Below, in pieces: positions 1 to 64,000 of a stretch of DNA of 64,000 nt. How positions within the stretch are numbered: position 1 is the first letter of the stretch; each line of letters opens with the position of its first letter. The notes below the pieces were generated by a model that saw nothing but the letters and a program-made list of their open reading frames with translations, ran no database searches and was not told the origin of the DNA. The stretch is from Brachycybe producta (taxonomy: Eukaryota > Arthropoda > Diplopoda > Playtdesmida > Andrognathidae), in assembly GCA_036925085.1 (NCBI GenBank), contig JAUPFP010000025.1, forward strand, positions 2,895,733 to 2,959,732, in the 5' to 3' direction. The translations under genes were made by a program, and so were the position numbers.

Positions 1-420
1 GTATTGCACGAGACATCACGAGTCATGGGCTATAAAAATTGGTTGTTTCAAAGTAGCTCAAGTTTCTCTAGCAACCCGGCACCGTCATGTCCACTACAAG
101 TCATCCTCTACTACCTCTAGACGATACAAGTTGTGTACATTTGGCACGTACACAAAAACAGCGAACTTGAATGAAGATTGCACCAACTTCCATCCTACAC
201 ACTCCAGTGTGCAGTTTGACTTGCACAGGCGGAAGCCAAAAAAAGTAGAATCGCCCCATACTACAAGCTGAAGTATACTTGTGACGATAGAACATGTGCA
301 GTTCATTTTGTGCAGGGCCGGCCTTAGATTTCCAGACATTCAGAGATTTACAGCATGTTTTTTTTTCAAACGCCACTTAACATTGCGTCTACGAGGCTAT
401 TCAGCATGTGCACCACTCTT
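1..420. other. unassigned sequence
   Basis: No ORF with protein character and no recognised repeat ends; a small CTAGCCT-like word only. Confidence 0.5.
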
Positions 421-854
421 AAGGCGCATTCACACTAGGCTGGTTTACAAGCCGCTGGTTGCTGCTGGCTATTAGCAGCAACACCAAGCAGCTGCTGCTC
501 TGGGTTCAAACTTGTCCAGTCACTGCTGTTATTAGCAGCGCAAGTCATCCAATCACCGTCTTGCAAAAACACAAACTCTAACAACAACAACCAACCCAAG
601 CAGTGGAGTTTCAACTACCCACTAGTGCCACTACCAGCGACACTGGCTGGTAGCACACTGGCAGCAGCAAGAAGAGTCACATGACCAGCTGGTAGCTGCT
701 AAAGTCGGACATGTTCAACTTCACTAGCCGCTGTTAAAATCACTAGCCTGCTGGAGAAAGCAGCTGCTGGTAGCAGTTCACACTATGCTGCTAGAGGGCT
801 ACAACCAGCCAGCAGCAACCAGCAGCTGGGAAACCAGCCTAATGTGAATGCGCC
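421..854. mobile_element. Q fold-back with GCTGCTGG words
   Basis: AAGGCGCATTCACACTAGGC and GCCTAATGTGAATGCGCC. The inside is a chain of CTGCTGGTAGC-type palindromes. TTAA adjoins the left end only. Confidence 0.8.
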
Positions 855-1400
855 ATTACTGCTCTAGGCTTTTAAGAAAAAGTGAATATCTTGCAGTAAT
901 ATTATCTAAAGTTACTTGATACAATGTCTTTCTATTATTATTTACAGCAAAACGTGCTGGTGTTTACTACAAGGCGCCATCTTTTGACGACTTCTAATTC
1001 GATTTTTACTTTCCATAACTTTTTTTGTTAAATGTATCTGTCCTTTTTAAAAGTAAAAAGTTTGTTTGCTTCATAAAACAAGTCAACAATTGAGTTGAGT
1101 TTTAATTAGGTAACAATAAACAACATTCAATCTTGTGATCTTATCGATTTATGGCAACCTAAAAATTTTAAGTTGAACTCAATTAAACGAACCTTTTTAG
1201 AATTTTAAACACAATTTAAATTTCGTTTCAACTTGCATACAAAAGACCGAACCAATAGAGTTCGAGAGGCTAGTTTACACTTCAAAACCGCCTTAAATAC
1301 AAACAAGAAAATTAAACAAAAAACATGTTTGTTTTTTTTATTTTTCGCTTTTATGAAAAAAAGGGGTCTAAAAAAGTAAACCAAGATGTAATCGTGTCTT
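855..1400. other. unassigned AT-rich sequence
   Basis: Nothing recognised apart from A/T runs. Confidence 0.5.
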
Positions 1401-1401
1401 G

Positions 1402-1446
1402 TGTTGCTGGTGTAGTGGTTAGTGTCTCAGCCCATGGTTATGTTGG
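1402..1446 (+). other. tRNA-like box A fragment, possible SINE head
   Basis: CTGGTGTAGTGGTTAGTGTC resembles a tRNA 5' half with box A (TGGTGTAGTGG). No box B follows; the sequence is cut by the Helitron-like I1. Too short to be a tRNA gene. Confidence 0.25.
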
Positions 1447-1479
1447 TGAGTATTAAAAATTATATATATAATATCACAG

Positions 1480-1510
<31 letters not shown>

Positions 1511-1755
1511 GAGTAACAAAAACCATTGAAGCACGTCGGAATTTATATAAATTTGAATAAATGAACCGTTTTTTTCTCAAGGTCAACTATATGTTGAACT
1601 CTTCCTTTGGAAAGTGTAGAAGGGGGGGAGAGAGAGAAAAGTGGGAGGAGTGATTGAAATTGAAATGAAAGGAGTAAAAAAGGAAAAAACGACGCGCATG
1701 CGCACAATTGAATGTGAATTTTGCTCCCGTTGTTTATGACGGGTTACCCCACTAG
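1447..1755 (+). mobile_element. Helitron-like non-autonomous element (I1)
   Basis: Ends with a hairpin of the CCCGTCATTTATGACGGG type followed by TTACCCCACTAG and then T. Hairpin plus CTAG plus T is the Helitron 3' signature. The body has a TG microsatellite and a GCGCATGCGC palindrome. The 5' end was placed by similarity to the other copies. Confidence 0.6.
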
Positions 1756-2049
1756 TATAAAGATAATGGACAAGAGGAATTTAGAAAATAAGAAAGTACG
1801 TAGGAAGCAAAATCTGAAATAAAAACAAGGAATATGTCATGAGGAAAATGAGATAAGTATTAAAACTCAGATAAAGGAAGGAATTAGAGAAAAGTGTAAT
1901 AAAAATCAGGGTGAGATAAAAACCGGACATACTAGCGTGATGAACTTAGAAAATGAGAAAACTGAACGAATAATTAGGAATAACTGAGATAATGACATCA
2001 GACACAGAGAACATAAGCGATAAGGATCTTCGAGATAGGACTAATGATT

Positions 2050-2294
2050 ATATACAGTGTATATATTAATCCAAGTCTGTCTATATGTAACGCTGTAAGA
2101 ACAAGGACAAAAACCTTTAAGCAAACACAGGTGAGGGCGGTGGGCGAGAAACGTCCTTCGTTGAATGACCTTCACAGAATTTGAATAAAATAATTAAACT
2201 AGAATGTCCCGTCATACATCACGGGACACAGGTTATACCCACGTCATGTGTGCCGGGTTACACCCCCGTCATTTATGACGGGTTACCCCACTAG
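2050..2294 (+). mobile_element. Helitron-like element (I2)
   Basis: Same 3' terminus (CCCGTCATTTATGACGGG, TTACCCCACTAG, then T). The preceding sequence has two further CCCGTCAT-like hairpin words, suggesting stacked ends. Confidence 0.55.
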
Positions 2295-2813
2295 TAAGTA
2301 AAATAAAGATAAAGGAAACTCAGATAGAAATATAAAGGTAATGAGAAAGTAATATGGAAAATGAGATACAAATATAAAAATAATGAGATAGGGAATACGA
2401 AAATCTTAAGATAGAAATACCGAAATAGCAAATAAGAATAAGGGAAGTGAGATAGAAATAGAGAAAATGACATAGAAACATAAAAAGGTCTAAAAAGTTG
2501 GGGCCTTAAAAATATCCATTATCTGATTAAGAAACAGCTGTTTCATAAGCTATTATGCCATAATGGGGTACAACAAAGAAGGTTTCTTCTTGTTTATAGT
2601 TAACTCAAATCAGTCAATTTTATGGTTCAAAGCCAAACTACCTGCCAATTAATAACAAAAAAATAATAATTCAAAAAACAAAGGTGATAATTAAAAATAG
2701 AAAGCCCTGTACCATAGAAATAGGCATGAATCTTTTTTTTTTTTAAATGAGTATTACTATAACTATACTTAAGTAGCCAGAGATCTGAGTGAATAAAAAA
2801 AATATGAAATAAT

Positions 2814-3630
2814 TTAAGAGGCTATACATCGCAAAATTACTTCGAAAAATATCCACAAAGAGTGCTAGCATCGTTTTTCTACTCAGCCCATAGACCCGAT
2901 GTTAAAGAAGAAACGTTAATTTTTAAAATACACAGTCGCGGCGGCAATATGTTGATTTTTCATATTTAAAGTTGTCCTGTGCAATGTGCACCTTAAATAT
3001 ATGCTTGATCGAGTGATAGAATGACAAAAAATTGGTAAGTGCGGTTCTATTTTTAAAAAAATATTTCAAGATCGCAAATTTCTAATTTATGTTAAACTCT
3101 ATTTAGTATGCACGCTCGTAAGCAAAAAAAAAACATCCATTAAAACGTCAGTAAAATACTTAAAAAAAAAAAATTTAAAAATCCACAAGTAAACCACAGT
3201 TAAGCCAATACATTGGCGCACGTGTTGATTTTTTTTCTTCTGGGTTTTAAAAATTATTTTTACGTATTTTTACCAACATTTTAACGGATGTTTTTTTTAC
3301 TTTTCTTATTTGGGCATACTCAATAGAGTTTAACATAAGAGTTAGAAATTCGTAATTTTGAAATATTTTTTTTTTAAAAATAGAACCACACTTACGAATT
3401 TTTTTGTCATTCTATCACTCGATCAGCATTAATTTAAAGTGCACACCGCATTTTAAAAACTTAATATTGGCCAACTTTAAATATAAAACAAATAAACATA
3501 TTAGCGCGACAGTGTATTTTAAAAATTAACGGTTTTTCTTTAACATTTGGTTTATGGGCTCAATAGAAAAAACGATACTAGCACTCTTTGTGGAGATTTT
3601 TTCAAAGTAATTTAGCGTTGTAGCCTCAAT
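2814..3630. mobile_element. E-family long fold-back (E1)
   Basis: About 390-bp inverted arms starting TTAAGAGGCTATACATCGC and ending GTTGTAGCCTC. The arms share ACAAAGAGYGCTAGCATCG and CAATATGTTTATTTTTCAT words. No ORF. Confidence 0.85.
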
Positions 3631-3649
3631 TCACACCTGTTTTCAAAAC

Positions 3650-4738
3650 CACGTTGACCTAAAGACGAGCCGAATCCCTCGAAGCGAAGAGCGCGACGAA
3701 ACTTGGGACGGACAAAGAGACGAGTGTGTGAGTTTGCCTCTATAATTCATTATGTGTACCCCCTCCAATATAGGGTTAGCATTTTGAATGACATTTTAAA
3801 AACAAGGAGATGAATTTGATCTCAACTATCAGTCACAAGTGCTTGATCGAGCGTAACTTTCATCTACTTTGACACTGAACACTATCAAAATGGCTCGCCA
3901 CTGAAATGACATTGGATTGCATGTTGCAACACCGTCTGTGTCCTTTGATCTGTCACGACAGACGAAATCGGTGCCGAAATTAAATTTAAATATAGCTTTG
4001 TATCACCACCACCTGTTCATCAAAATCCCCTCCAGTCACCACACCGTACTTCCGTTCATTCCGATATACTTCGTAACAACACGGGACTAGGATCTGCCAT
4101 TACGAAGTTCGTCACCAACGTTAACACCAACCCGAGGCCTCCGAGTACTCAACGTGTTGACTTGCGAACGGAAAATCCCTACACTAACTCACTCTCGGAG
4201 TGACTCCAACGCCGTCCTGAGCTGCGCTCCAACGATGACGGAATGATGACATCCTCTTCCATCTTCCATCCGTAAACAAAACCTGCATGGGAGGGTATTT
4301 GGGAAAGGTAAAGGACAGTAAAAAGCAAAACCAGTGGGAACAAAAACTTGTAACGAGACTGTCCGTTAGAAGTATTTGCTCGGGCATGTCAGTTGTGTGG
4401 GGCCTACACCTAACTCGTGTTTTCTTGTTTTTTCTACACAAATAACCGCACACGATGGCTCTTAAGAGAGCTTGGCCAGTAAAGCTAAATCCGTTCTGCA
4501 AGTCAACACCACTGTGGAGTAGCCACCCTCAAAACTCTTTGTCCGTTTACCAAGTCACCCCTCGACGACCCATGATGACAAAAAAGCATCGTTCTCCATC
4601 AACACTGCAAAGAAATTTATAGAAAGAAAAAACAACCAAAACGTTTAAAGCTACATTTCGGGCTTCGAACAACATTCATTTGGAATCCTCATTTGTATTT
4701 TAATACCATTTCCACCAACTGAGGCTCTCATACGCCAA
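3650..4738. other. mixed-composition unique island
   Basis: Clearly less AT-rich than its surroundings from about 4,020 to 4,620, with no tandem or inverted structure. Minus strand has a 105-codon open frame (4,501-4,184) without recognisable motifs. It may be host unique DNA or an old element. Confidence 0.4.
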
Positions 4739-5131
4739 AGGGCCCATTTCACATAAACCACTTTGAGTGGTCCAGTTTCACTGCAAAATGTAATGAGCTT
4801 GTCTCCAAAATGACCACTACAGTTGACGGCAGTGGCTGTAGTGAAGTTGAGTGAACTGTACAAAAAAGTGGCCGTAATCGACAACTGGAACGGGTCTATA
4901 TAATCGCCATTCAGACGAACTGGACTTTGACTAGAAAACAACTTATTATTTCACCATTTTAGGGAATTAAACAAGATGGAATAGATTGTGGTTGGAAAGT
5001 GGTTCTCGTGTGAAAAAGGTCCAGCCAGCGTCTTTTCATCGCAATACATTGTCAATTACAGTCCAGTCACTTGATACAACATTTTGAAGTTAAAAACCGA
5101 CCACTAAAAGTGGTTTGTGTGAAAGGGGTCT
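4739..5131. mobile_element. U fold-back
   Basis: GGGCCCATTTCACATAAACC and GGTTTGTGTGAAAGGGGTC. The arms continue with ACTTTGAGTGGTCCAGT and mirrors; an imperfect palindrome of about 390 bp. Confidence 0.75.
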
Positions 5132-5724
5132 AAGATAGTTGAAAAATAAATGTTGAACGAAAAGTTTCAATGGAATTCAGATCTCTGACTGAAAAAAAAA
5201 AGCTTTAAGATAAAGTAAATATAAGTTTATAAATGAAATTGTTGTCCTAACCTTAACACCATTGGATGTCCTCAAGTCACCTTGTTAATCATTAAAATTC
5301 ACAGACAAAACTTTCAACTCAAAACGCACCACATACGTTTTCAAACCGACGAATTCCAACTGCGAAAAAAAAAACTACATCGATTAACAGATAGTTTACG
5401 GTCATCTGGACTAGATTTAAAATTTATTCAGAGTTCTTTCAAATACAAAATCTATTTAAAAAAAAAAAATAAACACAGAAAATTGAAAATTCACCTCACA
5501 AATTTATGACCAATAAATTCTTTCAATAAAATTGTTCAAATACTATAGAAATCTTTTTCATTAATTTTTTTTCTCTTTTCATAACTTATTCGTTGCCTCC
5601 ACACGTCACTGCTAGCCTCCACCTCCAACCCTTGATGTCATCATACTTACAATCGTCCCAGTCGGAATCACCCCAACAGAGATACCAGCTCACCAGTGAA
5701 TAGCAGTAATTGCCAGTAATATGA

Positions 5725-5929
5725 ACAGGCAGTTAGAAATCGGGGAGAACTTCAGTTGGCTCCGCCCTTTTTATGACGACCGGCAACTTCTAATAGGTTT
5801 GTTGTGTGCTTCGACGTTGAAAAGGGCGGAGCATGTGACGTCAGACTACATAACCAACCAATTAGAAGTTGCGTTCGTCATAACAAGGGCGGAGCCAACT
5901 GAAGTTCTCCCCGATTTCTAACTGCCTGT
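5725..5929. mobile_element. A-family fold-back element (A3)
   Basis: Ends ACAGGCAGTTAG and CTAACTGCCTGT with about 80-bp inverted arms. Flanked by a perfect 9-bp direct repeat GTAATATGA, the target duplication. The arms carry GGGCGGAGC-type boxes and the spacer carries TGACGTCA. There is no coding capacity. Nine-bp duplications with long arms point to a Mutator-like source, which is an inference. Confidence 0.85.
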
Positions 5930-6006
5930 GTAATATGACAATATTTGTCACAATAATATTTTGTAATTTACTTTTGAGACTCTTTTTTGAGTGGATAGTA
6001 GCTCGG

Positions 6007-6402
6007 ACAGGCAAGTGTGGCCAGCACTAGCTTTTCGTTTGCCCCGCCCTTTTATGAGCGAAATACCAAATATCAACCAATTAGAAATTGAAAAGGACGG
6101 GGCCTGTGACATCAGACCAAATAACAAACCAATTAGAAATTGATGACGCTCATAAAAGGGCGGAGCAAAGGAAAACCTAGTGCTGGCCACAGGCATCTGT
6201 AGGCAGCTTCAAAATGTTTTTGGCCACGCCCTTTTATAAGCGTCATCAACTTCTAATTGGCTTGTTAGTGGGTCGGATGTCACGTCCCCCGCCCTTTTTA
6301 TTTCTAATTGGTTGATATTTGGTTTGACGCTCATAAAAGGGCGGAGCCACAGAATTTCTAAAGCTGTCTACAGATGCCTGTGTGCTGGCCACACTTGCCT
6401 GT
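6007..6402. mobile_element. C-family fold-back element with nested insertion (C1)
   Basis: Ends ACAGGCAAGTGTGGCCAGC and GCTGGCCACACTTGCCTGT. The flanks GTAGCTCGG / GTAGCTCAG form a 9-bp duplication with one mismatch. The middle shares AACCAATTAGAAATTG and GGGCGGAGC words with the A family. A D-type element interrupts the right arm. Confidence 0.85.
6189..6381. mobile_element. D-type fold-back element nested in C1
   Basis: Ends ACAGGCATCTGTAG and CTACAGATGCCTGT. It is flanked by a perfect 9-bp duplication GTGCTGGCC that is part of the C-family arm. It shares the ACAGG tip and GGGCGGAGCCA box with families A and C, so it was probably moved by the same enzyme. Confidence 0.86.
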
Positions 6403-6480
6403 GTAGCTCAGTGTGACAATTTATTGTCATATGACAAGTCTTATTTTCTTTCTGTATAATGAGGATTCCAAAGTTCGAAA

Positions 6481-7653
6481 TAGGGTTTCCATTACCGGTT
6501 CTATCATTACCGGTAAACCAGTATTACCGGTCTTTTTTGTTACATCAGTATTACCGGTAAATTGACCTTTCAATATCGGTTTTTCGGTACACTGACCTTT
6601 CAATATCGGTTTTTCGGTACACTGACCTTTCAATACCGGTTTTTCGGTACATTGACCTTTCAATACCGGTTTTTCGGTACATTGACCTTTCAATACCGGT
6701 TTTTCGGTACATTGACCTTTCAATACCGGTTTTTCGGTACATTGACCTTTCAATACCGGTTTTTCGGTACATTGACCTTTCAATACCGGTTTTTCGGTAC
6801 ATTGGCCTTTCAATACCGGTTTTTCGGTACATTGGCCTTTCAATACCGGTTTTTCGGTAAATTGGCCTTTCAATACCGGTTTTTCGGTAAATTGGCCTTT
6901 CAATACCGGTTTTTCGGTAAATTGGCCTTTCAATACCGGTTTTTCGGTAAATTGGCCTTTCAATACCGGTTTTTCGGTAAATTGGCCTTTCAATACCGGT
7001 TTTTCGGTAAATTTACCTTTCCATACCGGTTTTTTTGGTAAAAAATTTCATATTAATTTGGATAATTGAATTGACCAATATTTAAAAACCATTCAGTTTA
7101 AAATTAAAATTTCACATAATTATGCATAGAAACCAATAGTTTTTTTTTTCAAAAACCGAAGTAAAAAAAAAATGGTATCCGTATGCACTTGTAACCGTTT
7201 ACGAAAGTCGCAGTAAGTTCCTAACATAAATGTTCGTACATATCAAATGCTTTCCCGTGCATTATATATACCGTACATACTTAGGTGCTAAATTAATGCA
7301 ACATCTTCATTTGTTACACTTGTGATATATTAAAATATAATACATAAAAAAATATTAAATAAAAGTGATATTCAGAAGAAACAAAAAAAAAAACTTGACA
7401 AAAAATTGGAATTTGCATCAAGACGGAATAAAAACTCACCTATTTTATTTAGTACATGATTGTTTTTTTTATTATTATAATTATTAGTTATGAATTTATA
7501 TTTATTTTAATTTTTTAACATTTGAAATTTTTGAGGGCTTTTTTTACAGCGCTTATTAAAGTTTTTGCTTTATTACCGAAATTTACCGGTATTACCGGTT
7601 TCGGTAACCGAAAAACTGGTAATGCTATAAAATGACAGGTAATGGAAACAATA
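6481..7653. mobile_element. hAT-like element carrying a 30-bp minisatellite (Z)
   Basis: Inverted ends TAGGGTTTCCATTACC and GGTAATGGAAACAATA, flanked by a perfect 8-bp duplication GTTCGAAA. The left half is a tandem array of TACCGGT-rich 30-bp units; the right half is AT-rich with no ORF and ends in the mirrored TACCGGT words. Confidence 0.85.
6543..7043. repeat. 30-bp minisatellite, about 16 units
   Basis: The unit is CAATACCGGTTTTTCGGTAC plus AWTGRCCTTT. Because 30 is a multiple of 3 it stays open in several frames, giving false proteins on both strands. Variant units are in blocks: CACTGACC, then CATTGACC, CATTGGCC and AAATTGGCC from left to right. Confidence 0.97.
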
Positions 7654-8090
7654 GTTCGAAAATCAGCTGTTTGCCAAGATTGTTGGTAGTTTAAAAAAAA
7701 TCTCTACAAGAAGTGTTCTTTATGGTAGTTGTCGTAATTTATTCTTATTTATTGCTGAGCATTTTATTTAAGTGCACAAATTTCAACTGAACAACTTTGC
7801 AAAAGAAAACGTAAAACAGATCTAATCCTATTTTTTTATACAAAGTGTACATAAAGAATTACATAACTAATCAGCTTAGCGAAATAAATGGAAATCCGTT
7901 TTGTTAAGGTGGCTTTATAGATAATCATCTTGCTTTTTTCGCCCCTCTTATGCTATTGTTCCATAAACGTTTTTTGTAAAACTTGGACGCAAAAACGTCA
8001 AGCAAACGTTTTTTTTAAAAAAACATTATTTAAAAAAAATTCGCAAACGTTTTTTTTTAAAAAAACATTATTTAAAAAAAATTCAAAATC

Positions 8091-8335
8091 GTTTTCAAAA
8101 CTAGAATGGTAAAAGATTCTGCAAATTTCATGCAATATTTTTAAAAACGAAACATTTTATAGCTCAGTTTGAAAATGACACGTTTTTAGGTTTTTCCATT
8201 GACATTTCATGAAAAAAACTATTTTCACCTTTTTTTTTTCTTCAAACTTGTCATAAAAAGTTTATTTTGAAAGATATCATCATGAAAAAAACTTAACATT
8301 ATCACCAACTATTCTAGTTTCTAAGACACTTTTGA
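8091..8335. mobile_element. FF-family fold-back (FF4)
   Basis: AAACTAGAATGGTAAAAG ... ACTATTCTAGTTTCTAAG, with the TTTATTTTGAAAGATAT word typical of the family. Confidence 0.6.
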
Positions 8336-8519
8336 TTTTTTTTTTCTCGTAATGTTTTCTCCTGAAAAACGTTCGCATTAAAAATATAATTTTTTTTTTT
8401 CAAAACCGCAGGTTTGGGGTAAGAGACCTCCAGTAGGATATAGGTCTAATAGCCACTGCAGGCGCGCGCCATGTGGGTAAAACAAAAAAAACAATAAATA
8501 TTTATAAAACCCACCTTAA

Positions 8520-8702
8520 GGCCTTGTTTCCATTCGGGTGAAAATTTGAACTTTTTTAAAAGTTCAACCGGTGAAACATTGGAACACACGTGGCCTCCGT
8601 CTATTCACTAGCATAGGCAAAGGGCCACCTTTGTTCAATTTTTCACCAGTTGAATGAAATTTTCAAAAAAGTTCAAATTTTCACCCTCAATGGAAACAAG
8701 GC
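8520..8702. mobile_element. G-family fold-back (G1)
   Basis: GCCTTGTTTCCATTCGGGTG and mirror, with AAAATTTGAACTTTTT arms and a CCATTCAC/ATAGGC centre. Confidence 0.82.
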
Positions 8703-9056
8703 ATTTAAACGCCGACTTAAAACCACATGTTTTTCATAACATTTTTTTTTCTTGTTATAGACAGGGCTCTTTTTATAACCACAATAAAAGTAAGAAGATA
8801 TACAAGTCACAATTAGAACAATAAAACAATAGACACACACATCACGATAATCACTTAAAGAGTGGTTCTTAAACTTAAGTAGTTTGAGGATTCCCTTATG
8901 TATTCATTCTAATATGAAGAGAAAAAAAAAACAATTTGTTGCGAATTTATCTCCTACTTGAAGAAAAATTCCACATTAATAAACACAATTTATTCAGAAA
9001 ATATAAAACATTTGTTATTAACAACAGTTTTAAGATTTTTTTTTTCAGTCAGAACT

Positions 9057-9274
9057 AAGGGCATTTAGAAATCAGGACGAACACAAGTTGGCTCCGCCCC
9101 TTTTATGACGACGGGCAACTTTAATTGGTTTTTAACTAGTTTTGTTGCATGGTTCAACGTTGAAAACGGCGGAGCATGTGACGTCAGACTACATAACCAA
9201 CCAATTAGAAGCTGTCGTTCTTCATAAAAAAGGGCGGAGCCAACTTGTGTTCGTTTCGATTTCTAAATGCCGGT
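9057..9274. mobile_element. A-family fold-back element (A1)
   Basis: A copy of the CATTTAG subtype with degraded tips (AAGGGCATTT...AAATGCCGGT). Flanked by GTCAGAACT on both sides. It sits exactly on the left border of a B-family hAT element, so its duplication contains that element's own 8-bp duplication plus its first base. Confidence 0.85.
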
Positions 9275-9282
9275 GTCAGAAC

Positions 9283-9710
9283 TAGGTTTGTCACCTGTGG
9301 ACGACACAGGCAGTTAGAAATAGGTGAAAACTTCAGTTGGCTCCGCCCTTGTTATGACGACTGGCAACTTCTAATTGGCTGGTTATGAAGTCTGACGTCA
9401 CATGCTCCGCCGTTTTCAACGTCCGTCAGACTACATAACCAGTCAATTAGAAGTTGCCAGTCGTCATAACAAGGGCGGAGCCAACTAAAGTTTTCACCTA
9501 TTTCTAACAACCTGTGTAGAGGACAGTCCTCCATTCGGAAGAACTGTCCTCCGGCCAGGATCATCATCCTCCACGAACGTATTTAAGTTTTTATACAATT
9601 TATTGTGTGGAGGACATGTTTGCCTTCGTGGAGGACGGTCCTGGTCGGAGGACATAATTTCCTCCGAATGGAGAACTGTCCTCCACAAAGGAGTAAAGGT
9701 GGCAAGCCTA
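9283..9710. mobile_element. B-family hAT-like MITE, interrupted (B1)
   Basis: Inverted ends TAGGTTTGTCACC and AGGTGGCAAGCCTA. The 8-bp duplication is GTCAGAAC. The body is made of repeated GGAGGACAGTCC-type palindromes. An A-family element (A2) is inserted 23 bp from the left end. Length without the insert is about 210 bp, like the uninterrupted copy near 18.1 kb. Confidence 0.85.
9306..9515. mobile_element. A-family fold-back nested in B1 (A2)
   Basis: ACAGGCAGTTAG...CTAACAACCTGT, flanked by GTGGACGAC and GTAGAGGAC. Both are one-base variants of the GTGGAGGAC present in the uninterrupted B element, which proves the insertion site and duplication length (9 bp). Both arms share the variant AATAGGTGAAAACTT. 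Confidence 0.88.
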
Positions 9711-10140
9711 GTCAGAACTGAACAGCCGGACTGAAGTTTTAGAACCACTGATTTAAAACCCCCCAAAAAAACAAATCTCTTAACTAAAATAAGACACAAT
9801 ATAAAGCAAAAAATCGTGAATGTCCAGCATTCGATTAAAATTCAAAGTCAATTACAACAGCGAATTTATCCATATAATAAATTCATCTCAAAATATTTTT
9901 AAAATGTTGGAGTAATTAATGTTAACCGTGAATTAAACATAAACATCAAGTATTTTTTTTTTTCGGAAACAACTTCAGAATGAAACTTACACTTTTAAGG
10001 TTGTCGTTTCAAGGTTACATTAACCTATACCTTAAATTACGAAAGGACCATATTTCGAAATTAAAAAGTTGCTATTGAATTCTTGTCAAAGTTTGCAACT
10101 CTTTTTGAGACATTGGTTATTATTTTATACATATATGTGT

Positions 10141-11268
10141 CTTCCATCTTGGCCGATTCCATCTAAGCCGAGGATGAGGGTTGGATGTGAAGGCTAGAAA
10201 TAAGCTTCCCTTCTCCTGTATTACATATGGAAGAATTGCCACATTTTCCGCTCCGATCAGCCAATGTTAAGGTGAAAATAGAGGTAAGCTGAAAAGCTTA
10301 CCTTTCAGCTTAAGCTTAGAAAAATTGACATCTTTTTCACACAAGATACTGGCCACTTAATAGTAAAATAGCTACCAATTAGTAAAACAAATTAATTATA
10401 TTAGAGGGGTTGGAAACGAATCCTAAATTTTCTCAAATCCGAATCCTAAAAGGTTCTCGAATCTCTCGAATCCTTCATATAAGAATCCTATATTTATTCA
10501 TTAAGCAGATACAAATAAATGAAAAAAATATTAAATTATTAATAATAAAACACAGTCAGGGGTCGCCGCAAGGGTCCGACCGAAATTGCAACAATCGCCG
10601 GTTTTTTTTGTGTGTGTTAGTGAAGGCTTCTATTGGACGTCAGTGGAGTTAAAACTAATTTAACCAAAGTTTTTAACAGTTTTTTTTTTAGGTTAGGATT
10701 CGAAAATTCGAAAGATTCGAAAGACGAAAAAAGCAAAGATTCGAGTTTTCGAATCTCAAATATTTTTCAAGATTCGCGGGATTCGAATGTCCCATCCCTA
10801 ATTTATATCTTAATAATTTAATTTTAAATAATTTATTTTATTTTAATATTTTGTTTTCACTGATTATATATAGCATGTTTTTTCTATTGTTCCTTCTATA
10901 AAAAGTAACAAATTTGGACACTTCAATGCCAGTTTGATTCAAACTGGTCACATATTTATAACATCATTAGCTGAACAACTTCTTTGACCAAGTTTGACAA
11001 GAGGATTTCAAGGAGAATTTCAGCAGAAAATTTCAGTAAAAGCCCAAACATTAAAATGTCAAAGCTTTTGCTAAAACTGCAATATGCTGACTTCAAGTTT
11101 ACATCCTCAACTCATTTTTTTTTCTCCTCCTCTATTTTCGCCTTTATAATTAATTAACAACAGGAACGGAGGATGTTAATGTGGACACTCTTAATATGAT
11201 AACAGTAGTTAGCCTCTACTTCCAACCCTTCGTCGTCGACCGAACTGAAAGTGGCCGAGATGTGTACC
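10141..11268. mobile_element. diverged fold-back pair around F1
   Basis: The CCATCTTGGCCGATTCC...GGTTGGATGTGAAGGCTAG block is mirrored loosely at 11,207-11,265 (AGCCTCTACTTCCAACCC). Between them lie F1 and AT-rich DNA. A third relative of the arm is at about 5,604-5,640. Confidence 0.45.
10402..10800. mobile_element. F-family hAT-like element (F1)
   Basis: TAGAGGGGTTGGAAACGAATC ends on one side are mirrored by GTCCCATCCCTA on the other. The flanks AATTATAT / ATTTATAT match at 7 of 8. Rich in GAATC / GATTC words. The inside has a conserved word CCGAAATTGCAACAATCGCC. Confidence 0.83.
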
Positions 11269-11905
11269 AAACGTCAGTACCCACAGTACCCCCCCCTCCC
11301 CCAACCGAACAAGGTCAAAAGCATTTATAAGCTCCAAAGTGTGTGTTTCCCCATACAAATTTCACACCAACGTGGTTATAAATGTTATATGTTAATTTAA
11401 TAGAATGAAATGAAATCCAATGGTTTTTGTTTTAATTAAGTGCAGATAATAATAACAACTGATTGTCGTACATTTACATAATTATTTTTTTGTTTCAAAG
11501 TTATATTTATTATAAGTTTAAAAGTAATGAGATTCGAGAGAGAAAGAGAGAGAGAGAGAGAGAAAGATAATAACTTCCAAAATTTCAAAGTTAAGAAGAA
11601 ATATATCGGGTAGAATGAAGAAATGAGAGAACTTTTTGAAATGTCTTGTTCGCATTATGATTATTAAAAAGAAAAACTTATATTAAAATTCAGAAAAGTT
11701 CAACGAAAGTTTAAAGGTCCTGAAACCGTAAGTGTCGCTTGCCCACTAGAGATCCCTATAGCTGTTTTAATACGAGCACTTCGCAGCTCAATTAAACTAC
11801 ATGAGCCGTCAGACTAATTGACATCGCATTCTTGTGTTATATGTTCAGCTAATTCTAGTCATTTACTGTACGCCTTCGATGCGGCGCGGCGCTTACACAT
11901 GGTAC

Positions 11906-12387
11906 CAGTGGCGTAGATATGTTTTTGGAGCTGAGAGCAAAAATCTTAAGCGCTCCATAACATTTTTTTTGGCAATAATAACCCGTAAGGAAACAAAAAA
12001 AATACGTTTTTATTGAAGGACCCATTTAGAGGCTAGATTTTATACTGGAACGCCAGTCACAAAACAAGTCATTTTTTTTTACTGAAAATGCATTTTTCTG
12101 GTTCCTTTAAAATTAATTCGTGATTAACATCAGGAAACTTGGAAATTAATTTACAAAATTTAAATTAAATCTCAACTTTTCAAATTAAATTTTACTAAAT
12201 TTAAATTAAATCTCAACTTGGAAATTCAATTTTACTAAATTTAAATTAAATTTTACAAAATTTAGATTAAATTTTACAAAATTTAAATTAAATTTTACAA
12301 AATTTAAATTAAATCTCAAGGCGCCCTTGTTGGAGACTAGCGCCGCGGAGCAAACTACTCTCCTTATTCTACATAGCCACGCCACTG
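11906..12387. mobile_element. hAT-like non-autonomous element (AA)
   Basis: Ends CAGTGGCGTAGATATG and CATAGCCACGCCACTG, typical hAT tips. The flanks CATGGTAC / CAAGGCAC match at 6 of 8. The inside is AT-rich tandem repeat with no transposase. Confidence 0.82.
12156..12320. repeat. 21-bp AT-rich tandem repeat inside hAT element AA
   Basis: Degenerate units of the form AAATTTAAATTAAATTTTAC, some ending CTCAAC. They lie within the right half of the CAGTGGCGTAG element. Confidence 0.88.
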
Positions 12388-12701
12388 CAAGGCACCAATT
12401 CAACACTGAAAACAGGAACCCTTGTTTAGAACTCACATTTACCAACCAGCATGTTAGTAGTTAAAACACAAACAAAGCACATCCAAATTTCTATGGGTCA
12501 AAAACACCTTAGATCTGAAACCAGAAACTTTTAAAACAACGACCGAAAGGGAACACACCAACTTATTGTATCAAATATAGCCAATTTCAATTTTGGATCA
12601 GTGAAATACATTTTTTGGATGTCTACATAAGTCGTTTCGTGAAACTTTTGTTTTAAATGGCGCTTATTCATTTAACTAGAAGCCTCCACTTTTTTTTATA
12701 T

Positions 12702-13057
12702 TAGGTTGGTAGGATAATAATTGCGGTTTTTGTTTTATTGCAATTGAAACTCAATTGTTTTCAATATAAGTGTAATTAATTACATTGTGTTTGTGTTAAA
12801 GATCATTTGAAAGTGCATTTTGCGGTTTGTGTTTGATTCAAATTAACTTTGGTTTTAATTGTTAAGTGTGTTTCAATTTAGGCTATTGAATTGAAAATGG
12901 ACAAGAAACAAATATCTTCAACCGGAATAAATAAGCGTGTAATTAATTGGCAAAAATGTGTCAATTGGCGCTCATTTCGATTAATAAAGTTAATTAATTC
13001 ATAAATTTCGTCATTGGCGGAGAAAACAAAAACCGCAATTATTTTCCTACCAACCTA
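12702..13057 (+). mobile_element. mariner-derived deletion element
   Basis: Ends TAGGTTGGTAGGATAATAAT and mirror ATTATTTTCCTACCAACCTA, with TA at both borders. These are mariner-type tips. It contains a 35-codon remnant ORF (see next entry), so it is an internal deletion of a once larger transposon and cannot move itself. Confidence 0.85.
12897..13004 (+). pseudogene. remnant mariner transposase ORF
   Basis: Reads MDKKQISSTGINKRVINWQK then CVNWRSFRLIKLINS and stop. The start MDK... could be the transposase N-terminus; the RVINWQKCVN part resembles the RWQKCI.. block near the C-terminus of mariner transposases. The DNA-binding helix-turn-helix and the DD(D/E) catalytic region are absent. Assignment rests on tips plus this short motif. 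Confidence 0.6.
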
Positions 13058-13208
13058 TATTATAAAAGAACCACTATGGAGTGTTTACCCAAAATCCATC
13101 TGCTCGTAACTTCAACCACATCTGTGGTTATGGTTTTATTTGGAAACTGCTTTCTAGAGGTTATGTCTATTTGAAGCTATTTAAAATGTGAACTTTTCAG
13201 TCAAGGTT

Positions 13209-13535
13209 AGAACTGCATATTCGCTTTCTTTGGCTTTAAAGCTAAGCTTTTACGTTGATTTTCGTATCTTTTCAAATCACTGCAGATGTGTGCTGTGGCG
13301 CGTTTCAAAGCAAACGCTGCTGCTTGCTTTCTACAGCTTCTATTTGTGGTTTGATATTCGAAGCAGAGATCATAGCGTTAAAAAATCAAATTAACCAATC
13401 AGATTTCAATGAAAGTGAAAAGGCAGTTCAGCTGGTTATGATGTAGCAAGCTACATATCACTTTTATTGTTGCTTGAAATTGTAAAGCAAAAATCACATA
13501 GCAGCTTTAAAGAAAAAAAAAGCGAATATGCAGTT
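13209..13535. mobile_element. X fold-back (X1)
   Basis: AGAACTGCATATTCGCTTTC and GAAAAAAAAAGCGAATATGC mirror, with GGTTATGATGTAGC-GCTACAT in the middle. Confidence 0.75.
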
Positions 13536-13703
13536 ATTTAACATTTGGTGGCAATAAAATAATAACATGTAGAGCTCTGCATATCCACAGTTGTTAAATA
13601 TGTCATCCGTCATTAAGGGAAGAATAACACACGCCGAAAAACCACAAGAAAATAGAAATAGTTCATTTGCACTCCAAAGATATATATGAACGAATAAATA
13701 TAC

Positions 13704-14069
13704 AAATCCTAAATTTTCTCGAATCCAAATCCTAAATTTTCTCGAATCCAAATCCTAAATTTTCTCGAATCCAAATCCTAAATTTTCTCGAATCCGAATC
13801 CTAAAAGGTTCTCGAATCTCTTGAATCTTTCATATAAGAAAAAATGAGTGTGGCAGTCATGGTCGCGCCACACGATGATCCATTGGTGCTCCGGGTCCGA
13901 CCACCGAAATTGCAACAATCGCCGGTTTTTTTTGGTTAGTGAACCCTTCTTCTATTGGACGTCAATTGGAGTTAAAACTAATTTTACCAAAGTTTTTAAC
14001 AGTTTTTTTTTTAAAGATTAGGATTCGAATATTTTTCAAGATTCGCGGGATTCGAATGTCCCATTCCTA
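13704..14069. mobile_element. F-family element, left-truncated (F2)
   Basis: Shares the CCGAAATTGCAACAATCGCC core and the right end GTCCCATTCCTA. The left end lacks the TAGAGG tip and instead has four tandem copies of CAAATCCTAAATTTTCTCGA. Confidence 0.8.
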
Positions 14070-14169
14070 GTAAAAAGCCTTACAAAGTGAAATTCAATGG
14101 GATTTTTTCTCTTCTTCTTCTTCTTCAGCATGTGTGATTCTTCCCTAATACTTTTTGATGTTAATAAAT

Positions 14170-14443
14170 CGCAACCTCGGCCTAAAAGCGTGGCACAACT
14201 AAAAAAAACACTTTTTTTTTTGGGGGGGGGGGGGGGGGGAATGAGTTAGTTTGAAGTTAAGAAAAGATTAATGGCTTACTTTGCTAAGCTTTTCAAGTGC
14301 AAAAAACCGTTTTAAATATTCACAATATCGGTTTATTTGGCTCCCCCTACAATAGATTGCGATAGAAAAAACGAAACTTTAAACTCAATTTTCCCAAAAA
14401 AGTGTTTTTTTTTTAGTTGCACCACTCTTGTATCCGAGGTGCG
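14170..14443. mobile_element. Y fold-back with poly-G core
   Basis: CGCAACCTCGG... AACTAAAAAAAACAC and mirror AGTTGCACCACTCTTGTATC CGAGGTGCG. An 18-G run lies next to the left arm. Confidence 0.72.
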
Positions 14444-15590
14444 AAATGTACAAATTGTTGCATTTTATTGAACTCCTAAAGATGCAACAGTGCACATACA
14501 GTATTTCTGAGAACTGCACCACATTATGTAAATAATATTAACAGATTTTTTTATGCAAATTAAGTTGTAACACATTCTTAACAACAAAAATAATGCACAA
14601 AATGTAATTTTTAATAATCTTATTGCCTTTGGGATTTGCATGAAAACTACCCAATTACACAACATTCAACTTAAATAAACCATGGAGAGGAACCTTAAAA
14701 GAGCTACTGGTTACCAGAAATGTGCCAATACATAAAAAGTAGTCAAACTGAATTACATTTTTGTACAATTAAAATAGGCAATTAATTGTCTTAAGCCTGA
14801 ACTATAAATGCGTGAACAATAACAAAAAGTCACAAAAATTGAATGAAACAATCCAGAAAACAGTTTCCTCCACATTTCTGCATTCCTTCGCGTTCAACGG
14901 CTCTCACACATACACTTTCCATAAGTTAACTCCAAGAAGCCACCACACATTCAGAAAACAGGGACTCAAAAATATAATTTATCTAATTTAAATAAATCTA
15001 TTTTAATTATTTTGCTTTTTTTTTTCTTCTGCCTACATTCTGCCAAATAAAGGAGCCAAAATGAAATTCCGCATAAAGCCTGGAACACACACGCGGCATT
15101 CCCCGCTCAGAAAATCACAGTGTTCAGCAATATTTAAATGAGAAAATTTTCCATAAAAAGTGAACGGAAAAATTCATTAAAAATGAGTTAAACAAAGTTC
15201 AACTTTTTCCGTTCTCAAAATATTCCGTTCAAATTCCCACCAATCAGAAAAGAAGCACATGCACATCGCACAATTGGAATCCATTTTGGCAATAAATATA
15301 ATGTTTCTTTTCTTGCTATCAATAAAGGGCGCGCACAACTTTCCTCATTACTTTTCTGTTTTTATGGGTGAACCAACAGAAGATACAGAAAAAGAAAATG
15401 ACTTTTTTTTTTCCTTTTCCTTGGCGGAATTCCGTGAGTGTGTTCCCACCTTAATGGAAGAATAGTAAAGTAAAGTAGTTGAAAAAATTTCAGCTTTTTT
15501 TCTTCACATACTATCTGTCAAATATATTAGAATTATTATTTAAATTAGACAAATTTTTATTTTCAGTTGGCCTTTTCTAGCAGGATTGGC
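14444..15590. other. AT-rich stretch with weak inverted repeats
   Basis: The word TTTCCTCCACATTTCTGCATT at about 14,865 recurs near 24,305, next to CGTTCA..TCACAC words, so a further diverged repeat family is present. Ends not resolved. Confidence 0.4.
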
Positions 15591-16066
15591 AAAAACCAGG
15601 TTTTTTTCAAATAAAACACAACCCACTGGTTTAAACCATGACTTTAATTCAACCAAACTGGGCCAATAATAATGTCAAACTATTTTTTTTTTACAGTTGT
15701 TTTTTTTTTGGTCAAATTTAATTTGTTTTTACTATTGTTTTTATTCAGTTAAAACTGAAATAATAAGGTATAATATTATTCATTTTTTTATTCAGGTCAT
15801 CGGACTCATCACTTGTAATATCAGTAGTACGTCAATCTAATTGTAATTCTACATTAACCACAACTTAATTACAAGTTTGTTTCATCTTTACTTTGTATAT
15901 TCATTTGCATTATTAAACTATCTCTATAGATTAATGGATTAGTAAACTATTCACTCGTTAGGTAACAAAATTAACCATGAAAACCTGAGAAAATACATAA
16001 AATGGGTTACAATCGCAGTTTAAACCATGTTTAAAACCACAGGTGGGCAAAACGATGCCAACCCTG
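15591..16066. mobile_element. possible hAT-like element (CC)
   Basis: CAGGATTGGCAAAAACCAGG on the left and GATGCCAACCCTG on the right resemble hAT tips. The inner halves share TTTAAACCA(T/C) words. No clean target duplication is visible. Confidence 0.42.
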
Positions 16067-16227
16067 TTTTTGACCACGAAACCTTTGATTAAAACCGGTT
16101 CCACACGATGCGTGCACTTGTCACGTATTTTATACCTTGACCCACAGGATTGAAGCCCTGTTATACGTGCACGTCCTTCCCCTAATACTATCAAAATCAT
16201 ACTAATGACAACAACTATAATTATAAG

Positions 16228-16540
16228 TAGGACTCGGATTTTAAGCAATCTAAAAAGCAAAACCGTTTCTCAATCTGTGGCCCCAAAAGCGAATTCTGAA
16301 ATAATCCCATTTGGTTCAACCAACAATTATGATGTTTTTCAAATCAAAAACACTGGTTAGAGGCTAGATCTATTAGCTGACAACTGATAGTAACCAGACA
16401 TCTAGCCTCGAACCAGCCCTTTTTTTTTACTAGATAAAACAATTGTTTGTTAATCTAATGAGAATGATTACTTCACAATTGGCACTTTGGCCACAAATTA
16501 AGAAACGCTTCCGTGATATTGCATAAATATCCGATCCGTT
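16228..16540. mobile_element. K-family hAT-like MITE (K1)
   Basis: Left end TAGGACTCGGATTTTAAGCA followed by the family word GTTTCTCAATCTGTGGCC and its mirror. The inner stem TTAGAGGCTAG...CTAGCCTC is conserved. The right tip has decayed (ATATCCGATCC). Confidence 0.72.
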
Positions 16541-16915
16541 GGCTCATTTTTGGCTCCAAAATTTTTTTCTTTTTCTGTAACTGAACGCACCCAATATATT
16601 AATATTTTTTTTTATAATATTCCATAAAGAACTGCAAAAATACTAAGAAAAAAATTACAACATTATTAAATAAAGCGTTTGTACTTACTATAATTTATAT
16701 ATTAAACTGTTATTGTGAGCAAATGCAGAGAGACATTTAGAATATTAAAGATAATTATTATTATTATTCTAAAACATTGTTGATAAAAAAGCACTAAAAA
16801 CCATACTGAAGTGCTGACTAATTAATTATAACGATATTGTTGTAATAAGAATGTAATTAAGAGGCACCACACTTGCAGCAATGAGAAACAAAAAAATAAA
16901 TAAAACTATGATTAC

Positions 16916-17444
16916 TAGGGCTAGGATTTTTATGCACTAACAAGGCAAACGTTTCTCAATTTGTGGCCCAAGTACCAACTGTGAAATCATAATCATCATC
17001 ATCATCATCATCAGTGGAACTTGCAATTGTGGTTTTTTTCTAGTAAAAAAAAACACTGGTTAGAGGTAAGAACTCTAGTTGACAACCACGGGGATCGACG
17101 TTGAAGAAAATCCTGTACGGGATTCACTAAGATTCACAGCAGATCGTGTATTATGGAAAGATATTTTACTTTTTAATCGCGTTTTACAAGGATATCCAGA
17201 ATAGAACTGAAACTTAAAGTAAAATGGCTTGCAATACCGTACGAGATTCCCTCCCAATGTCCGCTCCATTGTTGACAACACATAAACCAGACATCTAGCC
17301 TCTAACCAGACATTTTTGATTAGAAAAAAAAAAACATAATTGCAGTAGCTCTAATGATGATGATGATTAATTCACAATTGGCACTTGGGGGCCACAGATT
17401 GAGAAACATTTTGCTTGATATATTGCATAAAAATCCGAGCCCTA
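16916..17444. mobile_element. K-family hAT-like MITE with insertion (K2)
   Basis: TAGGGCTAGGATTTTTATGC ... GCATAAAAATCCGAGCCCTA, flanked by a perfect 8-bp duplication ATGATTAC. It contains ATC microsatellite and an unrelated 184-bp insert. Confidence 0.88.
17087..17270. mobile_element. 184-bp insert in K2, unnamed
   Basis: Bounded by a direct repeat GTTGACAAC (9 bp) that occurs once in all other K copies, so this is a true insertion. Its ends are imperfect inverted repeats (GACGTTGAAGAAAATCCTGT against GACATTGGGAGGGAATCTCG). It does not match families A, C or D. Confidence 0.75.
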
Positions 17445-18132
17445 ATGATTACTTTCAAATAGTTGACATTTTTTCATTATATATGCAAATTACCTAGACT
17501 TCTAGAAAATATTAAAACAATTTCAACTCATTATTTTTTTTAAGAACACTTGAATACAAAACGGTGTCCAGTTCTCAGAATACTTTCAATTTTGTCATTC
17601 GTTAATTAACGACAATAAAAAACAAATCTGTGTAAAAATGATAATGGAAATTTAAAAAAAATATATATAGTAACAAGATCATACATAAGAAAAATTTGAA
17701 AATTATATTTTAAGACAGACAAGAATATAAATGAATAAAGATGAATTGATTAATTTAAAATATATATATTTTTTTCTTCAAACATATAGAAGAAAATATA
17801 GCTAACCAGATATTGCAACTGGATATGCAAGTTCAGACTTTAGAGAGGAAATAGCTGCCACAGCTTATAGAATCATATTGTTTCGAGCTAAAACTGACCC
17901 CAAATTGTACTGGTCAATCTAATTATACAACTCTCAAATGATGTCAATAATATTTACCAACATTGAAACCTATTTAGACTGTAAACTAGCAGTAACGTAG
18001 CTGTAACTAGTGACTGGGAATGTACCTTTAGTCTTTGTATAAATCGGGAAAGAATAGTCCAAACTCGCTTCGCTCGTCTGAGAACTCTTTATCAACCTCA
18101 GAAGAAAGCAATCTTAGATCTAGGGTTAAGAT

Positions 18133-18340
18133 TAGGCTTGCCACCTGTGGAGGACAGTCCTCTATTCGGAAGAACTGTCCTCCGGCCAGGACCATTCTTC
18201 CAAGAACGTATTTAAGTTTTTTTACAATTTATTGTGTGGAGGACATACTTGCGCCTTCGTGGAGGACAGTCCTGTTCGGAGGGCATTTCCTCCGAATGGA
18301 GGACTGGTCCCTCCACAAATGAGGAAAGGTGGCAAGCCTA
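18133..18340. mobile_element. B-family hAT-like MITE, uninterrupted (B2)
   Basis: TAGGCTTGCCACC ... GGTGGCAAGCCTA, 208 bp. The 8-bp flanks GTTAAGAT / GTTGAGAT have one mismatch. The interior carries mirrored GGAGGACAGTCC words. This copy gives the empty-site sequence for the A2 insertion in B1. Confidence 0.85.
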
Positions 18341-18348
18341 GTTGAGAT

Positions 18349-19074
18349 GGCCAAAAGTCATTGAATCCAATCGGATAACACAATTCTGATTCAAATTAAA
18401 AATCGGAAGAAAAAAAAATACCCGATTCGATTACAATTATTAATTAAATATATTTTTTTTAATTTAATCACTTTTTTTTCAATTTTGTTTTGATTTCTAG
18501 CTTTAATAGATTGCTGACATTCATAAAGACACACAGCACATTCTGTTACTCTACCACTTCATCGTCACTTCAACTATGACGTCAATTTAACATTGGTTGA
18601 CTCGATTTTCCAGGAATTCATGAGTTTAGCATTGCCTTTGACTTACTTAAAGAGTAATCGTTAAACCACGAAAGATTCTAGCTCAAAACCTGGTGATCAA
18701 AGCTACAGCTATTTCTTCTAGAAACCTTAGCAAATCTAGCTGCATTCTCTAGCTCAGACAGTTTTTTCTACTACATGTATTAAAATAGATTGTTCAGCAT
18801 GAGTCAGAAGCTTTTTTTAGCTCAGAGAATACGATAGAATAAATGCTAAGCTTAAAAAATAGTAAACTGAATAAATAAAATACAAAAACACAAACGTGAA
18901 ATTACAAAAGATATTTGTGAATTTAGGCAAAAAAAAAAGGCTAAATTGAACAAACGCAAATATCTTCATTATGGTCCATTAGGTGTTAACTATTTAGTTG
19001 CTCTGTTTGGTTTTGGTCAGTTTAAGGTTATATACGTTTAACTTCCGATACGAGTTGTGTGTTCTTAAGAGGTT
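18349..19074. other. AT-rich stretch with TAGCTC words
   Basis: Repeated TCTAGCTCA phrases and a TGAGTTTAGCA word recur at 19.9 kb and 31.3-31.5 kb. No ends found. Confidence 0.4.
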
Positions 19075-19896
19075 TCCTCACAAAATTATTTCGAATAATA
19101 TCCACAAAGAGCGCTAGCATCGTTTTTCTATTGAGCCCATAGACCCGATGTTAAAAAAAACGTTTAAGTTTTTAAATTCACAGTCACGGCGGCAATATGT
19201 TTATTTTTCATATTTAAAGTTGTCCAATATTAAGTTTTCGAAGTGCAATGTGCACCTTAAATATTTGCTGATCTAGTGATATAATGACAAAACATTGGTA
19301 AGTACGCTTCTATTTTTAAAAACTACTTCAAAATCGCGCATTTTTAACTTATGTTAAACTCCAATGAGTACGCCCAAATAAGAAAAAACATCCATTAAAA
19401 TGTTGGTAAAAATACCTTAAAAATAATTTCAAAGAAACCACAAATAAACCACAGTGAAGCCAACACATTGGCGCACGTGCTGCTTTTTTTCTGGCTTTTA
19501 AAATTATTTATTTTAATTTATTTTAATTATTGCGTATTTTATGAGCATTTTAATGGATTTTTTTTTTTGCTTACGAACACGTACTCAATGGATTTTAACA
19601 TAAAGAGCTAGAAATTCGCGATTTTGAAATAGTTTTTAAAAAATAGAACCGCACTTACCAATTTTTTGTCATTCTATCACTAGATCAGCATATATTTAAG
19701 ATGCACATTGCACTTTGAAAACTTAATATTGGACAATTTTTAAATATGAAAAATAAACATATTGCCGCCGCGAACTGTGTATTTTAAAAACTTAAACGTT
19801 TCTTCTTTAATATCCGATCTACGGACTCAATATAAAAACGATGCTAGTGCTCTTTGTGGAGATTTTTCGAAGTAATTTTGTGATGTAGCCTCTTAA
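19075..19896. mobile_element. E-family long fold-back (E2)
   Basis: Same arms, here with TTAA at both outer borders (TTAAGAGG...CCTCTTAA). That fits a TTAA target duplication of the piggyBac kind or a symmetrical tip; one copy cannot decide. Confidence 0.85.
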
Positions 19897-20199
19897 TGAA
19901 TGCTTAGTCAAAGGTCGAGTGTGTGCTAAACTCATCAAATTTAGACACGAAGTTTCATGTAAAACTTGATGAGTTTAGTTCAACCTTTGGCCAAGCAGTC
20001 ATTGACGCTTATTATACAACACTACTTATTCCAATAGAAGCCTCAATATGTGTCTCTCCTCCTAAGCAGGCTACATATGTCCCTTTATTTTCATTTGTCT
20101 TGTGGACATGAAATCCCATAGGAGGACATAATATCGACACTTCTACTAATAATAAGTAAGTACCGTGTAGTTAAGCTTTATTAAGAATATAACCTTTAT

Positions 20200-20380
20200 G
20201 CCTCGTTTCCATTGAGGTAAAAATTTGAACTTTTTGAAAAATTTTCAACTGGTGAAAAATAGAATAAACGCCCATTTCGCCCCGCCCATTCACTATCATA
20301 GGCGGTGGGCCACGTTTCTTCAATTTTTCACCAGTTGAAAAATTCTCAAAAAAGTTCAAATTTTCACCCCAATGGAAACC
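20200..20380. mobile_element. G-family fold-back (G2)
   Basis: GCCTCGTTTCCATTGAGGTA ... TTTCACCCCAATGGAAACC, the same centre as G1. Confidence 0.82.
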
Positions 20381-21445
20381 TTAAGAGTTATATAATTTGC
20401 TCATGACATTTAGCTCTTGTTTTAGTTATCTATTAATAGTTTATACAGTTACAGGCTTTTTTGTTGTTGTTTATTTTAGCTTTTATCATTCAGTTTTCCC
20501 ATTTTTTTTTGCGCTGATTTGCTCACACCTTCTGAAATGAAATTTTTAATCATTTTTTTTTACAGAATGAATGATCTTAATATTCATTGAGCATCAAAAC
20601 CTTTGACCCACCTTCTTTTATGAGATTCTATTAAATGGGTAATACTAATATAATGCCATTTCAAAAAGCCCTTCTCAAAAATCGAAATTCGTGATGAGAT
20701 TAATTACAATTCTAAACAAATTCATCCATAAATTCACATTAACTTATGTGGTTTTTCTCTCATTTTTTTCTTCTTCTACAAAATTCAATTTTTAAAAACT
20801 ACTTATACACCAGTTAGTATTTTGTTTCGTTTAAACTTCAACTATTATTATAACTATTATTAATATTATTATTACTACCGAAGATTTCAATTCGTTCAAA
20901 ATTTCAAAAAACCTATTTTTAACTTCCAATGAAAATTTCTGTTGATTTAAAAAAAAAAACAGAAATAAAAATTATCTTATTAGAATTATCTGTGATTAAT
21001 TTAAAACTAGACCACAAAAATTTTTTTAGAAATATATTTAGAATTATTAAATATTGGTTTCGAGAGAAAAAAAAATTAATTAAAATCATCCAATTTATAA
21101 ATCTGTATATTTCATTTCTCCTCTTAATAAAAACGTAGATTTAACCGCTTGATGTTGTTGTTGTTGTTGTGTTATTTAGTAATAATATTGTAGTTTTGTG
21201 GAATGTTAAAATGAAGTTTTTGGTAATACAGAGAAGTGAAGAGAGGAAAAAAAAAAAGCTCAAAACAAAAAAAAGATGAAGAATCCAAAACTCAAATCCA
21301 TTTTTTTGTTTACTTCAATTCAAAAAAGTAAAAAGTATGTTATTTTTTTTTTATTATTATTATTATTTTGTGTTGTTTCTTTGTCCAGGTGTTACCTAGA
21401 ATTGTAACAGATTAAAAAAAAATTCGATTTTATTCAACCACCAAA
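20381..21445. other. AT-rich intergenic DNA
   Basis: Only microsatellites (GTT, TTA, A and T runs). Confidence 0.5.
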
Positions 21446-21584
21446 AGGCTAAAGGTTACGACGAGTTTTTTAGAAAAAATGGACGTTTTCACGGATGTCA
21501 ATGGTGTTACCTCTGATGGACGTTATTACCTCCATTGACATAGGACTTGGTGTATTGTATTTTTGTAATTTCTATTGTAAATTC

Positions 21585-21695
21585 TACCGCGAAGTCGACC
21601 GCGAAGTCGACCGCGAAGTCTACCGCGAAGTCTACCGCGAAGTCTACCGCGAAGTCTACCGCCAGTTCTACCGCAAATTCTACTATAAATTCGAC
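21585..21695. repeat. 12-bp tandem repeat inside fold-back O
   Basis: About nine copies of TACCGCGAAGTC-like units, with GACCGC variants at the left and drifted units at both edges. Confidence 0.93.
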
Positions 21696-21704
21696 ATTAA
21701 AGGC

Positions 21705-22138
21705 GCATTTACTAGTGAGCTGAAGATGAAATTCTTGTATTGAAGCAGTAGCTGAAAAAGAACATTTGTTTCAGCTAATTGTGTTTAGCCGTCTTCAGCT
21801 CTGCAACAAAACAGCTCAGCTTTTCAGTTCACATAAAATTAGTTCCTAGCAGATAATTATTTGCACGTTATACCGTTTTTTACATTCCTATTATATGATG
21901 GGTATCATGATGATGATGACATCACTAGCTGACCAGCTACAAATGAGCTGAAATATCTACCCACATTAGATATAAGCAGAAATGCATTTTAAGCTCTCAT
22001 TTGCTGCTTCAGCAGAAATCTTTCATCTTCAACTTACACGTAAATGTCAGAGCTGATAAGAGGAGAAGCATAAGATGGTACAACATTTCTGCTTCAGCTC
22101 AAACAATTCTCCACTTCAGCTCACTAGTAAAATGCCCT
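21705..22138. mobile_element. P fold-back inside O
   Basis: AGGCGCATTTACTAGTGAGC and mirror GCTCACTAGTAAAATGCCCT, with TTAA immediately outside both ends. Inside are repeated AGCTGAAG/CTTCAGCT words. Confidence 0.78.
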
Positions 22139-22316
22139 TTAACACTATGGAAAACATAGAAGCAGCAGATATCGCTTACACTGCCTCGCTGTGTCGAAAG
22201 TACATAATAACGGACGTCAGATCAACAGTTGTGTTTTCTGGATCAGGATTCAGTACTAACAAACAGTATACTACATGTATAACGTCCGTTGCCACAGCTC
22301 AACGCACGTTCTAGCA

Positions 22317-22480
22317 CAGTGTTTCTCAAACTTTTTCCCAAATAACGGACCACTAGACAAGTTGTCCATGCACATGTCGACCACCCACATTAAAAAAGGC
22401 CTCCTTTGTGCATGCACTGGCAAAAGTAGGCTTGAGCCTTTAATGGATGCACACTTCCTGCGGACCACCCAGCACACAAC
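22317..22480. mobile_element. hAT-like fragment (N) inside fold-back O
   Basis: Left tip CAGTGTTTCTCAAACTTTTT, a common hAT end. A mirrored GCGGACCACC word follows near 22,460. The right tip and target duplication were not identified. Confidence 0.4.
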
Positions 22481-22598
22481 CATGTAACCACAGTTTACGA
22501 GTGTGACTGGTCGCGTTTATGTCAATGTTATGCAACAACGAATGTAGTAACGTCCTTGAAAACGTCCGTTTTTTCTAACGCTCGTGTGACCTTAGCCT

Positions 22599-23090
22599 AA
22601 AATTAAAATAAACAGAACGAATGGATTACTAATGAAATTACTAAACCAACACGTGAAAACGCAAACAACAAGACAAATAAAAATAAAAGCCAAAAAAAAA
22701 AAAAAAACATGCAAATCACATTGAAAGCCATTCTCTACTGATTGCTTCGAAACATTTTAAGCAGAAAACTAAACTGAAAAGGCAGCACTTATGGTTATTC
22801 CATGTGAAACGCATGACCTCCACATCCCGAAGCGAAACCCCAGGCAAGGGTCTTTGGCGGGCCCCCTACCTACTGCTAAGGTTAACGACCGCCCGCCCGG
22901 CAATTGCGTTCTGTCACTAATAAATTTTAGTTGGATGGACAATTTTTGCCTTCTGTTCATCTCACTTAGCGCTCACCACACTGGGACCCCCTAAATCCCG
23001 GGCCCACAGGCTAGAACACTGTCAGTCCCCCCATTCATCGAGTTGTACACATAACGCAAAACTTAACAACAACTCAAATTTTCATCTTTA
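22599..23090. other. AT-rich DNA with a GC-richer 200-bp island
   Basis: 22,790-23,000 is GC-rich (CCCCAGGCAAGGGTC, GGCGGGCCCCC). Open on both strands but with no recognisable domain and no repeat in the window. Confidence 0.4.
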
Positions 23091-23098
23091 GTTGTAAT

Positions 23099-23514
23099 TA
23101 GGGATGGGACATTCGAATCCTCGAATCCCGCGAATCTTGAAAAATATTCGAGATTTGAAACCTCGATTCTTCGCGCTTTTCTCGTCTTTCGAATCCTAAC
23201 CTAAAAAAAAAACTGTTAAAAACTTTGGTAAAATTTGTTTGAACTCCATTGATGTCCAATAGAAGCGTTCACTAACAAAGAAACCGGCGATTGTTGCAAT
23301 TTCGGTGGTACCCCCGGATCACCTATATCATAACCTTGTGGCCATCCCCTGAGTGAAGCCACACTTGTTTTTTTTATTATTAATAATTTAATATTTAATA
23401 TTATTTCATTTATTTGTATCTTTTCTTAATGAATAATACAGGATTCTTATATGAAGGATTCGAGAACCTTTTAGGATTCGGATTCGAGAAAATTTAGGAT
23501 TCGTCCCACCTCTA
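23099..23514. mobile_element. F-family hAT-like element, intact ends (F3)
   Basis: TAGGGATGGGACATTCGAAT ... GATTCGTCCCACCTCTA, flanked by a perfect 8-bp duplication GTTGTAAT. 416 bp, no ORF. Best reference copy for the family. Confidence 0.88.
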
Positions 23515-24099
23515 GTTGTAATCATTAACTATCGGAAAAAGTTAATACCAAAGTACAGGATCGAAAATTTCAACACAATTTTAAAATGCTCCCCCACACA
23601 CACACACACACACACATACCAGCAACGGTTCCTCGAAATCGAAACGGTGCCACTATTATACAAGAATGTGCAACAAATAAACCCCGACTTACTTAGCGCA
23701 TTAAACTGATCATAACAAAGCAAAATCCGCAAGCTACAAAATCAAACAAAACAAAAGAATTTTGTAACAAAACAATTCAAGCCCTCCCCCCCTCCCAAAA
23801 AAAACATTTAAAGGCAACAAATCTCATCACAAATGAGCATTCCACAGAGATGAAAAAATACGATCAGAAAAGCTGCTCACAAAAGTGCTAAACATGCAAA
23901 AAATAAACTAAAAAGACAAAAAACAGCTAAACAAAACAGAAAAAAAAAAAATTCGGTAAAAAAAGGTATGGTCCTACCTGAAATCCAAGAACAGGCTGTG
24001 CCCCAAATAATTATTTTAGTAGTTTCACAATTAAAAGTTCAATAACTGACAACGTTTTTTTTGTTTGTTTGTTTTTGGTTTTTCTTATTAAGTTTTTAG

Positions 24100-24192
24100 T
24101 TAGGACGTGTACAGGGATAACGCTTGCACAATCTTCGGATCTTGTTTCGATCCTTCTTTGAATTCTTCCAGGCTTAACCTCTGATCATTATT
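24100..24192 (-). CDS. frq: frq terminal coding exon, EF-hand 4 and C-terminus
   Basis: A 93-nt coding part with acceptor TTATTTTCAG, ending in TAA. It encodes [20 protein letters not shown] then [10 protein letters not shown]. Position 6 of the EF4 loop is Gln rather than Gly, as is also tolerated (Asp) in fly Frequenin. The C-terminus ends in -YTS rather than the vertebrate -YDGLV. The 3' UTR continues to lower coordinates; its end could not be fixed because AATAAA-like strings are too common in this AT-rich DNA. Confidence 0.95.
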
Positions 24193-27100
24193 CTGAAAAT
24201 AAGAAAATTTCATTAGATAAGGCCTGGGTCCCACATACGTGAAATGCTAAAAATAGAAACAGGAATACGCCTAAAAGTTATATAATGTATTTTTAAAAAA
24301 ACCGTTTCCTCTACATTTCTACTTTCTTTGCGTTCATGGAGTTCACACGTAAAGGTGGATTTTCATGCGCACTGTGATTTTTCCCTCGCCATGAGCTGCG
24401 TGCGTGTGTGTGTGTGTGTGTGTGCTTATTGCTGTGTCACAAGATCACGTGATCAATACTTGCCAGCAACAGCTCCAACAAAAATCGTTTCCATGTTTTA
24501 TTTAGCTTTGCACTGTAAATTTCGAAGTGAGTGGGGTTTTTTTGCTCCCTTGTGCCTTGTTTCCACTGGGGTAAAAAATTTGAACTTTTTTTGAAAAGTT
24601 CAATTGGTGAAAAATAGAACACACGTGCCCCCCCTCCCCCGCATATGATAGTGAATGGACGCGGGCCACGTGTGTTCTATTTGTCACCAGTTGAAATTTT
24701 CAAAAAAGTTCAAATTTTTTACCCCAGTGGAAACAAGGCATTACAAGGTAAGAACATTTTACCTGTGCTATTTTGCAACATTCCTATTGGCTGAAAAAAA
24801 GACATCACGTTAAGTACAAACAACGGCGCGCAACAAACAGCAAACTATCAGTCCAAGACTGATCGGAATAGAGATGTCAATGGTTCGGTACTGATAGAAC
24901 CTGTTCGCCAATATAGGTCCAAATGAATAAGAACTGGTTCCGAACCGAGTTGAAACGGTTCGGTAGCACAACACGGTTGAATCATTATCTTGTCTCATCA
25001 CATGAACCAGTCACTGCAGTTCAACCGTGTTGTGCTACCAAACCGTTTCTATTCGGTTCGGAACCAGTTCTTATCAGTTCGACCTACCTGTCAGAATAAG
25101 ACTAAAGTAAAAAGTCAGCTTTGTGCTGCACAAATCTGCTAATGCATACTGGAAACCGGTTTGTACTGATCGACAAACTAATCAGAACCTGTTCTCAAAA
25201 ATCGCAAACCACAAACCGGTTGAAACGGTTCGGTTCTACCAGCATAGCCACCTCTAGATCGGAACTGTGTGCCCCGTTTATGGCGCACATTTGAAAGCTG
25301 TCAACCAACTCCTAACAAGAAACTGCACACGCGATGAGCTGCGCACTGTGTTTTGCGCACTGTGTTTTGCGCACACCCCCGCACACAACTCATAGCGTGG
25401 ATTTATAAGCTCACCCAAGTCTTACTCACGAAAACCCACCTTGACTACCCCATATTTCAATTATTCCGACTTGAAATTTCCCTTAAACATGAAACTTGGT
25501 ACTGGTTTTCATAAAAAAATGTCTAATTCAATCGATTTTTAACCTTAATTAAGAAATCAGAACCTGTTACATGTCACATTAAAGTAGAAAGAAAAGAGAA
25601 AAAAACAATCAAAACTCTGTCCCATTCTTAGACAATTTTGGCTTAGATAAAACCCTCATATTGACCTAAAGGCATATTACCCAAAGGTATATATAGAAAA
25701 TATAATATTCTATAATGAGATGAACAAAGGGGAGATTAGATTTACCCCATCTCTTCTCAAAAATGACAGTTATAACTAACTTATGACTGCAATGCGGATA
25801 CATACTACGAGAACATATTACATTAATCATAAAATCCATAATAACGTAAATTACAAATATCGATTTGGTTTTATGGGGTTTTTTATTCAAAAAATATAAT
25901 AATCCAACTTATTAGCGTAATTTCAAGAAGTGGCAAATTAGGTAATTATACTAAATCCCCACGAACATGAAAAAGTATAAAAGGTACTACTATTAATGGC
26001 AAACTTTTAATTATTGACCAATAAAACCATAATTATATGCGTTCTATAGTTGTATCTCTATAAATTCCCTAAATCAAAACGTTCCCGATGCACAAACCCC
26101 TGAAAATAAATTCTAATGTTTGAATCATCCTCGGTACAAAATGACCAAAAAATATGAGTCTGTACGTGCAAAAATCTCTTATTTATGCCCACCCTGTAAA
26201 ATATATCAAGAGTGATAATACAGGTATCTCTTTTTATACTTGGGGGTGGCTGGGAGGTCGTCAAGACGACACCTCCCTGCCCGCCAAGATAGGATACGGG
26301 TCAAGAGATCTATATCCCCCTTGATCCGAGCAGAATATATCCCGGTTGGATCGGTGATGTGGAACCCTTGATCAAGAGAGAACCTGTGGAGCATATCGAA
26401 AAGTAACTCTCGTTGATTTTACCGTTTTATAGAGTTTATTATTGTTTTAATGTTATATATTGTTATGAAGGTCCTAGTGTGTCCAAGAGTTTGGGACACA
26501 CCTGGTGCCTTTGTGTGCAAAACATGTTCTTTTGTGTAGATTATGTATAAATAGAGAAGTGAGCGTAGATGAGAGGACAGTCAGACCGTCTCTCAATCTA
26601 GCATGTCGCTATCAAATGTCAAATGTTTGAACTTCGTTTATTTTTGGGAAGTGGGACTTTGCCTTTCAGCCGCCACTAACCCAATGCGATGTCAACAAAA
26701 AATTTTGGAGGACGACCACCTGTAGTTCGCACACCAATTCCACTTTCTACCTCTGAACTCCTTAGATACCGATTCTAGTGTCCCTGGTGTTTGAGTAACA
26801 ACACAGCCTTTGCAAGCAAAAGATTCAAGTATCAACATTCTGTCCGACACATTTGCATGGCAATTATACCGCCCTTTCTGAGGGCCGAAAGTGGATTACA
26901 GAATGTTACATTTTTTTAAAGAGTGGTAACCTCTACCCAATACACACACCGTTGCGCAGCATACCAGCAGTTGGATTCGTCTAAGAACCCGCTAACATTT
27001 TTTTTTAAATATTGAGGCTGAAGTCCGTCCTACAAACTGCTAACATGTTCCACCCGAGTTCTGATAGAATTTTCTACAAAGCAAAGGAAAGGAACAAAAT

Positions 27101-30100
27101 TTGCGAAGTTCTATTCGAAAACAGTTACCGTTTAAAACGTTGGATAGTTAAATTAAATTGGATCAATCCCCGTTTTTGTTCTCTGTTCACTTCAACAGTG
27201 AACAGAGAAAAAAAAACGGGGATTGATCCAATTTAATTTAACTATCCAACGTTTAAAACGCCTGAAGTACTCAATAGAGCCTTCATTATCTTGCTACATT
27301 AACACATAGCTTCTGCCACCATTGTTTAAGAACATAAGAAACTTCCAGCTAAAATCCTCCTTGTTACAAGCTGTGTATCTACAATGTATTTCCTCGTGAG
27401 GTATGAGCAAATCTAGCTGAATCTATTAGAAACGCTCATAAATCCAATATTCCGTCACGATAAAAAAAAGAGTTAATTCGAGCACTCAAGCAATTAACTT
27501 CTAATTACGTTTCAATGCAAAACAACTTAATTTAAAAATACTAATTGAGCGAAACATTAAAAACTGATGTTTACGGGATAAGATCAGTTAAAAATTTACA
27601 CCGCACTTTTTTGTAAAATAAAAAGAAGTGCTGCATCTCGAGTCTAGACGAACTCAATTGGTGGTGTGTCCTTTCCGTACTACTTCTTCGAGACTACATA
27701 TTCAATAAACTAATAAGGATTTAACATTTCTTAATTAAAACCGCCACAGACGTGAGCATAATGACTCCAACAAAAAAAAACCAGAGTTGTTGGACGCTTT
27801 CAGTTTTCTAAAAGATTTCTGACTCGGCTCTTGAGAGAAGCTCGCATCTGCATGAGGTGTTGCATGTTGTTTTTTGTGAAAATCATTAATTGATAATAAA
27901 AAAAATAATTCATGATTTAAAATAGTTTTGCCTATTTTGTGCCTCATACATAGTCAGTTCATCGAACAGAATCAAAAACGCTTAGAAACTGTACATCTTT
28001 AAGCCCGGCGCCGGGAAGGCTGCATGGGGTGGCCGTGGGCTCTGTTCAATTTGCGGCGCAGTACTACCATCTATGTTTTACAGATTTCCCCAAGCGTGGG
28101 CTGGGTTCAATATGCGCCGGGGCCTTATAAGCAAAAAGGGTCGAAGGGTGAATAAAGTGGAAATTTCTATATTTGCTCTTCTAAAACATAACAAATCTTC
28201 ATTATTGCTTAAGTTACTATCGGTATAATGTATTACGTTGAACCTAGATTCGCCAAATGACGGCCAGCAGCTTATTAGTGTATGGCCCGCAAGATAAGGA
28301 TGCAATTAATTGAAATTTTAGAACAAATCAATTTCAATTCATTTATATTTTAACTTAAAAGTTAAAAGTTAAAAATTAAAAATTAAAAATTAAAAATTAA
28401 AAATTAAAAGTTAAAATTAAACTTAATTTTTTAACTAGCGTTACATCTGAAGATTTGGTCTGCCAGACAGCTCATTTCACAGAAGGATAAATGATGCATT
28501 TCATCTGTATTACTCAGATCCGTCAGTCCAGACACTGAATAGTTATTGTGTGTACAATAAATCCCTTACACCCAGTACACACTCGATAATTTAAATGCAT
28601 TTAAATAATAAACGTGTTCTACAGAGCCCTGTGAAGGACAAACAAACAATAAGTCGAATTCAATTTATCCAGTTAATAATCTCAAAAATATTAAGTTAAT
28701 ACTTAAATATATAAACTATTGACAAAATATTGATTTAATTTAATTAATATTCAATAAATTTAAAATATTAATAATAAAAGTCAATTTTTATTTGGTGTTC
28801 ATGTCCTTAACTGGATTCCGTATAATTCACCTAAACACATTTAATTTGAATTCATTTAACTCATGTGTGTGTGTACAAGGTATTAAAACCCGTCTCCAGC
28901 ACATTATAAAAGTCTCGAGAGCGGGTTTACGAAACCTCCCAGAGCGTTTTATGAAAACTCCCGAGACTTAAAGCATGTTCCCGTAAAACACATCGAATAT
29001 TACTGAAGTTCCAAGAAAGATCTGGGGCGTTTCTGAAACTAGAAAACCTTTAAAAAAAAGACCAAAAGAAAATTGAACAAATATTTAGCTATTAATTTCC
29101 AGTAAATGTCTTAATTGAGTGCCTCAAAGAAAGTCACGGCTTCTTCCTCGTGTTGCACATAAAGATTTAAGGTTGCTAATGGCCATACTAAAAAAAAAGC
29201 TAAGCTGTAAGCAAACAAGAAATAAGTAGAGAGTTTGGGGTTTGGTATTTGAAAAAGAAGAACTTTCAACAACAACAAAAAACCTCCATCTCGAAATACT
29301 GAGTACCTTGAAATGAGACTCCCGAGAATCAAGTTTCAAGATATTGTCTTCAGTAAGAAACCCTTAAAACCCCTTCGCCTCAACAGAATAAAAGATGATA
29401 TATCCTCATCTAAAATTCACGTCTCCATTTTGTTTGCTGCTACTTCTTCATGAATATTACCTTTTACACTTAGTGTTTCTCGCCTATTTTTTTTTTTTCT
29501 TCTTAAAGATGACCCACTTTTCAAGTCCTCTCTCATCTACAAATTTTAGAACTTATAAAGCTTAAGAAGGCTGAATAGATAATTATTTCGCTCAGAACCG
29601 GTTCCCAATCCAGGCATTTAGAAATCGGGACGCACACAAGTTGGCTCCGCCCCTTTTTATGACGACCAGCAACTTCTAATTGGTTGGTTATGTACTCTGA
29701 CGTCACATGCTCCGCCCTTTTCAACGTCGAACCACACAACAAACCAATTAGAAGTTGCCGGTATAGTCATAAAAAGCGCGGAGCCAACTTGTGTTCGTCC
29801 CGATTTCTAAATGCCTGTGTTCCCAATAAGCATTTGCAAATTTGTGCAGCACATTAGTTAAAGCGAAGCGAAGAGTAGAACCGAAATGAATCTACTCGGT
29901 TTGGAACCAGTTCGTATCAGTTTGACTTATACTGGCGAACCCGTTCCAAACCTTTGGAAATCTCTAAACCCAAACCAAAATAGCACATCATAACCGAGCC
30001 TACCCCCACCCATATACGCATAAATAAAATGCTAAATAAACCTCAAATTATAATTTTCGCAGGCGTTTTTACGCGTTGTTGGCGTTTACAAGATATTTAC

Positions 30101-33100
30101 AAAAAATACATTGGCGCGAGACCCTTCAACAAGAATTTACCGTTTTTTTTTTTTTAAATTCGAGTAGAAATCGTCGCAACAACAAAAAAACCCGACCTAA
30201 AAACACGCGGTAGAACTTTTCAAACAAGGCCACGCACGCATTAAAACTGTCTTCAAAAAAAGAGAAACTTAAAATGTGCCACGTAATGTGAAGAATAGGT
30301 CAGAATAATAAGTTGGAAGCACCAAGAATGAAACTGAAAAATTTCAACAATTCATCTAATTTACATATTGATACGGTGAGCGACAGGCAAAGTCCAAAAT
30401 CCAAAAAACTGACCACCAAAAAAACACAGGCAGTTAGAAATCGGGGAAGACTTCAGTTGGCTCCGCCCTTGTTATGACGAACGCAACTTCTAATTGGTTG
30501 GTTATGTAGTCGGACGTCACACATGCTCTCCGCCCTTTTAACGTCGAACCACACAACAAACCAATTAGAAGTGGCCGGTCGTCATAACAAGGGGGGAGGG
30601 AGCCAACTGAAGTTCTCCCCGATTTCTAACTGCCTGTCCAAAAAAACAAGTTACAATGAAGAAAGATCAAAAGAATTCTTTCTGAGCTTTTCAATCAACA
30701 AGACTGTTTAGAGGCTAAAATTCTTAACAACAAACTCAAGATTTCAAGGTTTTTAAGATTAGGATCAACTATGCAACCTTGCAGTTAACCTCTTAAGAGT
30801 TCTCCTTTAAATCTAGCCTCTAAATAGTCTTACTGAATGAAAAACGTGATAATTATTTTAGCCTTACTAGTTCGCATCTTACCAAGACGTTAGCTATCTA
30901 TTTAACCTGATAATATTAATATAACCTTCAATTACCAATAGTAACAAAATAAAATATTCAAATATATATTTATAATAAATATTCTCAGTAAGCAACCAAA
31001 CGCAAATTAAAAACCAAAAGTGCAACAAATTACAAGGCAAGTGTGCCCAGCACTAAAATTTTGTTTGATCCTCCCTTTCATTAGCGAAAGCAATTTCTAA
31101 TTGGTTTGTTACTTGGTCTGATGTCATACAAGGGCGGGGCAAACGAAATATTAGTGCTGGGCACACTTGCCTGTCCCCAAATTTGCCTCTTGGAATTTTT
31201 CGTTATTACATTTAAATTCTTGTGCTGCCTAGCTTTTGTATTGCTTTAGCTGTTGTACAGTTTAGCTCTTATATGGTCCTATTCCTTAATGAATGCTAAG
31301 TTAAAGGTAGTGCTAAACGCCTGAACTTTAACTTTATGAATTTAGCACTAGCTTTAATTTAGCAATCACTAAGAATATGACCATCACACTTTGTATTTTT
31401 CAGATCACGTATTTTAGCTCTTGTGTTTTAGCTCTAGTGTGGTTTAGCTGTTACGCAAGTTTAGCATTTACTTTGTAGTACAATAATAAAGTTATTTATT
31501 AATTTTAGCTCTCTCTCTCAGTTTGTTAACTGAGTTTAGCCTTAGCTTAGTTTAGCACTTAGTCGCGTACTCATTTCTACTTACTGTATATTCAACTAGA
31601 ATAACAGCCGTACAAATTACCGGAATCTAGCAGCAGTTAATAATGGCTGCAATTGTTAAAACCTTGAATTTTATTTCGCTATCGCACATGACGTATACAG
31701 GCAATTAGAAATCGGGACGAACAGAAGTTGGGTCCGCCCTTTTTATGACGATCGGCAACTTCTAATTGGTTTGTTGTGTGGTTCGACGTTGAAAAGGGCG
31801 GAGCATGTGACGTCAGACTGCATAACCAACCAATTAGAAGTTGCCGGTCGTCATAAAAAGGGCGGAGCCAACTTCTGTTCGTCCCGATTTCTAATTGCCT
31901 GTTGATGTGTATTCCCGCCGTAGCCAATAGCTATAGCGTTACGACGGCCGGTCGCTTCAACCAAATTATTATATTAGATAATATTTAAAGAATTCGACTA
32001 ACATAAAAAAACAAACAAAAATTGATCTAAGAAGAAAATAATTAAAATGTCTTAAATTATTTAAGCTAATATGCAAATTAAAATCCTTAAAACGGTTTTT
32101 TCTCTTTCCTGTATTAAACAATGAACCTGAAGACAAATTTCTAACTGTTTCATGCTAGAATTTCTAGTCTTTTATTTTTGGTGTGTGTGGAAAATAAATA
32201 ATAAATTAATGTGACACATTTGAGACCTGTTTCATATTACCACAATTAACTGTCATCTGAATAATTAATTAACATTAAAAATGTTGTAAATTTCTAAAGC
32301 AAACTTGGTTCCATCATTTTTCATTCTGTTTTTAGGCGCAATCTGCGTTATTAATTTCTTACGAATTAGTTAATATGTTACCGTGTCCATCTGGCTAAAA
32401 ATTCTTTCCACCCTCTTCTGAGGAGTATTTTCATCATCTTGTGGATTAGGTTTACTTCCCTATTAAAGAAATAAAACTGTTAATCATCACCGATTTTCAC
32501 ACAACAAAAACTTATATAAAGCCTCGTTTTCACGGTGGCGATAGTTCTTTCGTGAGAGTAGCTATCATGAAAGTTGCGATAGTTCACTCCCACGACAGCA
32601 ACTGTCTACATGTCTTGAAGTAACGTGATAGTTCTGTCTTGACAGTGTGACGTCTACTTCACAGATATCATTGAGTCAACAACAGGGTTCCCTCACTCTC
32701 CCCCGCCCCCGCCCCCGCCCCCCTCCAGAAGCCAAATTTCCCTACAAGTGGTCACTGAACAACTATTACTATTGCGACAGTACTATCAACTATCTAGTCA
32801 AACCGAGATAGTGTGATAGTGGTATCGCAACAGTGTGTGATAGTGACTATCATGTGGTAGACAACAACTATCATGAAAACTATCACCGTGAAGACGAGGC
32901 TTAACTCAAAGAAGCATTTTTCTTATGTGGGTTTTTTGTTCATGAAGAAAAAATAAGTTGACACTGATGTTTATTTGAAGTTTACTGTTGAAGACATAAA
33001 GAAATTTTTTTATCTCGCCCGGACGAGTTACTAAGTCGTCCAGACCAGATAAGATAGTAAGCCGAGTCAGGATGAAAGAAAGAATATTGTGGAGTAACTC

Positions 33101-36100
33101 TAAAACGTGAAACAAAAATGCATATAGAAATGGCTGAACACTGTACCAACATAGGTGCGAAACAACATAACCTTTTTTTAAATTAAATCATGTTTTTTTT
33201 ACATTCTGGGGGCTTCTCCCCCATACCCCCTGCAACAAGCTTAATTTAACGTAACACCACCTAATCACCGATATAAAAAAGTATAATGTTCCTCCAATTC
33301 TATATGCAGTCTATTTCGGGTTTTAGAGTTACCCTACAATGTTCATCCTTTCATCCAGAGCCGACTTAGTATCTGTTCCGGACGATTCATTGTATCTCGT
33401 CCGGACAAGATAAAAAAAAATCTTATGTCCTCAACAGGGCTCCGTAGTATCCACAGCTGGGACGATTTCGTTTTTGGCGACAATTTTAACTCCGACGACT
33501 CCAAAAGCAGGAGGTGGAGGCTAGCAGTAACGTGTGGTAAACGTAGTAATTGCAATGTTTGTTTGTTTTCTATGGAAAAACGCCAACCGTTTTCAAAGTC
33601 TCGTGTGTACCACTAGGTTGACTTGTCTTTCTATAGAAAATACATTGCAACGACAACGAACTCAGCGACCTATTGAGACAGGCATTTAGAAATCGGGGAA
33701 AACACAAGTTGGCTCCGCCCTTTTTATGACGACGGGGAACTTCTAATTGGTTTGTTGTGTGGTTCGACGTTGAAAAGGGGCGAAGCATGTGACGTCAGAC
33801 TGTATAATCGAGCAATTAGAAGTTGCCAGTCGTCATAAACAGGGCGGAGCCAACTTGTGTTTTCCCCGATTTCTAAATGCCTGTCCTTTGAGACATTTCT
33901 TCTTGTCGTCAAAAGTCGCCTGTTGTGTACCAAAGGCCATAAGGCTGATTTATTGATTTTTGTTAATAAAAAAAAACTCAAATGTGTTTGAAATCGCGAT
34001 TTAAATAATTGCATTAAATCAATTGAATTTAAACCAATCAACATTAAAATATATAAAAAAATAATCTTTTTATGTGTGTCTATCTCTAAATAGATTCGAA
34101 CCTACCACCATCTGGTAAATCGCATCAACAATGTTGTACATTTCATCTTTGGTGATGTATCCGTCATTATCAACGTCATACAGGCGAAATGCCCCTATTT
34201 TAGAATAGATAATAATAATAATAATAATAAATGACAAAATGAGCGAATTATAATAACAACAACAACAACAACAACAACAAAAAACGAAATCAGGCAAGTA
34301 GGATATCGAAAGAAATTGGACAGAAGTTAATAATGCATTGAAAATGTGGGCAAGATAACTTGTTCTCAAATACACTCTCTTCAAGCTCATTGAATTCCGC
34401 CCAACTGGTTTCAAAAGAAAAATCATCGAAGAACAGAAAAGAAGAAGAAGAAGAAAAAATTCGTCGAGAGAAAAAAAAAAAAATAAATTCCGCTATCTTA
34501 AATGGCAGTTGCAAAATATACAGACATAAATTTTCTTAGCTTGGCAAAAGTAACTCACAAATGCACTTACATATTATACATAAAATACTAGACATGCTTT
34601 TTTTTTTCTCCTTCTTCTTCTTTTCCGTTCTTCTTCTTCGTGTTTACTGAATTTTACAGCATAAATGAAAGTTCAATTCGAATACAAGAGAAAAAAAAAA
34701 TCAATATTAAGACTTAAATTAAATTTCAAAGTGTCATTTAAATTACAACACTTGATGTGATTTATTTTATTTCTGTCTTGTAGCTCAGCAACATAAATTA
34801 ATCTTGCCATATATATATATATATGTATAAACATCCTTTAGTCCTATTTTAGTGACAGGAACACAATTTGTGGCTCTGGTGAAGAAAATAAAACCAAGCC
34901 CTCATACAGAGAGACATCATTCAGATTTCAAGCTGCAGATTAGAGACCTACATTGTGTAAAAATTTGAAGCTCAGCCCAGCGCAGCCCATGAGACTTTAT
35001 ACTGAGCCCAGACCACAAAGCTTACCAGGCCCATGGGCTTTATGTCATTCTCTACTATCGATGACGACAATACAGACACATAAACAATTTTTTTTAAGAG
35101 GTTACATCGCAAAATTACTTTGAAAAATCTCCACAAAGAGCGCTAGCATCGTTTTCTTATTGAGCCCATAGACCCAATGTATAAGAAACAATGTTAATTT
35201 TTAAAATAGACAGTTGCGGCAATATGTTTATTTTTCATATTTAAAAATTGTCCAATATTAAGTTTTCAAAATGCAATGTGCACCTTAAATATATGCTGAT
35301 CTAGTGATAGAATGACAAAAAAATTTGTAAGTGCTGTTCTATTTTTAAAAATTATTTCAAAATAGCGAATTTCTAACTCTTATGTTTAAACTCCATTGAG
35401 TACGTCCTCGTAAGAAAAAAATATCCAATTAAAATGTTGGTAAAAAAATACCTAAAAATAATTTTAAAAAACCACAATTAAATCACAGTGAAGCCAACAC
35501 ATTGGCGCACGTGTTGATTTTTTTCTGTTTTGTTTTTTTAAATTATTTTTACGTATTTTTGCGAACATTTTAAAGGATGTTTTTTCAATGAAATTTAGCA
35601 ATTCTCGATTTTGAAATAGTTTTTAAAAATAGAACCGCACTTACCATTTTTTTTTGTCATTTTTTTCACTCGATCAGCATATATTTAAGATGCACATTGC
35701 ACTTTGAACCATCAAAATTGGACAACTTTAAATATGAAAAATAAACATATTGTCGCCGCGACGACTGTGTATTTTAAAAATTAACGTTTCTTCTTTAACA
35801 TCGAGTCTATGGGCTCAGTAGAAAAACGATGCTAGCGCTCTTTGTGGAGATTTTTCAAAATAATTGTGGGATGTAAGCCTCTAAAAGTCGCATTTGAAGT
35901 TGCAACAAGAAATTTTTTTTTTGTCGGCCACCAACGACCACCTGGGGGGGCATAACATACGACACAAACTCTTAAATGATAAAACTAATTTTCTGAAATA
36001 AAAATAAAAAACGAGCTGTGAGATCGACTTTCTTAATAAACTGCGACAAAAAAACGCGTCGCAGAAAAAACATTTGTACTTCCGACCTAAACTGCCAAAC

Positions 36101-39100
36101 TTCCGGCGTTTGCTCCACATTAAATCGAATACTAAAAACCTGAAGATTACCAAAATAATAATATACCCATTTCCCCCCCCCTCCCCCCCCCCTTCCCCTC
36201 CCATTGCCTCAACGGTTGTCATGACAACAGTCACTAAGCTACCCCCTTCTCTACTATTGTTATGAACGCTTATTCATCATTATACTCTGCTGACTGACGT
36301 TCATTCACCATTTCACTTGAATGTGTTTTTCATTGCTAGGACTTTTTTTTTATTCTTTCTCTACTTTCTCTCCACATTTAACTTCAATTTCAGAGAAATT
36401 GAAATTTATTTTTGGTCGTTTTTTTTATTCTTCTTCCAGTTAAATACACGGAGAAGAAGAAAAAAAATAAAAGAAATTTCCGTGCTTAAACAAATAAATA
36501 ACAGAAGAAAACATAAAATATTTTCCTTACATGCTAATTTCTCGTCTAAGTTGCCCCTCGAAGTGATAGAAAGAGCTCGAATGAATTCCTCGAACTCGAT
36601 GGCACCGTCCTTTAATTAAATTTAAAATATTAATTATAATACATAATTTACATAAAAAAAATGCAAATAACAAGACAAAACACAAAAATTATTATTTCGT
36701 TTTTGTCCCATGTCCCATTCGAAAATATTCGAAAAATATTCGAGATTCGAAAACTCGAATCTTCGCGCTTTTTTTGTCTTTCGAATCTTTCGAATCCTAA
36801 CCTTAAAAAGAAACTGTTAAAAACTGTGGTAAAATTAGTTTTAACTCCTTTGACGTCAAATAGAAAGCGTTCAACACTAACAAAAAAGGTGATTGTTGCA
36901 ATTTCGGTGGTATCCGGATCAGCAATATCATCACCTTGTGGCCTGGCCCTGAGTGCCACCACACTTGTATTTTATTATTATGAATTTAATATTTAATATT
37001 ATTTTAATTTATTTGTATCTTCTTAATGAATAATAATAGGATTCTTATATGAAGGATTCGAGAGATTCGGGAGATATGAGGAATTCGGGAGATTCGAGAA
37101 CCCTTTCAGGATTCGGAATCGGATTCCAGAAAATTTAGGATTCGTCCCACCTCTAATAAAAATAACACACATAAAAACAAATCCTGAAATTGTTTTTTTG
37201 TTTTTTCTTCTTACACCAGCTTCACACGGACCACTTTGTGTCGCCACATCATGTAGTGGTTTTGAGGTGTCAATTGAATACATAAGGGGGGGGGTGTTCA
37301 CACGAATCCCCGCCACCGTTGTTTGCACCACAGTGACGAAAAGTAGACGAGTCCATTTCGATGCAGCAAGGCCACGTCAAAAACAACGTGGCCCTACGTT
37401 TTGGCGACACAAAATTGTCCATGTCGTCGTTTATAGCTGACAATTGATCCAGCCACACAAGTGGCGACTAGTGGAATGCACTGAATGCATTGTTTTCAAT
37501 GATGGTCCGTGTGAAGCAAGCCGCATCAACCACAATGTATCGCTAATTTTTGGCAACATAAACGAGTTCTGTGTGAAGCGGTATTCAGACAAGCATCTCT
37601 GCCCAGCACTAACGTTTCGTTTGTCCCGCCCTTTTATAAGCGTCATCAATTTCTAATTGGTTAGTTACTTGGTCTGACGCTCAAAAAGGCGGGGGCAAAC
37701 GAAACATTAGTGCTGGGCAGATATGCCTGTATTTTCAGGCCCACTTCAGACGAATCACTTTCCTCAATCACCACTGACAAATAAGCAGTGTTCGCCACTC
37801 GTGGGTGAACTCGAAAACTCTTCGTCACTGTAGAGCAAAAACAAAAACAAAAAACAGTGGCGGTGGTTCATGTGAACATCCCGGAGATCCTTTGTTGGAA
37901 CACATAGACCACTTTTTAACCACTTTTCGAAGAAAAGTCGCATGTAGTTGAAATGCGGTTGCAATGTATTTTCTATAAAATAAGACTCAAAGTGGTCAGT
38001 TTTAGCTACAACCCGACTTCATTTTGCAGTCAAAAAGTGTTCAAAAAGTTGCCCGTTAGAGACAAAGGGCATAACACTATGTGAGACACAAAGTGTTCCC
38101 CGTGTGAAACCATACAGCGCGCTGTTGAGGACATAAGATATTTGTTTTATCTCGTCCAGACAAGATACGAAGTCGGGTCTGGATGAAAGGATGAACATTG
38201 TAGGGTAACTCTAAAACCCGAAACAGAATGCATATAGAATTGAATGAACTCTACTTTTTTATATCAGTGATTAGGTGGTGTTACATGAAATTAAGTTTGT
38301 TGCAGGGGGCTCTGGGGGTGTGCAGCCCCCCACCCCAATAATGTAAAAAAAATCACATGGTTTAATATTTAAAAAATCGTTATGTTGTTCCGCACCCATG
38401 TTAGTACAGTGTTCAGCTAATTCCATATGCATTTTATTTCAGATTTTAGAGTTATCCCACAATATTCATTCCTTTAATCCTGACCCGACTTACTATCTCG
38501 TCCGGACGACTTAGCAACTCGTCCAGGTTGAACAAAAAAAATATTTCATGTCCTCAACAGGGCTCCGTAAAACCGGCCTAAAGGCGGGTTCACACTGAGT
38601 CGTGAAGTAGGCTGTAGGCTAGCAGTAGTAATCACTAGCTCATGTGAACAAGTGGTCGTGGAAGTGGGTGGTCGTAGACGACCTTGAAAAGTGCGGTCGT
38701 TGCTCACCCCAACCTGCTGGAGTGAAAACGACCGCTTCAGTCGTCAATTCGGCAAAGTGAAAATGTCGGTGTACAAATAGTGCACAAAATAGTGCACAAA
38801 TGGTCGTTGGTGAACTCCGTGTTAATTGGACATGGTCGTGAACTCCGGTGTCGAATAACCAAGTGGTGTGACATCTGCATTACTGGGCATGTTCTCGCCC
38901 AATTCACGACTCCGTGTAAACCCGCCTTAAGTTTTGAAACTGTTAATTTTTTTTATTTCTGACCGTTTTCATTAAAGTGTCAGAACATCAGAAAAATAAG
39001 AGAAAAGGAAAAAAAAAAACAATTTTGTTTTGTCATTGTCAAATTGTCAAAACATTTTAAGACAGAACAAAAGAAATTTCATTTAAATAATAGCAACATT

Positions 39101-42100
39101 GCAAAAACATAATAATAATAAAGAAAAAAAAAACCGTTCCTGTTGTTTTATGTTACTTACATGATTTTCATCAAATACTCTGAATACTAAAGAGGCAAAT
39201 TTTGTGGGATCTCCTTGTGGAAAAAATTGTTTGTAAATTTTGATGAAGCCCTGAAAAAAATAAAATTAAATTAAATTATATATATATTAAGCCCCGTCTA
39301 TCTTTCTTTCTTTCCCTGTATCAGTAACGCTGTCAAAACAAAAACAAAAAAACGCGTAAGCACATCGGAATTTATATAAATTTAAATGAACCACTTTTTT
39401 TTTTTCTCAAGATCAAGATTACGTTGCGCTCTCCCCATCCAAGCACCCCATGATATTAAATTGGAAAGGAGAGGAGGGGAGGGGAGGGGGGAAAGGTTGG
39501 AAAGGGGAGGGGGATAGAGCGAAACGTGGAGGGTAAAAAAGGGGGAAGGGGAAACTGAAATTGAAATTAAAGTCCCTAAGTAAAAAAAGGAACAAACGAC
39601 GCGCATGCGCATACCAGAAAAAAAAATGAAAAGCTCATTTTCTCTTTCAAATATAAAAAAGGGGAGGGGATAATAGTAGCAAAATTAAACTAGAATTTAT
39701 CACAGGTAATTGTGCCCAGCATTAGAATTTCTTTTGCTCCGCCCATTTATGAACGTCATAAATTTCTAATTGGTTTGTCTACTTGGTCTGAAGTCACATG
39801 CTCCGCCCTTTTCAATTTCTAATTGGTTTGTTACTTGGTATGACGTCATAAAAGGGCGGAGGAAAAGAAATTCTAAGGCAGGACACAATTGCCTGTAAAT
39901 TTGGCTCCCGTCATTTATGACGGGTTACCCCACTAGTAACTAAATAAATGACAAACATCTTTAATAAATAAATAAAGATTGAATAATTCATGAATAAGTT
40001 TCGATGGATCCGTCGTTCAGAACGTGTAAATATTTTGTGCCAAGTTTGAATTTCTTTTTTATTTTTGTTTAAATAAAATCAATTGAATCGATTCAGTTGA
40101 TTATGACTCAGGTTCGGATTTCGATTCAATAGCAACCAAAATGTTTCTCAATATGTGGCCCAAGTGCCAATTGTGAAATAACAATCTCGTTTAGATAAAA
40201 AAAGTGTTCTTTCTAATTAAAACACCTGGTTAGAGGTTAGAACTCTAGTTGACAACTGATAGCAACTATACATCTAGCCTCTCTAACCAACCTTTTTTTA
40301 TTAGAAAAAAAGCATAATTGCATTTGCTCTAATGATGATGATGATGATGATGATAATGATTACTTCACAATTGGCACTTAGGTGCACAGATTGAGAAATA
40401 TTTTGCTTTTGATACGTCATAAAAATCCGAACCCTAATTAATTATGACTAATTTTACGATTAATTTTATATTTCAATGTAACAATAAAAAAATTGTACAC
40501 TTGCTAGAAATTGACACGTTTGGCACCTCATACAAGGCTTGTCTCCGAAGTAATGAGAATCAGGAATGTTTGATTTAAATCACTAAAAAAATGCCCTAAA
40601 GACACATTCCCTGAAGAAATTTACCCTAAAGGAATGATTGCCCTAAGACTACTAGCATAGCTGGGAGGGCGGTCCGCCCCTGGTTGCACTTTTTTGGGGG
40701 CGGCACCTTTTTTTCTGTCCAAGGAGCACAAGGAGCTTTATAAAACTCTTAAGATGTCCCAAGAAGGAATTATGAAATTTTTGTCGCTCGCTGTGCTCGC
40801 AGAATGTATTCTGCAATCCAGCATTATGTTTTTAAGTCCGGGTCCGGGTCCTGGTTTATTTAATAATTTTATAATTAATATAAAATTATATAAACCATTT
40901 CACCCACTGGATATCGATAATATCGATTGGCCCCTCCCAGACCAGAATCCTTGGTTGTGCCACTGATGTTGCATCGTGTTGTGTTTTTCGTAAGGAAGGA
41001 GTGGCAAACTCAAGGACCGCCCCTGGGTGGCACAAACTCTAGCTACGCCACTGCCTAAACCCACTTTTTTCCCCCCTCTTTTCATACGGTTTAAAATAGT
41101 GTCTTTTGGTGGAGTATGTTTAATAGGTTCTGTGTGCCACAGGCGCACAAATAATACCAAATGACATTTGGGCTGCTGATTACAGCAAACGTCCCTTTTG
41201 GGCAAGTGGTTATAATGCAAATGTCTGTTTAGGGAAATTATCCCTTTAGGGCAAGTGTCTATAAGGCAAATGTCTAATGCAAATGGCTTTATGTCAAATG
41301 TCACACACACACATACTTCCAACATAAAAGAGCCACAAATGCTACAATGTAACATATATATAATTATAGTATTTTCTGGACAATATCTTTGGATAAACCT
41401 TTTCACAACTTGTTCAAAAAAGCCGAGGAAAAAAAAAATACTGACAGCTAATTTGGCCAACTTGCAGTGATAAACAAAAGTCGCCTACGTAAAACTACCT
41501 TTAAAAAGTTTATTTTTAAAGATATCGATCATGAAAATCGCATCTGCTAGTGACATTGATGGATCAAAAAGCTTAAAAGGTTAGATACAATGATACATTT
41601 TATAGAGATTGAAAATGTCATGAATTGAGAAGTTGTTGGTTGGATTAAAGAATTAGCACATTCTATATATATACTGTATGCATATAGTCTCTTCGTATGT
41701 AGGCCTACAGTATGTGACAGAACCATCGATACAATCTGATATCAAAGTGGCGCATCAACGTAAATCCAACAAGCTTATTCAATGTCGATTAGCCATTTCA
41801 ATGCGACAATCAACATCGAATGAATACAGGGTGGATTGATTTAAATAATTTGTTTCAACGATTTAGATCGCAATCCCCTAAGAAACATTTACCCTAAAGC
41901 AATTTGATGTAAAGGTACATTTGCCGTAAAAAGACATTTGCCCTAAAACCGTTTGCTCTAAAGGAACGTTTCCCCTCTAAAGGCACATTTGCCCTAAAGG
42001 GACAGTTGCCCTAAAGCAAATTGATGTAAAGGTACATTTGCCATACAACCATTTGCTCTAAAGGAACGTTTGCTCTAAACGAACATTTGCCCTAAAAACA

Positions 42101-44270
42101 TTTGCCCTAAAGCAAATTGATGTAAAGGTACATTTGCCCAAAAACCATTTGCCTTAACAGCACATTAGCCCTAGAGACATTTGCCCTAAAACTGTTTGCT
42201 CTAAAGCAGTGGTCGCCAAACTTTGAAGTCAATGAGCAACCGTACTTGCTCCTAAATCTTACTGTGAGCTACCAAAAGAAACCAGGAAAAAAATAAGTTT
42301 TTTTTATAAATCACACATTGAAAATTTATTGCCTACAAACATACATTTCTAGTAAATATTAAATCCAATTAACAAAATTGTGTATTACAATCTCACTCTC
42401 GCTAACCTGAGATGCACTAGTGACTAGTCCACTAGTGCATCTCAGGTTAGCCAACCCAAGTGTGACCGAGACTGCGATCTACCTAAAATTTCCCCGCGAG
42501 CTACCAGTAGCTCGCGATCGACGGTTTGGCGACCACTGCTCTAAAGGAACATTTGCCACAAAACCATCTGCCACAAAACCATTTGCCATAAAGGAACATT
42601 TGCCATAAATCCAGTTGCCCAACAGGAACATCTGCCCTAAAATCACTTGCCCTAATCAGCAGTCTTAATACACGGGTAAGTTATTTACCGTTATTTGTGC
42701 GCCTGTGGCACACAGAACCTATTTAGCATACTCTACTGAAAGACACTAAACCGTATGAAAAGAGAATAAAAGATAAAAATAAATTAAAATTTCAAAATAA
42801 GTAGCTTCCCCTTTTGGGTTTAGTTTTAGGGGAACCACATCCATTAGAGGAAGTGGTTTTAGGGCAAATGCACATTTTGGGCAATTGGCATTAGGGCAAA
42901 TGTCTGTATCCCTAGCAATAGATATAGGTGTTTTTTTCCTGGAACACACTGTATCAGAGTTGTATCCTGAAGAAAATGATTTAAGACTTCGAAAAAAAAA
43001 AGTTCATGATCTCTGCGAAATCAATCAACTTAAAGACTTGAGACGTGTTAAGGGGTCGGTTTTCATCAGAGGATCTTGCAAAATTAAAAATTAATTACAA
43101 GTGTGTGATCTTATTGCCATAACTATCGCCATTTTCCTTGACGAATCAAGTCTTTCAATGAGGTTTATACACGGCACCACTTACGTCGATCGAACACAGT
43201 ATGTCGTCGTATGCAGGCAAATGTTTCTCAATCTGTGGCTCAATTGTCAAATTGTGAAACAATTAACAACTGCAATTATGATTTTTTTTTAATCAAAAAC
43301 GACTGTTTAAAGGCTTGGATGTGTGGTTACTATCAGTTCTAGCCTCTAACCAATATTTTTGATTGAAAGAAAAAAACAACAATTGTCGGTTGATTATTAA
43401 TTCAAATTTAGCACTTGAGCCACAGATTGAGAAACATCTGCTTAATACTGCATTAAAATCCGTGCCCTGGTTATGACGTAGCAGCTACATAACACTTTTT
43501 TCCGCAGGCTGGAAGTTAGATTTTGACGCCAATATGAAGTAATAACACAGGCAGTTAGAAATAGGTGAAAACTTCAGTTGGCTCCGCCCTTGTTATGACG
43601 ACCGGCAACTTCTAATTGGTTTGTTGTGTGGTTCGACGTTGAAAAGGGCGGAGCATGTGACGTCAGACTACATAACCACTAACCAGCCAATTAGAAGTTG
43701 CCGGTCGTCATAACAAGGGCGGAGCCAACTGAAGTTTTTACCTATTTCTAACTACCTGTGTAATAACCTCATTGTTTGAATTTGCAAAGCAAAATAAAGA
43801 AGCAGCTTTGAAACCACAGAAAGCAAATAACATCCAGTTTTGACCCTCTTTATAACATGTATATCGGTGTGCCTGGTTTCTTTACTCTTCTAGTTTCTAA
43901 ACGTGGGTCCATTTTTAGTAAAATGTTACTAATGTAGACTCACCTTAACAAACTTTCAAAATTTTTTTTTTTAAATACTAGAAAAAAAGGGTTCTTGTTG
44001 CATATTTATGAACAATGAACAAGTACAGAAAAATATAATACAAACTCATGTTTTTTTCTCTCTTCTGTTATAAACACACAAAATCGATATTTGAATCAAT
44101 TGAAAGAAAGTGTTTTGAGGATCAAGTGAAACACACACACAAAAAAAAACAAAAAAACACCTAAAAAAAAAGCGAGAATATACTTGGAAATAGAAAAACA
44201 GCCAGAAAATATCATCCTTACTTGTTCTGTTAACAATCCATCTGGACAGTCTTTTAGAAATCCTTTATAC
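24100..44270 (-). CDS. frq: Frequenin / neuronal calcium sensor-1, gene span (six exons, 5' end missing)
   Basis: Six minus-strand exons with AG/GT borders join in frame into about 158 residues ending at a stop. The first in-window residues ([16 protein letters not shown]) form the degenerate EF-hand 1 with the Cys-Pro that disables it in this family. EF2 ([12 protein letters not shown]), EF3 ([12 protein letters not shown]) and EF4 ([12 protein letters not shown]) keep their acidic ligands and the terminal Glu. The tail is [10 protein letters not shown]. Known NCS-1/Frequenin proteins are about 187-190 residues, N-myristoylated Ca2+ switches that act at neuronal and Golgi membranes and regulate PI4-kinase, Ric8 and Ca2+ channels. 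The myristoylation start (MGK...) is not visible here, so the first roughly 30 residues are missing and the in-window part is about 84% of the protein. Introns are about 1.6-8.2 kb and loaded with short transposons. Identity is very secure; the species-specific gene name is inferred. Confidence 0.95.
24554..24739. mobile_element. G-family fold-back (G3)
   Basis: GCCTTGTTTCCACTGGGGTA ... TACCCCAGTGGAAACAAGGC, the cleanest copy, with CACGTGTGTTCTATTT arms. It lies in the frq last intron about 360 bp from the terminal exon. Confidence 0.85.
24869..25256. mobile_element. hAT-like fold-back (DD) with GAACCGGTT words
   Basis: Ends TAGAGATGTCAATGG and TAGCCACCTCTA, flanked by a perfect 8-bp duplication GATCGGAA. 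Long internal inverted repeat (GGTTCCGAAC / TTGAAACGGTTCGGTAGC and mirrors). Confidence 0.85.
25265..26460. other. frq last intron, mostly unassigned
   Basis: A short GCGCACTGTGTTTT tandem at about 25,335. 26,220-26,400 is less AT-rich and may be an old element; no motif recognised. Confidence 0.45.
26461..26910 (+). mobile_element. possible solo LTR of an old LTR element (fossil)
   Basis: About 450 bp bounded TGTTATG...TGTTACA, with a TATA box (TATAAATAG) near 26,546 and no neighbouring internal region recognised. No target duplication seen. Family cannot be named. If real, it is an old solitary remnant. Confidence 0.3.
27129..27260. repeat. 132-bp near-perfect hairpin
   Basis: Arms of about 63 bp (CGTTTAAAACGTTGGATAGT ... 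TTCTCTGTTCACT) around a few-base loop. No other copy in the window and no target duplication seen. Confidence 0.92.
27261..28570. other. frq last intron, unassigned with a GC-rich direct repeat
   Basis: GTGGGCTCTGTTCAATTTGC at 28,036 and GTGGGCTGGGTTCAATATGC at 28,097 are diverged direct repeats in a local GC-rich patch. Confidence 0.45.
28360..28430. repeat. TTAAAAA-type tandem repeat
   Basis: About nine units of AAAGTTAA/AAATTAA. Confidence 0.9.
28571..28883. mobile_element. J-family element, single copy (J1)
   Basis: CATTTAAATAATAAACGTGT to GTGTACAAGGTATT with the core CCTTAACTGGATTCCGTATA. AT-rich, no ORF. Confidence 0.8.
29610..29818. mobile_element. A-family fold-back element (A4)
   Basis: CATTTAG subtype with arms containing CGGGACG and CACAAGTTGG. 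The perfect 9-bp duplication is GTTCCCAAT. It lies in the large last intron of frq, inside a DD-like repeat. Confidence 0.86.
29828..29975. mobile_element. fragment of the DD family
   Basis: GGTTTGGAACCAGTTCGTATC and the end word AATCTCTA match the right half of DD. The left half lies across the A4 insertion (TCAGAACCGGTTCCC), so A4 landed in an older DD copy. Confidence 0.5.
30426..30637. mobile_element. A-family fold-back element (A5)
   Basis: ACAGGCAGTTAG...CTAACTGCCTGT, flanked on both sides by CCAAAAAAAC (9 or 10 bp). Last intron of frq. Confidence 0.86.
30702..30830. mobile_element. short fold-back GACTRTTTAGAGGCTA
   Basis: GACTGTTTAGAGGCTAAAAT and mirror ATCTAGCCTCTAAATAGTC, 129 bp. 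The GGCTAG stem resembles the inner stem of family K. Confidence 0.6.
31032..31174. mobile_element. C-family fold-back element (C2)
   Basis: Short copy (143 bp): ACAAGGCAAGTGTGCCCAGC ... CAAGTGTGCC mirrored in the right arm, which ends CTTGCCTGT. Flanks CAACAAATT / CCCCAAATT (7 of 9 match). Last intron of frq. Confidence 0.75.
31697..31902. mobile_element. A-family fold-back element (A6)
   Basis: CAATTAG subtype. Both tips and both arms carry matching variants (ACAGGCAATTAG / CTAATTGCCTGT, GAACAGAAGTTGG on both sides). The flanks GACGTAT and GATGTGTAT suggest a degraded duplication. Confidence 0.85.
32382..32459 (-). CDS. frq: frq exon, EF3-EF4 linker and first residues of EF4
   Basis: A 78-nt exon with acceptor TTTAATAG and a slightly weak donor ACG|GTAACA. 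It encodes [20 protein letters not shown] then FSQMDT. The DENTPQKRV string matches the arthropod Frequenin linker. The residues before it (GSKPNPQ) lie in the family's variable patch. The H1 fold-back element begins only about 60 bp upstream of the acceptor. Confidence 0.95.
32519..32902. mobile_element. H-family fold-back (H1) beside a frq acceptor
   Basis: AAGCCTCGTTTTCACG and CGTGAAGACGAGGCTT ends with many GATAGT/ACTATC words and a unique core CAGAAGCCAAATTTCCCTAC. A CCCCCGCC tract sits in the core. Confidence 0.83.
32986..33440. mobile_element. EE fold-back (EE1)
   Basis: GTTGAAGACATAAAG and CTTATGTCCTCAACAGGG, with TATCTCGTCCGGACAAGA words in both arms and a CCCCCATACCCCCTG core. Intron of frq. 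Confidence 0.78.
33678..33884. mobile_element. A-family fold-back element (A7)
   Basis: CATTTAG subtype with GGGGAAAACACAAGTTGG in both arms. The flanks CCTATTGAG and CCTTTGAG are a 9-bp duplication with one small change. It lies in the frq intron between the EF3 and linker exons. Confidence 0.84.
34106..34194 (-). CDS. frq: frq exon with EF-hand 3
   Basis: An 89-nt exon with acceptor AAAATAG and donor GTG|GTAGGT. It encodes [19 protein letters not shown] then [11 protein letters not shown]. The EF3 loop [12 protein letters not shown] has D1, D3, D5, G6, I8 and E12 intact and should bind calcium. Reading on past the donor gives unrelated intron sequence until a stop. Confidence 0.95.
35094..35884. 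mobile_element. E-family long fold-back (E3) in a frq intron
   Basis: Left TTAAGAGGTTACATCGC and right GGGATGTAAGCCTC. Both arms are complete. It lies in the intron between the EF3 and EF2 exons. Confidence 0.85.
36531..36609 (-). CDS. frq: frq exon, rest of EF2 and inter-lobe linker
   Basis: A 79-nt exon with acceptor TTAAAG and donor GCAT|GTAAGG (phase 1, splitting a Trp codon). It encodes [20 protein letters not shown] then LDEKLA. The RALSITSRG linker between the two EF lobes is nearly invariant in the family. An F-family transposon copy starts about 100 bp upstream of the acceptor. Confidence 0.95.
36709..37155. mobile_element. F-family element (F4) in a frq intron
   Basis: Right end GATTCGTCCCACCTCTA is intact; the left end is rearranged (TGTCCCATGTCCCATTCG). 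It lies about 100 bp upstream of the EF2 exon acceptor on the transcribed strand. Confidence 0.8.
37214..37583. mobile_element. S fold-back
   Basis: CCAGCTTCACACGGACCACT and the mirrored GTTCTGTGTGAAGCGG. Inside are GTGTCGCCAC / TTTGGCGACAC words. C3 is inserted at its right edge. Confidence 0.65.
37589..37730. mobile_element. C-family fold-back element (C3)
   Basis: Short copy (142 bp) with CTGCCCAGCACTAACGTTTC and its mirror GAAACATTAGTGCTGGGCAG. Tips ACAAGCATCT / AGATATGCCTGT. The flanks share TTCAG, so the duplication is degraded. It lies at the right edge of S-type fold-back DNA. Confidence 0.72.
37737..38113. mobile_element. S-like fold-back, second copy
   Basis: CAGGCCCACTTCAGACGAATC with the right part ACACAAAGTGTTCCCCGTGTG. 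More diverged than S; runs into element EE2. Confidence 0.5.
38122..38570. mobile_element. EE fold-back (EE2)
   Basis: CTGTTGAGGACATAAGATAT and mirror ATATTTCATGTCCTCAACAG. Same core as EE1 in the opposite orientation (GCAGGGGGCTCTGGGGGTG). Confidence 0.8.
38581..38928. mobile_element. R fold-back
   Basis: AAGGCGGGTTCACACTGAGT and GACTCCGTGTAAACCCGCCTT, with GTGGTCGT words mirrored inside. Same TTCACAC sub-terminal word as Q, S and T. Confidence 0.8.
39161..39250 (-). CDS. frq: frq exon, EF1-EF2 linker and start of EF2 loop
   Basis: A 90-nt exon with acceptor TTTTTTTCAG and donor CAT|GTAAGT. It encodes [20 protein letters not shown] followed by [10 protein letters not shown]. The last four residues are positions 1-4 of the EF2 calcium loop, so the intron (phase 0) cuts the loop in two. 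Confidence 0.95.
39277..39936 (+). mobile_element. Helitron-like element (I3) with C4 inserted
   Basis: The body matches I1 and I4 (GGAATTTATATAAATTT, GACGCGCATGCGCA) and ends in the same hairpin and CTAG|T. Family C4 interrupts it shortly before the end. Confidence 0.6.
39702..39896. mobile_element. C-family fold-back nested in a Helitron-like element (C4)
   Basis: Ends ACAGGTAATTGTGCCC and AATTGCCTGT. The flanks GAATTTATC / AAATTTGGC correspond to the single GAATTTTGCTCC word found in related Helitron-like copies at 1.7 kb and 59.7 kb, which marks the insertion point. Confidence 0.75.
40109..40436. mobile_element. K-family hAT-like MITE (K3)
   Basis: Ends CAGGTTCGGATTTCGATTC and AAAAATCCGAACCCTA with GTTTCTCAATATGTGGCCC and mirror. 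TTATGACT occurs next to both ends but offset by 5 bp on the right. Confidence 0.78.
40655..41053. mobile_element. hAT-like composite fragment (BB)
   Basis: The right end TAGCTACGCCACTG and the left AGCATAGCTGGGAGGGCGG are typical hAT CAGTGGCGTAGCT tips, the left one eroded. A second hAT tip (minus-strand CAGTGGCACAACCAAGG) ends at 40,965, so one element sits in another. Confidence 0.6.
42207..42538. mobile_element. hAT-like MITE (M)
   Basis: Ends CAGTGGTCGCCAAACTTT and GTTTGGCGACCACTG. The perfect 8-bp duplication is CTCTAAAG. It is inserted in the L-type CCCTAAA repeat field. It contains a 22-bp-armed palindrome around 42,397-42,450. Confidence 0.88.
42397..42450. repeat. hairpin inside element M
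   Basis: The arm GCTAACCTGAGATGCACTAG is mirrored after a short ACTAGT-containing centre. It looks like a recent local inversion-duplication. Confidence 0.88.
43198..43469. mobile_element. K-family MITE, left end eroded (K4)
   Basis: GTTTCTCAATCTGTGGCTC with its mirror ACAGATTGAGAAACAT and right tip AAAATCCGTGCCCTG. The left tip TATGTCGTCGTATGCAGG is diverged. Confidence 0.7.
43470..43835. mobile_element. X-family copy interrupted by A8 (X2)
   Basis: GGTTATGACGTAGCAGCTAC matches the centre of X1, and AGCAGCTTTGAAACCACAGA matches its right arm. A8 splits the two. The left arm is absent, replaced by K4. Confidence 0.55.
43547..43759. mobile_element. A-family fold-back element (A8)
   Basis: ACAGGCAGTTAG...CTAACTACCTGT with flanks GTAATAAC on both sides (8 bp visible). 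The arms carry AATAGGTGAAAACTT / AAGTTTTTACCTATT. It is inserted in an X-family fold-back copy in the first visible frq intron. Confidence 0.86.
44222..44270 (-). CDS. frq: frq exon encoding cryptic EF-hand 1
   Basis: A 49-nt exon with acceptor TTATAG and donor CAA|GTAAGG. Its first base completes a codon split with the unseen upstream exon; by family alignment that codon is the Trp of QW-YKGF. It encodes [16 protein letters not shown]. The C-P pair in the loop is the family hallmark of a non-binding EF1. Confidence 0.93.
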
Positions 44271-44439
44271 CTATAACCCAAAAAATATATAAATATTTTA
44301 ACACTTTAAAATCATAAAAGAAAACAACTTTTTTTTCTACAAAAATAGAAACCATAAAAAATAGTTGTTTTTGTATGTGAAATTTATATTGGAAAAAAAA
44401 AGCTTTACATATATAGTAGGGCCTTATAATATTTAACTG

Positions 44440-45250
44440 ATCCTAAAGAAGACGCTTCTGACGTCATAGGGGATTTGACGAAAAGTTTATTATTGTGTCA
44501 TTTTGTCTGATAAATAAACAAAAACGAGGTAACAACAAAATAATTCAAGAATACTTTTTTTTGTTTAAATTATTTGAAAATATTTGTTTGTTAACCCTTT
44601 TTCTATCAAACTAAATGACACAATTCTAAATTTTATGATAATCTCAATGACGTCACAAGCTTCTTCTTATTAAACGTGTTCTACAGAGAGCCCTGTGAAG
44701 AACAAACAAACAATATGTCGAATTCAATTTATTCAGTTAATAATCTGAAAATATTGAATTAATACTTAAATATAAAATATATAAACTCTATTGAGAAAAT
44801 ATTGATTTAGTATTTCAATTTAAAATATGTAAGAATTAAAGTCAATTTTTATTTGGTGTTCAATGTCCTTAACTGGATTCCGTATAATTCACCTAAACAC
44901 ATTTAATTTGAATTCATTTAACTCATGTGTGTGTATACAAGGGTATTAGGATGAGACATTTATAGGCTTAGTTGATTGCTTTCAGCCTTAAAGCTATGAT
45001 CAATTATAGGCCTACTTACAACCTTTTCATGGCTTACGGCATACGAAGTAATATCGTCAAAATGACGTCAAACAGTATTTTAATGAATTAAGTTAGAATG
45101 GCTCCGTGAAGCTCTCGTTATCTAACCCCCTGCATGCGACATTACAGAATAATGACGTCATTGCGTGACGTAAAACATTGTATGGTGACATATGGCACCG
45201 GTTGTGACGTCATTTTGATAACAAGATAACAAGAGCTTCTTTGCTACAAC
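44440..45250. repeat. diverged fold-backs with TGACGTCA words, J2 inside
   Basis: GAAGACGCTTCTGACGTCAT and AATGACGTCACAAGCTTCTT form one pair before J2. CGTCAAAATGACGTCAAAC and GTTGTGACGTCATTTTGA form another after it. Ends not resolved. Confidence 0.5.
44671..44947. mobile_element. J-family element, left-truncated (J2)
   Basis: Begins at TAAACGTGTTCTACAGAG and ends GTGTATACAAGGGTATT. It is inserted in or abutting a TGACGTCA-bearing fold-back remnant. Confidence 0.78.
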
Positions 45251-45461
45251 AATGTATAGAAGGTCCTACACAAACTTCTGGTAAAGTGTGCATGGCCATT
45301 TTACCAGAGGCAGTTGTGCTCAGCACAAGTCCATCGTTTGCTACCAGCCCCTACTGGTGCGACCTGTTAATCTATCACATTTTGACGGAGGATCCTTGAA
45401 TGACCTGTCCAGGATTCATCCAAACTAGTTTCGAATAATCCATTTCTATTTTATGGTATAT

Positions 45462-45930
45462 AGACATTTGCCCTAAAGCCATTTGCCCTGAAGTTACATT
45501 TGCTCTAAAACCAATTTGTCCTAAAGCCACTTTTTTGTTCTCTCTTTTCAAAAGGTTTAGTGTTTTTTGGTGGAGTATGTTAAATTGGTTCTGTGTGCCG
45601 CAAGCGTGCAAAAATGATGTAAATCTACATTACTGATTAGGGCAAATGTCCTTTTAGGGCAAGTGGTTTTAGGGCAACTATCCCTTTAGAGAAAATAGTT
45701 TTAAGGTAAATGTCCCTTTAGTTCAAAACGTCCCAGAATTGGTTCTGTGTGCCACAGGCGCGCAAAAAACGCCAACTGATGTAAATTTACATTACTGATT
45801 AGGACAAATGTCCTTTTAGGGCAAATGTCCTTTTAGGGCAAATGTCCTTTTAGGGCAAATGTCCCTTTAGGGCAAATAGTTTTAGGGCAAATGTCCCGTT
45901 AGGGCAAACAGTTTTAGGGCAAATGTCCCA
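45462..45930. repeat. L repeat field, second copy
   Basis: The same phrases and border words (GGTTCTGTGTGCCACAGGCG twice), three tandem AGGGCAAATGTCCTTTT units and no mirrored right half. Confidence 0.78.
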
Positions 45931-46670
45931 CAGACCTATTTTACTACTCTTCAAAACCGAAATTAATCAAATTTCTTTACTAATTTTCACCACTATGAAG
46001 TAACAAACTTAAATTCAAAGCTCAAATTCAAAAATTTCTTCACTGCTGTTTATGAACTCCATCTTTAATAAATGTTACAAACAGCATATTTGAAGAAAGA
46101 AAGAGAGAAAAAAATAATATAATGCATTCATTTGCTCCATTTTGACAAAAACAAACAGAGAAAGAAAGAAGCTACTGAAACCCCACTCATTCAGGAGGAT
46201 CCGTTGCCAACAGCAAAAACATTTGCATTGATCCATTGTTTTAGTTAATCTTAGTTTCAGACAAGGTTTTTTTTTAGCCAACAACGCACTTTACAAAAGC
46301 ATTTTTAGCTAGCTCTCTCTCTCCCTTTAGGCATTGCGACAATCAATGTATAATAACATAAGTCACTTTCCAAAATATTATAATCATAGTTCAGCTATAA
46401 AAAAAACAACAACTAGAAAACATTTTGTTTATTCGGTTGCCTTCGAAACAAAGTCTGTCAACGACCAGAACTGTCAATGATCAGAAAACAAATGATAATT
46501 ATTATTTCCGTATTCATAAAAAAAGTTCTTTCTGGTCAATTATGAATTTCCAATTATAGGTGCATTTGAAAACACCTACATTGTAGTTATACTAAGGAGC
46601 ATTGTAGATACTGCCAGCTTTTAACATTAGCCCCATGCAGAATATATCCTGCCATTTGTGAAACAGTAAG

Positions 46671-46782
46671 GTCCCGCTTCACACGGACCACCTCAACATC
46701 CCCTAAGCACAATGGAGAGTCTGTTAAAAAACGAATACTTTTTTGTGGCGACTCAAAAGGGTTCCGTGTGATACTGGCCTAA
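46671..46782. mobile_element. T short fold-back
   Basis: GTCCCGCTTCACACGGACCA and TTCCGTGTGATACTGGCC, an S-related element reduced to about 110 bp. Confidence 0.6.
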
Positions 46783-46879
46783 GTATGCATTCCCCTCATC
46801 ATGTAGCTAAACAGTTCAATTCTAATCACCAGAGGTTTAAACTGCATTCTTCACTTCAGTAAGCGATCTTGTACTGACT

Positions 46880-47311
46880 AAAGCCGATGCTACACGCAGC
46901 AACAATTCAGCAACTTTAGAGCAACATAGCCGTGTTGCTCTATTGTTTCATGAAAGTTAAAACATCTGTCATAACAGCAACAAACCCAAATTGTTGCTCA
47001 CAGATTGAAAGCAACAGAATTTTCAAATAGAACTTGGTTTTATTTTCGTGCAACCATTTCAGACAATAGAAACGGCTTGAATAATCACATGACTATTTCA
47101 AATTTTCAACTGATGAAGAAGAGGAAGACGAAACAAAATGTTCTACAGTCTTTGGCTCACAAACTCTTTGTTTCATTGGTTGTTGCTTTCATGTAAGTTT
47201 CATGAACGTTGCAACATGTATCATAGGTGTTGCTTGCAACAAATAGGAAACTACTGTTGCTACAACTAGTATTGTTGCTTGACTGTTGCTATACGTATAG
47301 AATCAGCTTTA
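46880..47311. mobile_element. V fold-back with GTTGC/GCAAC words
   Basis: TAAAGCCGATGCTACACGCA and mirror ATACGTATAGAATCAGCTTTA, with many AGCAACA/TGTTGCT words inside. Confidence 0.75.
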
Positions 47312-47769
47312 GTCTTACACTGTACTTAAGTATAGCGCATTCTTAAAAGCACGCTTGCTGCCAAAGTGTACGCTTACGCTTAGGTAAGAATCACACACGC
47401 TAAATATAATCCCATTGAATTTCAGTGTGGAAAGGTTGGTTTATAAGTCTGCTAAACGTTGCTATACGATGCGAAGCGAAGAAACAGTATCGTCTTCGTT
47501 TCGCTTAGTTTTGCAAAACATTTCGTTTTCACATTTCGTTTCGTTGTGTTCATACACAGAGAATGCAACGAATCGTTTTTCTTTAACAAAAACTAGCCAG
47601 AACCGCTTCATTGTCATGCAAAAAAACAGAGCTGGGCTGTGATTGGATGAGAAATCCATTTCGTTCAATAAGACAGAATAAAATCCTATCGAAATAATGT
47701 GCGAAAATGAAGGTGTGCGAAGAAAAAAACTTTATTTTATCGCAGCGCAGAGTAACCAACCGAATCATC

Positions 47770-47947
47770 CAAATCGGACAACTTTAAATATTGAAAAATG
47801 AACATATCACCGCGACTGACTGTGTTATTTTAAAAATTACCGTTTTTTTTCTTTAACATCGGGGTTCTATGGGCTCAATAGAAAAACGATGCTAGCGCTC
47901 TTTGTTGGAGATTTTTCGAAGTAATTTTGCGATCTAGCCCCTCTTAA
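47770..47947. mobile_element. E-family right-arm fragment (E4)
   Basis: Only the outer 180 bp of the right arm (GGACAACTTTAAATATTGAA to CTAGCCCCTCTTAA). Confidence 0.8.
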
Positions 47948-48572
47948 AGGGCATAAACCCTTCTTTTTTTATGCGAGTCGAGAAAAAGGGATGAAGGGCC
48001 CCTATACATACTAGAGTTCAAAGACTTCACTTCACACACACTGCGAGTGAACCCATTAACTTATTTTACACATTATGACCACTAATGTCCATGCTTCAAC
48101 GACAAAAACAAACAATGTCCACAAAACCGGACAAGATAAAAAATCATTAAAACTAAAACACATATTATTAAGACTATCCCCTAAACGACAACCAATTTTG
48201 CTGAACAAAGCTAACTTTTTAGTACTTTTTTTTTTGTCTTTGAGCAACCCTTTAATTAAGGTTGTTCAAACCATTAACCTAAACTTGCCTTTGCCCTTCG
48301 CCTCAACTTAAAGGTGCACTTAAAAGATTCTCTTAAAGGTGGGCCAACCGAGTCCACATAGCAGGTAATTAAGAGAGCGGGGCGGTTCATACCGGAGACC
48401 AAACAATCGTCCTCCACTCCAGTTAACTTAAAAGAGAGCTAGCTAGCTGCTAATTGAATGTTATGTGGGTAAAGGGGACAGGATTTTCAGTTATCACTGG
48501 TAACTTAATCGCTGTTATTCGAATAAATGCTCTTCAAACACGAAGGGTATGTTGGAGGACCACCGTAGAGTA

Positions 48573-48830
48573 AAGCCTCGTTTTCACGATGACAGTTTTC
48601 ACGATAGTTGCTGTCATGTCAGCAACTATTGCAAAAACAATCATCGTGCAGACAACATGTTAGTCAATATCGCACTATAGCGTCGTTTTCAAGGCGATAG
48701 TTCTTTCAAGAGTAGCTACACGTCTTGAAGTCATGTGATAGTTCTGTCACATGACTGTGACGTCAACTTCACAGATATCATTGAGTCAACAACAGTGTTG
48801 CCTCTCTCCCCCTCCAGAAGCCAAATTTCC
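48573..48830. mobile_element. H-family fragment (H2)
   Basis: Left end AAGCCTCGTTTTCACGATG, an internal restart of the arm near 48,685 (CGTCGTTTTCAAGGCGATAG), then the core word CAGAAGCCAAATTTCCCTAC. The right arm is missing. Confidence 0.72.
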
Positions 48831-48964
48831 CTACAAACTGAATTTTTCCAGAAAAAAAAAAAAAGTAAAACTTTTGAAGAAAAATAATTACGTTCACATT
48901 CGAACTAATTATTCCGTCTTTCAGGTTTAAATTAAAGAAAAAAACTTGAATGGGTTTTATAAAC

Positions 48965-49169
48965 TAGAAGGGTAGCTCAATAACTTCAGAGTGTTTTCAT
49001 GTTGATATCTTTCAAAATAAACTTTTTCTGTGAGTTTCAAAAAGGCCCAACTATAAGCAGACGATATTTTTTTCATTTTTGTCTATAAAAAAGTTTTATT
49101 TTGAAAGTTAACATAATGAAAATACCTTTTGGGTCAATGAGCTACCCTTCTAGTTTCGAAAACACTCTA
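48965..49169. mobile_element. FF-family fold-back (FF1)
   Basis: CTAGAAGGGTAGCTCAATAA and GAGCTACCCTTCTAG with TTGATATCTTTCAAAATAAA and mirror; the clearest copy of the family. Confidence 0.78.
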
Positions 49170-49779
49170 GTTTTTTCTCAGTTGGTCGAGTTCGACTGCA
49201 AAATTAAGTTGGCGTGTGTGGCTCGTGTGCAAAAGGTCCAACGACTCTCCACAGCAATATGTAACAACCACAGCCCAGAAGCCCACAGCCCTTTCGAAGT
49301 CGACCACTCAAAAGTGGTCCGCCGTGTGGAAAGGCACTTAGGGGGTCTAACAAACAATTTTGCCCTCACGGTTTTCCGAAAATGAACTCCAAGTATAAAC
49401 AAATTATAGATCTCTATACAGTACTGTGTAGCTATCGTTCAAATATCCTCCCCCCTTTTCTATTTCTGATATCTGCTGCTTTCATCTAAGCAGTTTGGGT
49501 TAACCGTTAAGAAAAACAGGGCCTAAGAGAAATTTCTCCAACGAACCCAAATGTGTATAAAGATAACCCTAAACAAACACGTTCTATGCTGCAATGCCTT
49601 TCGCAAGTAGCTATTCGATCAATAAATGACCACAGTCCACTTCGATAACGTGGGTTAAAGCGTGCATAGAGTTTTAAATGGACTGTTGTACGACGTGTAT
49701 TTCATGATAAAAACCCACAAAATTATATTTCGAATAGATAAAAAGACACACAAGTTTCTTCTACTGCATGAGAGAAAGT

Positions 49780-49959
49780 TAGAGCGAAAGACAGAGAGAG
49801 AGAGTTAGAGAGCGAGATAGAGAGAGTTAGAGAGCGAGAGCAAGAGAAAGAGAGAGAGAGAGGGCAATAGAGCGAGAGATAGAAAGACAGAAAGAAAAAG
49901 AGCGAGAAAAAAAGAGACAGCAAAAGCGAGCGAGGCAAAAGCGAGCGAGGCAGAGAGCG

Positions 49960-49993
<34 letters not shown>

Positions 49994-50140
49994 AAAGAGA
50001 GAGAGAGAGAGAGAGAAAAGAGAGAGAGAGGGAGAGAAAAGAGAGAAAGAGGGAGAGAAAAGAGAGAAAGAGAAAAGAGAGAAAGAGAAAAGAGAAAGAA
50101 AAAAAAGGAGAGAGAGAGAGAGAGAGAGACACCACACAAC
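49780..50140. repeat. GA-rich purine tract
   Basis: About 360 bp of GAGA/GAAA/GCGAGA on the plus strand. The serine/leucine-rich proteins readable on the minus strand are simple-sequence artefacts. Confidence 0.97.
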
Positions 50141-50977
50141 CATATCAAGTTGACCCTAAAATTTATACTCAAGTGAAACTAGCTGACAATTTAATTCTTT
50201 ATTTAGGCCAAGTTGTGCAACATTCACGAGTAAAAGTAGAAAGAAAATGAGATTTTTGTAGCAGTCGTTACTACAAAATAGGATAACATTGTAACTACTG
50301 CACTCCAACTTCATAAAAATAAATGGGCTTAGCAGATGCTCTGGTCAAGTATACGCGACACACGGTTTTTTTTCGTAGAGTACTTTTTCTGGCCAAAAGA
50401 CCTACAACGAATGGATTTAGAATGGCCAAGTCATTATCTACAACAACAACAACAACACTCTTCTGCTCACGTGGCAAATATGTATGCAGTACGTCATGAA
50501 GAGTTGTCCATGTATACTTGACCGGAGCATTACAAACAGTTCAGTTAATTCCACCATAACGATAATTTCCAAAGCATTATTACATGTAGGCCTATTTAAA
50601 AACGTTTTGTGCTTGTTCTATACGTGTTATGGAGACAGCTTGTCAGTTTGTAAACAAAAATACGCTTTAGGTGGAATTTTAGGCCAAATTTGTTTTAGTA
50701 TGAAAAATACTTTAGGTGGAATTTTAGGCCAAATGCATTCGGCCAAATTGGTTTGTATTAAAATACTTTAGGTAAAACATATTAGGTAAAATGTTTTATG
50801 CGAAATTGGTTTGCATGAAGACACTTTAGAAGAAATGGGTTATTAGAAAAGGTTTAGGTGAATGTTCTAATTTAAAGAAAATATTTCATATAAATTTTAG
50901 ATAAACTAATTAAACATTTAGTATTTTTAATTACTTTAGGCTTTTTAAAAATGATTTATCATTGGGTCGTTTTTAAA

Positions 50978-50989
<12 letters not shown>

Positions 50990-51034
<45 letters not shown>
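50990..51034. repeat. (TA)n microsatellite
   Basis: About 22 TA units. Confidence 0.97.
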
Positions 51035-51036
<2 letters not shown>

Positions 51037-51460
51037 CCTTTGTTTTCAAAGATATTTCGAGATTAGATAAAAAATGTCTATCAGTTTCAGTGGAAAAATA
51101 GTTTAACACGAAATGAAAGACAGGAATAATTTTTCATATTACAACGAATTTCGTGTTAAACGAATAAATTTTTGCGCTACTGTATTTATTAAAAACAAAT
51201 GACCGGGCCGAAAATATTTGTTTCGTGTTACCTTCTGTTTCGTGATACCCGTTTTCGTGTTAAACGGTTTCCAATTTATTCTAATAAGATGTCTAACAAA
51301 CTTTGAAATGTTTAAGTACTCTTCTAGTTTTTAAAACTTTCACATTTTTTTCTTTGAAATGTTTTTAAAGAATCAAGATCAACCACAGTAATATAAGGTA
51401 TTTTAACATGAAATGAGATGTTATTATTGGTTCTCTGTATGATTTTGTAAGCAGTGCATG

Positions 51461-51685
51461 CTAGCAGCGATTGCCTCACGCCAAGGGGTCGTAACTGTTA
51501 GCAGTGATTACCTCACGTCAAATGGTTGTAATTGTTAGCAGTGATTGCCTCACATCAAGGGGTCGTAACTGTTAACAGTGATTGCTTCACGGTAAGGGGC
51601 CGTAACTGTTAGCAGTGATTGCCTCATGTCAAGGGGTTGTAATTGTTAGCAGTGATTGTATCAAGCCAGGGGTTGTAAATGTTTG
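51461..51685. repeat. 37-bp minisatellite, about 6 units
   Basis: The unit is GTTAGCAGTGATTGCCTCAC then GTCAAGGGGTCGTAACT, 37 bp, with a few substitutions per unit. Not open in frame, no transposon ends seen. Confidence 0.93.
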
Positions 51686-51917
51686 TCCCTGTGGCAATGT
51701 CTCCTGTTAAAAACTACTCATGTTACATCTGAAATGTGTTAATATCTCGACTTTTATGTTTTTTTGCTTTGAATCATTTGAATGTTTCATATAATCTGTC
51801 TAAAATGGACGCACATTTCAGTATGCACATAACAAATTTTTATGACAGGTTTAATAGCTGTAAGATATTTTTATGAACAGTTGGAGTTTTGAACACTTTG
51901 ATTATTCTGTCTTTTAT

Positions 51918-52107
51918 GCCTTGTTTTCATTGGGGCAAAAAATTTGAACTTTTTGAAAAATTTTCAACTGGTGAAAAATAGAAGAAACGTGGCCTCCGCC
52001 CATTCACTATCATAGGCAAAGGCCACGTTTATTATATTTTTCATCAGTTGAAAAATCTTCAAAATCTTCAAAAAGTTCAAATTTTGCACCCCAATGAAAA
52101 CAAAGCC
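51918..52107. mobile_element. G-family fold-back (G4)
   Basis: GCCTTGTTTTCATTGGGGCA and mirror CACCCCAATGAAAACAAAGC. Confidence 0.82.
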
Positions 52108-52289
52108 TTAGGAGCAAAATGAAGAGCACCTTGAATGTGTTTTAGAACCGTAGCCAGAGGCTTACACACACCCAATCGACTACGAACACCCCTTCATATT
52201 AAGATGGAATCATGAAGAGCTGATTTTCGGACTTCGATTATTCTTTCAGGAGGAAAACTAAAAAAACTAGCATGAGAAACTTTAAAAAC

Positions 52290-52895
52290 TAGAAGGGTAG
52301 CTGAATCAGTTAAGAGATTTTCCTGTTGATATATACTACTAAAAAAAAAATAAAAAATATCCAGGGCCTTAATGTGACCTGCCTTAAGCCTCGTTTTCAG
52401 GGCGATAGTTGTCATGAGAGTAGCTGTCATGAGTTCACCTCTCACGACAGCAATTGTCTACATGTCTTGAAGTAAGGTGATAGTTCTGTCATGACAGTGT
52501 GACGTCTACTTCACAGATATCATTGAGTCAACAACAGTGTTGCCTTTCTCCCTCCAGAAGCCAAATTTCCCTACAAAGTGGATATTTCCCTACAAGCGGT
52601 CCACTCAACAACTATTACTATCGCGACAGTACTATCAACTATCTAGTCAAACGAGATAGTTGTGATAGTGCTATCGCAACAGTGCGCGATAGTGACTAGC
52701 ATGTGGTCTTCACAATGATAGTTCTCGCGATAGTTGCTTTCATGAAAGCAACTATCGTGAAAACTTCGTGAAAACGAGGTTTTAAAAGTTGGGTCATTTT
52801 CAAAACCTGACACAAAAAAAGCTTATTTTGGAAGATATTAAACATGAAAATACACTTAAATTATCGAGCTATTCGGCTAGTTTTTAAAACATATT
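52290..52895. mobile_element. FF-family fold-back split by H3 (FF3)
   Basis: Left half CTAGAAGGGTAGCTGAATCA, right half CGAGCTATTCGGCTAG, separated by element H3. Confidence 0.7.
52386..52782. mobile_element. H-family fold-back (H3) nested in FF
   Basis: AAGCCTCGTTTTCAGGGCG ... CGTGAAAACGAGGTTTT with the complete core. FF-family halves lie on both sides. Confidence 0.82.
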
Positions 52896-53396
52896 CAAGT
52901 TTCTATGAATGTTGCTCCTGAAAAAAATAAGGAGTTTGCGAAGCGTTTACACTTTAAAACCACGTTAAGTAGGCCTATGTATTTCATGTTGATATCTTTC
53001 AAAATAAACTTTTTTTATAGACAAAAATCAATATTTTCCTATTGAAAACAAAAAGCTCATCTTTAATTTTATCTTGAGATACTCAATGCAAAAAAAAAAC
53101 GCTTCACTAATATGTGTGATTCATCCATAATCGTTGAATGATTGACTTTTTAAAAAAAATACAAGTACTCAATACTTCCCCCCCCCCATCATTACAACTC
53201 CCTAAAGAATTTCTTAACAAAAAATATGTTGTCACATTCCAGAACAGCATAATAATTTTTATATCATCTACTAATAGTATGAGCATTCCTGTGAGAAAAA
53301 AAAATAAGCTTTAAAGAGCTTTATATAATGTATGTTGTATAATAAAACTCAAATCAACTGTTAGAAAATTGTCTTTTTTTTAAAAAAAAAAGTACT

Positions 53397-54088
53397 TAAA
53401 GAGACCCCCATTACCTCCAGAAATTTCTTGTCAAAATATTGTCAAGAATTATTCAACAATTACCAAAACAATTTCTAAAATTCAAAATAAGTCATTAATA
53501 TAATTTAAAAAAATTAAAAATTAGTTGAATTCATGTGAAATGAACTTTATCAGATAGATGCGCCACCAAACAACAGACATTGGCAACAAACGATTGTGAA
53601 AACGATTTTTAAATTTTAAAATAAGTCAAATAAATCATAAAAAAAAACTTAAAAATGAAGGTGACTTTTCGTGAGTCACACCAAACGACGCTATTTTAAG
53701 TTTCCAAAAACGAAAGTCCACCCCCCCCCCCTTTTTGTTTTGAATGTTGTCACCTCACATTTCCAGAATTCCTTATTAAAATACACGTATTCCCTATTCA
53801 TATTCAACTCAATACAACCTTTCATGTGGAATAATTCAAATATTAAATCCATAATACTTTCAAATGAAAGTAATGTGAGGAGGTGACAACACATGAGAAT
53901 TCGAGTAGACGAGTAGACTTTGGGGGGGGGGGGTTTGTTGCCAATGTCCGTTGTCTACATGAAGTCAACTGATTTTTATTTATTTTTTTAAATTATATTA
54001 ATCACTTATTTTAAATTTTAAAAATCGTTTCGGTAATCGTTGGAATAATTCTTGACAAGCAATTTCTGGAGGTAATGGAGTCTCTTTA
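53397..54088. mobile_element. GG fold-back
   Basis: TAAAGAGACCCCCATTACCT and GGTAATGGAGTCTCTTTA; about 690 bp, with long arms and an inner GTCACCTCACATTT / AATGTGAGGAGGTGAC pair plus C and G tracts. Confidence 0.8.
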
Positions 54089-56007
54089 AAAATTAAATAA
54101 GAAGTAAAAGTGAAGCTTCACTCTTTCTTTATAAACACTCTGTATATATGAATACATAAAAGATAATTTCAGAATAAGAGAAAAAGAAGAAAGAAGAAAG
54201 AAAAAAAAAAAGCATTTGCTTGTTGAATACACACACACAAAAAAGTAATTCATTCAAGTGAATGAAAGAAAAGACTGGCCACAAATAACATAAACACGAA
54301 AAATAGATAAAACTATTTTTCTAAAAGTGAAGCAGAAAAGAAAAAATAAATATAAGGAAACAGAAAATAAACATAATACTAAAAAGAAAATACCAAAAAG
54401 AGATTAGAATTTATATGAAAATAAGAAAGATGTAAAAAAAAAATCCGCAAAGAACTATTTAAAAGAATGAAAATAGAAGATAAAACTGGAGTTTAAAGAT
54501 GAAAAGTAGGTAACAAACGAGCTTCAAAAAAAAAAAAAAAAACGCGTAAAACAAAAAGTAACGCGGAGGTAATAATAATAGTAAGAACAGTAGAAATCAT
54601 TATCTAAAACCATTTAAAATGTTTTTAAAAACCTATTAGAATAATTATAGCAATTTCAAAATGAACATCTCAATAAAAAAGGGGTGCATTCGAAAACAGC
54701 TAGCAAAGGCTTTGTCTGTGTTTTGGAACTAGAGGCGCCGCCGTTCTAAAACTCTGGCCTTACTCAAAAGTTAACTACGAGAGCTCCATAGAAAAATACT
54801 TGTGTAAATAAAACGTAGGTGGCGCCTGCAACCTTCACAGGTGGACAAACTACACTTGACAATTACTTGAAATCGAGTGCGGCTTTTTTAGCTAATAAAA
54901 AAGTCCAAAACAACCTATTATCAGCACGTGACAAACTTAACCCAGAACATTGTATAAGTGGAGGGAGAGAGAGAGAGACAGACCGCAACCATAGAGAGGG
55001 CTAGTGGCGCCATCTAACGCTACACCCACAAAATAAATGATCTACTTGTATTATTAAATAACTTTGAAAAGATAACAATAGAACAAATTCAATGACACTT
55101 GCCGCAATAACGTTAAAGGCCTTATGTGTCATTACAGAAAAAAAATATGACTCACGTGATAGTAAATTGTCACAAAAGTAAATTACAAGAAAAAAAATTA
55201 TGACATATAATTGTCATAGGAATGCCATTGACTGAATATAATGAACATCTGATAAAAGTCATCATAAATCACAAACCGTGACATCAAAAGGTATGATTGT
55301 CACAATTTTATGGATTTTTCTGTAAGATACTAGTCACTTCAATATAGTAACCTATGACTAGTTTTGTCTATTTATTAAGGTAAAAGGTTAGCAGGTAGCA
55401 AAAAAAATTCCAAACCTCACATTGCCTACGTCACCCATAATCCCTACTTTATATTGGGGGGGGGGGGGTGGGGGACATTTCTAAGTTATGAGCCAATCTA
55501 TGGACCTTGTGTTTTTCCCAATGTATTTTCTATGGAAAGACGCAAACCTTTGCACACAGTTAAAAAGTCGTCCGCGTGCCAACATTGGTGGTATTTCCAT
55601 AAAAAATACAGTGCGAAGACAGCCCAGTGACATTGTCGCCGACAAGTCTTTCAAAAGTCTCCCGTGTGCCATGCAGGCCCTTAAGTTTCCTTTTTTGAGG
55701 GGGAATTTCAGCTTTAAACTACTGGCAAAAGAGGCAATAAACAATGGTAGAAATGGTTTCATAATAAATAGTAGAGGGTTAAAGGTGCCTCTCATTTGTA
55801 ACTCGTGAGTCAGTCCACAGTGACTGATTTTCTTAATGGATGCACTGCACTGGCTTTTGTTGTTTTGCTAAATGCTGTGTGTGTGTTTTTTTTTTGTTAT
55901 ATCAAGAGGGCCGCCCTTCCCGAGTTCATAAAATATGCAACTGGCTTACATTTCACTTGAGAATAGACAGTTTGCTAAGTCGCTTTCACGACTAATTTTG
56001 TCAATTG
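54089..56007. other. unassigned stretch upstream of frq exons
   Basis: A purine-rich part (54,170-54,550), a less AT-rich part (54,700-55,010), and S-like words near 55,510-55,680 (ATGTATTTTCTATGGAAAGA, CCGTGTGCCA). No exon found. Confidence 0.45.
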
Positions 56008-56193
56008 ACAGGCAGTTAGAAATAGGTCAGAACTTCCGTTGGCTCCGCCCTTCTAATTGGCTGGTTATGTAGTCTGACGTTGAAAAGGGCGGAGCATGTG
56101 ACGTCAGACTTCATAACCAGCCAATTAGAAGTTGCCGATCGTCACAACAAGAGCGGAGCCAACTGAAGTTCTGACCTATTTCTAACTGCCTGT
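56008..56193. mobile_element. A-family fold-back element, internally deleted (A9)
   Basis: Tips are intact (ACAGGCAGTTAG / CTAACTGCCTGT) and both arms carry AATAGGTCAGAACTTC-type variants. The left arm lacks the TATGACGACCGGCAAC block. No clear target duplication is visible in the flanks (TGTCAATTG / AAATAAAAG). Confidence 0.8.
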
Positions 56194-56345
56194 AAATAAA
56201 AGCGGTATAAATGTAGACTACACGACTAATTAAATCACTTAAGAGGGGGGGGGGGATATTTTACAGTGTAAACATCTCGTCTCGAACTCTGATTAGTCTC
56301 TCTTTCAGGTACAAAATAACTGAGGAACATAAATGCGTTTTATAA

Positions 56346-56575
56346 ACTAGAAAAATAACTCCCATCACTTGAGGCTACTTAAATGTTGGTATCTTTCAAA
56401 ATGTGCTTTTTATACAAGTTTATTTAAAATATGACAAGAATTAAAGTTATTGTCTGCCAAGAGTCTTAGCAGACAATAACTTTAATTCTTGTCTTAAAAA
56501 AACGTTTATTTTGAAAGATATTAAGATATGAAAAAAAAAAACACCTTTAAGTGATTGAGCCATCCCCTTCTAGTT
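56346..56575. mobile_element. FF-family fold-back with perfect central hairpin (FF2)
   Basis: CTAGAAAAATAACTCCCATC to CCATCCCCTTCTAG. The centre (56,433-56,493) is a perfect hairpin with arm GACAAGAATTAAAGTTATTG. Confidence 0.75.
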
Positions 56576-56799
56576 TCTAAAACACTTTCACTCTTTCAAC
56601 AGAATAATCAACGAGTTCGAAAACAGGCTGTTTGTTCATAAACTATCTTAAAAGAAATGTTCCATAAAAATAAGTATTGTTAAGCCCCCCCCCCCCCCCC
56701 TCCTATATCACATTAGGAACTTTTGATGAAAGTTTGCTCCAATAAAACTTGCAATATGACATGCAACTTCTTTATTTATAGTGTGATATGTTACATATG

Positions 56800-57053
56800 T
56801 AGGGCTCGGATTTTGATGCAATATCAACCGGAATGTTTCTCAATATGTGGCTCAAGTGCCAATTGTGAAGTGGCAATCTCGTTTAGATAATAAAAAAAAA
56901 GAATTGTTCTTTCTAATTAAAAACAATGGCTAGTTAGAGGCTAGAACTCTAGTTGACAACTGATAGTAACCAGACATCTAGCCTCTCTATCCAGCTTTTC
57001 TTATTGGAAAAAAACATAATTGCAGTTGCTCTAATGATGGCTGATTACTTCAC
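56800..57053. mobile_element. K-family MITE, right-truncated (K5)
   Basis: Starts TAGGGCTCGGATTTTGATGC and follows the family through the GATTACTTCACA word, then stops; the right tip is absent. Confidence 0.72.
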
Positions 57054-57352
57054 AGAAAATTATCACCAAAAAACATATTTTTTGTTTAATTTTCTTGTTT
57101 TATTGAACATCATGAATTATCAGCTTACACTATGACTGTGTTAATGTGACTTCGTGGATGTTTTTAAAACGCAAAAAAAAAACATTGAGTAAACTTGTTT
57201 TAGAAACAACATTACGATAAAATACAAATTGTTTACAAACTAGAATGGTAGAAGATTATGGCTAAAGATTGTTTTCTGGCAATATCTTAAAAAATAATAG
57301 AATTATGGTAATTTGAAAATGATGTTTTGCATCAACAGTTCGTGAAAATTAT

Positions 57353-58410
57353 ACAAGGCGTTGGACAGTCTAGCGACTTATCACGACAAGGCGTTGGACA
57401 GTCTAGCGACTTATCACGACAAGGCGTTGGACAGTCTAGCGACTTATCACGACAAGGCGTTGGACAGTCTAGCGACTTATCACGACAAGGCGTTGGACAG
57501 TCTAGCGACTTATCACGACAAGGCGTTGGACAGTCTAGCGACTTATCACGACAAGGCGTTGGACAGTCTAGCGACTTATCACGACAAGGCGTTGGACAGT
57601 CTAGCGACTTATCACGACAAGGCGTTGGACAGTCTAGCGACTTATCACAAGGCGTTGGACAGTCTAGCGACTTATCACGACAAGGCGTTGGACAGTCTAG
57701 CGACTTATCACGACAAGGCGTTGGACAGTCTAGCGACTTATCACGACAAGGCGTTGGACAGTCTAGCGACTTATCACGACAAGGCGTTGGACAGTCTAGC
57801 GACTTATCACGACAAGGCGTTGGACAGTCTAGCGACTTATCACGACAAGGCGTTGGACAGTCTAGCGACTTATCACGACAAGGCGTTGGACAGTCTAGCG
57901 ACTTATCACGACAAGGCGTTGGACAGTCTAGCGACATCACGACAAGGCGTTGGACAGTCTAGCGACTTCTCACGACAAGGCGTTGGACAGTCTAGCGACT
58001 TCTCACGACAAGGCGTTGGACAGTCTAGCGACTTCTCACGACAAGGCGTTGGACAGTCTAGCGACTTCTCACGACAAGGCGTTGGACAGTCTAGCGACTT
58101 CTCACGACAAGGCGTTGGACAGTCTAGCGACTTATCACGACAAGGCGTTGGACAGTCTAGCGACTTATCACGACAAGGCGTTGGACAGTCTAGCGACTTA
58201 TCACGACAAGGCGTTGGACAGTCTAGCGACTTATCACGACAAGGCGTTGGACAGTCTAGCGACTTATCACGACAAGGCGTTGGACAGTCTAGCGACTTAT
58301 CACGACAAGGCGTTGGACAGTCTAGCGACTTATCACGACAAGGCGTTGGACAGTCTAGCGACTTATCACGACAAGGCGTTGGACAGTCTAGCGACTTATC
58401 ACGACAAGTC
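57353..58410. repeat. 33-bp minisatellite, about 32 units
   Basis: The unit is GGCGTTGGACAGTCTAGCGA followed by CTTATCACGACAA. The units are almost identical; two are 3 bp short (near 57,650 and 57,935), and five consecutive units carry CTTCTC instead of CTTATC. Open in all frames because 33 is divisible by 3, so the GVGQSSDLSRQ-like proteins are artefacts. Confidence 0.97.
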
Positions 58411-58580
58411 GTTAGACAGTCTAGTGTCTGTATCTCGACAAGTCATTAGACAGTGTAGCAACTTACCTCGACAATTGTTGGACCGTCTAGCGAATTATCT
58501 CGACAAGTCGTTAGACAGTAGCAACTATCTCGACAGTTGTTCCAGTCTAGTCACTATATCTCGACAGTCATTAGCCAAGT
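58411..58580. repeat. degenerate flank of the 33-bp minisatellite
   Basis: About five diverged units built on TCTCGACAAGTCRTTAGACA, with indels and substitutions. They mark the unhomogenised edge of the array. Confidence 0.85.
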
Positions 58581-59085
58581 TCCGATACATTGTCACACGA
58601 TTCTGTATCCAAGTGTGTACTAGGCTTAACAAATTTTACCAAAATACCATATTTGTGATGGCACAAAAAAGAATAAAAAACCTCCCACTTTGTAGTATGT
58701 GATATACATGTATTTATTCATGTCGTGTGCCCTCCCCCCCCCACCATTCTTTCAAAGAATACTTTTAAAAATATTACAGTATATGCATAGACACATTTAT
58801 TTGGAAACATCGATTGACATGAGAATAGAAAAAGATTCTAAAGAAACAGAAGAGTGCATTTTCACGAGACGAAAAACAACTCTTACCCTTTTTTTTTATT
58901 CTAAAAACATCCCACAAAAAAAAAATCCCATCTCATAAAATCCCTCCTATCTTGTAAATTACAAACACCATATCTCTCAATATTCTCTCTCTCTCTCTTT
59001 CTGCTGCAAAACACCCTTAAGGCAAATGACTGAAAACTATCTCGACAAGAAATAAAAGAAGAAGAAAAACAACATGTGAAATACA

Positions 59086-59290
59086 TCAGCTGCAAATATA
59101 TATATATATATAAAAAAAACTTCCATCGATGTTGTTTGTTCGATAAATTTTATTAATCTCCTCCTTCCTCTGCGCAAAATATATATTCCAGGCCTCGAAG
59201 CTTTGAACGTTCGCAAACGGATCTTGTGCAATTAATTGCTGCTTGTTTTCATCCAGAAAACAGAAAACGATCATTCGTAAATATTTCAAG
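59086..59290 (-). CDS. possible coding exon or small ORF of unknown identity
   Basis: A minus-strand open stretch whose middle has protein-like composition unlike its surroundings (DENKQQLIAQDPFANVQSFE then AWNIYFAQRKEEINKIYRTN). A possible acceptor AG lies just before position 59290. The frame runs through an AT microsatellite to a stop at 59086, so it could be a last exon, a short ORF starting at the ATG at 59274, or a pseudogene piece. I do not recognise the family. It is not the missing Frequenin N-terminus. GC content is locally raised. Confidence 0.25.
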
Positions 59291-59410
59291 CTTTTTTAAG
59301 CTATAAAAAGCGTTCGACAAAAAGTAGCCCTATGGAAAGATTATTTGTTTTTTCTTTTCAAGTTGATATCCATAAAAATATAACTATGATAATTTGAAAA
59401 TTATAAAAAA

Positions 59411-59796
59411 ACTAGTGGGGTAACCCGTCGTAAATGAAAACAAAAAATTATTATATATATAATATCCCAGGTCTGTGTATGTGTGTGGAGTAACAAAACC
59501 CTTGAAGCACGTCGGAATTTATATAAATTTGAATGAACCGTTTTTTTTTTCTCAAGGTCAACTATATGTTGAACTCTTCCTTTGGAAAGTGTAGAAGTGT
59601 AGATAGAGAGAGAGAGAGAGAAAAGTGGGAGGGGGTGAGGGGAAAAGGTTAGAAAGTGTAGAAGGGAGAGAGAGAAAAGTGGGAGGGGTTGATTGAAATT
59701 AAAATGAAAGGAGTAAAAAAAAGGAAAAAACGACGCGCATGCGCACAACTGCCTGCGAATTTTGCTCCCGTCATTTATGAAGGGTTACCCCACTAG
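59411..59796 (+). mobile_element. Helitron-like element (I4) with inverted terminus on the left
   Basis: The right end is hairpin plus TTACCCCACTAG|T. The left border is the reverse complement of that end (ACTAGTGGGGTAACCCGTCG). That is unusual for Helitrons; it may be a second 3' end in opposite orientation or show that the family really has inverted ends. Confidence 0.58.
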
Positions 59797-60002
59797 TAAT
59801 ATATATTAACTGAATATATATTAGCGTTATTCGATTCGTTTTAAGCGAAATAAATATAACCCCCCCCCCCCCCCCCAAAGAATTCTAACTATGAAACGGA
59901 ACCGATACTTTGATTTCGTTTTATCCGACTTTTCATGTTATCCGTTTTCAAGTTAAACAGTTTTTTTAATTGGATTTTAAGTTGGATTTTTAATGTTTAA
60001 GA

Positions 60003-60180
60003 GCCTTGTTTCCACTGGGGCCAAAATTTGAACTTTTTGAAAACTTCATCTGGTGAAAAATTGAACAAACGTGGCCTTTTGCCTATGATAGTGAATGGGT
60101 GGTGAGGGCTACGTGTGTTCTATTTTTCACGAGATGAAATTTTCAAAAAGTTCAAATTTTCACGCCAGTGGAAACAAGGC
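60003..60180. mobile_element. G-family fold-back (G5)
   Basis: GCCTTGTTTCCACTGGGGCC ... CGCCAGTGGAAACAAGGC with the same centre. Confidence 0.82.
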
Positions 60181-60700
60181 CTTCAGGTTACATTCATTTT
60201 CTTAGCGCTTTTTTTTCAAGCAGCTTTAGGAGCTTGCTTTATGATGAAATGAACTTAGAAAAAAAAAAAAAAACTTTATTTCTACACGTGTAATTTTATT
60301 TTGACCCACTTGCGAAGAACGAGTAACTTACTTTAGGCCTCACAATACATAAACCGGGAGGAACCACGCATTTACAGTACATAATGAAAAAAATAATGCA
60401 TTCAATAAGTACTCATAATTAATTAATTAATATGTACTTTGTGTACAATACTGCTACTTAGCAATTTAGCATTAAAGCAATTAACTCGTGTTAATTGTTA
60501 ATTTCTTTCAGATGTATGTTTTTTTTAATATTCATTTAAACTGAATCTAAACGAAGAGTTCCCACCTTTTCGCAATAAACCTTTGGTTATTAAAAAGAGA
60601 AAGGAAAAGATACGAAAATGGTTCAACAATCATCATCATCATCATCGACCATATTTTGCCCAAAAAAAAGAGGGTTAGTTTCTAATTGATGTTCCGAGAG

Positions 60701-60767
60701 GCCCACCGCAAACACTGAAAGGAATTGAACCCTAAACATCAAGCTCGGGGTTCAATTCTATGTCAGT
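60701..60767. repeat. hairpin with GCAAACACTG arms
   Basis: CACCGCAAACACTGAAAGGA with mirror CAGTGTTTGCGGTG and GAATTGAACCC / GGGTTCAATTC, loop about 15 bp. Confidence 0.85.
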
Positions 60768-60957
60768 GTTTGCGGTGTTTGTTTTCTTTAATAATTTTGG
60801 CTTGTATTAGTTTTTGTCTTTTTCCCCCCCCGTACACTCCCATCTTTGTTTACTGATCTACTCCTATTGTTTATATAAAGAATAAAACTAAAAACAGTTG
60901 CAAATTCAATGAAACGATTTTTTCTTCTTCTTCTTCTGAGGGCGGCCTCTTTCAATA

Positions 60958-61383
60958 AAGCCTCGTTTCCACGATGATAGTTTTCACGATAGTTGCTGTC
61001 ATGAGAGCAGCAGCTATCGCGAGAACTATCATCGTGCAGACTACATGATAGTCACTATCACACTTTTGCGATAGCACTGTAACAACTATCTCGATTGACT
61101 AGATAGTTGATAGTACTGTCGCAATATAGTAATAGTTGTTCAGTGACCGCTTTGTAGGGAAATATCCACTTTGTATAGGGAAATTTGGCTTCTGGAGGGA
61201 GAGAGAGAGGCAACACTGTTGTTGACTCAATGATATTTGTGAAGTAGACGTCACACTGTCACATGTGACAGAACTATCACGTTACTTCAAGACATGTAGA
61301 AAGTTGCCATCGCGAGAGTGAACCATCGCAACTATCATGACAGCTACTCTCACGAAAGAACTATCGCCGTGAAAACGAGGCTT
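60958..61383. mobile_element. H-family fold-back, opposite orientation (H4)
   Basis: AAGCCTCGTTTCCACG ... CGTGAAAACGAGGCTT with the core reversed (GTAGGGAAATATCCAC). Confidence 0.83.
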
Positions 61384-61579
61384 TAGTGGTGTTTATTTGT
61401 CATATGTGTACATGGATTCTCACGTTTAAAAAATTTTGCACAAGAGTTCGACAAACATAGAAAATTCAATATTCAATACTACTTATGGTAGTACTTCTTT
61501 TTCTATGTTGGAACCCCTCTGTACACAAGAAGTTTGAGGTGAAAATATTTGACAAATACATTATTTGTGAGAAGCTGTC

Positions 61580-62230
61580 TTAAGAGGCTACATCGCAAAA
61601 TTACTTCGAAAAATATCCACAAAGAGCGCTAGCATCGTTTTTTCTATTGAGCCCATAGACCCGATGTTAAAGAAGAAACGTTAATATTTAAAATACACAG
61701 TCAGTCGACGCAATATGTTTATTTTACATATTTAAATTTGTCCAATTTTGATGGTTCAAAGTGCAATATGCACCTTAAATATATGCTGATCGAGTGATAG
61801 AATGACAAAAAATTGGAAAGTGTGCTTCTATTTTTAAAAACTATTTCAAAATCGCGAATTTCTAACTCTTAGGTTAAACTCCATTGAGTACGCGCTTGTA
61901 AGCAAAAAAACATCCCATTGAAATGCTCGTAAAAATGCCTAAAAATATTTTTTAAAAAAACAAAAAAAAAATCAGCACGTGCGCGCCAATGTGTTGGCTT
62001 CACTGTGATCTATTTGTGGTAATTTTAAAATTATTTTACGAGTATTTGAATGGCTGTTTTTTTCTTCTTATTTGGGCGTACTCAATGGAATAACATAACT
62101 GTTAGAAATTCACGATTTTGAAATACGTTATAAAAATAGAACTGCACTTACCAATTTTTGACATTCTATCACCAGATCAGCATATATTTAAGGTGCACAT
62201 TGCGCTTTGAACCATCAAAATTGGACAACT
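61580..62230. mobile_element. E-family copy with truncated right arm (E5)
   Basis: Left arm complete from TTAAGAGGCTACATCGC. The right arm breaks off at TTGGACAACT, where FF-family sequence (GATACCCTTCTAGTTTTT) follows directly. Confidence 0.82.
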
Positions 62231-62491
62231 TATCATAAGTGATTGAGATACCCTTCTAGTTTTTAAAAATATGTTCTAGTTTCTCTTAATTTTGCGTCTG
62301 AAAGACAAAATAATATAATCAAAGTTTAAAAAAAAAATCAGCTGTTCATCAAAATAATAATCGAAAAAAAATAATGAAAAATCCTAAAAATTTTCGTTTC
62401 ACCTTCGTTTACTCCTCAAGTTTCAAATGAATTGTGAAATTTTATCATACGTGAATTTAAACAGAAAGTAGGAGTCGTTTTGCTCCACCTT

Positions 62492-63110
62492 AATACCTTA
62501 TACACACACACCTGATAAATTAAATGCATTTAAATAATAAACGTGTTCTACAGAGCCCTCTGTGAAGGGCAAACAAACAATATGTCGAATTCAATTTATT
62601 CAGTTAATAATCTGAAAATATTGAGTTAATACTTAAATATAATATGTAAACTATTGACAAAATATTGATTTAGTATTTCAATTTTAAAATATTAATAATA
62701 AAGTCAATTTTTATTTGGTTCTTGTGTCCTTAACTGGATTCCGTATAAATTCACCTAAACACATTTAATTGGAATTCATTTAATACCTTGTACACACATG
62801 AGTTAAATGAATTCAAATTAAATGTGTTTAGGTGAATTATACGGAATCCAGTTAAGGACATGAACACCAAATAAAAATTGACTTTAATATTTTAAATTGA
62901 AATACTAAATCAATATTTTTGTCATTAGTTTATCTAATTATATTTAAGTTAATTAACTCAATATTTTCAGATTATCAACTGAATAAATTGAATTCGACAT
63001 ATTGTTTGTTTGCCCTTCACAGAGGGCTCTGTAGAACACGTTTATTATTTAAATGCATTTAAATTATCAGGTGTGTACTAAGTATAACTCATGTGTGTGT
63101 ACAAGGTATA
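62492..63110. mobile_element. J-family head-to-head pair forming a 0.6-kb palindrome (J3)
   Basis: A forward J copy (62,492 to about 62,790) is followed at once by an inverted copy (to 63,110). The centre is a TACCTTGTACACACATGAG word. The arms are near-identical, including AACGTGTTCTACAGAGCCCT and its mirror. Confidence 0.88.
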
Positions 63111-63885
63111 ACGCCAAATTAGCCTCTTAACCATTATTAAAAAAAACACGTTCTTGTCGGCTTTTAAGCACCATAAAACCTTAAACGGTTTACCATTTTT
63201 AAACATAATTAATGCAGCATTTTGTTGAGAACAAAAAAATACATTAACCACGTTTTTTTTAAAAGTACAAACAAATAATAAAAACAAAACAATTCACAAT
63301 TCGTAAGGAAACGTCCACTTTAAACCGTTTTTTTTTAAAAAAAGGTCCACCCAACCAGCATTGTCAATTAAACGTGCTATATACAAATCATAACGTAAAA
63401 GTTTTAACATAATTGCACTTTTACATGCATATGTCAGAACTGGAAAGGGTTTTATATATGGATTTACATTCTCATTTAAAAAGCACGGTCATTAGGCCCC
63501 CTTTTACCAAAAAAAAAAAGCCGTTCTCTCACAATAAACTCAGCAGACTTCCTCTCCATGTCACCAAAGCTTTTTTTATGACGCTTTTTGTATATGTGTG
63601 TGTGTGTGTACACATCCAGTCATTAACAATGCAAATTTGACTGTAATTATTTGTCACATGGAAACGTATCTTTGCTAATTTGCATGCACAAAAACAGGGG
63701 GGGGGGGGGGGGGGAAGAGAAAAAAAAAAAAAAAAAAACAGATGGTAACAAGGGTTATGAAAATTCGTGACAATAATCCAAAAAAAAAATTTAATATGTA
63801 AATATCACTTGACAATTTTCATCTTTTTTGTTGTACAATTGTTCAAAGGATGCAATTGGTGACAAAAAAATAAAAGGGTTATGAG
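63111..63885. other. AT-rich DNA with G tract and TG microsatellite
   Basis: Nothing coding; (G)16-plus followed by poly-A near 63,700. Confidence 0.5.
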
Positions 63886-64000
63886 TAGGCTTGCCACCTT
63901 TGCTCCTTTGTGGAGGACAGTCCTACATTCAGAAGAAATGCCCTCCAGCCAGGAAGAACGTAAGTTGGCTCCGCCCTTTTTATAACGACTGGCAACTTCT
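63886..64000. mobile_element. B-family hAT MITE joined to A-family arm, cut by the window end
   Basis: Starts TAGGCTTGCCACCTTTG, the B-family end, here with the fuller GCTCCTTTGTGGAGGAC sequence. From about 63,966 it continues as an A-family arm (GTTGGCTCCGCCC...GGCAACTTCT). It is either another A-in-B insertion or a rearranged joint; the window ends before the right ends can be seen. Confidence 0.6.

Follow-up and report, generated by a model that had tools for sequence, protein, structure and literature searches.

The variants that the two arms of an A element share are subfamily haplotypes, each with tens to hundreds of copies in the Brachycybe producta genome. They are probably signatures inherited from source elements in which one arm was repeatedly copied onto the other. 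One lineage records such copying directly: right-arm sequence has replaced the inner left arm up to the loop. The likeness between arms is confined to their outer part, and once inserted, copies decay almost independently in their two arms.

The A elements are hairpin MITEs of ~205 bp with termini ACAGG…CCTGT and 9-bp target duplications. The window, that is, the whole 64,000-nucleotide stretch analysed, contains nine inverted pairs and a tenth, single arm cut by the window end:

5725..5929, + strand: A3, recognised by the TTTTTATG/TTGTTATG mismatch between its arms (5726-5797 and 5858-5928); TAATATGA common to both flanks
9057..9274, + strand: A element with decayed tips; arms 9060-9128 and 9201-9271; TCAGAACTA flanking each side
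9306..9515, - strand: A2, full-palindrome type; right-arm sequence in place of the inner left arm; AATAGGTGAAAACTT in both arms
29610..29818, - strand: A element; arms 29611-29683 and 29744-29817; both tips CATTTAG
30426..30637, - strand: A element; arms 30427-30497 and 30561-30636; both tips CAGTTAG
31697..31902, + strand: A6; CGGGACGAACAGAAG in both arms; standard asymmetric interior
33678..33884, + strand: A7; CGGGGAAAACACAAG in both arms; 38 exact arms genome-wide
43547..43759, + strand: A8, standard interior; one arm with AATAGGTGAAAACTT, the other with AATAGGTAAAAACTT
56008..56193, + strand: A9, full-palindrome type; both arms with AATAGGTCAGAACTTC (185 exact genomic arms), one of them shortened by a 20-bp deletion
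63951..64000, + strand: further A-type copy, single arm, cut by the window end

Folded as single strands, A2 and A6 each form one hairpin of about -100 kcal/mol. The arm core has 7,879 matches in the 295-Mb host genome (3,937 forward and 3,942 reverse), and its reversed-sequence control has none. The length between arm ends is 200-209 bp in 158 of the 188 distinct copies with paired arms, and an exact 9-bp duplication lies outside ACAGG...CCTGT in 67 of the 171 copies with readable tips and flanks. Rfam at gathering thresholds gave 0 matches and a tRNA scan found 0 tRNAs; reading frames of at least 85 aa were listed, and one of the eight scanned against Pfam matched. Small size, inverted ends, the lack of coding sequence, a fixed-length duplication and high copy number are marks of a MITE, and all are found here. 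The A elements are thus a high-copy, non-coding foldback MITE family, which is new while its behaviour is of a known kind.

Sampled copies, 188 to 233 of several thousand depending on the comparison, were oriented by reference to A6. A random sample of 81 copies came from the first 100 core matches on one contig (C1) and required one intact arm core. Sets resembling A2, A6, A7 and A9 were chosen by similarity, which biases them towards concordant arms. Sixty further single-arm loci yielded 47 pairs in range, two of them duplicates of earlier copies, and 13 loci without a pair. Alignment columns in which gaps outnumbered bases were excluded.

The likeness between arms goes well beyond chance. 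Over 72 arm positions, the own-partner distance in the nine window copies is 0.064, compared with 0.133 on average after reshuffling of partners, and the lowest of 2,000 reshuffles (0.075) stays above the observed value. Across all 188 copies, outer arms (positions 1-50) differ from their own partner by 0.059 (5.9%) and from the opposite arms of other copies by 0.145 (~14.5%); for the 90 copies not selected by similarity the values are 0.068 and 0.136. Over the outer 50 bp, left arms do not group with left arms: of 376 arms, 110 have their nearest other arm on the same side, 92 have it on the opposite side and 174 are tied. The linkage is limited in extent. Kappa is 0.49-0.76 at ten sites from arm position 7 to 45; at six sites from position 52 to 65 it lies between -0.07 and 0.24, so that linkage ends near position 45–52.

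The preliminary description had listed strings and tips as common to both arms of individual copies. The strings of A9, A7 and A6 do occur in both arms; the one given for A2 and A8 occupies both arms of A2 but only one of A8. Tips match exactly over seven bases in seven of the nine copies, the exceptions being A2 (CAGTTAG/TTGTTAG) and A8 (CAGTTAG/TAGTTAG), and in four of the nine the arms agree fully over the 13-base signature (arm positions 16-28). The mismatch reported in A3 is present, but its reading as a mutation after insertion is not preferred: position 45 is a common two-allele subfamily site, and exchange and a new mutation explain the difference equally well. A3 lies beyond the interval 9057..56193 with which that description dealt. 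The shared variants had also been called private to each copy, which the exact genomic arms (185, 38 and 537), together with the cluster test below, rule out. Other sampled copies among the 188 likewise carry the window signatures, that of A6 in 33, that of A7 in six and that of A9 in six. Concert between arms is real at the level of subfamilies; at that of the single copy it is not supported.

Copying of arm from arm, which the preliminary description had proposed, is directly visible in one lineage. In 48 of 188 copies (two from the window, nine from the random sample and 37 picked by similarity) the inner left arm carries all five right-arm alleles up to the loop, and position 93 retains the left-arm base in all 48. 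The reverse replacement, a right arm with three or more left-arm alleles, was found in 0 of 188 copies. Joint correction of several stem mismatches, over a tract that stops at the loop, is expected of a template switch, and the five inner sites of these 48 copies show this pattern. The inner arms of a sister family (n=3) have T,A,G,C,T at the five sites; judged by these states, the copied right-arm allele seems to be the derived one at two of the five, positions 75 and 83. A three-of-five rule gathers 53 copies, among them L015, which lies outside the 48; L015 was not accepted as an early palindrome, because what its inner left arm shows looks like G-to-A and C-to-T decay.

Later changes in this lineage are mostly in both arms. 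Positions 16, 19, 20 and 22 are concordant between arms in 34 of the 48 full palindromes and form paired steps (CTCG 5, ATCG 3, ATCA 3, ATGA 22, AAGG 1), whose order is given by parsimony and not by a rooted tree. Two changes remained one-armed: position 82 is A in 36 of 48 right arms and 0 of 48 left arms, and position 5 is T in 25 left and five right arms. These variants were amplified without being copied; hence, copying was both incomplete and discontinuous. Identical outer haplotypes are also found with standard interiors (A8, L170 and L198), which makes exchange between copies part of the history.

These patterns are best explained if a source element carried its variants in both arms before amplification, one arm's sequence having repeatedly been copied onto the other in the source lineages. 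In a single event, the right arm was copied over the entire left arm to the loop, giving the founder of the full-palindrome lineage, in both arms of which changes at positions 16, 19/20 and 22 then appear. Copying may have taken place while the element was single-stranded or broken, by hairpin-templated strand switching or by repair of the gap left by excision, with the opposite arm as template; these are the likeliest routes, if unproven. We infer that the shorter paired changes, too, are due to arm-to-arm copying rather than selection, and the enzymology is proposed on the same footing. A bolder and only tentative extension is that arm rewriting makes new subfamilies: the hairpin of an active single-stranded or broken copy would carry a change from one outer arm to the other, a matched pair of ends could then found a new subfamily, and the ladder of paired changes would represent quasi-palindrome correction in tracts usually confined to positions ~7-45 and once spanning the whole stem.

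Selection could also keep arms paired, as the preliminary description allowed, if a transposase binds both ends, only elements with matched ends amplify and compensating changes in the second arm are favoured. In keeping with this idea, concert is limited to the outer 45-50 bp, the expected binding region of a transposase, and is absent further in, and site patterns alone do not distinguish selection from events in source elements. However, variability within the outer arm is highest at the concerted sites 16-28, the mismatch at position 5 was amplified, and the simultaneous replacement at five inner sites falls outside the concerted zone. Hybrid copies, with at least four of ten signature mismatches between arms, make up 16 of 188, and the target duplications of seven match at 8-9 of 9 bases. 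Post-insertion recombination was rejected as the source of most hybrids, which number 7/97 among copies with a good target duplication and 7/55 among those without (Fisher p 0.26); the other two are among 35 copies with a 7/9 match. Hybrids and amplified one-arm variants weaken the case for selection, which we consider an unlikely cause of the pairing.

Less probable again is that subfamilies had different parents, each being a deletion derivative of a separate autonomous transposon whose ends were already alike, with no copying in the MITE. The terminal repeats of one copy are indeed usually alike in long-repeat transposons, at 98-100% in Galileo according to PMC3573991. Yet the 200-bp body, including the asymmetric loop, is common to the subfamilies, the full-palindrome lineage derives from the standard body, and separate origins do not account for steps as fine as the single-site ones in that lineage; moreover, this origin shifts the copying to the parent without removing it.

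Mutual conversion of the arms of each inserted copy is the least probable alternative, even though, within groups of identical haplotype (60 copies; haplotypes with fewer than three concordant copies dropped), own partners differ by 0.0500 against 0.0550, a value as low being reached by 0.1% of 3,000 reshuffles, and sharing of a rare allele by the two arms of a copy is seen seven times against 0.87 expected. As clusters are tightened (those with fewer than two copies dropped), own and other distances narrow from 0.059/0.145 to 0.036/0.038, and the own partner is strictly the nearest arm for only one of 376 arms. Both results argue that arms were matched in source lineages and that inserted copies then decay almost independently. 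In the A6-like set (n=21) the own distance (0.0430) is no lower than the reshuffled mean (0.0413). Alleles restricted to one arm of one copy number 29, whereas a single allele is restricted to both arms of one copy (L193), and even this one occurs 21 times genome-wide and is paired in two elements; AGGTGAAAACTTTAGTTGG is present in 14 elements and paired in one.

Copying in source lineages thus remains our preferred account. The likeness of a transposon's two ends during evolution is usually taken for granted, and word searches of the literature, judged from their listings, found no earlier report of arm-to-arm homogenisation in MITEs. With thousands of copies, short arms, a clear limit to concert, an asymmetric loop that gives orientation and subfamilies one or two bases apart, the A family permits the rate, direction and length of arm rewriting to be measured and distinguished from the effect of transposase-driven selection. 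In annotation, variants common to both arms are to be treated as subfamily markers and not as a sign of gene conversion at the level of the copy.

MULE elements have long terminal inverted repeats and target duplications of 8-11 bp, mostly 9 bp. The A elements resemble MULE MITEs in their 9-bp duplication, which fits MULEs without being specific to them, and in their long terminal inverted repeats. They differ in that no transposase gene with A-type ends was found in the four loci and two larger stretches inspected, a search confined to the MULE family. PF10551 (MULE) matches 21 places in the genome; the one element with readable ends among these loci (in L234) has different termini (ACTAGCG...). 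A MULE gene near an A arm (L229/L233, L230) was ruled out as autonomous partner: the arm tip faces the gene, and the A arm is therefore a neighbouring insertion.

In RNA hairpins, a single template switch can create a perfect stem, or restore one, while introducing several compensating changes at once, as proposed by Monttinen and Loytynoja 2022 (PMC8794818). The A elements show the same kind of footprint as this quasi-palindrome correction, which may be at work in them; unlike in the RNA genes treated there, the footprint lies in a mobile element and in its source lineages only.

Galileo, a Foldback-like element of the P superfamily in Drosophila mojavensis and D. willistoni, offers a further comparison (PMC3573991, PMC4168063). 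It is kilobase-sized and encodes a transposase, whereas A elements are ~205 bp long without coding sequence; its target duplication is 7-8 bp (PMC4168063), and the 9 bp of A elements set them apart from Galileo and P. The 12 D. mojavensis chimeras of Galileo lack matching target duplications (PMC3573991), unlike the seven of 16 A hybrids noted above. In Galileo, inner sequence has been recruited into a longer inverted repeat, for which the authors invoke repair of one repeat from the other (PMC3573991, PMC4168063). The A elements share with it long inverted repeats alike within a copy, subfamilies, copies of mixed subfamily and inner sequence drawn into the repeat.

By anatomy, the A elements are a foldback MITE family. 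They are ~205 bp long, end in ACAGG...CCTGT and carry a short asymmetric loop between two arms. Among the 171 copies with readable flanks, 67 have an exact 9-bp target duplication outside their ends, and single-strand folding of A2 and A6 gives one long hairpin each (~-100 kcal/mol; shuffles -21 and -25). In the 295.3-Mb assembly around the window (442 contigs), the arm core GTTGGCTCCGCCCTTNTTATGACG has 3,937 forward and 3,942 reverse matches, and its reversed control has 0. The copies named here and their neighbours are:

A2: 9306..9515 (-), A element
A6: 31697..31902 (+), A element
A7: 33678..33884 (+), A element, ending ~190 bases before the next feature
34073-34492 (-): open frame, a stretch of which matches frequenin/neuronal calcium sensor (NCS-1; best 4by4, E 6.9e-13), which marks the host as an animal
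A9: 56008..56193 (+), A element
6007-6400, 31034-31172, 39700-39870: sister elements with the inner core of A (TTTGCTCCGCCC, TTCTAATTGG) and different tips (GTGTGCCCAGCACTAA type); the two arms of a copy are similar, as in A
6555-7034: tandem array, 16 copies of a 30-bp unit, 96-98% matching
57353-58519: tandem array, 35.5 copies of a 33-bp unit, 96-98% matching

An arm-profile search returned 199 convergent pairs, 188 of them distinct: 9 in the window; 81 taken from contig C1, at its first core matches; and 98 chosen because they resemble window copies (28 A2-like, 21 A6-like, 40 A7-like, 9 A9-like). Each copy's orientation was taken from its best alignment to A6, and a score difference of 10 left no copy ambiguous. 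Because similarity picking favours copies concordant with the query, the main figures were repeated on the 90 copies from the window and the random sample.

The preliminary description proposed that the arms of each copy vary together, and in the outer arm they do. At positions 1-50, counted inward from the tip, the distance between own partners is 0.059, versus 0.145 to opposite arms of other copies and 0.148 and 0.143 to same-side arms (n = 188); the 90 copies give 0.068 versus 0.136, 0.136 and 0.137. Left arms do not group with left arms here: same-side and opposite-side distances to other copies are about equal, and the outer arm therefore lacks left/right identity. Concert is nearly absent at positions 51-72 (own 0.084 versus 0.091 in 188 copies, 0.100 versus 0.100 in 90). 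Further in, at positions 73-92, the arms differ by side (distances of 0.081 to 0.173 on the same side and 0.244 across sides). Inter-arm kappa is 0.49-0.76 at positions 7, 16, 19-22, 26-28 and 45, 0.45 at position 15, 0.31 at position 23, and -0.07 to 0.24 across positions 52-65 (sites with too little variation excepted), marking the outer limit of the concert zone. The value of 0.67 at position 73 arises because this base is fixed in a palindromic lineage, in which right-arm sequence replaced the inner left arm. Both arms share the same ten-site haplotype in 19 of the 90 copies, against 3.8 expected (2,000 reshuffles, largest 11).

Concert operates at the level of the subfamily. As average-linkage clusters were tightened from 1 to 22, own versus same-cluster other-partner distances went from 0.059/0.145 to 0.036/0.038. 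The own-partner excess is absent in the A6-like set (0.0430 versus 0.0413), small in the A2-like set (0.0395 versus 0.0447) and larger in the A7-like set, a mixture (0.0769 versus 0.1105). The nearest arm is strictly the own partner for 1 of 376 arms and is tied for 28. The variants had also been thought private to each copy; genome-wide they are not, the A9 string occurring at 185 places and the A7 string at 38. Among the first 100 A9 places listed, 46 make up 23 pairs, and 14 of the 38 A7 places, all examined, make up 7. For three haplotypes, 60 loci with one intact arm yielded 47 pairs; many partners carry that haplotype changed by a few mutations, and others are neighbours on the ladder of paired changes described below or, in a few cases, unrelated haplotypes. 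Inserted copies decay nearly independently.

Some residual own-partner signals within copies point the other way. In identical-haplotype groups (60 copies, 8 haplotypes), distances at the rest of the outer sites are slightly lower for own partners (0.0500 versus 0.0550, sd 0.0015; 0.1% of reshuffles as low). Alleles seen 2-8 times (466 arms) were found in the two arms of one copy in 7 cases at positions 1-50, against 0.87 expected (2,000 reshuffles, largest 6), and in 0 cases at positions 51-72, against 0.4. Three such both-arm alleles were traced through the genome: T32A occurs 21 times, with paired arms in two elements; AGGTGAAAACTTTAGTTGG occurs 15 times, paired in one element; the G18T string occurs 4 times, with 0 exact pairs. 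A14T is present in both arms of two copies, L012 and L147. A low rate of arm copying after insertion might produce rare paired alleles, but is less likely than the leading reading, that they mark finer subfamilies.

Direct evidence for arm copying comes from the inner arm. At positions 75, 79, 83, 86 and 87, standard elements, with their asymmetric interior, read T,G,G,T,C on the left versus G,A,A,C,T on the right. All five right-arm bases are found in the left arm of 48 of the 188 copies (2 window, 9 random, 25 A2-like, 9 A9-like, 3 A7-like), a single whole-arm replacement. Every one of the 48 retains the left-arm base at position 93, and positions 88-92 are GACGT in both arms; no right arm among the 188 copies has three or more left-arm bases at the five sites. 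The five sites are T,A,G,C,T in three inner arms from the sister family; judged from these three sequences, the right-arm states G75 and A83 seem to be derived, so that copying would have run from right to left.

Positions 16, 19, 20 and 22 are concordant between arms in 34 of the 48 replaced copies (CTCG 5, ATCG 3, ATCA 3, ATGA 22, AAGG 1). Parsimony would order these as CTCG-ATCG-ATCA-ATGA, with one change per step and every change in both arms; intermediates changed in one arm are rare among the 188 copies (CTCG/ATCG 1, ATCG/ATGG 1). Copying, we infer, produced the paired steps at positions 7-45 as well. Counting against a simple copying picture, A82 (36 of 48 right arms, 0 of 48 left arms of the palindromic lineage) and T5 (25 left, 5 right) remained one-armed yet were amplified. 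This makes copying partial, and shows that an element can be amplified despite a mismatched terminal base. Selection for matched ends, which could act jointly with copying, is a less likely explanation of the concert. Standard elements carry one-sided variants too, namely a right-arm deletion at position 58 (29/140) and left-arm G59 (25/140). In a copy outside the window (L015, 1350-1553), G-to-A and C-to-T changes follow one another along the inner left arm.

Arm copying could proceed by hairpin-templated strand switching, which has been described for RNA stems (PMC8794818), or an excision gap could be filled in from the opposite arm, as proposed for Galileo (PMC3573991). Our data are compatible with both candidates.

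Word searches of the open-access literature, blind to sequence, returned no earlier description of the A family, nor of any MITE with a paired-arm ladder. Target duplications of 9 bp fit MULEs, and those of the A elements agree, but the MULE loci read here have other ends or none recognised. One of them, L234, has a 796-codon MULE frame between 70-bp inverted repeats (1814-1883, 5918-5986; 91% alike) and is probably a separate autonomous-type element. At another locus, L233, a MITE with one sister-type and one A-type end (~1600-1757) adjoins a 741-codon MULE transposase frame. The A and sister elements look like one MITE superfamily with exchanged tips.

Hybrids, with at least 4 of 10 signature mismatches between arms, number 16 of the 188 copies. 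They comprise 7 of 97 copies with target-duplication scores of 8-9 and 7 of 55 with scores of 6 or less (p 0.26); the last 2 have a score of 7. Either these copies were already hybrid when they moved, or conversion inside the element made them so. The 12 chimeric copies of Galileo in Drosophila mojavensis are described as having no matching duplications (PMC3573991); by contrast, 7 of the A-element hybrids score 8-9.
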